A stretch of 64,000 bases of DNA from Mesobacillus subterraneus. Lineage in GTDB: Bacteria; Bacillota; Bacilli; Bacillales; Cytobacillaceae. Position 1 is the first letter of the stretch; each line of letters begins with the position of its first letter. Made by a program: the position numbers and the translations under genes. Location: the NCBI RefSeq assembly GCF_020524355.2, contig NZ_CP129019.1:4030001-4094000 (forward strand). The letters run 5' to 3'. Of the stretch, positions 1-64,000 are shown piece after piece. The notes under the pieces were generated by a model that did no database searches, had not been told where the DNA came from, and saw only the letters and a program-made list of their open reading frames with translations.

Positions 1-1077
1 TCGTGTTCTTCCGGTAGCGTCAATAAACTCCCTTACAAGTGCCTGCCGTTCTCTGACTTTTTGTTTGGCCATTTTAATACCGACCTCATCACCCATCGCT
101 TGCATCATATATAGTTCTCTTTTTGCTGTTCGGATGCGCCTTTCCAGCAAACGCTGTTGTTGACTTTCTTCATAGACCTTCTTATTCTCTTCCTGGTTGT
201 AGGGTTGGAATCTTTTAATTGAGTAACCAGGAAGATAAGGATATTTTAGATGCCTGCAGTTGACGCCAAACAACCCGTCCGGCTCACCATAAGACGTCAT
301 GCTTAGAGACGGAAACCGATTGCTATAGCCACTTCTGGAATATATCTTCCCTTGATCCTTAGCGCATTTTGGTCTAGCTCCTAAGTGAGAGCTCACTTCA
401 ATCAAATCAACTCCATACTCATCCATTCTAGCATCCTGCATCTCATTGGCCACATTGTTCACAGTAGACCTCATGACAGCATTCAGGTAAGCTTCTGTGG
501 ACCATCGTCTACCAGCTTTATCAATAAGGGCTGGAATACCTTTTGAAGCCGTTTTACTGACAAACTCCCTTAGGACATCCTGGGGAGTAACAGACCCTGC
601 TAATACCTTGCCAACCGATTGGTTAACAATGTCTAGATAGGCTTGCTGTGATTGATTCAGTAGGGTTGTATTGATCAGGTTGAATGTATCCAAAGCCTGT
701 CCTTGATAAGCAGCTAAAACATCTTGCAAAGCCTGGCTCGCTTCCACGCTCGGCGGCTGCAAAAGCACTCCTTCTTGTACAGCTTCCTGAAGCGTTCCCT
801 CATACTCTTCAACTGTGCTGTAACCTGCCTGTTCTAGAGCTTTTGAAACTTCGTCCACGGCCATTCCGGAATACTTTGCTATGGCTATGATGTTTTGCCG
901 ATTAAGTTCCCCCATCATGGCCAGTTGCTCAGCTTGCCAAGTGACTATATTTTCAGCATCCAGTAAAGAATGATGCTTTTTGAGCTGTTTCGCAATATTA
1001 ATAAGCAACTGCTCTTCAATCGAAAGGAAAACTTCCACGGTTGGCATTGCTAATTGTTGCTGTTGGAGTGGATCCAT
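1..1077 (-). CDS. Phage minor capsid protein 2 (partial)
   Basis: Open reading frame of 359 codons with no stop before the left edge, so the C-terminus lies outside the window. I translated it directly: it begins MDPLQQQQLAMP and contains the block ARPKCAKDQGKIYS followed by a GLFGVNCRH segment, the conserved core of the phage minor capsid protein 2 family (Phage_min_cap2), which sits at the portal/head interface and is related to SPP1 gp7-type proteins. The start ATG overlaps the stop of the preceding 42-residue gene (TAATG), which points to coupled translation. Position directly after the portal gene is the standard order in A118/SPP1-type siphophages. The family call is from motif memory; the head morphogenesis role is inferred from family and position. 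Confidence 0.85.
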   Translation of the reverse strand, partial: MDPLQQQQLAMPTVEVFLSIEEQLLINIAKQLKKHHSLLDAENIVTWQAEQLAMMGELNRQNIIAIAKYSGMAVDEVSKALEQAGYSTVEEYEGTLQEAVQEGVLLQPPSVEASQALQDVLAAYQGQALDTFNLINTTLLNQSQQAYLDIVNQSVGKVLAGSVTPQDVLREFVSKTASKGIPALIDKAGRRWSTEAYLNAVMRSTVNNVANEMQDARMDEYGVDLIEVSSHLGARPKCAKDQGKIYSRSGYSNRFPSLSMTSYGEPDGLFGVNCRHLKYPYLPGYSIKRFQPYNQEENKKVYEESQQQRLLERRIRTAKRELYMMQAMGDEVGIKMAKQKVRERQALVREFIDATGRTR

Positions 1078-1205
1078 TACTGTTCTTCCTCTTCAAGCAT
1101 TCTTTCAGCATCTTCCTCGTCTATGCCGCATCGGGTGCAAAATGCTGAATCACAACAAGGGCATTGAACAAATTCTCCCCATTTGCAATTAGGACACCTC
1201 TGCAT
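1077..1205 (-). CDS. Small zinc-ribbon protein between portal and minor capsid genes
   Basis: A 42-residue frame that starts inside the end of the portal gene (17-bp overlap) and ends in a TAATG overlap with the minor capsid gene. The protein has Cys-X2-Cys at residues 4-7, Cys-X-Cys-Cys at about 15-18 and Cys-X2-Cys at about 23-26, a small zinc-binding pattern, followed by an acidic tail. Overlap at both ends inside a tightly packed late operon makes it likely to be translated. No function is known to me; a structural accessory or chaperone role in the head module is only a guess from position. Confidence 0.6.
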   Translation of the reverse strand: MQRCPNCKWGEFVQCPCCDSAFCTRCGIDEEDAERMLEEEEQ

Positions 1206-2697
1206 TTTTCTTGCCTCCTGACGTCCGGTTCATTCCAAAGAAATCAATTCCTTCAGCTGTAGCCGTGGCGCTGTCTTCTCGAATTTCCTTCAGCAGCAGT
1301 TCAGCCTCTTCCTCAGAGAATCCGTGGATTTTCATAATGGACTTCTTTTTGGATGTCAGGCCGTTTGTCACCAATTGAACTTGTTTACTAATCTCAGCGT
1401 TCTGGTCTTCAGCTATGGAGTCATCAAAGGCTACAGTAACCTCATAATCCTTGGCTGGACGTTCGAACAGATCGTAAAGCTCTGCAACCTGGACAATGGC
1501 CCCTACAAGTTCCTGAATCCCTGCTTCAATCAGGTTCTCATGACTCTGCTTAGTCCGGAAGGTCTTAGAGTTTTCAGAAACAACCTCGGTGGCAGTCTTT
1601 ACTCCGTCACCATCGAACGTAAAGGAACCAGAGGAGAAACCTACTTGCATGGCTAGTAGATTGAGCAAGGAGTTGATAGCAGATATATGTTCTTCTACCC
1701 TTAACTCTGCTGAGATATCGTGAATCTTATCCTCTGAATCTCCCATATTAAACGCCTGGTAAACTTCATCGTCTGCGTCAAAATATCGACTTACCTTACC
1801 AGTTTCAGGATCTACTACTGTTTTAATGGCTGAATCAGGGACAAGGATCCTCTTCTTACCCAGCTTGAATTCCCTCTGATATGAATCAAAGGCAATATCC
1901 AAAGAATGCAAAGTATCAAGCGCATTTGCAAAAATGGATATTCCCAACGGGCTCGCCGGATCAAAGTTGTTCGCTGTATTCGGCTTGAAGTAGACAAAGC
2001 CAGGGCGATTATACCCTATTATCCTCGTCTCTTCTTCGAGGTTTGGGAAGAACTGCTTAAGAGAAACCTTAACGCCTAAATCATCCGAGCCTTTATTCTC
2101 GTAGACCTCATTCCGAATGACATACTCTTCACCTTCCCAGACATGCCATTCAAGGTGTGTGTATTTCTTATCTCCTCTTCTGAATTCATTGGGGAATACA
2201 GCTTCTTGAATCCTATCATGATCCCAGCTGATCGGAACAAAGCAGTCAGCTGTCACATAGGATAGCTTCATTTTATCCTCAGCGACATAAGGCTTAATCA
2301 CCATGCCTCCCATTGCGAATTTAAACTCCAGATAGTCCTGGAACTTCTTAATGAAATTGTTATCCTTCAAGACATTATGAATGTTTTCCGAAAGGCTAGT
2401 TTCTGAGATATTAATCTCGCAGCGCTCATTGAAAATAAGAGTAGCAAGCTCCTGAGAAACAACCTTAGGCATGTTCAATGTTGCCATTCGCCGTTTCTTG
2501 GTGCCGGAGATTGTTGTATAGCTGATATCGTGCCAAGCACTAAAATAGCCCTTATACAGGGCCTTCCAGTCATCGATATGTTTATAAAATTCCTCGTTCA
2601 CCTGGATATCCTTGTGTTCTGCCAGCTTCTTGACCCCTTTGATCAAACCCATTCTATACATCACCGCCTTTATCCGGGCCACAATATTTTTGAACAT
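1189..2697 (-). CDS. Phage portal protein, A118/SPP1 type
   Basis: A 502-residue protein, close to the usual 480-520 of A118-family portals. It forms the dodecameric ring at the unique capsid vertex through which DNA enters and leaves and to which terminase docks. Visible features are an N-terminal helical region, a central segment with YNRPGFVYFKPNTANN, and a C-terminal helical part (residues ~340-460) typical of the wing and crown. It lies twelve bases downstream of terminase large subunit and overlaps the next small zinc-ribbon gene. The assignment rests on overall resemblance to Listeria A118-like portals and on gene order; I consider it secure at the family level. Confidence 0.88.
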   Translation of the reverse strand: MFKNIVARIKAVMYRMGLIKGVKKLAEHKDIQVNEEFYKHIDDWKALYKGYFSAWHDISYTTISGTKKRRMATLNMPKVVSQELATLIFNERCEINISETSLSENIHNVLKDNNFIKKFQDYLEFKFAMGGMVIKPYVAEDKMKLSYVTADCFVPISWDHDRIQEAVFPNEFRRGDKKYTHLEWHVWEGEEYVIRNEVYENKGSDDLGVKVSLKQFFPNLEEETRIIGYNRPGFVYFKPNTANNFDPASPLGISIFANALDTLHSLDIAFDSYQREFKLGKKRILVPDSAIKTVVDPETGKVSRYFDADDEVYQAFNMGDSEDKIHDISAELRVEEHISAINSLLNLLAMQVGFSSGSFTFDGDGVKTATEVVSENSKTFRTKQSHENLIEAGIQELVGAIVQVAELYDLFERPAKDYEVTVAFDDSIAEDQNAEISKQVQLVTNGLTSKKKSIMKIHGFSEEEAELLLKEIREDSATATAEGIDFFGMNRTSGGKKNAEVS

Positions 2698-2708
2698 GGT
2701 GTCACCGC

Positions 2709-3977
2709 CTAAATTACATATCGTTTATAGAAATAGTTGTTGCTGTACCTGAATTCATCGAGGGCGTGGTTAAAGTCATCAATCGGCTTCCCTTTGTCAT
2801 CCCTGCAATACATACCTACTTCCTTAATGAAGTGGTAATGGCCAAACTGATCATTCTCCACCAGAAAGAATTGTTCGTTTGTTAGGGAGTTCTGGGCGCG
2901 CTCAATCCCAACCTCAATTCCTTTGGCTGTTCCTTTAACATCCTTTGCGTTATTGTTTGCCCCTCTGGTAGCGACTCCTACAAGTCTTAATTCCTCCCTG
3001 AGGGACTTACATGCTGGGTCAACAAAGAACTCAGAATAACGCATCTGGAACTTCTCCACGCACCATTGAACGAATTCTTTAATCTCTTTCGCATACACAG
3101 ACATAGCTTTCACTTGGCCAGTCTCCTTACCACTATGGTAATAGTGTGCCACTCTGTTGAGACGGAACTTACCTTCATACCTGGTAACAATATTGCAGCT
3201 GCATGATGTCGCATCTGATTGCCCACCGTCAGCAGTGAAATACATTTCGTAAGGTTCTCCAAGCAATGTTTGCTTTATGTGCTTGTCCATGTCGAACATG
3301 CCATAAATGACACCTTCAGGCATGACCCGCTTACCTTCCCAGTCACGTTGAAGAAGATAAGGGTTCTTTTTCAGAGTTTCATAGATATCCTTCTTCCGCT
3401 CTTCGCTGATGATGGGATTATCCTGGATCGTCCAGTGCTGCCATCGGGTCTTCTGGACATCAAACACCTTCTCGATAACCGGATGGTTCGGAGCCGGTGG
3501 GTTCAGGTCAGCAAGGTGATATCTCATCCTTGCCGCGAATGTACGCCTGAAACACTCCTGGATCATATCCATGTGCAGCAGGTTGATTTCGCAAAAAACA
3601 ACGCTTCCTAGTGACATACCGGTAATGACCTTCACGCTATCAACCTTACCGCCACCCTTGTAGTAGACCTTTTTGATTCCTGAAGGTGTATGGACCTCCA
3701 GATGGTCTCCCAACTCATCGTGTTTCGTTTTGCACAAGTCACCAAATATGTGCTTTAAGCCGGTGCCATCCCCATCGATAAAAAGCCTATAAGCCTGCTC
3801 CTGGTTATATGCCGCAATCAAGTGATTTTCATCAGGTGTCACGGATAGATAATAGGCATAGCGAAAATGTCCCGCTGTTGTTTTGCCACTCCTGGGCGTT
3901 CCCTCGTTGACGTCTAATGTGACGTCAAAAGGAGCCCGGATGGTCTTCAGCTGCTTTTCGGAGAAAGTTACGCTCAT
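2709..3977 (-). CDS. Terminase large subunit (PBSX/Terminase_3 type)
   Basis: A 422-residue DNA-packaging motor. Residues ~25-34 hold a Walker-A-like [10 protein letters not shown] loop of the ATPase domain, and a hydrophobic strand with an acidic residue ([10 protein letters not shown], residues ~125-135) occupies the Walker B position. The C-terminal half contains [13 protein letters not shown], the first acidic strand of the RNase-H-like nuclease domain that cuts concatemeric DNA. Length matches PBSX-family large subunits. The start ATG overlaps the stop of the small subunit gene by four bases, the normal coupled arrangement. It is intact, unlike several host genes further right. Confidence 0.92.
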
Positions 3978-4750
3978 GGTTTATCCCCCTTTACAGCATC
4001 GACCAGGGCATCAAGCAGCGTGGTATCCTTCTGGGCACCCTTCAGCAACTTGGTTCGCTCTTCAATGAATTCCGTCTCTTTCTTAGCCTTATTAATGCCG
4101 GTTTGCATTTGCTCCAGCTTGAGACGTCTCTCGTCATTCATTGACGCCAGCTCCTTAAATTGCTTAATTAAGCTCCTAAACTCACCCATTGCCCTAGATT
4201 GAGCATTTAGGAAAGTAGCTTGACGGTCCCAAGCAAACTGAAATTCGTACTCTTCCTCGGTAGCAACCTGCTTAAATTCTCCTCTTTTATCAAGGTCAGG
4301 AACCAATTCATACTTTGATTTCTTGAGTTCCTTAATCATCTCGCCCTTATCTCGGACGAACATTATCTGTTGAGACCTGATGATGGCAGCATATTGGATC
4401 TGTATCTGGTCCCAGATTAAATCAGCTGCTGATCTATCCTGCATTGCATCCATTATTTCTAATGTCTCGACAGGGAGGTACTTTGAAAAGAAACCATGAG
4501 TCATAGCATTCTGGTTTCCCTTTGGTGCTGATCCCCCACTATTACCCTTAGCGTTGATATTTCCTTTGGGAGCTCCACGTTTTTTTGTGTGCACACTTTT
4601 TTCTGAGGGTGCACCCCTATCACGATTCCAGCCATATCGTTTTTTCCATGACTTGACCGTATTGATTGAGACATCGTATTTCTCGGCAATGTCTTTGTAC
4701 TTCATGCCTTTGACATAATCTTTTTCGGCTAACACATATTTCTCAGCCAT
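3974..4750 (-). CDS. Terminase small subunit (PBSX XtmA-like)
   Basis: A 258-residue protein. Residues ~10-40 read as a helix-turn-helix ([20 protein letters not shown]), the DNA-recognition domain that selects the packaging site. It is followed by a basic, Gly/Asn-rich linker and a long helical C-terminal region with predicted coiled-coil (residues ~150-245) used for oligomerisation and for binding the large subunit. The N-terminal layout matches the PBSX-type terminase small subunits of Bacillus prophages. It ends in an ATGA overlap with the large subunit. A terminator hairpin lies just upstream of it, so it may begin a separate late transcript. Confidence 0.85.
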
Positions 4751-4795
4751 GCTACATCACCCGCCACCCCCAGGTATTTGTGTTTGTTTTGGGAC

Positions 4796-4824
4796 AAAAG
4801 AAAAAGCACTCCCGGAGGAATGCT
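4796..4824 (-). terminator. Rho-independent terminator upstream of terminase genes
   Basis: On the minus strand an 8-bp stem (AGCATTCC paired with GGGAGTGCT, loop TCC) is followed by a U-rich run. It directly follows the stop of the 78-residue gene and precedes the terminase small subunit, so it could separate early/middle from late transcription. Confidence 0.7.
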
Positions 4825-4826
4825 TC

Positions 4827-5063
4827 CTAGTACTTTAGACTATTTACCATGTTAAGAGCATCTTCTGCCCTTGAATCCCTTTGAGCTTCAGTCTCAATTT
4901 CCACTGAATTGACGTTACTTAGATTTATAATCCTATTACCTGACTGATACCATTCACCACTTTGCTCGAAGGAGATTATGAAACTGTGTCCTTGATTTCG
5001 TTCTTCCTCTAATTCAATTTCATCTCCATTGTTCATTTTAAACTTAAGATAATACTTTTCCAT
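4827..5063 (-). CDS. Hypothetical phage protein, 78 aa
   Basis: A small acidic protein preceded by a strong AGGGAGGTGA Shine-Dalgarno sequence at good spacing, so translation is likely. The sequence alternates short beta-like segments (YYLKFKMNNGDEIELEEE, then SFIISFEQSGEWYQ) and resembles the small beta-barrel-like proteins that Bacillus phages encode near the terminase genes. I do not recognise a named family and assign no function. It is the last gene before a terminator and follows the late-regulator-like gene. Confidence 0.65.
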   Translation of the reverse strand: MEKYYLKFKMNNGDEIELEEERNQGHSFIISFEQSGEWYQSGNRIINLSNVNSVEIETEAQRDSRAEDALNMVNSLKY

Positions 5064-5195
5064 TTGCGCTCACCTCCCTCTGTTTGAAAATTCGCCAAAG
5101 AAAGCTATTTTCCTGCAAATATTCACCGGAAGGTGAACCAATATCCAAATAAGAGGAAGCAGTTTGTTTACCGCCTCCCCGTCCTGCCTTCAAGT

Positions 5196-5648
5196 TTAGC
5201 ATGCGAATTTTTCGAGATTCAACAATTGCACAAATTGGCTTTTTTGGCTCAATTGGCTCAAAATGGCATCTTTGGTCTTTTTGACTTGGTTTCTAGTCAA
5301 GCCAACATGATAAGCAATAGCCCTATAACTCATTCCGTCTAGCATACAGTCATAAACCACCTTTTCCTTCTCGTCCTCCAGCAATTCGCCTGCCCACTCT
5401 AGTGCATACACTCGAGTTTCATATTTCAGGAGTCTTTTATATAATCGTTCTTCTCTCAAATCCATTTTCTCCAACTCAGCCTTACTTTTCCCTGATGACC
5501 CCTTCGGCATAGCAGCTTCGATTCCATATTGAGCTACACCCCAACTCCTCATAGGCGCCGAGTAACCATAGAGAGCGTTCTGGAGTCTGTCTACTTCTCG
5601 TCGCATCCATTGATAATCACGTAATAGGATTTCAATCTGTTCTATCAT
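5196..5648 (-). CDS. Late-gene transcriptional regulator, ArpU/RinA-like
   Basis: A 150-residue protein. I chose the ATG at 5648 rather than the longer frame because it has GGAGG eight bases upstream and overlaps the previous stop as ATGA. The N-terminal half is helical with conserved YQWMRREVDRLQ. The C-terminus (residues ~105-140) reads as a sigma-70 region-4-like helix-turn-helix (DCMLDGMSYRAIAYHVGLTRNQVK). This architecture is that of ArpU/RinA-type activators, which in Gram-positive phages turn on the packaging and morphogenesis operon. Its position just upstream of the terminase genes agrees with that role. The specific target promoter is not identified. Confidence 0.75.
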   Translation of the reverse strand: MIEQIEILLRDYQWMRREVDRLQNALYGYSAPMRSWGVAQYGIEAAMPKGSSGKSKAELEKMDLREERLYKRLLKYETRVYALEWAGELLEDEKEKVVYDCMLDGMSYRAIAYHVGLTRNQVKKTKDAILSQLSQKSQFVQLLNLEKFAC

Positions 5649-5809
5649 CGCCCATTCCTCCAAGCTCCGCCTTTTCCCCTGGTTAATGTTTGCCGGCTTG
5701 TTCCCATTAAATATTTCAAATCGCTTTCGGATAGCTTGTCCGTCTTTTTCTTTGCTGTTTGTTTCTGAGGATTTTTGCTTTTCAACTGTTCACGAATACT
5801 AACTTTCAT
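5645..5809 (-). CDS. Small basic phage protein, 54 aa
   Basis: I start this at ATG 5809, which has a GGGGGT Shine-Dalgarno-like sequence; a longer frame from 5848 runs back through a terminator hairpin and is unlikely. The protein begins MKVSIREQLKSK, is rich in Lys and Arg, and ends RQTLTRGKGGAWRNGR. It overlaps the late-regulator gene as ATGA, so the two are probably made together. No family is recognised; the basic composition could mean nucleic-acid binding, but that is inference. Confidence 0.6.
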   Translation of the reverse strand: MKVSIREQLKSKNPQKQTAKKKTDKLSESDLKYLMGTSRQTLTRGKGGAWRNGR

Positions 5810-5828
5810 TATTTGACCCCCAATCAAA

Positions 5829-5873
5829 ATAAAAAGGACACTAAACAAACGCCGTAGCGTCCATTCAGTGTCC
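5829..5873 (-). terminator. Rho-independent terminator
   Basis: Minus-strand stem GGACACT/AGTGTCC with an inner ACGC/GCGT pairing, followed by a U-rich run (TTTTTATTTT). It lies after the DUF3954-like gene and before the 54-residue basic protein. Confidence 0.7.
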
Positions 5874-5891
5874 CTGGTTGTTCCAGTAGAC

Positions 5892-6074
5892 TTATAATTT
5901 ATTTGAGTAGTTCAATTCGTAATGAGATGGCTTCCCGTTTTGCCAAGAAATTACTTGTTTGCCGAACCCTTTTGGTGGGGTATCAACTACTGTAAGATGG
6001 CCGTCTTTTACTATATACGTGGCGTTTTGCATCAAATCAATTTCAACAGTCATTTTTTCTAAAGCTAGATTCAC
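5892..6074 (-). CDS. DUF3954-like phage protein
   Basis: Sixty residues if started at GTG 6074, which has GGGAGGGG at good spacing; an ATG at 6053 gives 53 residues and is the alternative. The core MTVEIDLMQNATYIVKDGH followed by a PPKGFGKQ and SWQNGKPSHYE segment matches my memory of DUF3954, a small family confined to Bacillus phages and prophages with no known function. It is the last gene before a terminator. Confidence 0.7.
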   Translation of the reverse strand: MNLALEKMTVEIDLMQNATYIVKDGHLTVVDTPPKGFGKQVISWQNGKPSHYELNYSNKL

Positions 6075-6142
6075 CTTGACCCCTCCCGCGTGGTAAAATA
6101 TTCTTGTCATGGAATTTACCGCCGGGAGAGATCCTGGCTTTT

Positions 6143-6343
6143 TTAATTTTTAAGGCCTTGCTTGGTGGAATCGTCCAATTCGTTCCCGCATCCTGGGCAG
6201 AAGTTTGCAGGTAATTCGAAATGGAACCCGCACTTAGGACAAACAGCTGGCCCCTTTGCCTTTGGATAATCATAAGATGTTTTGTAGTTTTTCAAAAAGT
6301 TTTCCTCCTTCAGTACATCTTCGAAAAGTTGACTAGAACTCAC
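6143..6343 (-). CDS. Small zinc-ribbon protein, 66 aa
   Basis: The protein carries CPKC at about residues 35-38 and CPGC at about 49-52, a classic rubredoxin-like zinc ribbon separated by eleven residues. Its start overlaps the stop of the preceding 121-residue gene (shared 11 bp), which supports translation. Such ribbons occur in phage adaptor proteins that bind nucleic acid or host proteins, but nothing in the sequence identifies a partner. Confidence 0.65.
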   Translation of the reverse strand: MSSSQLFEDVLKEENFLKNYKTSYDYPKAKGPAVCPKCGFHFELPANFCPGCGNELDDSTKQGLKN

Positions 6344-6698
6344 CTATGTCTTCACCATGTGAGTCAACATACTCTTTTCTTGTATTATCCCAGCACCGTT
6401 TACACATGGAAGCTCCTACATCTGCCATAAATGGTGAAGATTTAACTTTTGCTACACTTTCGCAATAGTCACATTCTGGAGGCATATCCGAACCCATAAA
6501 TTCTAATGCTTCTAACCAACCGGTTATGTCCTGGGCGAGTAATTCATTGTCGGTTAGTTCGGCATACCTTTGTAATGCAGCGATAGCATAAGGGTCACGA
6601 TCTGGTCTTAAAATGAAAGCTGCGCCGTCAATCGGTTTTTGAGTTTCATTGTTAATGACGGTGTATTTATCGTATAATCTTTTTTTATCATCACTCAT
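6333..6698 (-). CDS. Hypothetical phage protein with treble-clef-like Cys motif, 121 aa
   Basis: The N-terminal half (DKYTVINNETQKPIDGAAFILRP) followed by RDPYAIAALQRYAEL is a pattern I associate with small Bacillus/Staphylococcus phage proteins that are annotated only as hypothetical. The C-terminal part has CDYC and later CKRC, a four-cysteine metal site. It overlaps the next gene downstream. No function is assigned. Confidence 0.65.
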   Translation of the reverse strand: MSDDKKRLYDKYTVINNETQKPIDGAAFILRPDRDPYAIAALQRYAELTDNELLAQDITGWLEALEFMGSDMPPECDYCESVAKVKSSPFMADVGASMCKRCWDNTRKEYVDSHGEDIGEF

Positions 6699-6730
6699 GA
6701 TTATTCTCCTTCTCTAAATCTTCGGATAGT

Positions 6731-7030
6731 TCAGTAACTAGGTGTAACAATTACGCAAGGAATTGCTGTGCATCCACTAGCTATTTCTTGATAACTAACC
6801 AATTCAGTTGTATTGGTTTCTTCATTGAAAATATTGTGCTTCTTGGTGATTTGTTCACCTTTTAGTTCAGTGATTTCTAGTCCACCAAATTCAACTGCAT
6901 CATCAATTTGCATATCATCCATGTACTCATTCAAAAAGTAATTCATTGCCTGTCTTGCAAATTCAGCGACAACTATTTCAGCACCTTCACTGTGTTCAAA
7001 TTTAAAAAACTTAATTTCTTTTTCCATCAT
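6731..7030 (-). CDS. Hypothetical phage protein, ~99 aa
   Basis: The frame is open to a TTG at 7093, but the double ATG at 7030/7027 has a perfect GGGAGG just upstream, so I place the start there and regard the 21 extra residues as untranslated leader. The protein is acidic with a central helical stretch (EFARQAMNYFLNEYMDDMQ) and a Thr-rich C-terminus. It follows a long inverted repeat (7163-7218) that may be an RNA element. No family is recognised. Confidence 0.5.
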   Translation of the reverse strand: MMEKEIKFFKFEHSEGAEIVVAEFARQAMNYFLNEYMDDMQIDDAVEFGGLEITELKGEQITKKHNIFNEETNTTELVSYQEIASGCTAIPCVIVTPSY

Positions 7031-7162
7031 TCTTTCCTCCCAATATCTTTCTACATGTTCAGAAAAAGCAGTGTTAATAATTATTTTCGCCAATAAATAA
7101 CACCTCTTTCTTAATGCGCATTTATGGTCTAATTTTCAATAATCTCGGACACACTACCCGCA

Positions 7163-7218
7163 AGAGCAAGGCGCTCACCTTCACGAAACCTGCCTAACTT
7201 TGATAAGTGCCTTGCTCT
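7163..7218 (-). ncRNA. Candidate structured RNA in prophage early operon
   Basis: A perfect 10-bp inverted repeat (AGAGCAAGGC at one end, GCCTTGCTCT at the other) closes a 36-nt loop that itself contains a short ACTT/AAGT hairpin. One arm covers the stop codon of the DUF3102 gene. There is no U-tract, so it is not a simple terminator. It sits in the ~190-nt gap before the next well-supported start (7030), the longest unexplained gap on this strand in this part of the prophage. It could be a small RNA, an RNA-processing site or a translation control element. Identity is inferred from structure only. Confidence 0.4.
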
Positions 7219-8155
7219 ACAACCTTTCATTCATCTTTTCAATAAGCCCCTTTACTGCACCTCGATACTTTCCTTTGATGCCAGGGTCCTCAATCTGTTC
7301 GAGCACTTCAAGCAGTTCCTTAAATTCGGACACCAGGCCTTCGAATACAAACTGAAATTTAGATATGGCTTTGTCACTGCTCTGGGTGGCCGCTTTGTTT
7401 CTAAGTTCAGCGAGCTCCCTCTCAACCTCTTCCGGAACTTTCTCAATAATCTCCGGCATATCGATCGGCTTTTCTTTCAACTGGCGTTCAAGGGATTTAA
7501 TTTTTCCACTTGATTCGGTCAATTCGGTTTCTTTATCGGATAAGGCTTTACGTAACCGGAGAATCTCTTCATCATCGCCTGAGACCTGTGCTGCCTCTAA
7601 ATCCTTCTTCAGCTTGTCCACTATTAGGCTGTGATCATGGCTCTGCACTTCTAGTTTTTTGAGTTCTTTCTCGATTTTCTCTTTGGCCTTCTGCTCTTCC
7701 TTGGCTTTCTTTTCAGCTTCCTTCAGCTTCTTGGCCATTTCCTGTTTTTCTTTTATTGCTTGCAGCAGTTCCCTGGTAGACATTGAATCAACATTATTCT
7801 CTTTAATGAATTCTTCCCTTTCATAATCAGGAATCCCCAAGAGCGCGACGGCCTGTGTGTAACTTAATTTCCCAAGCGCTTGGGATTTTGCATCTGAACC
7901 GAAAAGGGACAGCTGGTCAGCGCCGTATTGATCGAATATCTTCATGAGGTTATTGGCCGTGCTTTGGGAGTAATCCACGGATTCCTGTAACCAGGTTCCC
8001 CATTCGCCGTGTGGAACCATTTGCTTCGCTTCAACCAGACGCCGACCGATTTCAATGCTATTAAACAAGAACATTTTTCGGGTCTGGTCTTTGATGCTAT
8101 TAATCTCTGTGGCTATCAGGACCGGCGTTCTTTCTGCTAATTGATTCATGCTCAT
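7217..8155 (-). CDS. DUF3102 coiled-coil protein
   Basis: A 312-residue protein with AGGAGG seven bases before the start. The N-terminal ~120 residues match DUF3102 (SIEIGRRLVEAKQMVPHGEWGTWL, then a SQSTANNLMKIFDQYG block), a domain common in Firmicutes phages and plasmids that resembles the KilA/ParB-linked helical domains. Residues ~130-265 are a long Lys/Glu-rich coiled coil, and the C-terminus is helical. Phage members are of unknown function; the pairing with the upstream PcfJ-like gene (ATGA-type overlap) suggests the products act together or are co-expressed. A DNA-maintenance role is a guess. Confidence 0.75.
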   Translation of the reverse strand: MSMNQLAERTPVLIATEINSIKDQTRKMFLFNSIEIGRRLVEAKQMVPHGEWGTWLQESVDYSQSTANNLMKIFDQYGADQLSLFGSDAKSQALGKLSYTQAVALLGIPDYEREEFIKENNVDSMSTRELLQAIKEKQEMAKKLKEAEKKAKEEQKAKEKIEKELKKLEVQSHDHSLIVDKLKKDLEAAQVSGDDEEILRLRKALSDKETELTESSGKIKSLERQLKEKPIDMPEIIEKVPEEVERELAELRNKAATQSSDKAISKFQFVFEGLVSEFKELLEVLEQIEDPGIKGKYRGAVKGLIEKMNERL

Positions 8156-9753
8156 ACTGCTACCTCCTGTCTAATGGATTTTTTCGATTCCTTCTGCTTT
8201 CGCTTGTTTGATAAGATTTCAGATTTATAGTCTTTCAGGAATTTCTCCACGTCTTTTCCTGGATTGCTATTGTTTTTACCTCTGCATTGAACAATTTCAT
8301 TTGTGTTTCGGTAAAGTTCGACAGTGTAATAGGATTTTTCTGGTTGATCAGCTTTCCGTATGAACATGATGACAATTTCACCCTTTGCGTATCGATCAGC
8401 ATAACGACCCACACAGTGGTTGAGGTTCTCACCTTCGTCGAACATCTCGATACTTGATACAGCTGGACGAATAAGCAAGCCGTCTTTTTCGAATCGGTAC
8501 CTATCCAGTTGCCTTTGCTGTAAAGCGATTTTCTTATTGATAACTTCATCGTTCTTGATTTTGATAGCCCTTGTTGTCTTCTGATGAGCCTTATGCAAGT
8601 TGTTAGGCATCAAGATACTTTCCTGCTTGATGTCCATCTTAAGTTCAATGCACTCGTCCAAGTAATCTTTCCAGTTGGTAATCAGGCTTGTGACTGAGTA
8701 ATATCGTTTCGTATCCTTTTTCATCTGACTTAGTGCGTATTTCATTATTCGGGCTAGGGACGGCGAGTGTTTCAGAATGAAATTCAGCTTGTCCTGATAA
8801 TAACTGCCCGTCAACAAGTGGTCACAGGCTTGAGCTGTTGCCCAGTCTATTTGCACCCGTCTATCCCTGAACCATTTATAGTTGTGTAACAGGAGAGGAG
8901 TCATAATGATGTTGGATGCTTTCCATTCCTTGATTTCCGCCTTTGACAATCCGAGGATTTTCTCCATCGTTTTTCCTCGCATGTTCACACTTCGATAGAG
9001 ATGATGATCTTCCACCATCGCCTTAACCAATTCGCCCATCCCCATCTTCCAGAGATATTCTATGAAGGGGTATTTCGCAAACTTAGAGAAGAAATAGATT
9101 GAATCGATATTTCTGTTTGCAAAATGTGTCCATTCCCCGTACTTGAAGAATGTACCTTCGACAGCCTTTAGGATACTCTCAATCGATTGCTTAGAGTTTC
9201 TGGTGTATCCGGCTTTCCCAATCATGGTCCAGGGCTTATTGGCAAAACTCCATCCGTCGTATCTTTGCACCTTCCTGGTGACTACGCCAGCATAATTATT
9301 CCTGTACATCATTTGAACTTTTCCTTTTTCAAAAACATAACGGGTAACAGGATAGTAGGTTGTTTCCCCTTTGTAGTTTTCCCTGTAATCCATTGACACC
9401 CTGTATCCTGTTGCTGTGATAGCCACTGGATCTGCAAGAGACTTTTCATACCAAATTACATAAGCCTCATCCAAAAGTTTTCCTCTACCCCTGCCAGCTT
9501 GTTTGACCAGAACTAACGATTGGCAATGCTGGCATTTCCAGTCCTCGTTATGAGTAAGCTGTTTGGAACCGGACACCATGTAATCCTTTTGACAGTGAGT
9601 GCAGAAACCTCTCTGGATAGTCGAGGTCACTCTTTTTACGAAAAAGTACCGACTGTGCAGCAACGCGTCATTGACGACAAATTCTTTTAAACCTGGACCG
9701 ATCTCGTCAGAGAAGTGAGCCGAAAACCTTTCAAATCGTCTGTCTTGCGCCAT
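8152..9753 (-). CDS. PcfJ-like protein
   Basis: A 533-residue protein from ATG 9753 (AGAGG seven bases upstream); a longer frame starts at 9768. It has an N-terminal four-cysteine ribbon (CTHC and CQHC), a long helical middle, and a C-terminal block containing LNHCVGRYADRYAKGE and then a QCRGKNN segment, the signature of the PcfJ family first named on the enterococcal conjugative plasmid pCF10. PcfJ is essential for nothing that I can state with certainty; the family is widespread in phages and plasmids next to PcfK. Here the PcfK-family gene is directly upstream, keeping the pairing. Function in phage is unknown. Confidence 0.8.
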   Translation of the reverse strand: MAQDRRFERFSAHFSDEIGPGLKEFVVNDALLHSRYFFVKRVTSTIQRGFCTHCQKDYMVSGSKQLTHNEDWKCQHCQSLVLVKQAGRGRGKLLDEAYVIWYEKSLADPVAITATGYRVSMDYRENYKGETTYYPVTRYVFEKGKVQMMYRNNYAGVVTRKVQRYDGWSFANKPWTMIGKAGYTRNSKQSIESILKAVEGTFFKYGEWTHFANRNIDSIYFFSKFAKYPFIEYLWKMGMGELVKAMVEDHHLYRSVNMRGKTMEKILGLSKAEIKEWKASNIIMTPLLLHNYKWFRDRRVQIDWATAQACDHLLTGSYYQDKLNFILKHSPSLARIMKYALSQMKKDTKRYYSVTSLITNWKDYLDECIELKMDIKQESILMPNNLHKAHQKTTRAIKIKNDEVINKKIALQQRQLDRYRFEKDGLLIRPAVSSIEMFDEGENLNHCVGRYADRYAKGEIVIMFIRKADQPEKSYYTVELYRNTNEIVQCRGKNNSNPGKDVEKFLKDYKSEILSNKRKQKESKKSIRQEVAV

Positions 9754-9764
9754 GTTGTTACCTC

Positions 9765-10124
9765 TCACAAGAAGTCATCCAGACTGACATTAAAGTCGTT
9801 TGATGGTTTCTCTGTCTTCACAGGAGGCGTTGCTGGCACTTCTACACTTACTGGCTGCCCATCTATCCCAAAATACTTCAACACGACAGCAAAGCCCTCA
9901 GCATCCGTCAGGACGGCCATGTTCCCGACCTTCTTTTTCTCCGCTGCCCTTCTCATAGCCTCGAGGGATTTTGCAATTGTCTTATCCTCTGCAAGAATCT
10001 TCTCAGCAGCACCTTGGTCCCCGTCAAGATGGTGTAAAAGGAAATTGCCGACAACTTGGATGTATGGATTATTGCTGTTACTATTCATTTCACCTTGTAT
10101 TTTTTCTATAGCTTTGATTTTCAC
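9765..10124 (-). CDS. PcfK-like protein / AcrIIA9-family candidate
   Basis: A 119-residue protein with GTG start and CGGAGG eight bases upstream. It has the small helical layout of PcfK-family proteins (FLLHHLDGDQGAAEKIL, then AMRRAAEKKKVGNMAVLTD and FAVVLKYFGI) and a flexible Pro-rich tail ending VSLDDFL. This Pfam family includes AcrIIA9, a reported inhibitor of type II-A Cas9, so the family is sometimes labelled as Cas9 inhibitor. Family membership does not prove inhibition: most members are untested and travel with PcfJ as here. I support the family assignment and leave the anti-CRISPR role open. Confidence 0.65.
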   Translation of the reverse strand: MKIKAIEKIQGEMNSNSNNPYIQVVGNFLLHHLDGDQGAAEKILAEDKTIAKSLEAMRRAAEKKKVGNMAVLTDAEGFAVVLKYFGIDGQPVSVEVPATPPVKTEKPSNDFNVSLDDFL

Positions 10125-10153
10125 CCTTAGTTCCTCCGTTCAAATGTTAATCT

Positions 10154-10543
10154 TTATTCACTCCACTCGACGATATCAGGTTCACCTGGATTGAATCCCG
10201 ATATGAAACTCTCTACGAATTCATCCTTATTTTCTAACGGGATTTCATAAGGTGTTCCCTTCGCCTGTTCAAATCTTAATTCTGCAATTTCACGCATTCT
10301 CTCAGCAGTCATATCTACAAAGATTCTTTGCCCCTTGTCAGGACAATAGTTTGGCATGAACCTATCCGATCTAAAGTTGAAATGAACGGCATCACCATCG
10401 CAAAAAGCGCAGTTGATGATAAAAGGTGTGACGCCATCCCTTGAATTCCACAACACTTCTTCCTTCTTGCAGCTGTCGCATTTATAGGTCATTAAACAAA
10501 ATGCTTCTGGATGATTTCGTTGTAATCGGTTAATCCGATCCAT
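10154..10543 (-). CDS. Hypothetical phage zinc-ribbon protein, 129 aa
   Basis: Start chosen at ATG 10543 because GGAGG lies eight bases upstream; the frame is open to 10567. The protein has CDSC near residue 22 and CAFC near residue 45, so a zinc ribbon with a 20-residue insert, followed by an acidic C-terminus (NPGEPDIVEWSE). The segment ITCP-like spacing and the NYCPDKGQRIFVDMTAE block suggest a second partial ribbon. It overlaps the next upstream gene slightly. No function is known to me. Confidence 0.6.
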   Translation of the reverse strand: MDRINRLQRNHPEAFCLMTYKCDSCKKEEVLWNSRDGVTPFIINCAFCDGDAVHFNFRSDRFMPNYCPDKGQRIFVDMTAERMREIAELRFEQAKGTPYEIPLENKDEFVESFISGFNPGEPDIVEWSE

Positions 10544-10556
10544 CTTGTTGCCTCCT

Positions 10557-10850
10557 TTACCATTCATTTCGTTCTCGAACGACGTTTACTTGTTCCGGTG
10601 TCAATTCCACATCAACTGAGGCTGCATGCTCTCTAAACCCCTCATAATCAAAGAATTTCAATGAGCTGAAGAACTTATAGAAATCTTCTAAATCCTTTTG
10701 TTGTGGAGGCTGGAGGTCAAGACGAATAACCAATAACGCGTCCTCCAACACATCCGTTTCGCCATTTTCATCTACGCTTGGTACTTCTAAACCATCTGAC
10801 ACAAACATTCCCGACCTTTCCTTTGACTCAAAAGCAATTGCCTTAATCAT
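10557..10850 (-). CDS. Hypothetical phage protein, 97 aa
   Basis: A small acidic protein whose ATG overlaps the stop of the DUF1064 nuclease gene (ATGA), so translation is probably coupled. Predicted alternation of strands (AIAFESKERSGMFVSDG) and helices (KDLEDFYKFFSSLKFFDYEGF). I do not recognise a family. Its place between a nuclease and a zinc-ribbon protein in the replication operon is the only functional hint. Confidence 0.55.
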   Translation of the reverse strand: MIKAIAFESKERSGMFVSDGLEVPSVDENGETDVLEDALLVIRLDLQPPQQKDLEDFYKFFSSLKFFDYEGFREHAASVDVELTPEQVNVVRERNEW

Positions 10851-11287
10851 TTGAATTCCTCATTTCTTGGTATTTTAGCCTTTGATTTGGGCTTTACCTT
10901 CCTTCTCAATTTCTTCAGCTGATCCAGCTCGACCCATCCAAACGACTCATCCAGCGTAACTACCTTCAAAGTATGCTCATACCGATATTCGAAAAGCTTT
11001 TTCTTGATCAGAAAATCTTTCGTTTCATGCCCTTTCACATCCACAATTTCGATGCTGCCGTCCAGGTTATGAATCTCGAAATCTGCTACATAGTGAACCG
11101 CGCGAACCGTCTTGCCGTTTTTCTTGTAGGAGTCCAGGATCACAAACCGTGGCTGCATCTTGAATCCTTTAATTTGTTTTGCGTTCTTCAGCCATTTCAA
11201 CTGCTCGTAGTATTTGGATTCCGCTATGCTATCAAACTTTATGCCATCCACAAAAACTTTCCGATTGCCGTATTTACTTGCTGCCAT
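10847..11287 (-). CDS. DUF1064 phage nuclease (PD-(D/E)XK-like)
   Basis: A 146-residue protein of the DUF1064 family, widespread in Gram-positive phages. It starts MAASKYGNRKVFVDGIKFDS and carries the nuclease-fold residues of the restriction-endonuclease-like superfamily: Glu in AESKYYEQLKWL (~residue 23), Asp in VADFEI (~69) and D-x-K in EIVDVKGHE (~81-83). Such proteins are thought to act as Holliday-junction or structure-specific endonucleases in phage replication; this is family-level inference. The gene overlaps a 49-residue small gene at its start and the 97-residue gene at its end. Confidence 0.8.
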   Translation of the reverse strand: MAASKYGNRKVFVDGIKFDSIAESKYYEQLKWLKNAKQIKGFKMQPRFVILDSYKKNGKTVRAVHYVADFEIHNLDGSIEIVDVKGHETKDFLIKKKLFEYRYEHTLKVVTLDESFGWVELDQLKKLRRKVKPKSKAKIPRNEEFK

Positions 11288-11423
11288 CCTTCAACTCCAA
11301 CTTCATCTGGTTTTCGTCGTGATTGTCCTTTGCGTTTTCTAATTTACGAGCACATACCGGGCTGATACCGCGGGCAATGCTTTTCTGGCTTTTTAATTGT
11401 CTATCACAAACTGGACAGATCAT
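11274..11423 (-). CDS. Small four-cysteine protein, 49 aa (DUF6011-like)
   Basis: Translated directly: an ATG with AGGAGG seven bases upstream opens a 49-residue frame that overlaps the DUF1064 start by 14 bp. It begins MICPVCDRQLKSQKSIARG followed by ISPVCARKL. The pattern Cys-X2-Cys ... Arg-Gly-X2-X-Pro-X-Cys resembles the small DUF6011 ribbon found in phages and actinobacterial proteins. Too short to be found by a 60-residue cut-off. Function unknown. Confidence 0.7.
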   Translation of the reverse strand: MICPVCDRQLKSQKSIARGISPVCARKLENAKDNHDENQMKLELKDGSK

Positions 11424-11434
11424 TGATTTACCTC

Positions 11435-11638
11435 CTAAAAGAATCCGTTTTCCGGACTATCCGTATTTACATTCCTGAATTCAGCCATAGCAAGTTCTTG
11501 CCGAAGTTCATAGTATCCAAGGTTCTGAATGCTTGTCCCGTAACGATCATGTGTAATGCCTTTGACAAGCAGCTGAGCGATATAATCCTGTTTCAATGAA
11601 TCCTGACTGAGTTTCACTTTGTCGTAAAGGATTCCCAT
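11435..11638 (-). CDS. Hypothetical protein of skin-type replication module, 67 aa
   Basis: A small protein preceded by GAAGGGAG. Sequence features: QDSLKQDYIAQLLVKGITHD, then NLGYYELRQELAMAEFR and an acidic tail. It occupies the place of the small genes that follow the helicase loader in the B. subtilis skin element (yqaN/yqaO region), and the YELRQELA block gives it a weak resemblance to that group. I assign no function. Confidence 0.6.
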   Translation of the reverse strand: MGILYDKVKLSQDSLKQDYIAQLLVKGITHDRYGTSIQNLGYYELRQELAMAEFRNVNTDSPENGFF

Positions 11639-11640
11639 GT

Positions 11641-11817
11641 TTATGCTCCCTTCTTTTCGAACTGCAATTCGGCTGCATCCAGCCTTATCTGAAAAGCATC
11701 CATTTTAGCCCGCCACTGTTCTTCTGGCATAGGGCCACATTCTGGACAATTCGTCACTAACGCCACTCCTGGAGATTCGATATGTACCACATGGGTACCG
11801 TTGCATAATTCACACAT
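11641..11817 (-). CDS. Small zinc-ribbon protein, 58 aa
   Basis: I start at ATG 11817 (MCELCNGTH); a second ATG three codons upstream at 11826 is possible. The N-terminal CELC and the later CPECG form a zinc ribbon with about 20 residues between the pairs; the C-terminal half is a single helix. The start lies within the end of the DnaC-like loader gene, so it is translationally coupled to replication genes. Function unknown; phage zinc ribbons at this place may adapt the loader to other proteins, which is speculation. Confidence 0.65.
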   Translation of the reverse strand: MCELCNGTHVVHIESPGVALVTNCPECGPMPEEQWRAKMDAFQIRLDAAELQFEKKGA

Positions 11818-12412
11818 TCGGTGCACCTGCCAATCGATGGTTTAATAGTTTCCTGTCGCCTTTGATCACGACTGTGTAGTCCTTGCACATCTGATAGATT
11901 CTCGTTCCAAGGGCTTCATCCACGTCAGCCAATTCATCGACTGTGAGCTCGGAGGATATAAGAATCGGCTTATGGTTCAGGTACCGGTAATTGATGACCG
12001 CGTATGTCTGTTCAACCTGCCACACAGTCGCCCTGGGCTTTCCCTTAACAGGCTTGAACAGGTCATCGATGAACAAAACATCAACCTGCTTCATTCTCTC
12101 AAGCTTGGCTTCCAGCTTGTCGAAATCGTCCTTCAGGTCATTGAAGCCTTCGACGTATGGAAAATATAAAACTGGTACATTCATACGCTTCATCAGGTTA
12201 TTCGCGATAGCTGTCAGCAAATGTGTCTTCCCTGCTCCTGGCTGTCCAAGTAAGGCTATGCTGTTGGACCTGCCGCCTTTTATGTTCTCGAAGTCCTTCA
12301 AGTACGTCATGGCACATTCCCGAATCTCGCTGATGATTCCAGGCTTACCATCGGTGATAAAGTTCTTAAACCCTAGGTTTTTGAACTCATCTGTGATTTC
12401 ACTGGCCCTCAT
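11810..12412 (-). CDS. DnaC/DnaI-type helicase loader (YqaM-like)
   Basis: A 200-residue AAA+ ATPase. Residues ~53-63 hold the Walker A loop LLGQPGAGKTHLL, residues ~112-118 the Walker B VLFIDDLF, and SSELTVDEL with a later GTRIYQM contributes sensor-1 and arginine-finger positions. It lacks the N-terminal zinc domain of host DnaI, which is usual for phage loaders such as YqaM. It loads the host replicative helicase onto the phage origin. The start overlaps the stop of the DnaD-like initiator gene (TGATG), the same pairing as yqaL-yqaM in the B. subtilis skin element. Confidence 0.88.
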   Translation of the reverse strand: MRASEITDEFKNLGFKNFITDGKPGIISEIRECAMTYLKDFENIKGGRSNSIALLGQPGAGKTHLLTAIANNLMKRMNVPVLYFPYVEGFNDLKDDFDKLEAKLERMKQVDVLFIDDLFKPVKGKPRATVWQVEQTYAVINYRYLNHKPILISSELTVDELADVDEALGTRIYQMCKDYTVVIKGDRKLLNHRLAGAPNV

Positions 12413-13458
12413 CAGCTTTTGAGCTCTTCTCCATTCAACACAGCTGCATCTGACCCAAACTTCCTGGCCGTTACGTTGCTCAATATATCCCCATCTGGTC
12501 CCTGCACTTCGGGCACTGATAGTTTTTTTCTTCCGAGCCAGCCGACTTGTCCACCTGTGATTGACTCAGATTTAGCTGGCTCTTTTTTCTGAGTTCTTCC
12601 AGGACTTCGTTTATGCTCTTTGCCATCCTCAGGTATCCTCCTCTTGGCAAGTTTTTGAGATTCCAATTTATTGTGATGCTTGTCCAAAATGTATCCCACA
12701 CAGTAAGACAAGCTGTTTATTCGGTCTCTTGGGTGTTTGGGTTTATAAGTGTCAAAACGGTCTGTAAGGTATACTAAGGCGTCCTGCAAAGGCACTCCGC
12801 TTGATAGGATCTCCTTTGCTGCTATTTCATCGGACGGTGAACATGCAAATCCTGATGCTCTCAGTTGGATAAATCGGTCTATAAGAACTTTCTCTGCTTC
12901 GGCTGAGGTTTGTGATATTTCTCCAGACGGCACTGAATCACCACATAATGGGTCGGTCGTAAGCACCCCGTCACTTTCCTCAGGCATGTGCATATTAGTA
13001 GCAGAAGCAAAATCATTCTTAAGACTTTCTTTATCATTCTTGTTTATATCCACGAGGTGTTCCCTGTCTGTTACCTCACTGTTACCCTCCTGACTGTTTT
13101 GTTGGTATAAATCCCAATTTAACAAGGTTATCAGTGTGTATTGTCTGTTACCCTTACCGCGGTCAATCTTGATCATTGACTGTTTCTCCATCCATTTCAG
13201 AATAGTGTCCATGGTCTTAGGGTTAGGCTCTTTCCATTTCACCCCCTCGTACCACCCAATTCTTTTGGCTATCTCACGAACAGAGGTCAGATGCTGTCCT
13301 GCCTTTATCGTCAGGAAAGTTCCATCCCTCATCGGAATCGTATTGTCTTGATGATTCACGATGTATTTGAGATATTGCCATGTTCGATGATAAAGGGGGG
13401 GCATCATCCAAATCGCGCTGTCTAATTCTTTTCTATGGTCCTTGATGTACCCCTGCAA
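12412..13458 (-). CDS. DnaD-like replication initiator (YqaL-like)
   Basis: A 348-residue protein if begun at TTG 13458, which has GGGAGGTG just upstream; the frame is open to 13494. The N-terminal ~130 residues are a winged helix (GTFLTIKAGQHLTSVREIAK, then KTMDTILKWMEKQ) that binds the phage origin, and residues ~190-260 resemble the DnaD C-terminal domain (SSGVPLQDALVYLTDRF). A long basic, low-complexity linker follows, likely to contact single-stranded DNA. The phage origin is often located inside this gene in related phages; I saw no clear iteron set in it. It recruits the loader encoded next door. Confidence 0.8.
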   Translation of the reverse strand: MQGYIKDHRKELDSAIWMMPPLYHRTWQYLKYIVNHQDNTIPMRDGTFLTIKAGQHLTSVREIAKRIGWYEGVKWKEPNPKTMDTILKWMEKQSMIKIDRGKGNRQYTLITLLNWDLYQQNSQEGNSEVTDREHLVDINKNDKESLKNDFASATNMHMPEESDGVLTTDPLCGDSVPSGEISQTSAEAEKVLIDRFIQLRASGFACSPSDEIAAKEILSSGVPLQDALVYLTDRFDTYKPKHPRDRINSLSYCVGYILDKHHNKLESQKLAKRRIPEDGKEHKRSPGRTQKKEPAKSESITGGQVGWLGRKKLSVPEVQGPDGDILSNVTARKFGSDAAVLNGEELKS

Positions 13459-13471
13459 GGGAACACCTCCC

Positions 13472-13636
13472 TTACTTCCTCTCACAAACTGCAAATCTAT
13501 CTTTAACCTTCTTCACCGTATAATCCGGATATCGCAGCATATACTCTAGTACAAGCCTTTTCAGGTGTTCCTTATCCTTAGCCTCCTCCCAGATCCAAGC
13601 TGGAAGGAGAACATTTGTATGGTTGCCGCTAATCAT
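13472..13636 (-). CDS. Small basic phage protein, 54 aa
   Basis: Translated directly: ATG at 13636 overlaps the RecT stop as ATGA and the frame runs 54 residues to a TAA just before the DnaD-like gene. It begins MISGNHTNVLLPAWIWEEAK and ends with a basic segment (TVKKVKDRFAVCERK). Tight coupling between recT and the initiator supports it as a real gene below a 60-residue cut-off. No family recognised. Confidence 0.65.
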   Translation of the reverse strand: MISGNHTNVLLPAWIWEEAKDKEHLKRLVLEYMLRYPDYTVKKVKDRFAVCERK

Positions 13637-14538
13637 TCGAAGTCAATTTCCATTGAATCTTGCGCTGACATTTTTTCTTTATTGTTCTGTTTCTTGTCCG
13701 GCTTCTTATCAATGATTTCTCCTTCGACTGTTTCTGCTTGTCCATCTTCATCGGGAGAAATATCGATAATATCCGGGCTAGGAGTTTCCGGTTCTGGTTC
13801 ATCCACATCGTTTGTGATGTCCTTAAGCTCTCTTTCCGTGTTCTCGTCCTCAGTAACGTCCTTTTGCATCTCGACTGAAAGAATGCCCCATTTGCTTAAC
13901 ATGTTCCTTAAGACAGTCTTTTTAGCCATTGCATCCCAGTCTTTTTTCCATCCGAAATCCGACTTACTGAACTTGTTTTTATGCTTTGTAATTTCATCCC
14001 TGGTCCAGTAAACACTCTTCTCAAACCCATTGATTAATCTAAAATAGCCGCAGTATCCGATGACCTTATCGCTTGTAGCTGCATCCAGATCCAGCTCGAT
14101 TTCCTCAGTAAGGCGATTCCACTTCACAAGTTCTCCTTCACGAACTTCGATGACATTTATTGATTTGTACTGGCCTGTCCGTAAAGCTAATTGAATATAT
14201 CCCTTATATCCCAGTTGGAATTGGGCTTTTCCGCTATATGGGACTATCCAGGCATAACCAAGGTTCTTATCGACTGGTAAGTCAAGCGAAGCAGCCACCA
14301 TTGCGCTTGAAATAATGGACATCGGTTCCGCTTTTTGTAAGGCTGCTTCCCCGTTGTAAAGATTTAGAATGGACGCCATGAATTGAGGTGCTTTCTTTGC
14401 TAAGACCTGTTCAAACTTCTTCTGCATGGTAGGTGTATTCAAGAGGTTTTTCAGGCCAAGAGACTGAGCAGAAACCTGCTTCGCCTCTGTACCTTGTTTA
14501 TTTGCCAATTGATTTTTCAATGCTGAATTTGTTGCCAT
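13633..14538 (-). CDS. recT: RecT-family single-strand annealing protein
   Basis: A 301-residue RecT/Redbeta-type recombinase. The core shows the family landmarks: MQKKFEQVLAKKAPQFMASI, then the PYSGKAQFQLGYKGYIQLALR block that is diagnostic of RecT, and WTRDEITKHKNKFSK further on. The C-terminus is acidic and disordered, the usual SSB/exonuclease-contact tail. It anneals single strands produced by the YqaJ nuclease encoded two genes upstream, together forming a homology-driven recombination pair. Position and length agree with YqaK of the B. subtilis skin element. Confidence 0.93.
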   Translation of the reverse strand: MATNSALKNQLANKQGTEAKQVSAQSLGLKNLLNTPTMQKKFEQVLAKKAPQFMASILNLYNGEAALQKAEPMSIISSAMVAASLDLPVDKNLGYAWIVPYSGKAQFQLGYKGYIQLALRTGQYKSINVIEVREGELVKWNRLTEEIELDLDAATSDKVIGYCGYFRLINGFEKSVYWTRDEITKHKNKFSKSDFGWKKDWDAMAKKTVLRNMLSKWGILSVEMQKDVTEDENTERELKDITNDVDEPEPETPSPDIIDISPDEDGQAETVEGEIIDKKPDKKQNNKEKMSAQDSMEIDFE

Positions 14539-14747
14539 TACTCGACCGCCTCCAATTCTTCTTCAAGTTCCTTCACCCTGTCCTGCAGCTCGTCGACTTC
14601 ATCATGTAAATCCTTAGCTGCCTCATCCACTTCCTCTGCAAGGTCCTCCAGATCCGAGTACAAATTTGGAGAAATGTCACCCTCGTTATCATCCAAAAAC
14701 TGTTCAATTAAAGAACCGATGGCAGTCTTCCTAGATATAGCTGGCAT
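14538..14747 (-). CDS. Small acidic coiled-coil protein, 69 aa
   Basis: The protein has a short N-terminal region and then an almost continuous acidic heptad-repeat helix from residue ~28 (DLEDLAEEVDEAAKDLHDEV and onward) to its end. It has AAGGAGAT upstream and its stop codon overlaps the RecT start. It lies between the nuclease and annealing protein of the recombination module, so an accessory role in that complex is plausible, but the acidic coiled coil alone does not show it. Could also act as a DNA mimic; unsupported. Confidence 0.65.
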   Translation of the reverse strand: MPAISRKTAIGSLIEQFLDDNEGDISPNLYSDLEDLAEEVDEAAKDLHDEVDELQDRVKELEEELEAVE

Positions 14748-14748
14748 A

Positions 14749-15696
14749 CTATTTAATCTCCTTTACAGCAAATTTACGGAAGCTAGTTTCCTTTATGACT
14801 TCCCTGTAGATATCAGGGAATTTTTCTTTTAAGGCCTTTGAATCAACTCTTTGCTGGGTTTGACTTTTCCAGGACACCATATAGGTATCCGTCAGTCCCG
14901 TTTCAGCATCTTTCAATTCAGCTTTCAGCTTGTTTTCGATTTCAGTTTTTGCTGTCTTGATGAGTTTTTCGTCCCCTTTGACTTTTTCATACTGGATAAT
15001 CAGGTCCTTATATTCACCCGGCAATACGATTTCCTTGTTCGCATCAGCCTTCGCGTACTTTTCGTTCAGGTATTTCTCCGCCGCGCTGGATCCATCCAAT
15101 TCTGGAGCGTTGAACTGCTGAACGTGATATTCCCAAAAATGCTTTTCTGCGTTGAAAATCATTTCGATGAGCTCTTCATCACGCTCAACTTCCTTCCAGA
15201 TGAACTTATTGCCGCCAATCAGCACCGCTATATATCCTTTTTCCTTGCCCGTCACACCTAAGTAATGTTGCAACTGCACCAGGTAGGTTGCAGGAACCTC
15301 ATCGGCTTCCCACTCCTTCGCAAGGTAGGCTGATGCTGTTTTGCATTCAAGAACCGCTGATTCTCCGACAACAAGACGGTCAATATTCGCTTTGATGAAA
15401 GGATGATCCGGATGGCTATACATGAAGTTAGTCCGCCTAACCTTTTTGCCAGTTCTCTTTTCGAACTCCTTGGCCACTACATTTTCCATTTCGTTTCCCC
15501 AGTAGACGGCTTCGTTATCGACTTCAATCGGTTCCACCTGACCTGTTTTCTCAAGCCACAACTCGAATGCTGTACGATATTTGTTTAGTCCAAGGATAAT
15601 TCCCGCATCACTTCCACCAATTCCTTTTGTTCGCTCCTGTAGCCATTCATAACGACTCATTTCATGAGTAGGAATGGCATTCTGATTCATTGCCAT
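14749..15696 (-). CDS. yqaJ: YqaJ viral recombinase-family nuclease
   Basis: A 315-residue lambda-exonuclease-like protein. It carries the YqaJ signature GGSDAGIILGLNKYRTAFELW near the N-terminus (residues ~27-47), then the PD-(D/E)XK catalytic pattern: Asp in IKANIDRLV (~110) and E-x-K in SAVLECKTAS (~118-123), and the QLQHYLGV helix that completes the active site. It resects double-stranded ends for the RecT-like protein. AAAGGAGG precedes the start by eight bases, and a stable hairpin sits directly upstream of that ribosome site (see 15711-15746). Confidence 0.93.
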   Translation of the reverse strand: MAMNQNAIPTHEMSRYEWLQERTKGIGGSDAGIILGLNKYRTAFELWLEKTGQVEPIEVDNEAVYWGNEMENVVAKEFEKRTGKKVRRTNFMYSHPDHPFIKANIDRLVVGESAVLECKTASAYLAKEWEADEVPATYLVQLQHYLGVTGKEKGYIAVLIGGNKFIWKEVERDEELIEMIFNAEKHFWEYHVQQFNAPELDGSSAAEKYLNEKYAKADANKEIVLPGEYKDLIIQYEKVKGDEKLIKTAKTEIENKLKAELKDAETGLTDTYMVSWKSQTQQRVDSKALKEKFPDIYREVIKETSFRKFAVKEIK

Positions 15697-15710
15697 GTTT
15701 CTTTCCTCCT

Positions 15711-15746
15711 TTACCGTCGAAGCAACATATGCTAAAATGACGGTAA
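15711..15746 (-). promoter_or_regulatory. RNA hairpin abutting the yqaJ ribosome binding site
   Basis: On the minus strand an 8-bp perfect stem (TTACCGTC paired with GACGGTAA) with an inner AGCA/TGCT pairing ends immediately before the AGGAGG of yqaJ. The stem does not hide the Shine-Dalgarno sequence, but it could stack next to it, be a binding site for a phage protein, or form an mRNA-processing site. Structure seen; function inferred. Confidence 0.5.
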
Positions 15747-15794
15747 TTAAGTGTATTTTTTGTTGCTGATCTCCTGTTCGCTGCAGGGGGTCTT

Positions 15795-16004
15795 TTATTT
15801 TGCTGTGGTAAATTCCAATCCGTAGACATCGGACAAGTAATCCTCAAGGTTGTCCTTCAAAACCATTTCTTCACCGTCAATCACGATGTCGTCACCTTCG
15901 AGTATTTCATCACCAAAGTAGTCCGTGCCGCTATGTTCCGGCTGAACTACCGCGTTCGGATAGCCCATCCGCTCCATTTGTTCAATGACAGGATGATCCC
16001 GCAT
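15795..16004 (-). CDS. yqaI: YqaI-like protein
   Basis: A 69-residue acidic protein similar to YqaI of the B. subtilis skin element: both share a TDYFGDEI-type start of the core, a central VIDGEE(M/I)(V/I)L(K/R)(D/E)NLE segment and a C-terminal YLxxxxGxEF. It is placed immediately upstream of yqaJ as in the skin element. Function is unknown; it is a marker that this prophage shares the skin/PBSX-type early module. GAGG precedes the start. Confidence 0.8.
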   Translation of the reverse strand: MRDHPVIEQMERMGYPNAVVQPEHSGTDYFGDEILEGDDIVIDGEEMVLKDNLEDYLSDVYGLEFTTAK

Positions 16005-16198
16005 GATTTAACCTCACTTCCGTATGTGTTGGTGCTTCATTCACACCGTCAGACTCAAGAGCCGGAAACAGGGACGAAACCATTTCCTGAGCCTGACGGC
16101 AAGAATGAAAATTTGCCGCATCATCGGAATGATGATAGAATATTGGTAGACCCTTAGTTTTTTTAGGGAGCAGTGAGTTGATAGGTGGCCACCTTCGC
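16005..16198 (-). other. Unassigned prophage interval with nested palindromes
   Basis: No well-supported gene. A 9-bp stem AGCAGTGAG/CTCACTGCT (16169-16177 with 16198-16206) encloses a 12-bp perfect palindrome AGGTGGCCACCT (16183-16194) and overlaps the stop codon of the neighbouring 67-residue gene. The adjacent T-run lies on the plus strand, so as a terminator it would work against the operon direction. A minus-strand frame crosses the interval but has no ribosome site. Confidence 0.4.
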
Positions 16199-16402
16199 TC
16201 ACTGCTTTTTGTTTGCCGCATATTCCATTGCCTTTTCAAACTTGCCTATGATGGCATCAATAGCAACCGTTCTCTCACCTGTATTTTCAGCGTATTCAAT
16301 TTCTTGATTGATTCCGACCCAGAAGGCGATTGCTGTATCGGTAGTCAATCTCTCCTCGATCACCTGGTCAATCATTTGGTCAAATTTATCAGCCTTCTTC
16401 AC
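16199..16402 (-). CDS. Hypothetical early phage protein, 67 aa
   Basis: Starts at GTG 16402 with AAGGAG eight bases upstream. A small helical protein (KADKFDQMIDQVIEERLTTD, then a helical C-terminal half ending YAANKKQ). It sits where the skin element has the small gene yqaH, whose product affects host replication initiation, but I cannot show similarity beyond position and size. Function left open. Confidence 0.6.
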   Translation of the reverse strand: MKKADKFDQMIDQVIEERLTTDTAIAFWVGINQEIEYAENTGERTVAIDAIIGKFEKAMEYAANKKQ

Positions 16403-16414
16403 TTCGCATTCTCC

Positions 16415-16495
16415 TTATTTCTTGGACTTATTTCTAAGCAAAAGGTACTTCTCCATTTTTGAAAGTTTCAGCCAATCACCAGCCTTAGTCTTCAT
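16415..16495 (-). CDS. Possible 26-residue microprotein
   Basis: An ATG overlapping the end of the preceding gene opens a 26-codon frame (MKTKAGDWLKLSKMEKYLLL then a basic tail) ending just upstream of the next gene's AAGGAG. It is basic and helical. GGTGGTGG precedes the start at a usable distance. It may be a real coupled microprotein or merely the spacer; coding is not proven. Confidence 0.3.
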   Translation of the reverse strand: MKTKAGDWLKLSKMEKYLLLRNKSKK

Positions 16496-16754
16496 GTACG
16501 ACCACCACCATCCTGACTTGTTTTCGCTTGAGTAAGAAATCAAGCCTTGCAACCATTTGATCTGTCTCTTTCTTCCTCTCCTGGAGCTTTGATAGTTCGT
16601 TCAAAGACATCATGAGGTTGGCAGCAGCAAGCTTCGCTTCTTTCAAATCACCTTTCATCAGGCTTTCTTCCACCCGGCTGATATTGGTCCAAGACGCTCT
16701 GTACTCCGAAACCGCGTTTGCTGCGTCTCTTTCTAAAAATTGATCTCTGTTCAT
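16485..16754 (-). CDS. Hypothetical early phage protein, 89 aa
   Basis: The frame is open to 16835, but the ATG at 16754 overlaps the upstream stop as ATGA and has GGAGG ten bases before it, so I start there (MNRDQFLERDAANAVSE). The protein is mostly helical with a coiled-coil-like segment (LMMSLNELSKLQERKKETDQ) and a hydrophobic C-terminus (VRMVVVVHED). No family recognised. It is part of the early operon repressed by the CAAC-N5-GTTG operators. Confidence 0.6.
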   Translation of the reverse strand: MNRDQFLERDAANAVSEYRASWTNISRVEESLMKGDLKEAKLAAANLMMSLNELSKLQERKKETDQMVARLDFLLKRKQVRMVVVVHED

Positions 16755-17281
16755 TTCTTGATGAACCTCCTCTGTATTAACTTCACTTTGTGCTGTGTCC
16801 AGACTTTCACCCACGAAATCCCATATTCTTTGCATACAACTGCAACATAATGGTTCAGTGCTGTGATAGCATCGATGCTCTCCATGATGGATTTTTCAAT
16901 CTCTTCGATATCCAACCGTTCGACGCATCTGGGATTTACTGTGAGCTTTTCTGAAGCCTTTTTAATGGATAGAATCGCTTCTTCGAGCTCTTCCTTCGTC
17001 TTCATGGTGACTGTCATCCTATGTAGGTCGGCCGCGTCTCCATCGAGTTTCATGGGACCCCAGCCGATATACTCTGCAGCTGCCTCCATCGCAACGAATG
17101 GATTGTTATGTTTTTCCGTGTAGTACTTGGACAGTTCTGGCTGTACCTGGTAACGTCCGTTCTCCTGTTGGGAAATCGATTCCCGGGAGCCGTAATATTC
17201 ATCGAATGTCATTTCTAGTTGTGTGATTCCGGCTTCTTTCCGGGCCGCTCTGGCAGCTAGTGAGGCTCTACCATTCGGCAT
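16751..17281 (-). CDS. XRE-family helix-turn-helix protein, 176 aa
   Basis: Start at ATG 17281 (MPNGRASLAARAARKEAGIT), preceded by GGGGGTG; the frame itself extends to 17305. Residues ~8-60 read as an XRE-type helix-turn-helix in which the recognition part is ESISQQENGRYQVQPE, and the segment IGWGPMKLDGDA follows. The remaining ~100 residues are helical, with no recognised domain. Such proteins in early phage operons act as secondary regulators of lysis-lysogeny or of replication genes. Target unknown. Confidence 0.65.
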   Translation of the reverse strand: MPNGRASLAARAARKEAGITQLEMTFDEYYGSRESISQQENGRYQVQPELSKYYTEKHNNPFVAMEAAAEYIGWGPMKLDGDAADLHRMTVTMKTKEELEEAILSIKKASEKLTVNPRCVERLDIEEIEKSIMESIDAITALNHYVAVVCKEYGISWVKVWTQHKVKLIQRRFIKK

Positions 17282-17311
17282 TTTCAAACACCCCCTTTCT
17301 ACCATTTACCT

Positions 17312-17641
17312 TTATACACTTTTAGTAGAATTTAATTGAACAACATTCCTAGTGTAGTAGGAGGTATTCTCCTCCACCCATCGAGTATTCTTTTCGATCC
17401 ACTTGAACAACAAGTGGGTTGGTACGAGTACACCAGCTTCTCTGAAAACTGGGAAGTCTGGACGATTAAGTAATTCAGATGCTTTTGCTTCTTTGATATT
17501 GAGCAACTGCATAAACTGTTTTCTTGTCAGCATAGGAGGAAGCTGCGTTGTGCGAAAGTCCTGCAAAGCCTTTGCGACTTCCTCCCTGACGATCTCGCTG
17601 AACATTTCTTTAAAAGCACTTGTATCGAGACTTAACATCAA
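17312..17641 (-). CDS. Excisionase-like DNA-binding protein, 109 aa
   Basis: The N-terminal 35 residues are an amphipathic helix (FKEMFSEIVREEVAKALQDF), and residues ~38-90 form a winged-helix of the MerR/excisionase type: LTRKQFMQLLNIKEAKASEL, then RPDFPVFREAGV and VPTHLLFKWIEKN. This layout matches the small Bacillus phage proteins annotated as excisionase-family or group-specific regulators. It may promote excision with the integrase at the other end of the lysogeny block, or act as an early regulator; the sequence does not decide between them. Confidence 0.65.
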   Translation of the reverse strand: MMLSLDTSAFKEMFSEIVREEVAKALQDFRTTQLPPMLTRKQFMQLLNIKEAKASELLNRPDFPVFREAGVLVPTHLLFKWIEKNTRWVEENTSYYTRNVVQLNSTKSV

Positions 17642-17651
17642 GAACTCCTCC

Positions 17652-17801
17652 TTATAATTTGATGACTTGTTGCTGGCAGAGTTCGTTTAGCTCAAACTGA
17701 ACTTCCTTGATAACTCCTGGAACCTCTGCGTAGCTGACATTGTTTTCTGAAAGAATTGAAATGATTTGATTGACGATTCGTTCTCTTTGTTTTGGACTCA
17801 T
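17652..17801 (-). CDS. Small early phage protein, 49 aa
   Basis: Translated directly: ATG at 17801 overlaps the stop of the 134-residue gene as ATGA, and AGGAGG lies close upstream. The protein starts MSPKQRERIVNQIISILSEN and continues with a second helix (VPGVIKEVQFELNEL). It is helical and neutral, below the 60-residue cut-off of ordinary gene finding. Function unknown. Confidence 0.65.
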   Translation of the reverse strand: MSPKQRERIVNQIISILSENNVSYAEVPGVIKEVQFELNELCQQQVIKL

Positions 17802-18202
17802 ATTGGACCTCCTGTAGGATTTTCTTCATCTTGTTGATAAAGACAGATAAGTTGTTTTAGGAAATTATCACTTTGCTTCTCAAGAATTTCTTCACACTTG
17901 TCTTGAAAGGGTTTTGAAGCGATAAACTCACGAAAACCAACCAGTTGATTTGATTCCTTTGGTTCATCAATCTTCTGTAATGAATTTAGGTCTTTAACTA
18001 GATATTCAGCTAACTCTCTACCGTCGTGTTCAATTGACACTGAGATTGCCGCCGTTGCCGCGGTGGCTTTCTCTTCATGAAGAGATTTGATGATTTTGAT
18101 CGCTGTCAGTAACTCCTGGTCAGTTAATTTTTCTTTATCCGCTTGTTCCGTTACTACATATGCAAATCGGAGTGAACGGATTAATGATTTTCGTTCTTTC
18201 AT
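17798..18202 (-). CDS. Hypothetical early phage protein, 134 aa
   Basis: First gene after the fifth operator (18234-18246) and the Cro-like gene. CTAAGGAGGCC lies seven bases before the ATG. The protein is helical throughout; a Thr/Ala-rich stretch (HEEKATAATAAISVSIEHD) in the middle is its most distinctive feature. I do not recognise a family. Early position and likely operator control suggest expression soon after induction. Confidence 0.6.
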   Translation of the reverse strand: MKERKSLIRSLRFAYVVTEQADKEKLTDQELLTAIKIIKSLHEEKATAATAAISVSIEHDGRELAEYLVKDLNSLQKIDEPKESNQLVGFREFIASKPFQDKCEEILEKQSDNFLKQLICLYQQDEENPTGGPI

Positions 18203-18233
18203 ATTGGCCTCCTTAGGCAGAGTTGACTTCCCT

Positions 18234-18246
18234 CAACTTTTTGTTG
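18234..18246. promoter_or_regulatory. Repressor operator O1 (CAAC-N5-GTTG)
   Basis: Perfect CAAC/GTTG inverted repeat with a TTTTT centre between the Cro-like gene and the early operon. It matches the four sites in the divergent intergenic region 18472-18637, so it likely gives the repressor a second point of control over the early genes. Confidence 0.7.
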
Positions 18247-18255
18247 GGTTTAACT

Positions 18256-18471
18256 TCAAAAAAAAATCTCATTAGGATTTACATCAAACAGTTTTGAAAT
18301 AGCAAGAGCTATATTAAGTTTCGGAGTTCTAACTCCTTGTTCTATCATTCCGTAATAGCTTTCACTTATTTCAATATCATGATGGTTCTTTAATTGATCA
18401 ACTACGTCTTTCTGCAACCAATCTTTATCTTTTCTTAAGGCAACAAGATTATCTCTGCGTTGTTGTACCAT
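18256..18471 (-). CDS. Cro-like XRE repressor, 71 aa
   Basis: A single-domain XRE helix-turn-helix protein: RRDNLVALRKDKDWLQKDV, then the recognition helix SESYYGMIEQGVRTPKL and a final LFDVNPNEIFF, the typical C-terminal of Bacillus phage and Xre-type regulators. It is divergently transcribed from the CI-type gene with four shared operators between them, the classic genetic switch arrangement. It should bind the same CAAC-N5-GTTG sites with a different order of preference. Confidence 0.85.
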   Translation of the reverse strand: MVQQRRDNLVALRKDKDWLQKDVVDQLKNHHDIEISESYYGMIEQGVRTPKLNIALAISKLFDVNPNEIFF

Positions 18472-18482
18472 ATGACACCTCC

Positions 18483-18495
18483 CAACATTTTGTTG
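18483..18495. promoter_or_regulatory. Repressor operator O2 (CAAC-N5-GTTG)
   Basis: CAAC-ATTTT-GTTG. It lies just downstream of the minus-strand -10 box of the Cro promoter, close to the expected transcription start, where occupancy would block initiation. Confidence 0.75.
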
Positions 18496-18500
18496 TTTTT

Positions 18501-18529
18501 AGTTTACCCAACAAAAAGTTGTTTGTCAA
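18501..18529 (-). promoter_or_regulatory. Early (Cro) promoter
   Basis: Minus-strand TTGACA (18529-18524), a 17-bp spacer and TAAACT (18506-18501) fit a vegetative sigma promoter. Operator O3 fills the spacer, so repressor binding would exclude RNA polymerase. Confidence 0.7.
18509..18521. promoter_or_regulatory. Repressor operator O3 (CAAC-N5-GTTG)
   Basis: CAAC-AAAAA-GTTG, located between the -35 and -10 boxes of the Cro promoter. Spacing from O2 centre is 26 bp. Confidence 0.75.
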
Positions 18530-18539
18530 CACCATTACA

Positions 18540-18552
18540 CAATTTTTTGTTG
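18540..18552. promoter_or_regulatory. Repressor operator O4 (CAAT-N5-GTTG variant)
   Basis: CAAT-TTTTT-GTTG, one base off the consensus, between the two divergent promoters. Likely a weaker site. Confidence 0.6.
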
Positions 18553-18578
18553 TATTAATTTGTTTAGGTTTATCTGCC

Positions 18579-18597
18579 CAACTGTAAGTTGTATAAT
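18579..18597. promoter_or_regulatory. Repressor operator O5 and CI promoter -10
   Basis: CAAC-TGTAA-GTTG (18579-18591) abuts a perfect plus-strand TATAAT (18592-18597) upstream of the CI-type gene. Binding here would autoregulate the repressor. The -35 (TTTATC at 17 bp) is poor, as expected for an activated or weak maintenance promoter. Confidence 0.65.
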
Positions 18598-18637
18598 GAT
18601 ATTATTCTGAAGATAGAAATAGAAACGGGGAGTATTT

Positions 18638-19072
18638 ATGTCAATACTCGCAGAGAGATTGAGGGAGTTAAGAAAGAAGAAGAAATTAACTCAAAAAGAT
18701 ATTGCTACTTTTCTAGGAATTAGTGAAAGTGGTTATGGTTATTATGAACAAGGGCGCAATGAGCCTTCATTGGAGACATTAAGAAAATTAGCAACTAAAT
18801 ATGATGTTTCCGTTTCATATCTCACGGGCGAAAATGAAGTAATTGAACGTAAAGCTAAGCCTTCGAATAAAGACGAAAAAGATATTGCTAAACGAATGGA
18901 AGAGTTTAGAAAGGATATAACTAGCCAGGATGGCTTAAGTTTCATGGGAGAGCCTATGAGTGAAGAGGCAATCGAATCATTGGCTGAAGCAATGGAACAT
19001 ATTTTCCGTCAAACTCAAAGGATTAATAAAAAATACATTCCTAAAAAGTATAGAGATAAAGAAAACGAATAG
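18638..19072 (+). CDS. CI-type phage repressor, XRE family
   Basis: A 144-residue repressor. Residues 1-60 are a canonical XRE helix-turn-helix: LAERLRELRKKKKLTQKDIA, then ESGYGYYEQGRNEPSLETL and DVSVSYLTGEN. The C-terminal ~75 residues are helical and hydrophilic, without a RecA-cleavable serine peptidase domain, so induction probably depends on the ImmA-like protease encoded next. GGGGAG precedes the ATG. This is the ImmR/ImmA arrangement known from ICEBs1 and many Bacillus prophages. It should bind the CAAC-N5-GTTG operators to hold lysogeny. Confidence 0.9.
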   Translation: MSILAERLRELRKKKKLTQKDIATFLGISESGYGYYEQGRNEPSLETLRKLATKYDVSVSYLTGENEVIERKAKPSNKDEKDIAKRMEEFRKDITSQDGLSFMGEPMSEEAIESLAEAMEHIFRQTQRINKKYIPKKYRDKENE

Positions 19073-19090
19073 GGATGCGAGGCGATTTCA

Positions 19091-19519
19091 GTGAGTTGGG
19101 TTAAAGAAGTAGTGAAAAACATAGTGGCAAGATACAATACCAGCGATCCTTTCGAATTGGCCTCGCTAAAAAAAATCGAAGTTGTTGAATTAAACCTTCA
19201 TGATGAAATTAAAGGGTTTTATAAATACGACAAAAGAAACAGATTCATAGTGCTCAATAGCAACTTAGAAAGTTTCCACCAAAAGTTTGTCTGCGCTCAT
19301 GAATTGGGACACGCTGAACTACATTCCAGATTAAACACACCTTTCCTTAGGGCTAGCACATTATACTCATCGAGCCGGGTTGAAGTTGAAGCAAATACTT
19401 TCGCTGTAGAATTGCTTATTCCAGATAACATTATAACAAAGGACTACCAATCTACTATTTTCGAGGCAGCTGCCGAGTATGGTGTACCGAGAGAAGTCGT
19501 ACACCTAAAAAATTTTTAG
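19091..19519 (+). CDS. ImmA/IrrE-type metallopeptidase
   Basis: A 142-residue protease beginning at GTG 19091. It holds the zinc motif HELGH at residues 70-74 and a downstream acidic ligand in the RVEVEANTFAVELLIP segment (~residue 103), the family hallmark. By analogy with ImmA of ICEBs1 it would cleave the CI-type repressor encoded 18 bp upstream and so trigger induction in response to DNA damage or a host signal. The gene order repressor-protease-integrase supports this. The substrate is inferred. Confidence 0.9.
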   Translation: MSWVKEVVKNIVARYNTSDPFELASLKKIEVVELNLHDEIKGFYKYDKRNRFIVLNSNLESFHQKFVCAHELGHAELHSRLNTPFLRASTLYSSSRVEVEANTFAVELLIPDNIITKDYQSTIFEAAAEYGVPREVVHLKNF

Positions 19520-19584
19520 GTATCACTGGGTGTTTTGCCCATTAATACATATATTTTCATTATTAACAATAGGAGGACATTGAA

Positions 19585-19962
19585 ATGGGAATTATAAGTG
19601 GACTTTTAGGAAATGCTGCATCGGTTGATCCAAAAGAAATCAAAAAGAGTTACGAATCTATTTTTTATCCTGGAGAAGAAATCGAGGTTGCTTTTAAATT
19701 AGTGAGGGACTCGATTATTTTCACCGATAAGCGCTTGGTGCTAGTGGACGTTCAAGGGATGACAGGTAAAAAAGTTGAATATCATTCTATCCCTTATAAA
19801 AGCATTTCTCATTTCAGTGTTGAGACGGCTGGAACTTTCGATTTAGATGCCGAACTGAAGATTTGGATTTCTGGCGCTCAGCTACCAGCTATCTCAAAAC
19901 AGTTCAAAAAGGACAAAAGTATTTACGATATCCAGAAGCTTTTAGCTAAGGTTTGTGGGTAA
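19585..19962 (+). CDS. Bacterial PH-domain protein (PF08000-like)
   Basis: A 125-residue protein with AGGAGG before its ATG. After an N-terminal GLLGNAASVDPKEIKK segment, the sequence YPGEEIEVAFKLVRDSIIFT, then DKRLVLVDVQGMTGKKVEYH and SIPYKSISHFSVE is the bacterial pleckstrin-homology (bPH, YvbH/DUF1696-type) fold. Homologues are common in Bacillus chromosomes with no firm function. Its place in the lysogeny block, expressed with the repressor, makes it a candidate lysogenic-conversion gene. A terminator follows. Confidence 0.8.
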   Translation: MGIISGLLGNAASVDPKEIKKSYESIFYPGEEIEVAFKLVRDSIIFTDKRLVLVDVQGMTGKKVEYHSIPYKSISHFSVETAGTFDLDAELKIWISGAQLPAISKQFKKDKSIYDIQKLLAKVCG

Positions 19963-19979
19963 TCGCATTAATAAATATC

Positions 19980-20003
19980 AAGCCCGATCTTGGGCTTTTC
20001 TTT
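19980..20003 (+). terminator. Rho-independent terminator after PH-domain gene
   Basis: AGCCC/GGGCT stem with a five-base loop and a trailing T-rich run. It separates the repressor-protease-PH transcript from the integrase. Confidence 0.75.
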
Positions 20004-20056
20004 TACACTTAAATTCGAACAAATGTTCCATTCGAGTTTGAAGGAGGACTTAAACA

Positions 20057-21205
20057 ATGGCTTATTTCCAACAAGTGCCCGCCAAAAACAAGCAGGGCTA
20101 CAAATGGAAGTGTACGGATGAAGGGCCTCGCGATCCGATTACAGGCAAACGCAGGCAGGTAACAAGGAGGGGTAACACTAAAAAGGAGGCTCAAGAACGC
20201 GTTAATGAAGCAATCGAGGAAATCAAAAAGAACGATGCAAATGGCATTGGTGCCGATTTATTGGAAATCAAGGTAAGAGACTTGTTTGAACAATGGTTTG
20301 AGTTAATCATGAAACGCAAAGTAAAAGAAACTACATTTAGAGAATACCGGAATGCCACTAACCACAGGATTATCCCCGTTATAGGAGAATACAAAGTTGT
20401 CAAACTTAACTCTATCATCCTACAAAAATATATTAACAACTTGTCTGATGAAGGACTTTCTCCCAGATACGTTGAGTATATTAGCACCATTCTTTATGGA
20501 GCATTAGAGGCAGCTCGTAAATGGAAAATCATTCAGGTGAATCCACTGATTGAAGTGGAGAAGCCAAGACCCAGGAGAAAAGATTATGTTACCTGGACAG
20601 TACAAGAGATGAATACTTTTCTGACAGTTGCTAAGTTGACAGACTTAAGAACGTTTTCTGTGGTGACTACAGCCATTAAAACAGGTGGACGCCGTGGAGA
20701 GATTCTCTCCCTCTTGTGGTCTGATATTGATTTTGAGAATAATGTGATTAGTTTGGAACGATCTCTTGTGTATGACGACAAGGGATGGCGCTTTAGTACC
20801 CCTAAGTCGGCCAGCTCAGTTAGGAAGGTTAAGGTCGGGGAGTCATTGATCCAGGACCTGAAGGAATGGCGAACACATCAGAAAAAAATGAAGATGGCTT
20901 TTCGTGATACCTTTGAGGACAATAATTTAATTTTCACCACATCCACAGGGAAACCGATATTCCCGAGATCATTAACCACCCAGTTTAATCAACTCATAAA
21001 GACCGCTAATGTTCCTAAAATCCGTTTTCACGACCTAAGACATACCCATGCGACGATGTGCCTCGAGGCCGGAATGTCTCTTAAAGAGGTGCAGGATAGA
21101 TTGGGTCACAGCAGCATTAAAACAACAGGGGATGTCTATGCGCATGTGACCGAATCCATGAAAGAAAAATCTGCTGATTTGTTCGAAAAATTCATCTCGA
21201 AATGA
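20057..21205 (+). CDS. Prophage tyrosine integrase
   Basis: A 382-residue integrase with AAGGAGG before the ATG. The N-terminal ~60 residues are the AP2-like arm-binding domain (NKQGYKWKCTDEGPRDPITG), residues ~75-165 the SAM-like core-binding domain, and the remainder the catalytic domain: Arg in TGGRRGEILSLLW, the HDLRHTHATM box (His-x-x-Arg-His, about residues 322-327), a LGHSSIKTTGDVYAHV block containing the second His and the nucleophile Tyr (~357). Family and layout match Tn916/ICEBs1-like phage integrases. It lies at the prophage end, beside rlmCD, the probable attachment site. Confidence 0.95.
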   Translation: MAYFQQVPAKNKQGYKWKCTDEGPRDPITGKRRQVTRRGNTKKEAQERVNEAIEEIKKNDANGIGADLLEIKVRDLFEQWFELIMKRKVKETTFREYRNATNHRIIPVIGEYKVVKLNSIILQKYINNLSDEGLSPRYVEYISTILYGALEAARKWKIIQVNPLIEVEKPRPRRKDYVTWTVQEMNTFLTVAKLTDLRTFSVVTTAIKTGGRRGEILSLLWSDIDFENNVISLERSLVYDDKGWRFSTPKSASSVRKVKVGESLIQDLKEWRTHQKKMKMAFRDTFEDNNLIFTTSTGKPIFPRSLTTQFNQLIKTANVPKIRFHDLRHTHATMCLEAGMSLKEVQDRLGHSSIKTTGDVYAHVTESMKEKSADLFEKFISK

Positions 21206-21267
21206 TGTTTTCGCAAGAAATGTGGTCAGGATGTGGTCAAGGTGGTCATCTCTTGCTAAAAAACCCT
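21206..21267. other. Prophage-host junction, probable attachment region
   Basis: The 62 bp between the integrase stop and the rlmCD stop carry three spaced copies of (T)GTGGTCA and then rlmCD-distal sequence. No second copy is in the window because the other prophage end is beyond the left edge, so the core repeat cannot be delimited. Confidence 0.5.
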
Positions 21268-22641
21268 TTAAATCAAGGATAGTTTCACTACCGCTTCAAT
21301 ATGTGTCGTCTGCGGAAACATATCCACTGGCTGTACTTCAACTGTCTTGTACCCGCCATCTTCAAGGATTCGCAAATCCCTCGCGAGGGTGGCCGGGTTA
21401 CATGACACATAAACAACCTTCTTTGGCTTCATATCAATAATAGTCTGCAGGAGTGCTTCATCGCAGCCTTTTCTTGGTGGGTCGACAACCAAAACGTCTG
21501 CTGTGTTCCCTTCTTTGTACCATGCCGGAATGACGGTTTCGGCTTCACCGACTGCAAATTCTGCGTTGGTGATGCCGTTCAGTTCGGCGTTTCGTTTTGC
21601 GTCTTCGATGGCTTCGGGGACGATTTCGACGCCGAGTACCTTTTTTGCTTTTTGCGCTAAAAATAACGAGATGGTTCCAATGCCGCAATAGGCATCTATG
21701 ACGGATTCTTCGCCTGAAAGCTCTGCATACTCCAGTGCTTTGTCGTAGAGCACTTTTGTCTGTTCAGGATTCACCTGGTAAAATGAACGGGCTGAGATTG
21801 CGAACTTGATGTCACCGATATAGTCGTAGATGACCTCGCTGCCCCAGAGGACCTCCGTTTTGTCTCCCATGATGACATTCGTTTTCTTCGAGTTCACGTT
21901 ATGCACAATCGATTTTACCTTAGGAAGCCTTGCAATGATTTCCTCGACCAGTTTGTTTCGTTGAGGAATCTCATTCGTCCTGGTCACAATAACAACCATC
22001 AGCTCACCGGTTTGTCTCCCGTAACGGGCTATGATGTGGCGCAGCACGCCTTTGTGTTTTTCCTCATTATATGGCTGAATGCCAAGTTCACTGGAGGTCT
22101 CTTTCACCGCCTGTACGGCTTCGTTGATTTCATCGAGATGCAGCAAACTCTCATTCGTATCGACGATTTCATGGCTCCGCGGCTTGAAGAAGCCTGCAAT
22201 CAGCTTGCCATCCTTCTCTCCAACAGGCACCTGGGCTTTGTTCCGATAATGCCACGGGTTGTCCATTCCCAAAATCGGGTGTACCACAACATCCTCAAGC
22301 TTGCCGATTCGCGTCAGAACTTGCTTTACCTGGTTTTCCTTATACTTCAGCTGGCCCTCGTAATTGATATGCTGCAGCTGGCAGCCGCCGTATTTATGGG
22401 CATCATCAGCAGGACACTCAACACGGAAGGTGCTTCTTTCAAGTATCTCCATCAAGCGTCCAAAGCCGTATCCCTTGTTCACCTTGGTTACTTTAATTTT
22501 TGCCTTTTCGCCAGGAAGTCCGCCCTGGACAAAAATCGGATAGCCGTCAACCTTGGCTACACCCGCTCCGTCATGCGTCAAATCCTCAAATACTACATCT
22601 ATAAAATCGTTCTTTTTAACCGGGATTGTTTTACTCATCAT
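21268..22641 (-). CDS. rlmCD: 23S rRNA (uracil-C5)-methyltransferase RlmCD
   Basis: A 457-residue RumA/TrmA-family enzyme that uses S-adenosylmethionine to make the m5U marks of 23S rRNA (U747 and U1939 in E. coli numbering; one enzyme does both in Bacillus). The N-terminal ~60 residues are a TRAM RNA-binding domain. A cysteine loop ([17 protein letters not shown]) follows, then the SAM-binding [14 protein letters not shown], the [12 protein letters not shown] motif, and the catalytic Cys in [14 protein letters not shown]. The gene is complete although the prophage integrated beside its 3' end, so the site probably duplicates its last bases. It corresponds to yefA of B. subtilis. Confidence 0.95.
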
Positions 22642-22734
22642 TTCAAGTCCTTTGCTGTGAATTAGCTAAGTCAGATTTTATCATATTAAAACAGGGATTG
22701 CGAAAGGCATTAACCGAGTTTCTTAAATATTTAA

Positions 22735-22766
22735 GGGCGAACCGACCAAGTCGTTTTGCCCTTTTT
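22735..22766. terminator. Hairpin between rlmCD and Gly-rich gene
   Basis: GGGC...GCCC outer stem with an inner CGAC/GTCG pairing. The T-run lies on the plus strand; on the minus strand the hairpin ends the Gly-rich transcript only with a weak U-rich tail. Orientation therefore uncertain. Confidence 0.5.
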
Positions 22767-22773
22767 CACAAAA

Positions 22774-23178
22774 TCACCAGTCTTGGGGCCCATAGCCTCC
22801 AGACCATGGTTGCTGGTAGCCATAACCGCCAGCTCCCGGTGTTCCTTGATAACCACCATAACCTCCAAAACCCGAAGCGCCTTGGAATCCATATCCGCCA
22901 AAGCCGGGAGCACCCTGATAACCATAGCCCAGACCTCCCTGGTAGCCGTATCCTGGTCCTCCCTGGAAACCATAGCCTCCGAAGCCCGGACCACCCTGAT
23001 AACCGTATCCTCCAAAACCGGCTCCTCCTGGATATCCATACCCAGCGCCATTAAGCAATTGTCCTCCCAGATAACCGATCCCAGCACCTAATAAACCAGC
23101 AGCAAGCGTACCGGCACCGTCAGTTCCGAACGTTCTGGGATCATGAATATATCGCTTGTTATGTGAGTGCATATACAT
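22774..23178 (-). CDS. Gly/Tyr-rich repeat protein, 134 aa
   Basis: After a short N-terminal segment (MHSHNKRYIHDPRTFGTD) and a glycine-zipper-like stretch (LAAGLLGAGIGYLGGQLL), the protein consists of ~10 imperfect GGYGYQGGxGFG units with Gly and Tyr at regular spacing. GAGGGG lies nine bases before the ATG. Opposite-strand frames here are shadows of the low-complexity DNA. Gly/Tyr-rich proteins of this type occur in Bacillus as spore-coat or cell-surface proteins; the exact role is unknown. The internal repeats make the region prone to expansion. Confidence 0.7.
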   Translation of the reverse strand: MYMHSHNKRYIHDPRTFGTDGAGTLAAGLLGAGIGYLGGQLLNGAGYGYPGGAGFGGYGYQGGPGFGGYGFQGGPGYGYQGGLGYGYQGAPGFGGYGFQGASGFGGYGGYQGTPGAGGYGYQQPWSGGYGPQDW

Positions 23179-23270
23179 TTAAATTGTCCCCTCTCTATCG
23201 GTGTTTGTAATGTCCCTATAACACCCTATGTAAGATTAGGCAATTGGATTGGGGAATCTGCCTACTCTTC

Positions 23271-23460
23271 ATGAAATTGGGCAGCCAATTAATGCATCAG
23301 GTGTTAGACGAAAAAGACTTCGTCACCGCCCCAGATATGGAACAAAGAATAAGCAAAAGCCAGGTACAATTGATCAAGTGGATTGTCGGAACGGAGATCA
23401 GCTCAATTTCCATCATTATTGCTCTTATTGAATTCTTAAAAAAAAAGCGGAGGAAAAATA
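23271..23460 (+). pseudogene. Possible remnant of a small membrane protein
   Basis: The frame reads EKDFVTAPDMEQRISKSQVQ followed by LIKWIVGTEISSISIIIALI and a KKKRRK tail: a short coiled-coil part, one membrane helix and a basic end, the C-terminal half seen in small single-span Bacillus proteins. It has no ribosome site, no plausible N-terminus and runs on into the antisense of the next gene, so it looks like a decayed fragment rather than a gene. Weakly supported. Confidence 0.25.
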
Positions 23461-23472
23461 TAATCCCTCCAC
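23436..23472 (-). terminator. Rho-independent terminator of BsuPI-like gene
   Basis: Minus-strand GTGGAGG/CCTCCGC stem with an AT-rich loop and a run of nine Ts, directly after the lipoprotein stop. Confidence 0.8.
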
Positions 23473-23480
23473 TTTCCTTT

Positions 23481-23930
23481 TTACTGTACCGTAAACTCCT
23501 TCGACACTTCGAACTTCTTCCCGCCTTTTGGAGTCAGCCATACGGTCAAAATATAATCACCTTTTTCAAGATTGAGCTCGTGAAGGTCGATGTCATAGGT
23601 TAGTGATTCTCCCTGCTTCACAGCCTCTTCTCCCAATGCCTGTAAAAAGGAAGCAACACTAGAGAATAGGAAAACCTCTTTGCCGTCCTTCGTTTTAACC
23701 GAGTAATCGTACCTTTGTGAGCTCGTAAATTCTAGAGTCACTTCTTCTTCCGTCTGATTCTTCACTTCATATTGAAAAATTAACGGGCTTTCCTCTGTCA
23801 AACTTGCAGCCATCTCTCCCGCCACGATTCCGGCACCTCTCTTATCCTGATTATTATTCGAAACCTGGTTCTCCGTTCCACAACCAGTGACCAGTAACCC
23901 AAGCAGCAATATCATCAATAATTTTTTCAT
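23481..23930 (-). CDS. BsuPI-like lipoprotein
   Basis: A 149-residue secreted lipoprotein. The signal peptide ends in the lipobox LLVTGCG, so Cys ~17 is lipid-modified. The mature part (LIFQYEVKNQTEEEVTLEFT, then RYDYSVKTKDGKEVFLFS and GDYILTVWLTPKGGK) is the immunoglobulin-like BsuPI fold, named for the intracellular proteinase inhibitor of B. subtilis. Secreted BsuPI proteins are not shown to inhibit proteases, so the name denotes fold only. Monocistronic, with its own terminator. Confidence 0.8.
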   Translation of the reverse strand: MKKLLMILLLGLLVTGCGTENQVSNNNQDKRGAGIVAGEMAASLTEESPLIFQYEVKNQTEEEVTLEFTSSQRYDYSVKTKDGKEVFLFSSVASFLQALGEEAVKQGESLTYDIDLHELNLEKGDYILTVWLTPKGGKKFEVSKEFTVQ

Positions 23931-24067
23931 TGTCCGATTCCTCCTGTTGAATGAACTCGTTATATCTATTTGTCAGGAGAATCGAACAAAAGGTTACACT
24001 CATTGATTAACTAAATCACCTATTTTCAAACAAAAGGGAGAAGTGCCTGTTACACCTCCCACTTCCT

Positions 24068-24958
24068 CTATGCTCTTTTATACTTTTTATCAAAATACTG
24101 CTGCAGTCCGCTGCTGGTCAATGAAAATGCAAAGATTGTGATGCCGATGGCAAGGGTTCCGGTGATGGGCAGCCATGGATGCGACCAGATATGTTGCGTG
24201 ATATCCACAAAGTAGGTTGACCACACATTGGAAGTGTTCAGCGTCTTATACCCTCCACTAAGCTGGGAGACGAATTCGACACTTAGGAAGATTTCGATGA
24301 TTCCGAGCTGGCCGATGAGAAATAGCGTTCTCCCCAAATCCGAGAAAAACTGGACGATGAAAGAGGGTCGAAGCGGAGGCCAGTAGTAGTTTTTTAGCAT
24401 TGTCATCGGCGATGAGCCCGCGACAATCCCTGCTTCCACATAAGGTCTTTTTGAAATTTCCACCATTCCTTGATAAAAAATATCCGCAACCCTCCCCACT
24501 TCAATCATCGCCAGAACAATCAAGATCCATAGATATCGATTATCCGAAAAAAGGATAAATGGAGTTCCGATGATTAAAATGACAAAGAAAATAGGCGGGA
24601 TGAATGAGAACAATCGATTCCAGATAATCAGGATTCGATGAAAGAATTTCGAATAAAAACTCGCCATTGCCAGTGGAATCGCAATGATATAACGGATCAG
24701 GACCACTGCAAGAATGGTTAACAGCGTTTCTTTCGTCCCCAGCAGCAGCCTGCTTAATAAATCGACACCATTATGGTCCGATCCAATCGGAAAGTCTGCC
24801 GACGGCGCAAACGGAGGAAGCTCAAACCCTCCTTCTTCTTTTTGCCTCATGACCGTATCTTTTAAAGAATTATCCACGAACGGAAGATAAGGTGCAATAA
24901 CAGAAACGACCAATAGAAAAGACAATATGATCAAGCCAGATATCAAAGATTTATTCAT
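24068..24958 (-). CDS. ABC-transporter permease, OppC/DppC type
   Basis: A 296-residue membrane protein with about six spans. Residues ~45-75 form the periplasm-facing loop typical of OppC/NikC (FPIGSDHNGVDLLSRLLLGT), and EAGIVAGSSPMTMLKNYYWP is the EAA loop that docks the ATPase. It overlaps the partner permease gene by 8 bp. Neither an ATPase nor a binding protein lies next to them, so the pair is orphaned or uses ATPases encoded elsewhere. The substrate (peptide, nickel or similar) cannot be told from this. Confidence 0.85.
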   Translation of the reverse strand: MNKSLISGLIILSFLLVVSVIAPYLPFVDNSLKDTVMRQKEEGGFELPPFAPSADFPIGSDHNGVDLLSRLLLGTKETLLTILAVVLIRYIIAIPLAMASFYSKFFHRILIIWNRLFSFIPPIFFVILIIGTPFILFSDNRYLWILIVLAMIEVGRVADIFYQGMVEISKRPYVEAGIVAGSSPMTMLKNYYWPPLRPSFIVQFFSDLGRTLFLIGQLGIIEIFLSVEFVSQLSGGYKTLNTSNVWSTYFVDITQHIWSHPWLPITGTLAIGITIFAFSLTSSGLQQYFDKKYKRA

Positions 24959-25949
24959 GATTCATCTCCTGGGAAGTTGGGGTCACAAGACTTCTAAAAA
25001 TCTGAGTAACCAGATTTGAAACCAAAATAATCGAAGCAAAAAAGACCGTATAACCTACCGCAGATACTCCATCCACCATGATCTCCAGTCCAATCTTGAA
25101 ACCTGTCCCCCTCAGTACAGCATCATACAAACCATCCGCTGCACCCTGGAAATTCATTAATTTTTCAACAATAAACAGGTTTGATAAAACATAGAGTGTG
25201 ATGGTGTTCGAATGCGCCAGAATTCTTGGAAACGAATTTTTCAAGATATGCAGGAACAGAATTTTCATTCCGGAAGTTCCTTTTGACTGCGCGGTCCGAA
25301 TGTAATCATTCCCTTGCTGCTCCTGCAAACTCACATTCGTGATATTCGCAAGGTAGAAAACAGGATAAATCAGCAGAAAGAGTATCCCAACTACATAGGT
25401 TTCCAGCTTTTCACTTCCATATAACGTCACATGAAAAAACAGCCCTTTTTCATATAAATACATCAGACCGATCTGAGTGACGATGATGAAAAAAAGATCT
25501 GGCATCGAGATGAACAGCCACGTCGTCCCGTTCCCCAAAAAATTCAGCTTTTTCCTTTGCATCTGAAAATCAAAGATCCCCTTTAACACGCCGAGAACAT
25601 AGGCCAGGATCAAAGTCGGAACAATAAGCAGCAAGCTTTTCCAAGCCTTGTCCGCCATACGGTCCGCATACGACTGTCCAGGTACAAACTCCCCAAGCCC
25701 CGGATTTTCTTTTACAAAAGAAAAGAAACCAGTGATATTTTCAATGTGCGTGTCCAATTCATAATCATAGCTTGCTGATTTGAACTGTCCGCCCTGTCCA
25801 ACCTCAAAATCTGTCTTACTCGGCAAAAATAAAATTCCAATAAACAAACACACACAGACGATCCATAACACAAACTGCTCGAGTGCCTTTTTAAAGTAAA
25901 CCATGAAGCCTCCTGATGGACTGTATTTTATCGAACTAATAAGCTGCAA
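24951..25949 (-). CDS. ABC-transporter permease, OppB/DppB type
   Basis: A 332-residue permease with an N-terminal membrane span (LEQFVLWIVCVCLFIGILFL), a long external segment (residues ~50-110), then five spans. The EAA loop is YIRTAQSKGTSGMKILFLHI. It pairs with the OppC-type permease downstream, whose start it overlaps. The N-terminal domain is divergent from canonical OppB, and no cognate binding protein is adjacent. A frame start at 25949 is accepted, but an internal ATG (MVYFKKALEQF, ~25904) is an alternative. Confidence 0.8.
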   Translation of the reverse strand: MQLISSIKYSPSGGFMVYFKKALEQFVLWIVCVCLFIGILFLPSKTDFEVGQGGQFKSASYDYELDTHIENITGFFSFVKENPGLGEFVPGQSYADRMADKAWKSLLLIVPTLILAYVLGVLKGIFDFQMQRKKLNFLGNGTTWLFISMPDLFFIIVTQIGLMYLYEKGLFFHVTLYGSEKLETYVVGILFLLIYPVFYLANITNVSLQEQQGNDYIRTAQSKGTSGMKILFLHILKNSFPRILAHSNTITLYVLSNLFIVEKLMNFQGAADGLYDAVLRGTGFKIGLEIMVDGVSAVGYTVFFASIILVSNLVTQIFRSLVTPTSQEMNHE

Positions 25950-25972
25950 ACAAAAACAACACTACTTTTCTC

Positions 25973-26395
25973 TCAATCTCCCAAATCCTCATAATGAAGA
26001 CCTTCATCAAGCAATTCATCATCCGGTACGCCAATATCCACCTGCTTGATTTCATCCTTTGTGACAGAATAAGAGTAAATCCAGCCCCGCTCGTTTGCGA
26101 ACCTTACTTCCAGATGATACGGGTTGTAGCTCCGGCTCGTTCGATAGCTGATACCAAATTCTTCACCCGGATACCTCTTCTCCAGGTACTCAGTCAACTG
26201 TTCCGTCTTTATCTCACGATGGTAGTCAATCCAAAGAGGACGGATTGCAAAGAAACCCAGCTCTATGACGATTACCACTACGATCATCCTTAAAGCAATA
26301 TTCCGCTTCTTCCTGGGCAAAAAATAAATTAATCCCAGAAGCAGCAACACCAAACCCAAAGCTGACAATATCTCAATAACAGTAATGGGATGCAT
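25973..26395 (-). CDS. Hypothetical membrane protein, ~140 aa
   Basis: Start at ATG 26395 (MHPITVIEIL), with two more ATGs just upstream. Two membrane helices lie at residues ~8-25 (LGLVLLLLGLIYFL) and ~35-53 (MIVVVIVIELGFFAI), followed by a soluble domain of ~85 residues (YPGEEFGISYRTSRSYNPYH) that ends in an acidic tail. No family is recognised. It lies just beyond the 52-bp repeat array at 26557. Confidence 0.65.
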   Translation of the reverse strand: MHPITVIEILSALGLVLLLLGLIYFLPRKKRNIALRMIVVVIVIELGFFAIRPLWIDYHREIKTEQLTEYLEKRYPGEEFGISYRTSRSYNPYHLEVRFANERGWIYSYSVTKDEIKQVDIGVPDDELLDEGLHYEDLGD

Positions 26396-26556
26396 CAATC
26401 CACCAGCTCTCATCATGATGTAACAACACTAGTTATATTTTACCATTTTTAATTTTTCAGAAAAGTGTTTTTTTTAGAGTTTTTTATTCTACCTTGGCGG
26501 AGGATGGAATATAGAGTGGATTGCCGTGACGGTAAATTTGAGAGAAGGGCTAGTTT

Positions 26557-26816
26557 ACGGGCACAAGTTCACCCTTCTTGTGACCGTACTCTCTCAATTT
26601 CCTCTTTCACGGGCACAAGTTCTCCTTTCTTGTGACCGTACTCTCTCAATTTTCTCTTTCACGGGCACAAGTTCACCCTTCTTGTGACCGTGCTCTCTCA
26701 ATTTCCTCTTTCACGGGTACAAGTTCACCCTTCTTGTGACCGTACTCTCTCAATTTCCTCTTTCACGGGCACAAGTTCTCCTTTCTTGTGACCGTGCTCT
26801 CTCGTTTTCCTCTTTC
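26557..26816. repeat. Array A1: five 52-bp repeats with paired palindromic words
   Basis: Five tandem units begin at 26557, 26609, 26661, 26713 and 26765, exactly 52 bp apart. Each unit contains ACGGGCACAAG and, 20 bp on, its near-exact inverse CTTGTGACCGT, then a TCTCTCAATTTCCTC spacer. Units differ by a few substitutions only. It lies between recQ and the hypothetical membrane gene. The word ACGG-R-CACAA is shared with array A3 at 48558. Confidence 0.95.
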
Positions 26817-26823
26817 ATGAAGC

Positions 26824-26852
26824 TGAAAAAGACGAAGCCCGTGGGCTTCGTC
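26824..26852 (-). terminator. Rho-independent terminator of recQ
   Basis: GACGAAGCCC/GGGCTTCGTC 10-bp stem followed by a T-run on the minus strand, directly after the recQ stop. Confidence 0.85.
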
Positions 26853-28986
26853 CTAATGTACCTTTTTCTTAGACATATACAGAAATGCTTTGATCATAAA
26901 ATAGCTAACCTCATCAGGCAGCAATTCTTTGATTGGCTTTAACCTGTCGCGGCCGGCTTCTGCGACTGCCTGTTCCAAGTCACTGATATACTGTGCCGGG
27001 ATCAGCACGTCATAATCGACTTCCATTCCCTGCTGGATGCATTGAATCAGGTGATTTTCTACGGTACTTTCCACCAGTTCGCGCTCTGCGGCAATTTCAG
27101 AAACGGTCTTTTTCTCCTGATGCAGCTTGTATGTTTCTAGATGGGAATCTCCGATGACCTTCTTCGCTGGTTTCCTTACTGGCTCGGCAACAGCATTCAT
27201 TACCGGCTGGCGCTCTGGATGTTCTTCACAAAACTCGATAACCCGCTGAATGAATGGTGCACCATACTTCTGCAGCTTGTGTTCTCCTACTCCTGCGACA
27301 TTGAGGAATTCTGCGTCTGTCAGCGGTAGTTTGAGGCACATATCCTTCAATGAGGAATCGGAGAAAATCATGAACGGCGGCACTTTTTCCGCAGCGGCAA
27401 CTTCCCTACGCAATTCACGCAGTTCCTCAAACAACGGATCATCATTAGAAACCTGCTTGACCTTGACCGCTTCCTTCCTGAACACCTTTGTCTTTCCAAG
27501 CAGGACATCCTTCCCTTTTTCAGGTACATAAATCGTCGGGTAGGTGCCATGCTCAACGCCAATCAGCTCCTGGGAGATCAGAAATTCTATCATGTCATTA
27601 ACCTGCTTGGCATTCCGATCCTTCATCAGGCCGTAAGTAGGCAATTTATCAAGACGAAACTCGAGGACTTTTTTATTCCTTGAACCGGTCAACACATTGG
27701 CCGTCATCGCTTTGCCGTATTTCTGCCCCATCCGAATGATGCACGACAGCACCATTTGAGCATCCTTCGTGACATCCTGCATTTCACGAGCGTCCGTACA
27801 ATTGCCGCAGCGTCCGCATGGCACGGTCTCTGTTTCGCCAAAATAGTGAAGAATATAGGATTGCAGGCACTCCTCGGTATGGCAGTACCCGACCATTTGC
27901 TGCAATTTTTCCAGTTCAGGTGGAATTCGATCACGGTCGGCGGACTGGTCGATTAAAAAGCGCTGCACCTGGACATCCTGCGAAGAATAAAGCACGGTAC
28001 ACTCGCTATCCAGGCCGTCACGTCCTGCACGGCCAGCCTCCTGATAGTAGCTCTCCATATTCTTCGGCATCTGGAAGTGGAGGACGTAGCGGATGTTACT
28101 TTTATCAATTCCCATTCCGAATGCTGATGTCGCAACCATCACAGTTGCCTCGTCCTGTAAAAATCGCTCCTGCTCGCGATTCCGGTCTTCATCGTTCATC
28201 CCTGCATGATAGCGGGCGGCTTGGAAACCTTCCTTCTGCAGCCATTCATAAAGCTGATCGACGATTTTCCTGGTCGCTGCATAAATGATGCCAGCTTCCT
28301 TTTCGTTCTTTTTGATAAAATCTCTTAAATACGCTTGTCGATCCTGGTCCTTTTACCACAGAAAAACTGAGGTTGCTGCGCTCAAATCCGGTAATGACCG
28401 TATTCTCAGGGTTTATTTTTAGCGATGCGCAAATGTCTTCCCTTACCTTCGGTGTCGCGGTTGCCGTCAGGGCGAGCACAATTGTTTTTCTCGGCAGACG
28501 GTCTGCGAGTCCGGAAATCTGCAGATAGCTCGGTCGGAAATCATGTCCCCATTGGGAGATACAGTGCGCTTCATCGACGGCGATCAGCGGAATATCCATG
28601 TCCTGCAGGTCATCGATGAACTCCCAGGACCCCAGCCGCTCGGGCGCGATGTATAATAGCTTGTACTTTCCGTTCCTGGCGTCATCCATTCGCGCAGCAG
28701 CTTCACGTGCAGTCAGCGAGCTGTTGATATACGTTGCCGGAATGCCAAGCTGGGTGAGGGTATCGACCTGATCCTTCATCAAGGAAATCAGTGGAGAAAT
28801 GACGATGGTTGTCCCAGGGAGCACGAGTGCAGGGACTTGATAGACAATTGATTTTCCGCCTCCAGTCGGCATGACACAGACGGTATTCTTCCCTTCGAGA
28901 ACAGAGGAAATCGCCTGTTCCTGCCCCATTCGGAATGAGGAATAACCAAAATGGTTTTGCAATAATTCACGGGCTTTTTGCAGCAT
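26853..28986 (-). CDS. recQ: RecQ DNA helicase (frameshifted in this sequence)
   Basis: A RecQ-family 3'-5' helicase of ~710 residues when the two frames are joined. N-terminal part (start ATG 28986, AAAGGAG upstream): Walker A TGGGKS at residues 41-46 and DEAH at 138-141. C-terminal part: helicase motif VI QEAGRAGRDGLDSECTVLYS, the zinc-binding CGRCGNC of the RQC domain and an HRDC domain near DAEFLNVAGVGEHKL. The frame breaks at 28346-28347, where GGACCAGGAT replaces an expected GGACAGGAT (one extra C on the coding strand). The protein is otherwise full length, so this is probably a sequence error. Confidence 0.9.
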
Positions 28987-29115
28987 AGCGAGGTAGCTCC
29001 TTTCAGTGAGAAAATGTTGGGGATTTTTTGAGGTATGCTCTTTCATTTTAACAGATAAGCCTACTAGAACGACAGCAGCAAAAATGCCATGCTCCAAGAA
29101 GAAGCACAGCATTAT

Positions 29116-30191
29116 TTATTCTGCGATCAACAATGTTTCTGTATTTTGATTGCGAGGCAACAAAATACGTATGGTCGTGCCTTCCCCCTGATTGACTTTC
29201 AATGTCAATGGTTCCTTGATGAAGATCGATAATCCGTTTGCAAGTGAGCAAACCCAGTCCTGTTCCTTTTTCCTTGGTTGAATAAAAAGGCTCAAACAGG
29301 CGCTCCAACCGCGATTCCGGTATACCGCAGCCTTTATCATTAATGGTGACCATAACCGAGTCCCCACTCACTTCTTCAAGCGTTACGGAAATAAAATGGC
29401 CGTTGTCCCCTGTCGCTTCGATTGAATTTTGGAGAAGATTTATCAGCACCTGCTTCATTTGGTTCCGGTCACAATCCAAAATAATTTCCTTTTTATCATC
29501 AAACTCTATCTTTAGACTTTTAAGGTTGGCCTGTGGCTCCATGAAGTGAACACAGTCCCTTAATAGCTTAGTAAAATTCGCATATTGAAAATTAACATTT
29601 TCTTGAGGTTTGGCAATAAACATAAATTCATTGACGATTTGATTGATTCTGTTCATTTCATCCAGCATGATATCAAGGTACGGAATCAACTTTTCATCCG
29701 CAACGCTTTCTTTGACGATTTTAGCAAAGCCTTTCAAAGAGGTGAGCGGATTCCTGATTTCATGTGCGATTCCTGCTGCCAGCTCCCCAACTACAGAGAG
29801 CTTCTCCATTTGCTGGACCTGCTTTTCCCTTTCTTTCTCTTTCGTTATATCAATGGCTGTTCCAATGACCTCAACTGTCATCCCGTTTTGGCGAACAGGG
29901 TACAGGACGGCCAGGTAATGGACTCCACCCAGGCTGCCTTCATAGTTGACATGCTCACCTCTCCACGCCTTTTCGTAAAAATTCACTTTGCGTTTTGCCT
30001 GGTCAGGCGGCAAAAATTCAGTCAACGATTTTCCGATGACTAGGTCAGGACAAAGACCTACCTTCTCTATGAGCTTGCCTTCAATAAAAGTATGGATGAA
30101 TTGATTGTCTTTTTTTTAGGAATTTAAAAATAAAGCCTGTCTCCCTGAGTATGAACTGCTCATAATCTACTGCGGTACTCTTGTCATTCAC
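29116..30191 (-). CDS. PAS-domain sensor histidine kinase (two frameshifts)
   Basis: About 357 residues when rejoined. The N-terminal PAS domain begins at GTG 30191 (MNDKSTAVDYEQF). The kinase core carries the H-box GELAAGIAHEIRNPLTSLKGF with the phosphoacceptor His, then the N-box LLQNSIEATG, the G1 box NDKGCGIPE and the G2 box GTGLGL. Sequence type is that of Bacillus sporulation-phosphorelay kinases (KinE/KinB-like), which feed Spo0F. Frame breaks are an A8 run at 30110-30117 (7 expected) and a C5 run at 29184-29188 (4 expected); with both restored the protein ends GEGTTIRILLPRN. Probably sequence errors. Confidence 0.8.
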
Positions 30192-30521
30192 ACGGCAACA
30201 CCCTTAGAAAAGATTCATTCCCTAATAATTCTTTATTACTAGGGAAAATCCTTTTAAAAAAAGGAAATAGTCAGAGATTAGAATTAATTACCAAAACCAA
30301 CAGTACCGCGGATACCTAAAACGCAATGACTGCGAACTTAAAGGTCTTATTCATTCGTGACTTCCTTATTGCTCTCTGCAAGAAAGGACTGCTCATAAAG
30401 TCAGTATCTCGATTTACATCCCCCATACCGACCATGGATATTAGGAAAAGTGAACCTAATCCAGTTTCATTTTTCATCGGAAAATTCCAATAGGATAAAC
30501 TATATGTAAGCGGGAGGTAAA

Positions 30522-30554
30522 AATAAAAAACTGCTTTCCCCAAAAGGAAAGCAG
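30522..30554 (-). terminator. Rho-independent terminator of pncB
   Basis: CTGCTTTCC/GGAAAGCAG stem with a CCAAAA loop followed by a T-run on the minus strand; lies directly after the pncB stop. Confidence 0.85.
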
Positions 30555-30560
30555 CCCATT

Positions 30561-32041
30561 CTATTCCGTCTTCTCTCCAGTCATCTCCATGACCTTCTCT
30601 TTTACTTCTTCTATATTGCGCATCTTGTTATCCCAGCATTTCTGGCTGAGGTCCACAGGGTACTCTTCGGGATTGAGCATACGGGTGTATTCTTCCCATA
30701 GAACGCCGAGACAGTAGGTTGAGTGCTTGCGGACTTCCTCTAGGCTCGGCTGGGTATACACTAGCTTACCCTCCTTGAAGATATCATGATGCAAATCCCT
30801 TGCATCGAAATTGGTGACGAATTTGCTGATAAAGGTATGGACCGGGTGGAACATCTTCAGGCGCTTTTCCTGCTGTGGATTTTCACCTTCAAGAGTGATG
30901 TAATCCCCCTCTGAACGGTTGTTGGCTTTATTAATGATCCTATAGACATTCTTGATGCCTGGTGTTGTCACTTTTTCCGGATTGGAAGAAATCTTGATGG
31001 TGTCCTCCATCGTTCCGTCACCCCGCTCAACCGAGACAATTTTATAAACCGCTCCTAAAGCAGCCTGTTCGTAAGCAGTAATCAACTTCGTGCCAACTCC
31101 CCAAGTATCGATTTTTGCCCCCTGAGCTTTCAGGTTCATGATCGTATACTCATCCAGGTCGCTGGATGCAACGATTTTCGCATCCTTAAAACCGGCTTCA
31201 TCCAGCATTTTACGGGCTTCCTTGGAAAGGTAGGCTAGGTCACCGCTATCGAGACGGATGCCGATGAAATTAATCTTATCGCCGAATTCCTTTGCCACTT
31301 TGATTGCGCTTGGCACTCCAGACCTCAGTGTGTCATACGTATCGACGAGGAATACGCAATCTCTATGCGTTTCCGCGTATTTTTTAAAAGCGGTGTAATC
31401 ATCCCTGTAAGCCTGTACCATTGAATGGGCATGCGTTCCAGCGATCGGGATGCCGAACAGTTTTCCCGCACGCACATTGCTGGTAGAGTCGAAGCCTCCA
31501 ACATAAGCAGCACGCGTGCCCCAAAGTGCTGCATCCATTTCATGCGCACGGCGGGTACCAAACTCCATCGCAATTTCATCCTTCACGACCTGCTTGATGC
31601 GTGAAGCCTTTGTCGCAATCAATGTCTGGTAATTCACGATGTTCAAGAGCGCCGTTTCAATCAGTTGCGCTTCTGCAAGCGGTGCGTCCACTCTTACCAG
31701 CGGCTCATTGGCAAATACAATTTCACCCTCTTGCATCGCGCGGATTGAACCAGTGAATTTCATATCTTTTAAAAAGGCAAGAAAGTCCTCATCAAAACTT
31801 CCTTCTTCCCGAAGGTATTGAATATCACCCTCTGAAAAACCGAAGTTTTCGATGTAATGGATGATTTTTTCGAGAGGCCGGCAAAAACGGCATAGCCATT
31901 GCCGAAGGGAAGCTTGCGGAAAAACAAGTCAAACACCGCGCGGCGGTTATGGACGCCATCACGCCAGTACGTTTCCATCATATTTAATTGATATAAGTCC
32001 GTATGCAGCATCAAGCTGTCGTCTGTGAATTTAGTGCTCAT
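30561..32041 (-). CDS. pncB: Nicotinate phosphoribosyltransferase (frameshifted)
   Basis: An enzyme of NAD salvage that converts nicotinate and PRPP to nicotinate mononucleotide. Joined length is about 492 residues, as in B. subtilis PncB. The N-terminal part ([20 protein letters not shown]) matches, followed by [16 protein letters not shown]; the second frame continues ENFG-like sequence then [40 protein letters not shown] (PRPP loop) and [15 protein letters not shown]. The break at 31873-31876 is a duplicated AG (CGAGAGG instead of CGAGG). It sits beside pncA, the amidase that makes its substrate. Confidence 0.9.
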
Positions 32042-32129
32042 CAAAAAACCTCCAAATATACTGCCATCATCATCACTTATCGGAAAATAAAACCTTCTTT
32101 CCGCTACCATCTGGCCTTGCAAATACGTG

Positions 32130-32682
32130 TTACTTTACCTCCGCGCCAATCGAGCTCTCAAAATGGCGGAGCGACCACTCATGGCCCACCTGGTCAAAAG
32201 AAGCGACCGCGTCCTTATAAACAATAATCTTAAATCCCTTATTATAAGCATCAACTGCGGTGTGAAGGACGCAAATGTCGGTGCACACGCCGACAAGATG
32301 CACTTCTGTGATGCCCTCGCTCGCGCAGCTTTATCTCAAGATCAGTCCCGGCAAATGCGGAGTACCTCGTTTTGTCGATATAATACACATGATCAAGATG
32401 CTTATTTTCTTCATAAACTCCCTGCAGGCTGCCGTATAAATCCCTGCCTTTCGTACCGCGGATATTATGAGGCGGATATAGCTTCGTCTCCGGATGGAAT
32501 TCATCGCCCTCATCATGGACATCAATAGCGAAAACAACATAATCACCATTTTCGATGAACTCCTTCGTCACGCCGACGAGTTTCTCTTCAATCGCCTGCC
32601 CCGGCTCACCGCAAGTCAGCCGACCATCATCCGCCACGAAATCATACGTAAAGTCGATATTGATTAACGCCTTGTTCCCCAT
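32130..32682 (-). CDS. pncA: Nicotinamidase PncA (frameshifted)
   Basis: Hydrolyses nicotinamide to nicotinate, the step before PncB. Restored length is 183 residues, identical to the B. subtilis protein. The N-terminal [20 protein letters not shown] holds the catalytic Asp, and [17 protein letters not shown] contributes the metal-binding Asp and His residues. The catalytic Cys is in the C-terminal [16 protein letters not shown], seen only after removing one base of a C3 run at 32314-32316. Lies immediately upstream of pncB, forming a two-gene salvage operon. Confidence 0.88.
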
Positions 32683-32847
32683 TATGTATCCACATCCTTT
32701 TATCTTATTATCTTTTATTTTCATTCAAATATGATTTACAGGCAAATTTTTCATATCGATGAGAACTTTTTGATAAGACTAAACTAACCTTTGGCGCCTT
32801 ACCTTCTTTTTAAAAAAAGGTCTATATTCAACAATGTTTTTTGATTT

Positions 32848-32995
32848 AGGAATAAAATCTACATTTAAGGAATATATTCAGCTTTTAAGGAATATATCTG
32901 TAGGTTTAAGGAATATATCTGTAGGTTTAAGGAATATATCCGTTGGTTTAAGGAATATATTGTATTTTAAGGATTATAATCATTTTTCAAGAATA
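32848..32995. repeat. Array A2: TTTAAGGAATATAT repeats at ~21-bp steps
   Basis: The GG of the word TTTAAGGAATATAT (with a TTTAGGAATA variant first) falls at 32849, 32869, 32889, 32910, 32931, 32952 and 32971, with a degenerate last copy near 32990. Steps are 19-21 bp. Lies between pncA and dgkB. An in-frame translation exists on the plus strand but has no ribosome site and is a by-product of the period being divisible by three. Confidence 0.9.
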
Positions 32996-33021
32996 TCCTT
33001 CTATACCCTAACTCATATAAC

Positions 33022-33048
33022 AAAAAAACCACCCCATTTTGGAGTGGT
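33022..33048 (-). terminator. Rho-independent terminator of dgkB
   Basis: ACCACTCC/GGGGTGGT stem (one G-U pair) with an AAAAT loop and a T7 run on the minus strand. Confidence 0.85.
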
Positions 33049-33054
33049 CCTTCA

Positions 33055-33997
33055 TCATTTTGCCTTGAAATTCAATTCCAGGTTCTCCGGGCGGTCTTCA
33101 GGACGGATTTCGTCGAGTGGCACGTAGACTTCGATGTGCCTGAACAGGTTTTCGAATTCAGCTGGCAAATTGCCGCCGTATTCGCCGTCTAAGTTCAATT
33201 GGACCGTTTCCTTGGATTGCACCTTGATGCGGTTGGCCTGCGTGTAAATGACGCCTGAATCATAGATGTGTTCACCGCGGACAGCGAGTGAAGCAATTCT
33301 GATGAAATCGGCCAGGTTTGTCTTTTTCAAAATCAATAACGAAAACAACCCATCATTGATTGAGGAATTTGGAGCCAAACGTTCGAAACCGCCAACGGAA
33401 TTCGTCAGTCCGACAAGGAACATCATGACCTCGCCTTCGAATAGCTTTCCATCATACTCAATCGTTACTTCAGAAGCACGAATGGATGGCACCATCTCAA
33501 TTCCTTTAAGATAGTAAGCGAGCTGGCCAAGCATTGTCTTGAGTTTGCTCGGCACTTCATATGTGAGCTCCGTCAGTCTGCCGCCGCCAGCAATATTTAT
33601 GAAATATTTATCGTTGATTCGGCCTACATCGACCGGAATCGTATCGCCTTTAACAATAATGTCAACCGCAGCATCGATATCCCTTGGAATATGGAGCGCG
33701 CGCGCAAAGTCATTTGTTGTGCCGACTGGAATGACACCGATTTTCGGTCGGTACTCCTGTTCAGCGATTCCATTGACCACTTCATTGATCGTGCCATCTC
33801 CGCCAGCCGCAATCACCAGGTCATAGCGCCGCTCGACCGCAATTTTCGCAGCCTGTGTCGCATCCCCCCTCACCTGTCGTTGCATGGCATGAAGCCTCAT
33901 AACCGGCATTCTCCAGCTTTACCAAGACTTCGGCCAGATGCTTTTTGAAAACCTCACGACCCGAAGTCGGATTATAAATGATTCTTGCTCTTTTCAT
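33055..33997 (-). CDS. dgkB: Diacylglycerol kinase DgkB (frameshifted)
   Basis: A soluble lipid kinase that phosphorylates diacylglycerol, recycling the lipoteichoic-acid by-product to phosphatidate. About 313 residues when joined. The N-terminal MKRARIIYNPTSGRE and the ATP-binding VIAAGGDGTINEVVNG (GGDGT motif) are diagnostic, and the start is ATG 33997. The break is a C6 run at 33864-33869 where five are expected. In B. subtilis dgkB (yerQ) also neighbours the gat operon and rlmCD, so the locus is syntenic. Confidence 0.9.
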
Positions 33998-34620
33998 ACC
34001 CATCATCCTACTTAATATGGTTTTTAATTCCATCATTTTACATCATATCTCAAATTGACCTGTGAGGCAATTTTCCTGTCATCTATTCTACCGGATATAT
34101 CATAAACTACTTTATGTCTTTTTGCCAAAAAGAAACCTATTATTTAATCTAAGTGTTAACTATCATATTTTTCGAAAAACTCTTCCATTCATACTCGTTC
34201 TTTTTTACAATATAAAGAGAATGGTTACATAAATTGGAAACCCCTACCCGTTATTGTGATTGAAGGATGCAGCCTAGAGATCTTATTACCTGGTTACAAC
34301 CTGTACAAAAGTATAAGATACATGCTGCAATATTGATCTGCTCAATTGGACTTGTAGTTTTCTCATCCTTACACTGGTGATGCTCCAGCAAATGAGAATC
34401 AGCAGTGCATTCATATTGAAGTATACTGCTATATGATACAACAGACGTCAAAAACGGCATAATAGTTCCCGAAGGTTTTGACCAGTACAACTGCCTGCAG
34501 AACACATATTTTCAGCATTGTATACACTTATCAAGGATTGATTGACTCTGTAAAATAAAGATACTGACGAGGACTATTTTAGAATAAAATTCTCTAACTA
34601 GATTAAAAGGGTGACGTTAT
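33998..34620. other. Gap of ~620 bp between dgkB and plsY
   Basis: No gene with a ribosome site is visible. A minus-strand frame of 84 codons (34251-34505) is cysteine-rich and unlike anything I know; I treat it as non-coding. The end of the gap holds an AT-rich stretch with TTGATTGAC...TAAAAT that could be the plsY promoter. Confidence 0.4.
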
Positions 34621-35242
34621 ATGACTTGGATTTGTCTTTTAGCAGCTTATTTGGTCGGTTCCATTCCAACCGCTTTATTGATTGGCAAAATTTTTTTTTC
34701 ATGTTGATATCAGGGATCATGGCAGTAAAAACCCTGGCGCGACGAATACATTGCGGGTCATGGGCAAACGGGCGGCCATTATCGTGCTACTGGTGGATGT
34801 TGCAAAAGGGATGCTCGCCGCCTCTCTTCCGCTGATTTTCGACCTACCACTTGCACCGCTGTACGCCGGATTGATTGCCGTCATCGGCCATTGCTTTCCG
34901 ATTTTTGCGGGATTCCGAGGCGGCAAGGCGATTGCCACGACGGCAGGTGCACTGCTGATTGTTGATATCGGAATGTTCCTCGTTGTTTATGTGACTTTTT
35001 TTGCCGTCATATTCGTGACCAAATATGTGTTCATGGGTTCGATTTCTGTGGGAATCGCGATGCTGATTTTTTCTTTGTTCTCTCCGGACATTCATGAGCC
35101 ATTTATCTTTACTGCTTTTATTATATTTTTAATTTTCCTCCATCGTTCTAATCTGCAGAACTTTTTTAGCGGCAAGGAGCCTAAAATCAATGATAAAAAG
35201 GTCAAGGGTGACCGTCTGCCTCCAAAAGATCTTAAGATGTGA
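34621..35242 (+). CDS. plsY: Glycerol-3-phosphate acyltransferase PlsY (frameshifted)
   Basis: An integral membrane enzyme that transfers an acyl group from acyl-phosphate to glycerol-3-phosphate, starting phospholipid synthesis. About 206 residues after repair. The N-terminal MTWICLLAAYLVGSIPTALL and the loop DIRDHGSKNPGATNTLRVMG carry the catalytic Ser-Lys-Asn-Pro-Gly-Ala-Thr-Asn block; GHCFPIFAGFRGGKAIATT is the second active-site loop. The break is a T9 run at 34691-34699 (eight expected). A clear terminator follows at 35248. It faces plus, away from dgkB. Confidence 0.88.
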
Positions 35243-35247
35243 ATATT

Positions 35248-35280
35248 AACCATGGCTTTCCCGAGCCATGGTTATTCTTT
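35248..35280 (+). terminator. Rho-independent terminator of plsY
   Basis: 10-bp perfect stem AACCATGGCT/AGCCATGGTT with a TTCCCG loop followed by ATTCTTTT. Confidence 0.85.
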
Positions 35281-35438
35281 TGCACTATAAATATATTAGA
35301 AAAGTAAATTACTATTACTAGGATTGTAATTTTAACGAAAAAATAGATTGTTAATCATTTAAATGAAACGATAGAATATTATTTGTATTAGCAATATTTT
35401 TTCAATATTTTTTTCGCGATAACAAAGGGGGAAAGATT

Positions 35439-36903
35439 ATGTCCAACGAAATGTATCAAAGCATTGCCATCGGGATATATATGGCCGCGATGCTTTATAT
35501 CGGCTGGTATTCCTACAAAAAGACAAGTAATCTGACTGACTACATGCTTGGCGGCAGATCGCTTGGTCCGGCAGTCACAGCGCTTAGTGCCGGTGCAGCT
35601 GATATGAGCGGCTGGCTGCTGATGGGTCTTCCAGGGGGGAATTTATGTAAGCGGCTTAGCGAATGCATGGATTGCCATCGGATTGACCGTCGGCGCGTAT
35701 CTTAACTGGCTTTATGTAGCACCTCGACTTCGTTCTTACACACATGTAGCAAATGACTCCATCACGATTCCCAGCTTCCTTGAAAACCGTTTTAAAGATG
35801 ATACAAAGCTTTTAAGAATTGTATCCGGAATTGTTATCCTACTCTTTTTTACCTTCTACGTATCTGATGATATGAGGCTGGCTAAAGTAGCCAAGACCCC
35901 ATGCTGCGGTTGATATGATGCCGAGCAAGGTTGTCCCTTTGAATAAATCAAGCAATGCAGGGTCGATTGAACGGATGGTATCGAACGTTTCTGCAGGTCC
36001 CCCTGTTTTCGAGAAGCCGATAATCGGCACGAGCAACAAGGCGAGAAGCAACATCATCCCCTGGATAAAATCTGTGTAACTTACCGCAAGGAAGCCGTCG
36101 AATAGTGTATACGCTACAACTACAGCGGAAACAAGCAATAAGCCGGTATGGTAATCTAGATCGAATGAACTTTGGAAGAAAACAGCTCCGGCGACCATTC
36201 CGGGGCGATCACATCAATAAAAGAAACAAAGAGTGCAAGAAGAATCGGCATGGGCTGGATGATCTTTTCCTTAATTGGAGCAATATTGACAGCGTTGATC
36301 GGTCTTGCTTACTTTACACAGAATCCGGATGTTAAGCTGGATAACCCAGAAGCAGTCTTCATCGTGCTCGGTCAAATCTTCTTCCATCCGTTATTTTCCG
36401 GCCTTATGCTGGCAGCCGTTCTCGCAGCAATCATGAGCACCATCTCGTCCCAGCTGATCGTTACATCCAGCGCACTGACGGAGGACTTGTACAAAATCAT
36501 ATTCAAAAAAGAAAAATCAGATAAGCAGTACGTATTTTTCGGACGTTTGGCAGTACTCGCAGTAGCGATTATTGCTGCATCACTGGCATGGGTACAAAAC
36601 GACACAATTCTTGGCCTGGTTGCATACGCCTGGGCAGGATTTGGAGCAGCGTTCGGACCGATCATCATCCTGAGCCTGTACTGGAAGAAGATGACCAACT
36701 GGGGCGCGATTCTCGGTATGATTGCCGGTGCCGCTACCGTTGTCATCTGGAGCAATGTCGGCCTGAGCGATGTCATGTACGAAATCGTTCCAGGTTTCAT
36801 TATCAACCTGATCATTTCTATTGTTGTCAGCTTGGTAACATACAGACCAAATCCTGAGATTGAAAAAGAATTTGATATGAGTGTTGAGAACTTAAAATCA
36901 TAA
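35439..36903 (+). pseudogene. putP: putP/opuE-type Na+/proline symporter with internal inversion
   Basis: Three pieces of one sodium/solute symporter of ~490 residues: N-terminus at 35439 ([20 protein letters not shown]), a second frame from a +1 break in a G6 run (35634-35639) that includes TIPSFLENRF, and the C-terminal third at 36205-36903 (LAYFTQNPDVKLDNPE and later spans). The middle part, 35865-36201, is present but on the opposite strand: its minus-strand translation gives SVVVAYTLFDGFLAVSYTDF and LGYFSQPHI of the same protein. Both junctions lose a few codons. Not functional as written; could be an assembly or template-switch artefact. Confidence 0.88.
35865..36201 (-). other. Inverted internal segment of the symporter gene
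   Basis: A ~337-bp segment reads as PutP only on the minus strand (residues equivalent to the region just after the SIT-PSFLENR span up to FGQPHI). The left junction has TATC-TGAT-GATA, a short inverted repeat; the right junction lies at 36201-36205. It is not flanked by long inverted repeats or by a recombinase gene, so a programmed switch is unlikely. Confidence 0.8.
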
Positions 36904-36910
36904 TAGTAGA

Positions 36911-36950
36911 GATGCCACAGAGACCCTTTCTCTGTGGTATTTTTATTTCA
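36911..36950 (+). terminator. Rho-independent terminator of putP-type gene
   Basis: CCACAGAG/CTCTGTGG stem followed by TATTTTTATTT. Confidence 0.85.
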
Positions 36951-37031
36951 TTTTTCGATAAAATCTTACAGGATATTACATGTGATAGGTGGAATTTTTA
37001 TAAGAATTACAAAACTCTGAGGGGAAAAGTT

Positions 37032-37775
37032 ATGAAGAAGAAGCTATTAATCTACGGAACATCTGCAGTACTGTTTTTAAGCGTGCTCATTGCCATGGAT
37101 CGGTATAAATTATATAAGGAAGAAAAGCCACCCTTGCCAGTTGTAACGATTGAAGGTGAGAAAATTTCTGTCGTAACAGGAGAATACAATTGGCATGGAA
37201 CCAGGCAAACTTCTGAAGAACCAATTAAGCTGATGGCAGGAACGATTCCATCCAAGACCAAGGAAAGACAGGAGTTAACTGTAACCTTCCCCGCAGACAA
37301 AAAACCAAAACAAATCATGATTAACCAGGTCAATTCTGTTCCTGGTGCTGATAAACTATCAGCGCAAAGCGATACAATACTGATACCAAAAAGCCAGACT
37401 GTCCAGAACATACTCTTCCAGATCACAGCAGGCTGGGATGAGGAATTCAACTCTTTCAGCACCTATTTCGTCAACTTATCGATAGAAGACCTGCCTGATT
37501 TCTATGATTTCCTATCGAAGAATCCTGAGAAACTTTCTGTACTGACCATTGTTCCACGTGGAGAGTCAGAAAAGTATGACATTCCCGACGAAGTAAAGGC
37601 TAAGCTTGATTCCTTCCACATATCTGATGATATTAATAGTCTAAAAGAGCGTTATCCTGAACTGACGACAAACGTAACACCAGTCTATATGATCTTTACT
37701 AATACGCATCTTGCCATTTCAGTATTGGATAAGGAAGCACTCTTTAACATCATAATGGATGATGGTCTGGATTGA
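37032..37775 (+). CDS. Hypothetical membrane-anchored protein, 247 aa
   Basis: Start ATG 37032 with GGGGAAAAG upstream. One N-terminal membrane helix (KLLIYGTSAVLFLSVLIAM) is followed by an extracellular region of ~220 residues with alternating strands (PVVTIEGEKISVVTGEYNWH, then QELTVTFPADKKPKQIMINQ). No lipobox. The pattern resembles Bacillus exported proteins of unknown function. Not linked in strand to the LRR cluster that follows convergently. Confidence 0.65.
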   Translation: MKKKLLIYGTSAVLFLSVLIAMDRYKLYKEEKPPLPVVTIEGEKISVVTGEYNWHGTRQTSEEPIKLMAGTIPSKTKERQELTVTFPADKKPKQIMINQVNSVPGADKLSAQSDTILIPKSQTVQNILFQITAGWDEEFNSFSTYFVNLSIEDLPDFYDFLSKNPEKLSVLTIVPRGESEKYDIPDEVKAKLDSFHISDDINSLKERYPELTTNVTPVYMIFTNTHLAISVLDKEALFNIIMDDGLD

Positions 37776-37806
37776 CATAAAAGGCTCTTTTGCCAGGGCC
37801 TTTATG
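37776..37806. terminator. Bidirectional hairpin between convergent genes
   Basis: CATAAAAGGC pairs imperfectly with GGCCTTTATG between the convergent 247-residue gene and the SUKH gene. T-runs are weak on both strands. Confidence 0.4.
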
Positions 37807-37811
37807 CTCTC

Positions 37812-38354
37812 TTAATCAAAATCAAGATAGTCCTTATTCAAAACCAATCTCTCGCCTTCCTTGAACACTTCTTCCAGTAATTCCATCAAATTTGGATAAG
37901 TATCAATTGGCTTAAAACTCCTCATATCCATTTGAAGGATTTGGCCTTCTCCGTTATAGACAAAGAATGTTCCGGTGGCCATCGAATCCGCAAACACAAA
38001 TAAGCCATCCAGGCGTTTTCTATCGCGTGAATAAGGTGGGATATTTCGAAATGAAATTGGCTGATGAATCTGCTCCTCGATGGTCATCCCTTTATAACCG
38101 TCCTGTTTGCCTGCGACCCTCAATCTATCAAACAAGTAGCAGCCATTAGACGTTAACAGGAATTCTCTAAAGTCTTCTGGCAGATTGCCTATTTCCACTT
38201 CGAGTGAATTTAACTCTTCGAGGTTCAAAGGTTTTTGGATGTTAGTTTGCCAGCGGTCTTCGTACAGATTTCCATATAGGATTGTACCAGTCCTAAGTTT
38301 TTTCCGGTCATCTTGATAAAGCTTGTCTATCTTTTGCAGAAATTCATCATACAT
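37812..38354 (-). CDS. SMI1/KNR4 (SUKH)-family immunity-type protein
   Basis: A 180-residue protein of the SUKH superfamily: LEVEIGNLPEDFREFLLTSN with the family motif LP.DF..FL...NG (about residues 52-70), then FRNIPPYSRDRKRLDG and a LFVFADSMATGTFFVYNGE block. SUKH proteins usually protect the producer against polymorphic or contact-dependent toxins. No toxin is in the window; the gene is the last of a five-gene minus-strand cluster with LRR proteins. So it may be an orphan immunity gene or have a regulatory role. Confidence 0.8.
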   Translation of the reverse strand: MYDEFLQKIDKLYQDDRKKLRTGTILYGNLYEDRWQTNIQKPLNLEELNSLEVEIGNLPEDFREFLLTSNGCYLFDRLRVAGKQDGYKGMTIEEQIHQPISFRNIPPYSRDRKRLDGLFVFADSMATGTFFVYNGEGQILQMDMRSFKPIDTYPNLMELLEEVFKEGERLVLNKDYLDFD

Positions 38355-38372
38355 GGCTACAACTCCTGGAGT

Positions 38373-39035
38373 TTAATCAACTGTTATTGTACCTGCCCAC
38401 TGGCTGGATATCGAACGAACCTCGAAGGTTTGATGATCTTTCCAGGCTGCTTTTCCTAAAAACCTGGCATAGACCATTTCATTCGGAACCTCTTCCGCCA
38501 GTACCTTCTCTTTTATCATCAGGCCGTCTTTATCATCATATATCCTGGCAATGAGCTGAAAAGAGTTCACACTGTGTATCCCAAGTACTAATGCTGTATG
38601 CCTTTTATCCGGGCTCTTTTTAGGCGTGTTTTTTAATATAAACTGTGCCTGGTAATTATGTTCTTTAACCTTTTCAAGCGCATGAATGACAGGAGAGTAA
38701 TCCCAGTCCATTTCCCGAAAAACCGGGTCAATATAATCGTTGAAGATTCTTACATATTCCTCATATTTCTCTTCAACGGTATCAAGCTTCAAAAACTCAA
38801 TCGGATTATAAGGGATCTTCACAGTCCGCCCATTTTCAATTGTATAGTCATCAATTTCAATTTCTTTTACTTTATCAACGCAGTAAATACTTAAATACCT
38901 GTCTTCTTTGGTCTCAATCCCTTTTAAATATCTGCTCATCAATAATTGAAAGATTCTCGTTTGATGGTTAAAACCTATCTCGCCCTTGTTTGGCCTGTTG
39001 ATCATATCAGACAGCATAATTTCTTTCAGTTCCAT
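38373..39035 (-). CDS. Hypothetical protein, paralogue-like to the 41352 gene, 220 aa
   Basis: An acidic protein starting MELKEIMLSDMINRPNKGEI. Its second half (EMDWDYSPVIHALEKVKEHN, then LVLGIHSVNSFQLIARIYDD and VLAEEVPNEMVYARFLGKAA) aligns by eye with the protein encoded at 41352-42059 in order and spacing of motifs (NEYSWEHDVFNRITAEI, ...FSATLNIRDKKSGE, ...VLQERPHELIFNQYLGDL). I call them distant paralogues. No known family; the pair flanks two LRR genes. Function unknown; an effector-immunity or structural role is conjecture. Confidence 0.6.
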   Translation of the reverse strand: MELKEIMLSDMINRPNKGEIGFNHQTRIFQLLMSRYLKGIETKEDRYLSIYCVDKVKEIEIDDYTIENGRTVKIPYNPIEFLKLDTVEEKYEEYVRIFNDYIDPVFREMDWDYSPVIHALEKVKEHNYQAQFILKNTPKKSPDKRHTALVLGIHSVNSFQLIARIYDDKDGLMIKEKVLAEEVPNEMVYARFLGKAAWKDHQTFEVRSISSQWAGTITVD

Positions 39036-39056
39036 GGACTCTCACCTTTAAATTAT

Positions 39057-40100
39057 TTATTCAAAAACAAAGGTATCCAAAACTCCTTTATCTGTCTTGC
39101 CATACTTCTTTGCCAGTTCTTCAAACTGCTTATTTCTCTTATCACTGCCAAACCCAACTGATATCCTTTTCAGAGAAGGATTTCTTAATGCAGGCAAATA
39201 ATCTTCCACACTCATATTCATTGCTGACCAGTGTGTAAAAACCTCAAGGGCTGGAGCGTACTCTAGACTATTAAGCTCTTTCAACCCCTTCAAGTTATTT
39301 AAAGCAAGCTTCCGCAGTTTATGTAAATCAACCAGGGACGGAAATATTTTAACATTTGGCAGATTTTCAATCGTTACGTATTGAAGTCCAGTTAATGATG
39401 ATATAAATGATATATCACTTAACCCCCTGATTTGGAATAGCTCCAGATATTTTAATCCGTCCATACCTGCAATAGCATTAAAAGTTTTAATCCCGCCAAA
39501 ATTAATTGAAAGATGCGACAGTTTTTTTAACGGCTTCAAGAATTCCAGGTCACTGGTTGTTATGGACGTTAAGGTGATTTTTTCAATATTCATTAACTTC
39601 CCGACAATCTCAATATCTTTTGTGTGCCCTACAATCAAGAGTTCTTCAAGGTCCTTGAACCTTTCTATCGCAGATAGACTTTGTTTTTTTGACTTTGTTT
39701 GGCCAAGTATCAACTTCTGCAATCCATCTGGGACCAAAGATAAGACTTCAAAGGATTCCAGACTGAATATACTGAGGTTAAGTTCTGCCAAATTCTTTAA
39801 AGATGCGAGCGTTTCTACATTTTCTACCCTGTCATGACACTCAACATATAGGCGCCTTAAATTCGGAAGAAGATGAAGAAAGCTTAAATCACAAACAGTC
39901 TGGTAATACCCATAGACACGGAGAATTACGTCGCTCCGGTTTGAGAACAGGGTCTCGTTCAATTTCGTGAAAGTTTCAGGTTCAATATCACTAGAAAACT
40001 GGATAACTTGTAATTTTTTATTTTTTATTAACTCCGTGATTTCATCTGTAGTTAAACTCCCATTAATTTGTACACGGCCATCAGATGTTAAACTATACAT
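39057..40100 (-). CDS. Leucine-rich-repeat protein, 347 aa
   Basis: About nine leucine-rich repeats spread through residues ~45-300, with the pattern LxxLxxLxLxxN in short forms such as LPNLRRLYVECHDRVENVET, LKNLAELNLSIFSLESFEVL and LKKLSHLSINFGGIKTFNAI. No signal peptide or transmembrane segment, so cytoplasmic. It begins MYSLTSDGRVQINGSLTTDE, a short strand region unlike LRR. It lies between another LRR protein and an unknown gene in the minus-strand cluster. LRR domains serve protein-protein binding; the partner is unknown. Confidence 0.75.
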   Translation of the reverse strand: MYSLTSDGRVQINGSLTTDEITELIKNKKLQVIQFSSDIEPETFTKLNETLFSNRSDVILRVYGYYQTVCDLSFLHLLPNLRRLYVECHDRVENVETLASLKNLAELNLSIFSLESFEVLSLVPDGLQKLILGQTKSKKQSLSAIERFKDLEELLIVGHTKDIEIVGKLMNIEKITLTSITTSDLEFLKPLKKLSHLSINFGGIKTFNAIAGMDGLKYLELFQIRGLSDISFISSLTGLQYVTIENLPNVKIFPSLVDLHKLRKLALNNLKGLKELNSLEYAPALEVFTHWSAMNMSVEDYLPALRNPSLKRISVGFGSDKRNKQFEELAKKYGKTDKGVLDTFVFE

Positions 40101-40127
40101 TTACGCCTCCTTTTCGCATTATGACCT

Positions 40128-41348
40128 TTACCACTCTCTCCACTCTTCAGTGATGTCCTCATCCGCATCAAGACCAGCTTCTCGTGCTTTCTCATCAATA
40201 AACTCCCATAATTCTTCGCGCTCCAGTGTTTCTATAAAATAATTGTATTCTTCATTGAGTCTATTAAACTCGTTTACGACTTCTTTTACTTTCTTCAGGA
40301 TGGACTTTTCCGTCGGGATCTTCAAAGATTTAAGAGAAGAGACATACGTCTGAAGTGCTTTTTCCGAAGCTGCCAGAGCTTCCTCGGTGAACATATCATC
40401 GCCTGCCACCATTCGTTCTCTCCATAAAACGGTTGGCAATTTCTCATTTATCTGTGAGGCTGCCAAAATTTCAGTGTCCTTTTTCTTTACAGCTGTGTAT
40501 TCCTCTAGCCGATGGGTGTAATGTTTTTTCTGTGTAAAATAAACATGCTCAATACCTTCACAAGGATTTAAATCCCCATCAAGGACAGTAGTTCCCCCAA
40601 AAGCAAGCATTTTTAATCCAGGCAATTGACTGACAAACTGAATCGAAGGTATTTCCCCACAATCCATCATACTTAACTTCTCTAAATTCTTTAACTCTGC
40701 AATTGGGGTGAAATCACCGATTTTTTTACAGTTCTCTATTTCTAGAACTCTCAAGCTTTTTGATAGATCTTTAATATCCTTCAAATCATTAAAGGATCTT
40801 AAATAGTAAAGACCGAGCTTTCCCAAAATCCCCAATCCTTCTACCCCTTTTAATGAGATGATATTAGACTGGATCAGCTCCAGGAATTCCAGGTTCTTAA
40901 GTCCTGAAAATTGTTCAAGATTCTTAGTTATAGGCTTGTAGCTCCAGAGCACCATTTCTTTTAAGTTCTCAAGAGTCCCTAATTCCTTTGCTTTGGGTGG
41001 AAGCTGCCCATAAAGCACTTCAAGCGAAGGAATCCTTTCAAAATCAATCTCCAGAGATGGTCTCGTTTCATTAATTGACAGTGACTTTAGTTTTTTTAAA
41101 TGGTAAAGTCCTGAAACATCTTTTAAGTCTTCACCCCCAAGGGAAACCAACTCAATGTCAGGGCATTCACTTAAAAAATCTACTTGAGCCAGCTCATAAG
41201 AAATATCGACATTATTTATCTGATGTTCTTGAATATAGGCTATTGATTCCGTGATATTGTCCACATTAATTTTCACTGATACTTCGCCGTCGTCATCAAT
41301 CCGTATTCTTACATTGCCTTCCTTTAAAAATTTGACCATTTTGCACAA
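40128..41348 (-). CDS. Leucine-rich-repeat protein with C-terminal helical domain, 406 aa
   Basis: Residues ~20-50 form a strand-rich N-terminal part, residues ~55-265 carry about eight LRRs (LYHLKKLKSLSINETR, FSGLKNLEFLELIQSNIISL, AELKNLEKLSMMDCGEIPSI), and a FTQKKHYTHRLEEYTAVKKK segment leads into a ~110-residue acidic helical C-terminal domain not shared with the other LRR gene. Cytoplasmic by absence of a signal. The two LRR genes are 28 bp apart and probably cotranscribed. Function unknown. Confidence 0.75.
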   Translation of the reverse strand: MCKMVKFLKEGNVRIRIDDDGEVSVKINVDNITESIAYIQEHQINNVDISYELAQVDFLSECPDIELVSLGGEDLKDVSGLYHLKKLKSLSINETRPSLEIDFERIPSLEVLYGQLPPKAKELGTLENLKEMVLWSYKPITKNLEQFSGLKNLEFLELIQSNIISLKGVEGLGILGKLGLYYLRSFNDLKDIKDLSKSLRVLEIENCKKIGDFTPIAELKNLEKLSMMDCGEIPSIQFVSQLPGLKMLAFGGTTVLDGDLNPCEGIEHVYFTQKKHYTHRLEEYTAVKKKDTEILAASQINEKLPTVLWRERMVAGDDMFTEEALAASEKALQTYVSSLKSLKIPTEKSILKKVKEVVNEFNRLNEEYNYFIETLEREELWEFIDEKAREAGLDADEDITEEWREW

Positions 41349-41351
41349 CCT

Positions 41352-42059
41352 TTATATTTTTTCAATCAGCCACTTTGTTTTCCTGGCCTGGTAAGTCATT
41401 GTTATTGTTCTATCAGTAACCCATTTTAAATCACCTAAATATTGATTGAAAATCAGTTCATGCGGCCTCTCCTGGAGGACTTTTTTGCTTTTTATCAATT
41501 CACCTGATTTCTTGTCCCTGATGTTCAGCGTTGCACTAAAATAGTCTATGTCATGCGTACAAAACATCTCTGCCATATACTTTCTGTCAGGTGAGGATCT
41601 TTGTGCCCAAGTATACTCATTTACATAGTTTCGCTCTTTTATTTCAGCTGTGATCCGGTTGAAGACATCATGTTCCCATGAATACTCATTCGCAACTTTA
41701 ACGATTCCCTCATCGATTTTATTTAGAATAAGTGTTTTTTTATCAAAATCGGATAGAGAAAAATATGAATCTACGTCCAACTTTACCGAAACCTCAGTGA
41801 AACCATCTGTGGTGGTCTGCACTCCATCTCCTGGAAATTCCACACAATTGATCATAATTTTCTTTGACCTGTCATTCGGAAAGCGACCTAGTAAAAAAGT
41901 GTACAAACCGGCTATGCACCTAACCTGGTCTCGAAACAGCATTCTTTTTCTCTTCCAACCTTCTTCATAATCAAAGCGTAACGCTTCGGTCTCAGTAAGA
42001 GAATGCCTGGCCATTACCCTTTTGATATCTTCGTCTTTTTTTATATAAGGTAAATCCAA
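41352..42059 (-). CDS. Hypothetical protein, 235 aa, paralogue-like to the 38373 gene
   Basis: No ATG is available at the 5' end; TTG 42059 is used, though the frame continues upstream to a stop without an obvious start, so the N-terminus is uncertain. The protein resembles the 220-residue product encoded at 38373 in motif order (see there). A region RMLFRDQVRCIAGLYTFLLG precedes. It overlaps the LRR gene by a few bases only in spacing (3 bp gap). No family recognised. First gene of the LRR-SUKH cluster. Confidence 0.55.
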   Translation of the reverse strand: MDLPYIKKDEDIKRVMARHSLTETEALRFDYEEGWKRKRMLFRDQVRCIAGLYTFLLGRFPNDRSKKIMINCVEFPGDGVQTTTDGFTEVSVKLDVDSYFSLSDFDKKTLILNKIDEGIVKVANEYSWEHDVFNRITAEIKERNYVNEYTWAQRSSPDRKYMAEMFCTHDIDYFSATLNIRDKKSGELIKSKKVLQERPHELIFNQYLGDLKWVTDRTITMTYQARKTKWLIEKI

Positions 42060-42195
42060 ATCAATATCTCTAAGTAAAATAGAGGCCAGCCCCCTTTTGT
42101 GTTCTTAAGCTAATAATAGCACCAGCACGTTTGTAAGAATATGTATTTAAAGAACTATTTTTAACCCGACTTTCCCCCTTTCCCGGGAAATATCG

Positions 42196-42227
42196 ACAAA
42201 AAAGCTGGCGAATAAATCGCCAGCTTT
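42196..42227 (-). terminator. Rho-independent terminator of gatB
   Basis: AAAGCTGGCGA/TCGCCAGCTTT 11-bp perfect stem, ATAAA loop, T-run on the minus strand. Confidence 0.9.
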
Positions 42228-42232
42228 CGCTA

Positions 42233-43665
42233 TTATCTCTTATTCAATTCTTCAACAAGCAATTTGTTGACTAATGGCGGGTTTGCCTGACCTTTTGTTG
42301 CTTTCATGATTTGGCTGACAAGGAAGCCTTTGGCTTTGTCCTTGCCACCTTTGAAATCTTCTACAGATTGTGGGTTCGCATCGATGATTTCAGTGATGAT
42401 CTTGAGCAGCTCGCCTTCGTCGGAGATTTGGACAAGCCCCTTCTCTTTGACGATTTTCTCTGGGTCGCCGCCGTTTTCGATCAATTCCTTGAATACCTGC
42501 TTCGCGATTTTGGAGGAAATCGTGCCGTTCTCGATCAACTTGATCAAGCCAGCAAGCCCTTCAGGAGTCAGTGCTGTTTCATGCAGCTCTTTTGATTCTG
42601 ATTTCAAGTAGGCTGAGAATTCGCCCATCAGCCAGTTGGATGCCTGCTTTGGATCGGCTCCTGCTTTAACGGCAGATTCAAAGAAATCAGCCATTTCTTT
42701 TGATACCGTTAAAACTTCTGCATCATAAGCCGGCAGTCCCATCTCCTCGACATATCGCTTTTTCCGCTCGTCTGGCAGTTCAGGGATTTCCGCACGAACC
42801 CTTGCCTTCCACTCTTCATCAATATAAAGATCCGGAAGATCGGGCTCAGGGAAATAACGATAGTCATCTGAGCCTTCTTTTACGCGCATCAGGATCGTGG
42901 TGTTCGTCGCTTCATCAAATCGCCGTGTCTCCTGCTGGATTTCACGCCCAGCAAGGATTTCCTCTTCCTGACGCTTTTCTTCATGTTCAAGCCCTCTGCG
43001 GACAAAGTTAAACGAGTTCAGGTTCTTAAGCTCCGTTTTCGTGCCGAATTCCTTTTGCCCGACCGGCCTGATCGAGATGTTTGCATCACAGCGGAGTGAA
43101 CCCTCTTCCATTTTACAATCCGATACCCCCGTGTATTGGATGATTGACTTTAACTTCTCAAGATACGCATATGCCTCATCCGGAGTGCGTATATCGGGCT
43201 CCGATACGATCTCAACAAGCGGTGTTCCCTGGCGATTGTAGTCCACCAACGAATAGCCAGTGCCGTGTGTCAGCTTGCCGGCATCCTCTTCCATATGGAT
43301 ACGGGTAATACCGATTTTCTTTTTATAGCCATTAACCTCGATTTCGATCCAACCATTCTCACCGATCGGCTTATCGAACTGGGAAATCTGGTAGGCGTCT
43401 TCGGGTTGTCCGGGTAAAAATAGTTCTTGCGGTCGAATTTCGTATGTTCTGCGACTTCGCAGTTCAAAGCCATAGCGGCTTTCATAGCGTACTCAACCGC
43501 TTTTTTATTCACGACCGGCAGTACTCCAGGATATCCAAGGTCGATTACGCTTGTATTCGTATTCGGCTCGGCACCAAAATGGTTCGGACTCGCCGAAAAG
43601 ATTTTTGATTCTGTTTTTAATTCAACATGGACCTCAAGGCCAATTACCGTTTCAAACTTCATCAT
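42233..43665 (-). CDS. gatB: Asp/Glu-tRNA amidotransferase subunit B (frameshifted)
   Basis: Subunit of the GatCAB amidotransferase, which converts Glu-tRNA(Gln) and Asp-tRNA(Asn) to the amidated forms. Start is ATG 43665 ([16 protein letters not shown]) with GGGGTG upstream. The first frame carries the kinase-like domain up to [14 protein letters not shown], and the second resumes [20 protein letters not shown] and ends with the YqeY-like tRNA-binding tail. The break is near 43393-43405 (a net +2 or -1). Restored length (~477) equals the family norm. A terminator closes the operon. Confidence 0.9.
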
Positions 43666-43675
43666 TTTCACCCCT

Positions 43676-45133
43676 TTAAAGCTCAGGTTTTTGTTTATGG
43701 AAATCTGTTGCCTGCTCGAATGCATGGGCAACTTTATATACAGTACTTTCATCGAAATGACGTCCGATGATTTGCAGGCCAAGCGGCAGACCTTTGTCAA
43801 AGCCGCACGGAACCGAGATGGCTGGCACGCCTGCAAGGTTGACCGGGATCGTCAGAATATCATTCGCATACATTGTCATCGGGTCTCTTGTGTTCTCGCC
43901 AAGTTTGAATGCCGGCGTAGGTGCAGTAGGACCAATAATGACATCATATTGCTCGAATACTTTCTCAAAGTCCTGCTTGATCAGCGTGCGGACCTTCTGT
44001 GCTTTTTTATAATAAGCATCATAATAACCAGAGCTCAGCGCGAACGTACCAAGCATGATCCGGCGCTTAACTTCCTCACCGAAGCCTTCCTCACGCGTCA
44101 TCTTGTACATATCGAGCAGATTCTCCGCGTTCGGTGAACGGTAACCATAGCGAACACCATCAAAGCGCGCCAGGTTCGCAGATGCTTCAGAAGATGACAG
44201 CAAGTAATAGGTCGCCAGGGCATACTTCGAGTGTGGCAGGGAAACCTCTTCCCAAGTCGCTCCCATACGCTCGAGGATAATAAGCGCGTCCCTTACTGAT
44301 TTGCGCACTTCTTCGTTTACACCTTCGCCAAGATACTCCTTAGGCACAGCGATTCTTAACCCTTTTATATCACCAGTCAAAGAAGCGATATAGTCAGGGA
44401 TGTCCACTTTGGCGGAAGTCGAATCCATTTCATCGTGTCCCGCGATCGCTTTTAACAGAAAAGCATTGTCTTCTACATTTCGTGTGATTGGTCCAATTTG
44501 GTCCAAAGAAGACGCAAATGCGATCAATCCAAAGCGGGAAACCAGTCCGTAAGTTGGCTTCATACCTACCACACCACAGAAAGAAGCCGGCTGGCGGATC
44601 GAACCTCCTGTATCTGAGCCAAGTGAGAACAGCACTTCACCTGCGGCAACCGATGCAGCCGAACCCCCAGATGAACCACCAGGTACCCGGTCAAGATTCC
44701 AGGGATTAAGGGTCTTTTTAAAACCAGAGTTTTCGTTTGAGGATCCCATTGCGAACTCGTCCATATTCAGCTTACCGATCGTCACCGTTTCTGCCTGCTT
44801 CAGCTTCTGTGTTACCGTCGCATCGTATATAGGATCAAAGTTTTCGAGAATCTTGCTCGCCGCCGTCGTACGCAGGCCCTTTGTAACGATATTGTCCTTG
44901 ATGCCAATCGGCAGTCCGTATAACTTGCTCGTTGGCTTGTTCTGGATCACCTTGTCGTCCAATGCCTTCGCCGCTGCCCTTGCGTTTTCTTCATCCAATG
45001 TTAAAAACGCCTGGACCTTGCCTTCGACCTCGCCAATCCGCTTGAACGATTCATCGACCAGGTCGGAAACGCTTAGATCTCTTTTATGTATAAGCTCATG
45101 AAGCTCCGAAATCTTGTGTTCAAATAAACTCAT
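43676..45133 (-). CDS. gatA: Asp/Glu-tRNA amidotransferase subunit A
   Basis: A 485-residue amidase-signature protein that hydrolyses glutamine to supply ammonia for tRNA-dependent amidation. The Ser-cisSer-Lys triad is visible: Lys in [13 protein letters not shown] (~residue 79), the [12 protein letters not shown] serine loop and a [16 protein letters not shown] block with the nucleophile Ser. It has a 10-bp gap to gatC and an 11-bp gap to gatB, a single operon. Complete, with no frame break. Confidence 0.95.
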
Positions 45134-45144
45134 CGCCGGTCCTC

Positions 45145-45435
45145 CTACTCCATAATTCCTGGCACTTTGATCTGTCCATCCTGGTGCTCAGGCGCATTCT
45201 TCAAAACCTCTTCACGCGGAAGGCCCTCTTTTGCACGGTCCTCACGCATGACATTCTTTATTTCAAGCACATGTGCAGTTGGTTCAACATTATCCGTATT
45301 CAGCTCATTCAACTGCTCAGCATATGTAATGATTTTATCCAGCTGGTCCGTCAGCATTTGCGCTTCCTTTTCTGTAATCGCCAATCTTGCCAGGTGTGCG
45401 ACATGCTTCACCTGCTCCTCAGAAATCCTTGACAT
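45145..45435 (-). CDS. gatC: Asp/Glu-tRNA amidotransferase subunit C
   Basis: A 96-residue subunit that wraps around GatA and GatB and stabilises the complex. The start [16 protein letters not shown] N-terminus ([20 protein letters not shown]) and the C-terminal [20 protein letters not shown] are diagnostic of GatC. First gene of gatCAB. No T-box leader was seen in the 270 bp upstream. Confidence 0.93.
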
Positions 45436-45708
45436 AAAAGCACCTCCATCGTAAATCGTCAGACAATAATAATACTGATCATAGCAAAGTTTTCCACGTT
45501 AAAGCAATACAAGCCTTGCTGTTTGTACTATTTTAACATGAGAGGTTAGTGATCGCAGGAAAGAATACATGTTTGTGGAATATTGTTAATATGTAAGTAA
45601 CGATATAAGTTTTACGAAACTGTAAAGCAATAAGGGGAGATTCGTATTCTTCATTTCATTTTCTATTTCATCGGTGACTTATTTTCCAGTTTAGGGTACA
45701 GTCATTCC

Positions 45709-45921
45709 TTGAATACACAAAAAATTGACCGGAATATAGACCGGTTGAATCAACATGACTGGTTTAGAGGGATTTACAATGATGAAAAGTACCGCCGTTT
45801 ATTTTTTGTGAACCGCAATGTAAGAGCGTATCTGCAAAGCTCCCTCCGTGTAAACAAAATGATTCGCGATTTAAATGCCCGGGAAAGGTTTATGCGATTA
45901 TTGGACAAACAACTGCAATAA
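45709..45921 (+). CDS. Possible small basic protein, 70 aa
   Basis: TTG start and no clear ribosome site, so doubtful. The frame (MNTQKIDRNIDRLNQHDWFR, then a charged LFFVNRNVRAYLQSSLRVNK segment) has a coherent amphipathic helical character and ends just before a hairpin (AAGGG/CCCTT), which would fit a real monocistronic gene. No family known. Could be non-coding. Confidence 0.4.
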   Translation: MNTQKIDRNIDRLNQHDWFRGIYNDEKYRRLFFVNRNVRAYLQSSLRVNKMIRDLNARERFMRLLDKQLQ

Positions 45922-45976
45922 GGGATGGAATTCAGCTCCACCCCTTTCACTTTGCTGGCGAATCCTAAGTGAAAAC

Positions 45977-46621
45977 TTATTTAATATTACCTGCCGAAGA
46001 ATGCTCACTGATTCCCAGTGCCATTTTTAAATATTCCACAAATAGAGTGGATTGCTCTTTTATCTTCAAATCTTCCTTCGATAACATGGCATCCTCTACT
46101 GCCATGCCGTCTATGAACGCAATGATCGAACGGGCAATGATTTCATGATCAAACCTTGTGCTGAATTCAGCGCTTCTTTGTCCATGTTCAATAATTTGTG
46201 CATATAATTTCAAGCCATTATTGTATCGGGTTTTTCCATATGCTCTCCTGTGTTCATCATTTCTTCCTATTATAAAATACTCCAGTTTTGCCGGCGCCAA
46301 AGGATCCATTTCATCATCTGGCTTCCCATCCTCGCCAAAGATGGTTTTCATGAGCATATCCCAATAAGAAGTTGCATTTTCTTTAACCATATCCAACGCA
46401 TCATCCAATTCGCCGGCTAATAATTCTCCCATAATCGCTTCGAACACAGCTTCTTTACTTGCAAAATATTGATACAATCCGCCTCTGCTGACATTCGCAG
46501 CGTCCATTATATGCTTCATCGTGGCCCGCTCATATCCATATTCAATGAAGACTTCCTCTGCCGCCTTCAAAATTTCAGCTCGACGCTGCTCCATGTGTTC
46601 CTGACTGACTTTCGGAGACAT
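45977..46621 (-). CDS. TetR/AcrR-family repressor of adjacent MFS gene
   Basis: A 214-residue regulator. The N-terminal helix-turn-helix is RATMKHIMDAANVSRGGLYQ followed by YFASKEAVFEAIM, typical of TetR family. The C-terminal domain is divergent, as expected for the ligand pocket. It overlaps the end of the MFS transporter gene upstream and is cotranscribed with it. Two AACGACA-N4-TGTCGTT operators in the transporter promoter are the likely targets, so it should autoregulate. Confidence 0.85.
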   Translation of the reverse strand: MSPKVSQEHMEQRRAEILKAAEEVFIEYGYERATMKHIMDAANVSRGGLYQYFASKEAVFEAIMGELLAGELDDALDMVKENATSYWDMLMKTIFGEDGKPDDEMDPLAPAKLEYFIIGRNDEHRRAYGKTRYNNGLKLYAQIIEHGQRSAEFSTRFDHEIIARSIIAFIDGMAVEDAMLSKEDLKIKEQSTLFVEYLKMALGISEHSSAGNIK

Positions 46622-47849
46622 TTACTCTCCCCCCGTTCTATTTTACTTTTAAAAATCAAACCAACTATCGAGACCGCAACCAACAATAATCCAGTGATGA
46701 TGAATGTCGGGATGACTCCAAGTACTGTGGCAAGCAATCCTCCGGCCAATGGCCCGATGATCGTCGCAGTAGTCGTTACGCTGTTCAAAACACCGAATAC
46801 TCTGCCTGTCATGTGAACAGGAGTGTCGGTTTGGACTGCTGCCTGAAAAGGAATGAACACCAATCCGACAGAAAAACCGCCAAACAATCCAAGAAGAGGT
46901 CCCCATAGCATTGGCAACTCTAAATCAAATACTGTCAATACAGCCATCATACTAAAACTGAGACCAATCCCACAAACTCCAATGAACATCAAAATCAGGG
47001 CATTGTAATCTGTTTTCTTAGCCAACAGCATTCCTGTAAAGAACATTCCAAGTCCTGAAGCTGTAACAATATAACCAAAGAGGTCCGGTGAAACATTCGG
47101 CAGTTCCCTAAGCAATACGATGATTTGGGAGTCTGAAAGCTGTAAAATCAACAAGCTTACCCCTAACACCAAAACCCCCACGATTAAAAAACGATTTCCT
47201 TTAATGAACCTGATGCCTTCCAAGAAATCCTCTTTAAACGAAGCTTCCTTCGGTTCCTCCGAATCGTCCTTTATTGGCATCACTGCCTTTGGCAATGCAA
47301 GAAGCAGAAGGGCTGAGAGGACAAAAGTACCAGAGTCGATAAAGAACACCAGCTGGGTGCCAAAAGCTGAGACTAACATTCCGCTCAACAATGGCCCGAG
47401 CACCTTCGTTCCTGAATCAATCATCGAGGTAATGGACATTGCGCTTTTCATATTTTCCTGATCTATTATCTCCTTAAGCTTACCGTTCTTTGCCGGGACA
47501 AATATAGCTGAAAGCATTCCGAGATCATGAACAGGCAAATGTAAACAGTCCATAAAGAATTGGCAAAAGCAAGAATCAGAATAAGTCCTGCTCTCACTAA
47601 GTCTGAAACAATCATTAATGCTTTTCTATTAAACCTGTCAGCAATCGTTCCGGTAAAAGGTCCAAGCAGAGCCATTGGCACCGCCAAACAAAGGATAATC
47701 ATGGACACCTCCATTGGAGATGCCTCCCACTTCAATCCAACCATCGTTATGATCGCAATGACGCTCAACCAGTCACCAACACTTGATATTAACTGCGCTA
47801 GCATTAAGGTAATAAACCCTTTATTTTTTAAAAGACCATTCATCCTCAT
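46567..47849 (-). CDS. MFS exporter (frameshifted)
   Basis: A major-facilitator protein of ~427 residues after repair. The N-terminal MRMNGLLKNKGFITLMLAQL begins twelve spans; motif A-like GPFTGTIADRFNRKALMIVS lies in the loop after span 2, and spans 7-12 follow the frame break. The break is near 47510-47525 (net -1 or +2). Transporters of this size paired with a TetR gene usually export drugs or metabolites; the substrate is unknown. It sits where B. subtilis has yerO-yerP (swrC), a different transporter family. Confidence 0.85.
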
Positions 47850-47861
47850 CCCTCCATTTTT

Positions 47862-47922
47862 AAAACGACAACAGTGTCGTTTTTCTTAATCTTATTATAA
47901 CGACACTGATGTCGTTTTTCAA
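47862..47922 (-). promoter_or_regulatory. MFS-tetR promoter with two TetR operators
   Basis: Minus-strand -35 TTGAAA (47922-47917), 17-bp spacer, -10 TATAAT (47899-47894). Operator 1 is AAAACGACA-N4-TGTCGTTTT (47862-47883), operator 2 is AACGACA-N4-TGTCGTT (47899-47916), centres 35 bp apart, one filling the spacer and one near the start point. Two sites sharing the same half-site strongly suggest TetR-type control. Confidence 0.88.
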
Positions 47923-48008
47923 CCAACTTTATAAAATTTGGGCTTTTTTTAAAAGTTATTGAAATGGAGGCAAAAAAAAGAGGCAACCTAAAAGGCTGCT
48001 TCCCGTCT

Positions 48009-48473
48009 CTATTTCCCAAATAGCTTCCCAAAGCCAGAAAGGAAACCCTTTTTCTTTTTGGCATGTGCTGTTTGGATCACAGGTTTCTTTTTACCAAGAT
48101 AAATCTCCTCTTTATCAATCGCATGGTGATGGGCTAAAACAAGCCCAAGTTCAGAATCATAATCCTTATTGGTGACGATCGTAAACTCGATGCCCCGTTT
48201 TTCCGCCGCTTTGATGTATTCAGATAAATATGGATATGCTATATTGCCATTTAAAAAGAGATGGGCTTCTCTGTTTTCATCCATAAGCTGCTCGACCTCA
48301 GGTTCAACGCCCTTTCTCATTACCTCCCCCTGGGTAAGTGCGATGACGACCCGCTCCCTTATTGTTGTAAGGAATCTCCTTCTTTCATCAGGTTTGGTCT
48401 GCTTTGCCCCATGAATTCCCTGCTGTAAGTAATCATCCACATTGCTTTTGCTCAACCGATCCACCTCCAACAT
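48009..48473 (-). CDS. yueI: YueI-family protein (DUF1694)
   Basis: A 154-residue protein with the YueI layout: NVDDYLQQGIHGAKQTKPDE near the start, RERVVIALTQGEVMRKGVEP, then the central strand-helix region LGLVLAHHHAIDKEEIYLGK and a basic C-terminus. The family occurs across Firmicutes and Bacillus with no known function. It is followed by the repeat array at 48558 upstream of its start, so its promoter is on the array side. Confidence 0.8.
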   Translation of the reverse strand: MLEVDRLSKSNVDDYLQQGIHGAKQTKPDERRRFLTTIRERVVIALTQGEVMRKGVEPEVEQLMDENREAHLFLNGNIAYPYLSEYIKAAEKRGIEFTIVTNKDYDSELGLVLAHHHAIDKEEIYLGKKKPVIQTAHAKKKKGFLSGFGKLFGK

Positions 48474-48557
48474 ATCGCAGCAATTTTTATCCTAGTACTA
48501 ACTACTTCAATTTTACCCTTCCAATTCCTTTTGAGCTAAGTCTCTGCTTATGCCTCC

Positions 48558-49075
48558 ATGACGGACACAAACTCCGCTTTCCCACTAATTTCTGTCCGTC
48601 ATGACCTTGATGACGGACACAATTCACGCTCTTCTTCCAGTTTCTGTCCGTCATGACCTTGATGACGGACACAATTCACGCTTTTCCCTCAGTTTCTGTC
48701 CGTCATGACCTTGATGACGGACGCAAATCACGCTTTTCCTTCAGTTTCTGTCCGTCATGACCTTGATGACGGACGCAAATCACGCTTTTCCTTCAGTTTC
48801 TGTCCGTCATGACCTTGATGACGGACACAAATCACGCTTTTCCCTCAATTTCTGTCCGTCATGACCTTGATGACGGACGCAAATCACGCTTTTCCCTCAA
48901 TTTCTGTCCGTCATGACCTTGATGACGGACACAATTAACGCTTTTCCTACAGTTTCTGTCCGTCATGACCTTGATGACGGACGCAAATCACGCTTTTCCT
49001 TCAGTTTCTGTCCGTCATGACCTTGATGACGGACACAAATCACGCTTTTCCTTCAGTTTCTGTTCGTCATGAACA
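48558..49075. repeat. Array A3: ten 52-bp repeats with paired inverted words
   Basis: Tandem units start at 48558 and repeat every 52 bp (48610, 48662, 48714 and so on) for ten units, the last slightly degraded. Each carries ATGACGGAC and its inverse GTCCGTCAT; a loop of 7 bp (GACCTTG) separates units and one of 27 bp lies inside a unit, so either palindrome can form. Substitutions cluster in the 27-bp loop. It lies between yueI and aceA. Related to array A1 by the shared word ACGG-R-CACAA. Confidence 0.95.
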
Positions 49076-49154
49076 ATACGAAAATGACTTTCATTAATAA
49101 TATGTATGTTCCCGCCCATAAGTCTGTGCTAGTTTAAGGTTAACCTATTTTGAG

Positions 49155-49188
49155 CAAAAAAAACCTCCTCTTCGAACCGAAGAGAAGG
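49155..49188 (-). terminator. Rho-independent terminator of aceA
   Basis: CCTTCTCTTCG/CGAAGAGGAGG minus-strand stem with a GTT loop, followed by a run of Ts. It lies about 100 bp after the aceA stop. Confidence 0.8.
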
Positions 49189-49286
49189 ACACAAATAGGA
49201 GAATGCAAGGTGAAAAATCAAAAACTTATGGTAAACCTTCGCCTGAGTTGGAGGGCCCAGGCGGAGAGAAAACCCGTAACTTAAGA

Positions 49287-50567
49287 TCAAGAAGTTGTAA
49301 ACTGAGCTTCTTCTGTTGATCCTTTAAGCGCAGTAGTTGAGGAAGTTCCACCAGAAATGACCATTGATACATCATCAAAGTAGCCTGTTCCGACTTCGCG
49401 CTGGTGTCTTGTTGCAGTGTAGCCATATTGTTCGCTATCGAACTCAGCTTGCTGCAGCTCAGAATATGCAGCCATGCCGCGCTCTTTGTAGCCGCGAGCT
49501 AGCTCAAACATACTGTGGTTCAATGCATGGAAGCCAGCAAGTGTGACGAACTGGAACTTGTAGCCCATCTTGCCAAGTTCGACCTGGAACTTCGCAATGG
49601 TTTCATCATCCAGCTTCTTTTTCCAGTTGAATGATGGCGAGCAGTTGTAAGCAAGCAGCTTGCCAGGATACTTCGCATGGATTGCTTCAGCAAAGCGGCG
49701 TGCTTCGTCCAAATCAGGCTCAGATGTTTCACACCAAACCAAATCTGCATATGGGGCGTAAGCCAAACCACGGGCAATCGCCTGGTCAAGACCTGGTTTC
49801 ACGCGGAAGAATCCTTCAGGAGTTCTATCGCCAGTGATGAACGGAGCATCATATGGATCCACATCGCTTGTGATCAAATCTGCCGCGTTCGCATCCGTAC
49901 GAGCTACAATCAAAGTTGGCGTGCCCATGACGTCAGCTGCAAGTCGGGCAGCAATCAGGTTGCGGACTGCTGTCTGTGTTGGAAGCAATACCTTTCCGCC
50001 AAGGTGTCCGCATTTCTTTTCAGAAGAAAGCTGGTCCTCAAAGTGAACGCCAGCTGCGCCAGCTTCGATCATGCCCTTCATCAATTCGAAAACATTCAGC
50101 TGTCCGCCGAATCCTGCCTCTGCATCTGCCACAATTGGTGCGAACCAGTCGATGGAATCGTCGCCTTCGCCATGTGTGATTTGGTCAGCACGCTGCAGTG
50201 CCTGGTTGATGCGTTTAACGACAGCCGGTACGCTGTTCGCCGGGTACAAGCTCTGGTCTGGATACATGTTTCCAGAAAGGTTAGCATCCGCTGCTACCTG
50301 CCAGCCGCTCAAATAAATCGCCTTCAGACCTGCTTTTACCTGCTGGACAGCCTGATTACCTGTAAGAGCACCTAGTGCATTGACAAAATCCTCTTCATTT
50401 ACAAGCTTCCAAAGCTTTTCCGCACCGCGGCGGGCCAATGTATACTCAATATCAATTGAACCGCGAAGCTTGATGACATCCTCCGCACTATAAGTTCTTT
50501 CCACTCCTGCCCATCTGTTTTCCATTTCCCAGCTTTCCTGCAACTTCTTTACGCGATCTTGAGTCAT
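49287..50567 (-). CDS. aceA: Isocitrate lyase
   Basis: A 426-residue enzyme that splits isocitrate to succinate and glyoxylate, the first step of the glyoxylate shunt for growth on acetate or fatty acids. The signature [13 protein letters not shown] (catalytic Cys-Gly-His) is present, and the N-terminal [20 protein letters not shown] and the central MTQDRVKKL region match bacterial aceA. Same strand as aceB, 47 bp apart; one operon. Intact. Confidence 0.95.
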
Positions 50568-50613
50568 TTTTTATTCCTCCTAATGGTTGTTTTTATATGA
50601 ATCTATCATTCTA

Positions 50614-52209
50614 TTAATCTAAAGCCTGATAGCCAGGCAAAGTTAAGAATTCAACGAACTCATCATTTAAAATCAATTCATCAAACATTTCTGCCGCCTG
50701 CTCGAATTTTCCATTTTCAAATACCGATTCGCTCACTTCCAGCTTGATTTTCTCAAGCTCCTCTTCCTTCAGCTCATGGTACATTTCAACCGTTACTTTG
50801 TGGCCATCTTCAAGAACACCTTTTGAATGGCGAATCCATTGCCATAGCTGAGCCCTGGAGATTTCCGCCGTTGCAGCGTCTTCCATCAGGTTATGGATTG
50901 GAGCAGCTCCACGGCCATTCAGCCATGAGGCCACATACTGGATGCCGACATTGATGTTCATGCGAACACCGGCTTCTGTTATAGTGCCTTCTGGTACAGC
51001 TAACAGGTCAGACGCCTTTACCTCAACATCCTTTTGCTTGCCAGAATCAATCTGGTTAGGTTCTGGCATTTCCTTGTTGAACGCCTCTAGAGCTACCGGA
51101 ACCAGCCCTGGATGTGCTACCCATGTTCCATCGTGGCCGTCGCGTGCTTCACGTTCCTTATCAGCACGTACCTTTGCGAATGCTTCTGCATTTGCTTCCT
51201 CGTCATTTTTGATCGGGATCTGTGCCGCCATTCCTCCCATTGCCGGTGCCTTCCTGCGATGGCAAGTCTGGATAGTCAGCAATGAGTACGATCTCATGAA
51301 TGGAACCGTCATCGTCACCTGTGAGCGATCCGGTAAAATCACATCATCCTGCGAGCGAAGTTTTTTCAGGTAGCTGAAAATATAATCCCATCGTCCGCAG
51401 TTCAATCCAGCGGAGTGCTCTTTCAGTTCATATAGGATTTCGTTCATTTCGAATGAAGCAAGAATCGTTTCAATCAAAACAGTTGCTTTAATCGTCCCCT
51501 GTGGAATGCCGAGATGATTCTGTGCATAAACGAACACATCATTCCATAGGCGCGCTTCAAGGTGGCTCTCCATCTTAGGGAGATAGAAGTATGGGCCTGT
51601 GCCCTGCTTCACTAGCTTTTTCGCGTTATGGAAAAAGTACATCGCAAAATCGAATAGTCCGCCGGAAATCGGGTTGCCATCGAGCAATACATGTTTTTCT
51701 TCTAGGTGCCAGCCTCGTGGACGAACCATTAAAACAGCTGTTTCTTCATTCAGTTGATACTTTTTTCCATTTGCATTTTCAAAAGAGATCGTCCTGTTAA
51801 CAGCGTCTCTCAAGTTAATCTGCCCTTCAACAATCGCTTCCCATGTCGGCGAAGTTGAATCCTCGCAGTCTGCCATGAAAATCTTCGCTCCTGAGTTAAG
51901 AGCATTGATGACCATCTTCCTGTCCGTCGGACCAGTGATTTCAACTCTGCGATCCTGCAGGTCTTTCGGTAGCGGTGCAATGGTCCACTCACTTTCACGG
52001 ATGTGCTTCGTTTCCGGCAAAAAGTCCGGAAGCTTGCCCCCGTTAATTTCCTCTTGGCGCTTTTCCCGAGCTTCCAGCAGCTCTACCCGCCGCTCGCCAA
52101 AGTGCCTTTCAAGCCGCTCTACAAAATTAAGAGCCTCTGGTGTCAAAATTTCTTCGTATCCTTTTTTCATGTTTCCTACGATTTCAATTCCTGTAGTTTG
52201 TGTCGACAT
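50614..52209 (-). CDS. aceB: Malate synthase A
   Basis: A 531-residue enzyme that condenses glyoxylate with acetyl-CoA to malate. The TIM-barrel core is visible: [20 protein letters not shown] near residue 115, [34 protein letters not shown], and the acetyl-CoA-binding [20 protein letters not shown]. Length and layout match MSA-type (isoform A) proteins. First gene of the aceB-aceA operon; a sigma-A promoter is seen at 52261-52288. Confidence 0.95.
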
Positions 52210-52260
52210 ATACTGTCTTCACCCCTTTGTTATAGTACAGTATCAATATCTCTAATATGT

Positions 52261-52288
52261 ATTATATAACAGTGTTTTTAGATTGCAA
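52261..52288 (-). promoter_or_regulatory. aceBA promoter
   Basis: Minus-strand TTGCAA (52288-52283), a 16-bp spacer and TATAAT (52266-52261), about 50 bp upstream of the aceB start. Confidence 0.7.
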
Positions 52289-52360
52289 CTATTTTGTTAA
52301 ATTTTTCTGAAAAAATTTTAAATTAGTGCTTTAGTCTGTTTTTCCACAAAAAGGTATATG

Positions 52361-52472
52361 GTGCAATTATGCTAATGGACCGTGCAATTATGGAGGTAAA
52401 GCGTGCGTCCTCTACTTATTGATGCAATTATGAGCGGGAATGATGCAATTCCTAGGATCCACCGTGCAATTG
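52361..52472. repeat. Array A4: (G/A)TGCAATTA words at 21-bp steps
   Basis: Words GTGCAATTA (52361, 52382), a degenerate GTGCGTCCT (52403), ATGCAATTA (52422), ATGCAATTC (52443) and GTGCAATTG (52464). Steps are 21, 21, 19, 21 and 21 bp. It lies upstream of the aceB promoter and next to the CPBP gene's 3' end. Copies are few and more decayed than in the other arrays. Confidence 0.75.
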
Positions 52473-52500
52473 ATGATTAGAAATGCAGACAAAACAAAGA

Positions 52501-52520
52501 AACCCCTAATTACAGGGGTT
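52501..52520 (-). terminator. Rho-independent terminator of CPBP gene
   Basis: AACCCC/GGGGTT stem with an 8-base loop overlapping the corrected stop codon at 52510, followed by a U-rich tail on the minus strand. Confidence 0.7.
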
Positions 52521-53246
52521 TTTCTGCATTCTTTTTCAGTATGAATCTTATAAAGAGAAATATGAGGGCGGGTACAACTAAATTAGGCAGCAAAAAGTGT
52601 ACAAAAAAAGGATTGCGCATCTGTGAGGTGATTTGCCCGGTCCGCTTGAGGGATCAGAATTTGATTTCCTAAAGGGCCTTTTGAAAAAAACTGAGTTAAA
52701 AACAAAGTTCCATCCTAAGTGCAAACCGATTGGGAGCATCATCGATTTTGTTTTTTCAAATGCATATGCCCAAACTAATCCGGAAAAGGACGTCATCAGA
52801 AATACAACAAGCATCAAAACAATATTTCCTAATACTCCAAAAGTAAACCAGTGGTAGATCCCAAAAGCTATTGCGGATAATAAAATCCCTGTCCTCGCTC
52901 CCCATTTCCGAATAGCGCTATAGAGAAGTGCTCCTCTAAAAATCAACTCTTCAAAGACGACAGACTTAACATTCCACCATAAGAAGTTTAGTGTGCCAAT
53001 GACAGATAAATTCTCATTTAGCTTCCAGTCCGTATTTGTTAGAGCAGAATCGAGCAGTTGGCTCAATGTGCAAAGTGTTGCAGTAAAAATGAAACCTAGA
53101 GCGAATTGGGACATTCTTGATACTGATGGTGTGATTCCTAATACCTTAACGTTTTCTTTTAAAAAAACACGAAGTAATATCCACGATAACAATAGCTGTA
53201 CTACTATTCCCAGCAAGGCATCAACTCCATTTAAGGGCAATTTCAC
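52510..53246 (-). CDS. CPBP-family intramembrane metalloprotease-like (two frameshifts)
   Basis: A CPBP/Abi-type membrane protein of ~244 residues after repair. Motif 1 EELIFRGALLYS (glutamates and arginine), motif 2 FGIYHWFTFG (His) and the third site HLGWNFVFNSVF are all visible. Breaks are A7 runs at 52684-52690 and 52613-52619 (six expected in each); with both corrected the protein runs on through FCVHFLLPNLVVPALIFLF-like sequence to the stop at 52510. Family members process peptides or confer bacteriocin immunity; no substrate is evident here. Confidence 0.8.
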
Positions 53247-53287
53247 CTAATTTTATCAAAGGACTTTCTTTTACATTCCCATAATAT

Positions 53288-53320
53288 GAAAAAATCCCCT
53301 TCTCAAACGAGAAGGAGATT
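53288..53320 (-). terminator. Rho-independent terminator of rocA
   Basis: AATCTCCTTCTC/GAGAAGGGGATT minus-strand stem with a GTTT loop and a T-run. Confidence 0.85.
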
Positions 53321-53331
53321 CCAATTCTGTA

Positions 53332-54879
53332 TTAGTACATTTCAGAAGTAGTCTTCGCTTGCATGTGAAGAAGCAGATAGTCTGGTCCGCCAGCTTTTGA
53401 ATCTGTTCCTGACATGTTGAAGCCGCCGAATGGCTGGTAACCTACGATTGCACCTGTGCAGCCGCGGTTGAAGTAAAGGTTTCCGACATGGAAATCTTCG
53501 CGAGCCTTCTGGATGTTTTCACGGTTTCGCGTGATCACCGCTCCAGTCAAACCGTATTCAGTGTTATTCGCAATTTCAAGCGCATGGTCGAAATCCTTCG
53601 CTTTTGCGAAAGCTACGACAGGTCCGAAGATTTCTTCCTGCATGATGCGAGCTTTTGGATCAAGGTCAGCGAAGATTGTTGGCTTGATGAAGTAGCCTTT
53701 TGAGCTGTCTCCTTCTCCGCCAGTCATCAAACGGCCTTCTTCCTTGCCGATTTCGATGTAGCTCATAATCTTGTCGAACGCACCCTGGTCATTAACAGGA
53801 CCCATGAATGTGCTTTGATCTGTTGGATCATCAAGCTTAAGCTCATTAGTAAGCTCAACAACGCGGTTAAGAACCTGGTCATATACATCCTCAACGATAA
53901 CAGCACGTGAACATGCAGAGCACTTTTGCCCTGAGAAGCCGAAAGCAGAAGCAGTGATTGCTTGAGCAGCTAACTCAAGATCAGCGTCTTTGTCGACAAC
54001 CATTGTGTCTTTTCCACCCATTTCAGCGACAACGCGCTTAAGCCAGATTTGGCCTTCATTCAGCTTGGATGCACGCTCGTTAATACGCAGACCTACGTCA
54101 CGTGAACCTGTAAAGCTGATGAAGCGAGTGTCTTTGTGGTCAACAAGGTAGTCGCCCACTTCTGCGCCGCTTCCTGGTACGAAGTTAAGGACACCAGCAG
54201 GCAGACCCGCTTCTTCCATCACTTCAACGAACTTAGCCGCAACAACTGGAGTAGTTGAAGCTGGCTTCAATAGAACTGTGTTTCCTGTAACAATCGCTGC
54301 TACCGTTGTACCAGCCATGATTGCCAATGGGAAGTTCCATGGAGAAATGATGACTCCCACTCCAAGAGGAATGTAATCATAACGGTTATATTCATTAGGA
54401 CGGCTTTCTACTTTCACGCCCTCTTTAATTCTTAGCATTTGGCGAGCATAGTACTCAAGGAAGTCGATTGCTTCTGCTGTATCAGCATCTGCCTCGTTCC
54501 ATGGCTTACCAGCTTCTTTTGTTAAAAGCGCTGAGAATTCATGCTTGCGGCGGCGAATGATTGCAGCAGCCTTGAATAATACATCTGCACGTGTCTCAGG
54601 CTTTACTTTTTTCCAAGTCTTGAACGCTTCGACAGCAGCCTGCATAGCCTTTTCAGCTAGATCGCGGTTTGCTTTTGATACACGTCCAATAACTTCTTCT
54701 TTATTGGATGGGTTGTATGATACAATCTTGTCTTCTGTCGAGATTCTCTCTCCGCCGATCACCAAGTCGTAATCCTGGCCAAGATAGCCTTCAACAGTCT
54801 TCAATCCTGTAAGATATCCTTCACGGTGTTCCTCATCTTTAAAATTCGTGAAAGGCTCATGTTTATATGGCTGAACCAT
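53332..54879 (-). CDS. rocA: L-glutamate gamma-semialdehyde dehydrogenase
   Basis: A 515-residue NAD-dependent enzyme that oxidises the 5-carbon semialdehyde from proline or arginine breakdown to glutamate. The NAD fold shows [12 protein letters not shown]; the catalytic Cys lies in [14 protein letters not shown], and the general base Glu in [10 protein letters not shown]. The C-terminal ends [15 protein letters not shown] as in Bacillus RocA. Intact. A cre-like operator is just upstream, fitting carbon-catabolite control of amino-acid use, and the putP-type symporter (35439) could supply its pathway. Confidence 0.95.
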
Positions 54880-54897
54880 TCTATCCCCTCCTATGTA

Positions 54898-54911
54898 TTA
54901 AAACGTTTTCA
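54898..54911. promoter_or_regulatory. cre-like CcpA site upstream of rocA
   Basis: TTAAAACGTTTTCA matches the catabolite-responsive consensus TGWAANCGNTNWCA at 13 of 14 positions, with the mismatch at the second base. It lies 19 bp upstream of the rocA start, in a position to block transcription or elongation. Confidence 0.55.
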
Positions 54912-55045
54912 TTCCTTTCCCATTCTATCATGAGAGTCTCATAGTGTTCAATGGCAACGTACTAGCAAGTCTTGGATTGAGAATTTTCACAATTTTTATT
55001 ATACCAATATTGTAATTTGCTCGTATTTTGATCTTTCTATCGAGA

Positions 55046-55245
55046 TGGTCGAAATATTCACGAATGTGGTCTAATTAATTCCAGATATGGTCGAGTTAAT
55101 CATAAAAGTGGTCGAAATATCCTGAGATATGGTCGAGTTAATCATAAAAGTGGTCGAAATATCCTGAGATATGGTCGAGTTAATCATAAAAGTGGTCGAA
55201 ATATCCTGAGATGTGGTCGAATTAATCATAAAAGTGGTCGAATTA
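55046..55245. repeat. Array A5: TGGTCGA words at exact 21-bp steps
   Basis: The GG of (A/G)TGGTCGA(A/G) falls at 55047, 55068, 55089, 55110, 55131, 55152, 55173, 55194, 55215 and 55236, ten copies in perfect 21-bp register and one orientation. Between words the sequence alternates so that a 42-bp higher-order unit also appears. It lies between rocA and the DinB-family gene, the only such array in a divergent region. Confidence 0.95.
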
Positions 55246-55371
55246 ATCTCATTTTCGCCAATAAAATGTAAAACCGTATCAGTCAGAACCACTTTCACAC
55301 TCTTTTTAGCAGGGTATTACAATGAATCTCGCGAATATTTATCTATCATTCAAAAAAGGAGTCTATTTCAG

Positions 55372-55830
55372 ATGAAAAAACGGCATGAAGTGCTATTCAA
55401 TCAACTGGAATCATATCGCAATGAGCTTTTAAGCATAGTGGATACTGTTTCAGAAGAAGAAGCTGAGAGAATTCCGGCTGGGTTCAACAGTAATATCCGC
55501 TGGAACCTCGGTCATATCTATCTTGATCAATATCGATGGATCCAGGCAGTGACAAAGGAGCCGGCAGATGTCCCGGAAGAGTTCAGTTCCTGGTTTGGCT
55601 ACGGCACCTCTCCGGCCAATTTTACCGAGGAAACACCTGCTGTCAGCGAGTTAAAAGAACTTCTGAAAACACAGCCAGGCAGAATAAAAGAATCCTATGG
55701 CGAGCGTTTGGAAAAAGAATTCGCACCAACCGAGATGGGCATGCATACAATCGAGCAAGTATTAACCCGGACGATTTTCCATGAAGGCATGCATTTACAG
55801 ACGATCCTTGATATGCAAAAATGCATGTAA
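55372..55830 (+). CDS. DinB-family protein
   Basis: A 152-residue four-helix protein of the DinB/YfiT superfamily. Start at ATG 55372 (MKKRHEVLFNQLESYRNELL) with AAGGAG upstream; a longer frame includes the repeat array and is rejected. The metal-site pattern has His in NLGHIYLDQYRW and two more in FHEGMHLQTIL near the C-terminus. Members include thiol-transferases and DNA-damage-induced proteins; specific function unknown. A terminator follows at 55833. Confidence 0.8.
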   Translation: MKKRHEVLFNQLESYRNELLSIVDTVSEEEAERIPAGFNSNIRWNLGHIYLDQYRWIQAVTKEPADVPEEFSSWFGYGTSPANFTEETPAVSELKELLKTQPGRIKESYGERLEKEFAPTEMGMHTIEQVLTRTIFHEGMHLQTILDMQKCM

Positions 55831-55832
55831 CA

Positions 55833-55862
55833 AGCAAAGAACCCCGGCTCTTTGCTTTTTCA
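55833..55862. terminator. Bidirectional terminator
   Basis: AGCAAAGA/TCTTTGCT stem with a CCCCGGC-type loop between the convergent DinB and lipoprotein genes; T-runs on both sides. Confidence 0.8.
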
Positions 55863-55867
55863 TTCCT

Positions 55868-56335
55868 CTATTCTAACTTTTCGGCGACCTCGGTTTCTAC
55901 TTCTTTAACCAACTTTTTGATATGAATGGATGGGTAATCCAGGGCTTTAATCTCAGCAAAATAAGGAAACATTTCTTTAACATCATCAGCGTAAAAGCTT
56001 CCATCCCGCGGCAGGGTATGGCTGATGACTTTGAGGGCACCTTCGCTTCGATCGACCTTCAACACCATTGGCACGGACATACCCGAACCTTGCTCAACTT
56101 CAGCACCCTCTTTGTAGTACTCCTCAATCAACGCCCATAAATAAATTTCACCCTTCTCTTCGCTGGAGGCAAGAATTTCATATGCACTTAAAATTTCTCC
56201 GCCAAAATTCGGCTTCATCACTTCTTGACGTATGTATCTTTCAATTTCCTCTCCTTCTTCTTCTGTTACTGCTGCGTTTGAACATCCCGCGACTAACAAA
56301 ACCACAAACATAACCCAGATGAAATTGCGCTTCAT
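55868..56335 (-). CDS. Hypothetical lipoprotein, 155 aa
   Basis: The N-terminus carries a signal peptide with lipobox LLVAGCSN, so it is lipid-anchored after Cys ~19. The mature part is acidic (EEEGEEIERYIRQEVMKPNF, then WALIEEYYKEGAEVEQGSGM) and ends LVKEVETEVAEKLE. No family recognised. It overlaps slightly in spacing with a small membrane-protein frame. Monocistronic by its flanking hairpins. Confidence 0.65.
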   Translation of the reverse strand: MKRNFIWVMFVVLLVAGCSNAAVTEEEGEEIERYIRQEVMKPNFGGEILSAYEILASSEEKGEIYLWALIEEYYKEGAEVEQGSGMSVPMVLKVDRSEGALKVISHTLPRDGSFYADDVKEMFPYFAEIKALDYPSIHIKKLVKEVETEVAEKLE

Positions 56336-56355
56336 TTTAACCCTCTCCTACCTGA

Positions 56356-56502
56356 TTAACGAACTTTTTTCTTCCAAAATAACAACCCTGCGTTAATTCC
56401 AATAAGCAACAGCACGATTGCACGGGCCCTATCCCTATTAGGCTGGACATTAAAGAGAGGGAGATAGATGAAAATCGTTCCGTTACTTGTCCAGACACCC
56501 AT
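56356..56502 (-). CDS. Possible small two-span membrane protein
   Basis: The frame beginning ATG 56502 gives 48 residues (MGVWTSNGTIFIYLPLFNVQ, then AIVLLLIGINAGLLFW), with one clear membrane span and a basic end. Reading upstream in the same frame adds another hydrophobic stretch (GLWNISLTLSFSMGVW), but no start codon precedes it; a different frame with an ATG at 56570 loses the second span. Either a shorter protein or another frameshift. Doubtful. Confidence 0.4.
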   Translation of the reverse strand: MGVWTSNGTIFIYLPLFNVQPNRDRARAIVLLLIGINAGLLFWKKKVR

Positions 56503-56689
56503 TGAAAAAGATAAAGTAAGGCTGATATTCCAAAGGCCATAATATAGCTGTTTTCAATATATACTTCCATTTTACTTTTTAACTAACACTGATTGGAACA
56601 GCCACTTATCCACCTCTTCTAATGAGAATTGTCAGAATATATACGATAATAATCGAGTTTTAGATTCACCTTTTTTCAAAAAAATAAAA

Positions 56690-56715
56690 AGCAAAGAGCC
56701 CCTCGGCTCTTTGCT
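56690..56715 (-). terminator. Rho-independent terminator of camS
   Basis: AGCAAAGAGCC/GGCTCTTTGCT 11-bp perfect stem with a GAGG-type loop and a T-run. Confidence 0.88.
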
Positions 56716-56719
56716 TCTA

Positions 56720-57934
56720 CTACTGATAAATATGCACAAATGGTTCATCCTGATCGGGCTTTTTCACAATCAAAGCTTCTTGTCCCAGTACAGAGGATAC
56801 GCTGACCTGTACGGACATATAGTTAGGGAAGTGCTCCATAACCAGTCCTGTTACATACTGGGTGAATCCAATTGCTTCCGCTTCTCCGTAGAACTGGATC
56901 GGTATTTCGATATTCAATTCCTGAAGCTGACCATCAAGGTAAAAGCCTTTGCCGATGACGCCGTTGAAGTTCGGGAAATATTCCTCAACATCCTGTTTGA
57001 AGTTCTGGAAGAATGTCAGGTCATCCCTATGGTCCTTCTCCGCTTGGGCGGATGGGAACAGGATGTACTTTTCTTTTACATCTTTCCAGCTGCCGACCTT
57101 ATTGCTTCCCTGGGAAACTTCAGCATAGGTGAAAAAGTTTCCAGGGACAACAGAAGATCGGCTTTCCTGTTCAAACAATCCAATTGTAATCGGAACATTT
57201 TTCAACTCATCAATGCCTCTTATCCTGTTGACGACTTCCTGGGCGATTTTCTTCCCTTCATCTTCAAGGACTTTACGGGTAATATTTTTCTCGAACACCG
57301 CTCCAAAAGCTTCCTCCTGGTAATAGTGGACGGAATTCAAAGCCAGCCCGATTGCGACGCCGCCAAGCTGGTACGTATCCTTTTCGCCCGATTGGACCAG
57401 GTAGTTATGCTCTAGGATATGGGCAAGGTAAATTGGGTTCTTTTTATTCTGCTCGTGGGCATCGCCCTTGCCAGGATTAGCAGGATTGAGTCCCAGGTTT
57501 TTCACTTCAATCTTCTTCTTATTTTTGTTTTCGGGTTTGGCCTTCAGCTCTTTTTCCTTTGCCTCTACTTGCGCAGGGGTCATTTCCCGCTCCAGCCAAG
57601 ATTCCACGGTGCTGCGGTCAAGATACTGACCTTCCTTGAAAACGTACTTGTCGGTGGAAAACGTATTTTGCGCAATCCGCATCAGACCTGTCTCAAATTC
57701 AGTAATGTCATAGCGGGTATTCAGATTGTTGACGACCATGCCGCGAGCTTCCCCTGGCTCGAACGGAATGATGGTACGGTAATATTTGTCCGAAATTTTA
57801 TACTTTGGGATAATCGCTTTTTCTTTTGTGTCATTATCCTTTTCCTGGACGACCTCTTCCTGTTTTTGAAAATTAGGGGCACAGGCCGTCAGCAGCAGGA
57901 CAAGAGATAGAGCGACCATTGAGAGCTTTCTCAT
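56720..57934 (-). CDS. camS: CamS-family sex-pheromone-type lipoprotein
   Basis: A 404-residue lipoprotein with lipobox LLLTACAP. In staphylococci and enterococci the signal peptide of CamS is processed to a pheromone-like peptide; in Bacillus (YerH) the family's role is not established. Mature-domain motifs are YYRTIIPFEPGEARGMVVNN, NPIYLAHILEHNYLVQSGEK and IGKGFYLDGQLQELNIEIPI. It lies downstream of ligA with a short gap, the same order as B. subtilis ligA-yerH. Intact. Confidence 0.9.
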   Translation of the reverse strand: MRKLSMVALSLVLLLTACAPNFQKQEEVVQEKDNDTKEKAIIPKYKISDKYYRTIIPFEPGEARGMVVNNLNTRYDITEFETGLMRIAQNTFSTDKYVFKEGQYLDRSTVESWLEREMTPAQVEAKEKELKAKPENKNKKKIEVKNLGLNPANPGKGDAHEQNKKNPIYLAHILEHNYLVQSGEKDTYQLGGVAIGLALNSVHYYQEEAFGAVFEKNITRKVLEDEGKKIAQEVVNRIRGIDELKNVPITIGLFEQESRSSVVPGNFFTYAEVSQGSNKVGSWKDVKEKYILFPSAQAEKDHRDDLTFFQNFKQDVEEYFPNFNGVIGKGFYLDGQLQELNIEIPIQFYGEAEAIGFTQYVTGLVMEHFPNYMSVQVSVSSVLGQEALIVKKPDQDEPFVHIYQ

Positions 57935-57948
57935 GGCGTGTTCACCTC

Positions 57949-60003
<2,055 letters not shown>

Positions 60004-60126
60004 CTACAAGTGACTCGAGGTGCTCAAAGCTAACGCTTCTAACAAGCTACTCGAGGATGCACTCGCAGGGATGACAACTGGCTAGGCACTTGAGCTAGAC
60101 AGTACTCAATGTGTAATAAAAACTGT

Positions 60127-62394
60127 TTAAGCCTTCGTAATCGGTGCGAACTTGGCAAGCAATCGTTTAATACCTGTCGGGCTAGGGAATGCGATATCGA
60201 GCTCCATTCCTTCTCCCGATCCCTTGACACTGACGACCGTTCCTGTTCCCCACTTGCCGTGCTGGGCTTTGTCGCCAACCTTCCATTCAATCCCTTCGCC
60301 GCCGCTTGCAGCTGGGACCGGTCGAGATACAGCTCCACGTGCAGGGATAGAAGGTCTGGCAGAAGTACCTGGTCTTCCACCACTGGCTGATGCTGATCTT
60401 CCGCCGCTTGTTGGTGCAGGCCTTCTCACTTTTGGCACAGCGTCTTCAACCAAATCAGCAGGAATTTCCTTGATGAACCGTGATTCCGGATTCATATTCG
60501 TACGACCGAAAAGGGTACGCATTTGTGCATTCGTGATGAACAATTCTTCTTCAGCTCGCGTGATTCCCACGTAGGCAAGACGGCGTTCTTCCTCCATCTC
60601 ATCCTCCTCCATTAAAGAGCGGCTGTGCGGGAATACGCCCTCTTCCATTCCAATCAGGAAGACGACCGGGAACTCGAGACCCTTAGCTGAGTGCAATGTC
60701 ATCAATGTGACGAAGTCTGTTTTTTGCTCCCCGTCATCATCCAGGCGGTCGATATCAGCAACAAGTGCCAAATCCGTCAGGAACGCCACCAGGCTTTTAT
60801 CTTCACTGCTTTCTTCAAAGCTTTTTGTTACCGTTAAAAATTCATCTATGTTTTCAAGTCGGCTCTGTGACTCCAGCGATTTTTCCGCCTTCAGCATGTC
60901 TCGGTAGCCTGTTTTATCAAGGACTTCCTCTACTAGCTCGGTCACTGACAGATATTCCTGCTGATGAGTGTAATTGCTGACCAGGTTGCGGAATTCTGCC
61001 GCAGCTTTTTCTGCCTTCGGGCTCAGTCCGATCATTTCTATTGTCTCTAAGGCCTGGAACATCGAAAGGTCATGCATTGTCGCGAAGTTCGCAATTTTAT
61101 CAATAGAAGTTGAACCAATCGCACGCTTCGGAACATTGATGATCCTCTGCAAGCTGATATCATCATCCGGATTCGAAATCAAACGCAGATACGCCAGGAT
61201 ATCCTTGATTTCCTTCCTGTCATAGAACTTAGTGCCGCCAACGATTGAGTAATCGATGTTCGACTTCAGGAAAGATTCCTCAATTACACGGGACTGCGCA
61301 TTCGTACGGTAAAGAATTGCGATATCGGAGAGCTTGCGGCCATTGCGCATCTGCTCCTGGATTTTGCCGATGACGAACTGCGCTTCGCCCTGCTCACTGT
61401 CAGCGCGATAATACATGATTTTGTTGCCCTCAGCGTTTTCCGTCCATAAATTCTTCGGCTTGCGGTTCATATTGTTCTGGATAACCATATTAGCAGCCAG
61501 AAGTATCTTTTTCGTCGAGCGGTAGTTCTGCTCAAGCAAAATCACGCTTGCCCTTGGATAGTCCTTTTCAAATGAAAGGATATTCGTGATATCGGCACCG
61601 CGCCAGCGATAGATTGACTGATCCGAATCACCAACAACACAAAGGTTCTGGAATCTTTGCGCAAGCAATTTTACAAGCATGTATTGTGCCCTGTTCGTAT
61701 CCTGGTACTCATCCACATGGATGTACTGGAACTTGCGCTGGTAATACTCCAGCACTTCAGGTACGCGGATGAACAGCGTAATCGTCGTCATGATCAGATC
61801 ATCAAAATCAAGCGCATTATTTTTGCGCAGCCTGCGCTGATATTCCGTATACACATCGCTGACCTTCTGGGAAAAATAATCCCCCGCTGTCTTCGCATAT
61901 TCCTCCGGCGTAATCAATTCGTTCTTCGCCGAGCTGATTGTTCCAAGAATCGCACGAGGATCATACTTTTTCGGATCCATATTTTTGTCCTTCAAAATCG
62001 ACTTGATTACAGACTGCTGGTCAGTCGAGTCAAGGATTGTAAAGTTGCGGTTATATCCGAGACGGTCGATGTCCCTGCGCAAAATCCTTACGCACATCGA
62101 GTGGAAAGTTGAAATCCAGATGTCGTCTGCCGCGCCGCCCATCATTTTTTGAATCCTCTCGCGCATTTCGCGCGCTGCTTTATTCGTAAACGTAATCGCC
62201 AGGATGTTATAAGGATTTACCCCTTTTTCCACCATCAAATACGCAATCCTATGTGTTAAAACTCTGGTTTTACCAGAGCCAGCACCTGCCATCAGCAGCA
62301 GCGGTCCATCCACTGTCTTGACAGCCTTCTGCTGCTCCGGGTTCAAGCCATTCAATAATTTATCCGTTAAAAATTGCACACTTGTCACCACCAT
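60127..62394 (-). CDS. pcrA: ATP-dependent DNA helicase PcrA
   Basis: A 755-residue UvrD/PcrA superfamily-1 helicase. Start choice: ATG 62394 or GTG 62379, the latter preceded by GGTGGTG and closer to the B. subtilis N-terminus. Motif I is AGAGSGKTR, motif [13 protein letters not shown], later [13 protein letters not shown] (motif III) and [15 protein letters not shown] near motif V. The disordered, Pro/Ser-rich C-terminal tail ends in a Tudor-like domain ([20 protein letters not shown]). Essential for replication and repair. Intact. Confidence 0.95.
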
Positions 62395-62452
62395 ACAAAC
62401 ATTTGTTCTTATTTTATCTCAAAACAATGTAACAAACAACTTGTCTATTCTT

Positions 62453-63139
62453 TTATTTTTCCGACGCAGCGACTGTCTTTAAGGCCTCATCAAGGTTGCT
62501 GTAAATGACATTACCAACCACGATGACATCTGCATGCTTGGCCATTTCTTCTGCTTGCTGTGCTGTTTCAATTCCGCCGCCGTAAAAGAGGACGGTGTTA
62601 TCAAGAACATCTTTGGCTGCTTCCACATACTCAGGATTGCCATATGTCCCGCTGTATTCCAAATAAAAAATCGGCAGGTTGAACATTTTCTCTGCCATCA
62701 TCGCGTAAGCACGCACATCTTCAATAGAAAGATCTGTCTTCGCATCAGTCAATTTCGCTGCCTTGCAATCCGGATTGAGGATGCAATAACCTTCCATTTT
62801 CACTTCGTCCCATTCCATCAGGTCGCCATACTCCTTGACCGCTTCATGGTGCAGGCCAGTGATCCACTGTGGATTGCCGCTGTTCAGCACCGTCGGGATA
62901 AAATAAAAATCGAATCCCGGCGTGATCGAGTCAATCGTCGAAACCTCGAGAATGCACGGAACCGTATAACGGCGGACTCGGGACATCAAATCAAGAACTC
63001 CTTCTAGAGTGACTCCATCCGTCCCTCCCACCATGATCGCGTCGGTTCCAGACTCGCAAATTCTATCTAATTCCTCATCAGTTATCTCTTTATTTGGATC
63101 GAGTTTGAACACATGTCTCCACTCGCGAACATCGTACAT
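62453..63139 (-). CDS. pcrB: Heptaprenylglyceryl phosphate synthase PcrB
   Basis: A 228-residue TIM-barrel prenyltransferase of the GGGPS family that joins heptaprenyl diphosphate to glycerol-1-phosphate, an archaeal-type lipid step retained in Bacillus. Features: [20 protein letters not shown], the phosphate-binding [16 protein letters not shown], and [20 protein letters not shown]. First gene of pcrB-pcrA-ligA-camS in the minus-strand operon, as in B. subtilis. Intact. Confidence 0.95.
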
Positions 63140-63280
63140 TCCAGAATTGCCCCCATTCTATCTATCCATTCCATCATTATAGCATTTGTTTTGAATATAT
63201 AAAAAAGGAAACATGTGAGAAAAGCACTCCGATTCATTACGGTTAATTACCCGACCTGGTTTTTGCTTCGACCGTAATAC

Positions 63281-63412
63281 TTTATAGCGAAAATAAACTT
63301 TTTATAGCGAAAAAATAGATTTTATAGCGAAAATCTAAATATTAAAGCGAAAACAATTTTTTTATAGCGAAATTGTCATTTTTATAGCGAACTGGAAATT
63401 AACAGCGTTTTT
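63281..63412. repeat. Array A6: TTTATAGCGA words at exact 20-bp steps
   Basis: TTTATAGCGA begins at 63281, 63301, 63321, (ATTAAAGCGA) 63341, 63361 and 63381, exactly 20 bp apart, with a degenerate AACAGCG copy near 63401. One orientation. It lies between pcrB and yerC. Confidence 0.95.
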
Positions 63413-63419
63413 TTCCAAT

Positions 63420-63446
63420 AAAAAAAACGAAACCAAAATTGGTTCC
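63420..63446 (-). terminator. Rho-independent terminator of yerC
   Basis: GGAACCAA/TTGGTTTC-type stem followed by a long T-run on the minus strand, after the yerC stop. Confidence 0.75.
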
Positions 63447-63461
63447 GCCCTCATCAAAAAA

Positions 63462-63776
63462 CTATTGCGCTTTTTCAGCGTTTTCCTGCTCTTTCAATCT
63501 TTCGAGCGCCATTTCATACGCGTCATTTCCGTAATTCAAGCAGCGTTTGACACGGGAAATCGTTGCCGTGCTCGCGCCTGTCTCGGTCTCGATTTTATGA
63601 TAAGTCTTGCCTTCGCGAAGCATGCGGGCAACTTCAAGGCGCTGTGCCAGCGACTGGATTTCATTCACTGTTGCCAGGTCGTCGAAAAATCGATAGGCTT
63701 CGTCGAGATCTTTCAGCGATAAAATCGCATTGAATAATTGATCGAGTTCTTTCCCTCTTAATTTATCAATTTGCAT
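63462..63776 (-). CDS. yerC: YerC/TrpR-like protein
   Basis: A 104-residue helical protein of the YerC/YecD family with the TrpR-type fold: KLRGKELDQLFNAILSLKDL, then QSLAQRLEVARMLREGKTYH and the helix-turn-helix TETGASTATISRVKRCLNYG. Family members are regulators or partners of unknown targets. Conserved beside yerB in Bacillus. Length equals the family norm. Confidence 0.88.
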   Translation of the reverse strand: MQIDKLRGKELDQLFNAILSLKDLDEAYRFFDDLATVNEIQSLAQRLEVARMLREGKTYHKIETETGASTATISRVKRCLNYGNDAYEMALERLKEQENAEKAQ

Positions 63777-63861
63777 ATAGTCTACCCCTTAATTCACTCA
63801 AATTTTATTATGGCTGTTTTTGCGCTACTGTTATCAATCCGATATTTCACAAATTTCGCCG

Positions 63862-64000
63862 TTATTGTTGTGAGTCGAATGAGACATCGCTGATTGATGG
63901 GACAATGTTGATCCATGTTTTCCCGGGAACGAAACCAGCTTTTACCCCATCCTTATAAGGGACGATCCTGCCAGCTTCATTTTTCCATTGAATCTCATTC
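63862..64000 (-). CDS. yerB: YerB-like lipoprotein, C-terminal part
   Basis: The window ends inside this gene. The last 45 codons give NEIQWKNEAGRIVPYKDG, then KAGFVPGKTWINIVPS and end SFDSQQ; the FVPGKTWINI block is the C-terminal signature of YerB (DUF3048), a lipoprotein of Bacillus. Location next to yerC fits B. subtilis order. Start and signal peptide are outside the window. Confidence 0.8.
   Translation of the reverse strand, partial: NEIQWKNEAGRIVPYKDGVKAGFVPGKTWINIVPSISDVSFDSQQ

Follow-up and report, generated by a model that had tools for sequence, protein, structure and literature searches.

Six intergenic regions in one stretch of the Mesobacillus subterraneus chromosome hold tandem arrays of short words, which raises the question of whether they belong to one class of element, how their spacing is set and what the words might do. 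The window is the whole stretch of DNA analysed, 64,000 nt of contig NZ_CP129019.1 (positions 4,030,001-4,094,000). The genome survey comprised the window and 80 stretches of 20 kb from the same genome, 1.664 of 4.79 Mb in total.

The six arrays of the window

The arrays A1 to A6 (Table 1) were found where an earlier note on this DNA had placed them and, as it had also claimed, none overlaps a called gene or falls in the prophage (about 1-21.2 kb). A5 is flanked by divergent genes, and A1, A2, A3, A4, and A6 lie between genes of the same direction. The gene upstream of A6 is TrpR-like by its Trp_repressor match and is presumably yerC; the hairpin at its end scores 10, one below the threshold used. 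A6 is also adjoined by pcrB, which is next to the PcrA helicase gene. A unit like the A5 end unit was present at the same place, on the other strand, in loci L010, L013, and L014.

Table 1. Arrays of the window and the elements beside them (positions within the window)
Feature	Position	Strand	Description
A1	26557..26817	-	52-bp pitch, 5.0 copies; inverted arms ACGGTCACAAG / CTTGTGCCCGT (minus-strand sense); purine-rich spacers
Intrinsic-terminator-like hairpin	26831..26852	-	Separates A1 from its upstream gene (recQ C-terminal part)
A2	32848..32996	-	20/21-bp pitch; word ATATTCCTTAAA (minus-strand sense)
Intrinsic-terminator-like hairpin	33028..33048	-	Upstream of A2 in gene sense
A3	48558..49072	-	52-bp pitch, 9.9 units; inverted arms ATGACGGACA / TGTCCGTCAT
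Intrinsic-terminator-like hairpin	49164..49188	-	Between the isocitrate lyase gene and A3
A4	52361..52471	-	21-bp pitch (21/40); word TAATTGCA (minus-strand sense); one degenerate middle unit
Intrinsic-terminator-like hairpin	52500..52521	-	Upstream of A4 in gene sense
A5	55046..55248	-	21-bp pitch; core word TCGACCA (minus-strand sense); alternating 42-bp dimer
A5 end unit	55254..55266	+	Single copy of another word family, TTCGCCAATAAAA; coordinates by eye
A6	63281..63391	-	Six words TTCGCTATAAAA, 20-bp pitch (20/40); third and last word deviate
A6 leader	63392..63418	-	27-bp element with the inverted pair TTGGAAA ... TTTCCAG, immediately ahead of the first word
Terminator-like hairpin	63422..63450	-	TrpR-like gene upstream, directly before the A6 leader; coordinates by eye

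Period classes across the genome

The survey yielded 85 intergenic arrays in 1.664 Mb versus 0, 0, and 0 in three dinucleotide shuffles, which places the window arrays beyond chance. The modal spacing was 20-22 bp (or doubled, 40-43 bp) or 52-54 bp in 80/85 of them, with mean pitches of 20.51 and 52.22 bp; the called genes of the same 1.664 Mb contained 8 arrays of mixed period. The lag spectrum of exact intergenic 8-mers, computed on the first 40 stretches with the window excluded, had peaks at 20/21, 40-42, 52/53, and 104-106, and that of coding DNA in the same stretches had much smaller peaks, at 52 and 104 only. Two fixed pitches, of about two and about five helical turns, recur through the surveyed third of the genome and from genus to genus. 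Rough extrapolation (85 arrays in 1.664 of 4.79 Mb) gives some 200 or more arrays in the M. subterraneus genome.

The enrichment of 20-21/52-bp periodicity that the earlier note expected genome-wide was accordingly present in the third or so of the genome that was checked, and its phased class extends to the genome with two pitches. Its statement that each locus has its own word has to be withdrawn, as each of the six window words was found again in one or more of the other sampled stretches and the words form families across loci. The A3 family was found at six other sampled loci and in 18/21 genomes of the genus, the TTATAGCGA pair pattern was present in 18/21 genomes of the genus, and at least two TTGGCCG pairs were present in 20/36 g11 genomes. 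The 52-bp families share the pitch but not the arm geometry, a pattern that would not be accounted for by one protein alone. Many of the 52-bp arrays consist of near-identical units, which suggests that they are lengthened by tandem duplication; several others are heterogeneous.

Architecture of the A6 family

The TTCGCTATAAAA family was located at 26 loci, with a similar dyad leader before the first word in 26/26 and a leader length of 27 bp in 25/26. Arrays contain 5-10 words with a mode of six (16/26), and 116/127 steps measure 20 bp. The variable part of the unit is about 8 nt; within an array the spacers are mostly unrelated and the words nearly invariant. The orientations, given in array sense, were ++ (12), +- (11), -- (2), and -+ (1), and the upstream gene has the direction of the array in 23/26. 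No common sequence was seen by eye in the 20 bases past the last word. The leader arms pair in 14/26 arrays versus 11.2 expected if they were independent, and this lack of covariation argues against an RNA stem. The word TCGCTATAA was clustered: 57 copies of it lay near another copy versus 0 for five control words. Isolated copies of TCGCTATAA were not clearly absent (14 versus 17, 5, 8, 4, and 4 for the controls), and isolated copies of TAATTGCAC numbered 16 versus 5 for its control.

Placement relative to genes

Among 75 arrays of all classes, 21 lay in convergent, 49 in tandem, and 5 in divergent gaps, versus 80, 483, and 133 of the background gaps of at least 150 bp (chi-square p 6e-6). 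Arrays are over-represented at gene 3' ends and in convergent gaps and under-represented in divergent ones. A placement model that counts 3' ends (2 per convergent gap, 1 per tandem gap, about 0 per divergent gap) gives expected numbers of 18.6/56.3/0.1, a close fit to the observed 21/49/5 that is broken by the divergent cases. By eye, some arrays outside the A6 family (L132, L097, and L103) seem not to face the upstream gene. A terminator-like hairpin was found on the 5' side of 37/80 arrays. The idea that arrays replace missing terminators was rejected because terminators were not rarer at array gene ends (37/87 versus 197/556, p 0.23).

Conservation and turnover

In the six A6 orthologues that keep the array (15 pairs), words were 0.92-0.98 identical (mean 0.95) and spacers 0.40-0.78 (mean 0.52). 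The spacer values are near those of pcrA four-fold sites, which were 0.45-0.73 identical in the ten pairs of five of those six genomes. L014 was included in this comparison, and the result holds with it; L062 was left out of the identity figures. The A6 words look as if they are kept by selection, and their conservation applies only where the array itself is retained. At the A6 site, the array is broken after three words in L009, another word is found in L018, and short gaps without an array are found in L017 and L019; in L062 a TTCGCTATAAAA array, shortened and decayed behind an intact leader, is followed by a TTCGCCAATAAA array.

Bacillaceae of other genera have the same spacings with other words, and words are largely genus-specific. 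In several genera, arrays with unrelated-looking words are found behind both the cluster-C4 gene, which probably occupies the yerC position, and the cluster-C2 gene. The gap between C4 and C0 holds an array at 9/65 loci with that adjacency and the gap between C2 and C12 at 8/30, so most genomes have no array in these gaps. Among 29 pcrA loci (151 kb) of other families of the class, a single array was found (L184 of G200, period 42). When 14 genomes of other families were sampled by stretches, G243 had three arrays (15 or 18 bp), G195 two (42, 51), G218 one (42), and G252 two (21). The stretch sample contained no arrays in three genomes of the same order (280 kb) or in G193, G213, G220, G225, G234, G237, and G244 (40 kb each). 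RsfA (Myb-like) was rejected as the binding factor: all 21 genomes have two such genes, counted by a piece scoring over the cut-off, whether the words are present or not, and the count is also two in G079 (66% complete), G081, and G087, from which both words are missing.

Interpretation

It is plausible, if slightly short of probable, that the arrays are cis-acting binding platforms with their words phased on one face of the DNA, perhaps at transcription-unit boundaries. The A6 family would offer 5-10, mostly six, sequence-specific words two helical turns apart; in the other families the words would be set every 20-21 bp or be paired in inverted orientation within units of 52-53 bp (five turns). 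Protein subunits on successive words would share one DNA face and could touch, and in the A6 family the inverted TTGGAAA pair before the first word would set the polarity and the start point. The assembly might be a polar roadblock that stops RNA polymerase reading through, or it might serve as a topological or nucleoid anchor. We infer from the helical pitch, and from leader arms that do not covary, that DNA rather than RNA would be read; proteins would bind the arrays, and these may have a boundary role at the ends of transcription units. At A6 the greater conservation of words than of spacers is what a binding platform would give, which favours the protein-binding suggestion of the earlier note for that array.

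That RNA-level elements are at work, in which the words or hairpins of read-through transcripts are recognised by an oligomeric RNA-binding protein or modulate decay or termination, is very unlikely. The sense orientation to the upstream gene in 23/26 arrays would agree with it, six as the commonest number of words would match a hexamer, and many 52-bp units have inverted arms able to form hairpins; against this, both pitches are close to whole turns of B-DNA, leader arms do not covary, several 52-bp families keep arm mismatches, 37/80 arrays have the terminator-like hairpin on their 5' side, and no Rfam family matched in the window at the gathering score, nor A3 or A6 up to E 0.1. A neutral origin, in which slippage, unequal crossing-over, or template switching duplicates units in tandem by a helix-set step and the words are founder sequence only, is the least probable of the readings weighed. 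Two sharp step sizes whatever the sequence, the near-identical units of many 52-bp arrays, and the 7-10 words of 7/26 TTCGCTATAAAA arrays would fit it. It is contradicted for the A6 family, as is the fixed-step replication slippage offered by the earlier note, by spacers that are mostly unrelated among nearly invariant words; it also leaves the recurrence of words at non-orthologous loci, a pair pattern in 18/21 genomes of the genus, and word conservation relative to spacers and four-fold sites to be explained.

Elements of the REP/BIME kind, whose 3'-end arrays would recruit gyrase, a different topoisomerase, or a nucleoid protein to absorb supercoils generated by transcription, and would bend or wrap the DNA by phased GC-cores and AT-tracts, are an unlikely explanation. 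The 3'-end and convergent bias speaks for it, and PMC3733652 describes E. coli REPs as gyrase targets and REPs of several genomes as lying mostly between tandem and convergent genes. In a wedge model, the 20-bp arrays were more curved than dinucleotide shuffles (mean z -2.85; 20/34 below -1.5), an excess expected from any two-turn repeat, but the 52-bp arrays were little curved (median z -0.26; 10/44 below -1.5), and a mechanical role alone needs no word conservation at 26 loci and between species. Quite unlikely, too, is an origin as non-autonomous mobile or selfish elements (MITE/BOX-like, or clusters of sites like transposon ends) moved in trans, with gene ends merely tolerated. Dispersed families, the fixed leader and orientation, and the gain, loss, or decay at the A6 site between species (L009, L017, L062) are compatible with it, and the pneumococcal 3'-end bias has also been ascribed, in PMC3049150, to parasitic repeats being tolerated there. 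The copies have words and leader in common but differ in their spacers, however, so they are not recent; kept copies are under word-specific constraint, by eye no second conserved end was seen in TTCGCTATAAAA arrays, A3 has no match in 72,556 plasmid or 50,697 phage records, and the genome has no Y1 (IS200/RAYT-type) transposase (PF01797 gave 0 matches in it, the same search matching 5/14 known genomes).

A wider form of the binding-platform reading is possible but more doubtful: Bacillaceae and, patchily, other families of the class may possess an undescribed chromosome-wide boundary system of polar, phased arrays of protein-binding words close to transcription-unit ends, in two-turn and five-turn gauges, in which pitch, leader, and word number change slowly, the word specificity of the DNA-binding proteins turns over per genus, and different words are rebuilt at the same gaps. 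If so, many Bacilli chromosomes would carry phased arrays that the libraries used do not annotate. They would provide a natural experiment in which architecture is kept while recognition words change, a means of identifying a DNA-binding factor under rapid evolution, and a testable model of how bacteria mark or insulate transcription-unit ends.

Comparison with known systems

No description of this kind of array was recognised among the listed matches in the open-access PubMed Central literature. CRISPR arrays were rejected, the variable part of A6-type units being about 8 nt and the spacers of many 52-bp arrays being repeated. VNTRs or neutral slippage, with units alike along their entire length and a variable copy number, do not describe the A6 family, with its nearly invariant word and unrelated spacers; many 52-bp arrays do show such unit identity. 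The plasmid and phage searches gave no support to a plasmid or phage origin for A3; the TATAGCGA pair pattern occurs in four viral contigs, once each.

The resemblance to REP and BIME sequences (PMC3733652) lies in the intergenic position, for the most part in tandem and convergent gaps, in the ability to form arrays, and in a proposed DNA-level role, which for REPs is one with gyrase at ORF 3' ends. The present arrays differ in that the 20-bp class has no palindromic unit (by eye, 20-bp words are not palindromes, and many 52-bp units have inverted arms), in the fixed pitch of 20-21 or 52-53 bp over different words, in words that are largely genus-specific, and in a genome without a Y1/RAYT transposase. 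By eye, no GTAG tag was seen beside the 52-bp inverted arms in consensus units. BOX elements of Streptococcus pneumoniae (boxA-boxB(n)-boxC; PMC3049150) are similarly intergenic, consist of an end module with tandem modules behind it, and are over-represented between convergent genes. Unlike BOX, the arrays have no closing module that was seen (leader on one side only, 26/26) and no conserved spacers between copies; A6-family words are mostly six, and several word families share one pitch. The repeats of archaeal Borgs resemble the arrays as scattered intergenic tandem repeats that differ by locus; there they are described as perfect, recent, and about half in genes, whereas here spacers are diverged, arrays are intergenic, and two pitches dominate.

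Iterons of plasmid origins and phased operator arrays consist of direct repeats about two helical turns apart that are bound by protein on one face, and the spacing of direct repeats is the likeness here. The arrays differ from iterons in that one word has at least 26 chromosomal loci and each genome several word families, and the scanned genes that flank the six window arrays include no replication initiator. The Sal-box/TTF-I arrays, oriented rows of short words directly downstream of eukaryotic rRNA genes, act as a polar roadblock, and the TTCGCTATAAAA arrays, oriented and multi-site downstream of a gene in 23/26 cases, may be an analogue of them in manner of working.

Extent and periods of the arrays

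All six intergenic arrays (A1 to A6) were present at the positions claimed in the earlier note, and the array finder listed none inside the prophage, as had also been claimed. The host contig is a single sequence of 4,786,507 bases (window at G000:C1:4030001-4094000). Repeat distances were surveyed in 40 stretches of 20 kb spread along the chromosome, window excluded. Exact 8-mer repeats in the intergenic DNA of these stretches gave sharp peaks at distances of 20, 21, 40-42, 52, 53, and 104-106, which bore out the expected genome-wide periodicity of 20-21 and 52 bp, and the peaks in coding DNA were far smaller and confined to 52 and 104. Arrays were counted in 80 stretches (these 40 and 40 further) plus the window, 1.664 Mb in all. 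A total of 85 intergenic arrays were found, including A1-A6, with modal periods of 20-22 (27 arrays), 40-43 (9, the 20-bp class doubled), 52-54 (44), and others (5); called genes of the same sample held eight, of mixed period, and three dinucleotide shuffles yielded 0, 0, and 0. The 44 probably include one or more uncalled coding repeats, L129 (period 54, purine-rich GAAGAACAGGA text) being the clearest case. Mean pitch was 20.51 bp in the 20-bp class (149 steps) and 52.22 bp in the 52-bp class (411 steps); with 10.5 bp to the turn these correspond to 1.95 and 4.97 turns. The array class is real, widespread in the host genome, and common to related genera.

Other features of the window are listed in the table. 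The host recQ is split into two ORFs, by pseudogene formation or sequencing error. The nicotinate phosphoribosyltransferase ORF begins within its N-terminal Pfam domain (profile position 82), so the true start is possibly upstream of the called one, or damaged. The chromosomal part also holds a gene whose protein matches leucine-rich repeats weakly.

Features of the window (positions in nt of the window)
Feature	Position	Strand
Prophage	1-21205	
Prophage SPP1-type portal	1189-2697	
Prophage PcfJ-like protein	8152-9768	
Prophage tyrosine integrase	20057-21205	
Split recQ, whole	26853-29112	-
recQ ORF with Helicase_C, zinc-binding, RQC, and HRDC domains	26853-28199	-
recQ N-terminal DEAD-domain ORF	28246-29112	-
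Nicotinate phosphoribosyltransferase ORF	30561-31763	-
Gene for protein weakly matching leucine-rich repeats	39057-40100	-

Word families

The earlier note had given each locus its own word, and this did not hold: all six window words recurred in sampled DNA outside the window, at 1 (A1), 1 (A2), 6 (A3, both strands counted), 3 (A4), 4 (A5), and 9 (A6) places, and BLAST of A5 alone found seven other places in the host genome. Overall, the observation of that note was confirmed and extended, and its interpretation proved half right. Families of the 20-bp class include TTCGCTATAAAA (that of A6), TTCGCCAATAAA, TCGACCA, TAATTGCAC, TATTCCTTAAA, and TGGTATTAAA; arms of the 52-bp class include ATGACGGACA, TTCGGACAAA, TGACAGGTTT/AAAGCTGTCA, ATAAGGGTACGAT (period 53), and CGGTCACAAG/CTTGTGCCCG. 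Within the 52-bp class, several loci have arms in common and differ in their loops, and the arm-to-arm distance varies by family while the pitch is constant.

Anatomy of the TTCGCTATAAAA family

A pattern search allowing one mismatch counted 126 TTATAGCGA pairs, and at least 26 TTCGCTATAAAA arrays were drawn from about 100 listed places among them, their surroundings, and the sampled stretches. An inverted pair, the leader, directly preceded all 26, with the form TGG(A/T/G)AAAA...CCA or slight variants and a length of 27 nt in 25 arrays and 23 nt in one. Words in register numbered 5 (three arrays), 6 (16), 7 (4), 8, 9, and 10 (one each), and steps were of 20 bp (116), 40 bp (5), 21 bp (5), and 19 bp (1). 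Positions 11 and 12 were A in 89% and 99% of 144 units; since this A-run lies outside the search word, the full word must span some 12 nt. The arms of the 26 leaders did not covary, which favours a DNA dyad and argues against an RNA stem. In the array sense, the surrounding genes were ++ in 12 cases, +- in 11, -- in 2, and -+ in 1, so that the leader faced the 3' end of the upstream gene in 23 of 26.

Copies of the TTCGCTATAAAA word near another copy numbered 57 against 0 for five control words, and isolated copies (14) fell inside the control range (17, 5, 8, 4, 4). Isolated TAATTGCAC copies exceeded the reversed control (16 versus 5). In three gaps (L062 8690-8960, L013 7323-7570, L091 12972-13368) a TTCGCTATAAAA array adjoined a TTCGCCAATAAA or related array, and in L062 both had their own leader. 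Four viral contigs (L306-L309) each carried one TTATAGCGA pair at 20-bp pitch, possibly in flanking host DNA.

Genomic placement

For 75 arrays with both neighbours called, the gaps were convergent in 21 cases, tandem in 49, and divergent in 5, against 80, 483, and 133 background gaps 150 bp or longer (p 6e-6 when gaps are counted, 4e-4 when weighted by bases). Terminator-like hairpins lay 5' of 16/36 arrays of the 20-bp class and 21/44 of the 52-bp class (within 160 nt, either strand), with 0/425 in shuffled flanks; they were about equally frequent at gene ends with (37/87) and without (197/556) an array. The 20-bp class was scarce in the terminus half (G000 0.96-2.88 Mb, a boundary picked after the binned data had been viewed), with 2 arrays in 640 kb versus 34 in the 1,024 kb sampled elsewhere (p 9e-6), and no such depletion was seen for the 52-bp class (16 versus 28, p 0.88). 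Purine-rich and leading strand coincided for 39 of 44 arrays of the 52-bp class, which may only reflect general strand bias.

Conservation at the A6 site

The gene upstream of A6 is yerC-like. Six genomes with at least five words at this site (the window, L010, L012, L013, L014, and L015) were compared in 15 pairs, conditional on arrays still being recognisable. Identity was 0.92-0.98 (mean 0.95) at word positions 3-12 and 0.40-0.78 (mean 0.52) at spacer positions 13-20; four-fold degenerate sites of neighbouring pcrA gave 0.45-0.73 (ten pairs, L014 excluded). Spacers therefore drift at about the neutral rate and words do not. Spacers of the same index were more alike than those of different index in 8 of 10 pairs (L014 excluded), so the array was inherited by descent. 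In other relatives the array at this site was broken after three words (L009), absent from gaps of 101 bp (L017) and 165 bp (L019), replaced by another word, AATTGGGAGAAT, behind a TTGGAAAAA stretch (L018), or reduced to the leader and a few partly altered words before a TTCGCCAATAAA array that a separate leader precedes (L062). The expected conservation of words in orthologous gaps stood for the six A6 orthologues that keep the array and failed where it was lost, broken, or replaced; at the one locus examined, retained arrays have conserved words.

Distribution across lineages

The host is a Mesobacillus-like member of the Bacillaceae, its PcrA sharing 98% identity with the Mesobacillus boroniphilus protein (L009); G000 and its genus, g1, are presumably Mesobacillus. 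Two other loci with Bacillaceae pcrA are apparently mislabelled: L012, "Chryseobacterium sp. ISL-80" (98% identity to the window), and L028, "Pseudomonas sp. ISL-84" (82%). TTATAGCGA pairs at 20-bp pitch were found in 18 of 193 family genomes, all among the 21 of the host's own genus (reversed control, one match in all). The 52-bp arms ATGACGGACA-N25-TGTCCGTCAT were present in these 18 genomes as well as in 2 of 36 genomes of g11, which we infer from L025-L040 to be Cytobacillus, and in one g12 genome, with two copies 104 bp apart. TTGGCCG, a word from Cytobacillus loci, had at least two matches at 21-bp pitch in 20/36 g11 genomes, a count reached outside g11 by just three genomes, G006, G017 (with a run of four consecutive units), and G096; any match was found in 46/193 genomes and 10/25 genera, with the control reaching 3 per genome. 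Setting aside the ten closest pcrA loci left 70, in which 43 of 48 arrays had modes of 20-21, 42, or 51-52, with other words. Arrays in several genera, with words that look unrelated, also lay behind the genes of clusters C4 (at what we infer to be the yerC position; 9/65 loci with the usual neighbour) and C2 (which we take to be the gene after ligA; 8/30). Outside the family, four genomes yielded a handful of arrays with periods of 21, 42, or 51 bp, and 280 kb from three genomes of the same order yielded none, which indicates a patchy distribution.

Proposed function and comparison with known systems

Because an array of this anatomy would require a factor to read the word, depend on several words in phase, and start at the polar leader, the proposed complex would be oligomeric and DNA-bound along one face of the helix. 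RsfA-type proteins were rejected as the binding factor, their presence not following the words. The position near gene ends, the sense orientation, and the frequent placement between convergent genes suggest that the arrays may act as a boundary (polar roadblock, insulator, or topological anchor).

A description of fixed-pitch arrays with changing words was not found among the open-access papers searched. The class is rated categorically new because every known family tested fails a defining feature, a rating that a description in literature beyond open access would alter. According to a survey that took in B. subtilis, B. halodurans, and B. anthracis (PMC1590033), intergenic stem-loops of low-GC Firmicutes are mostly terminator-like and unexplained by large repeat families. 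REP/BIME elements resemble the arrays in their 3'-end habitat and BOX elements in their layout of end module plus tandem repeats, but the arrays lack the defining features of either that were examined here.
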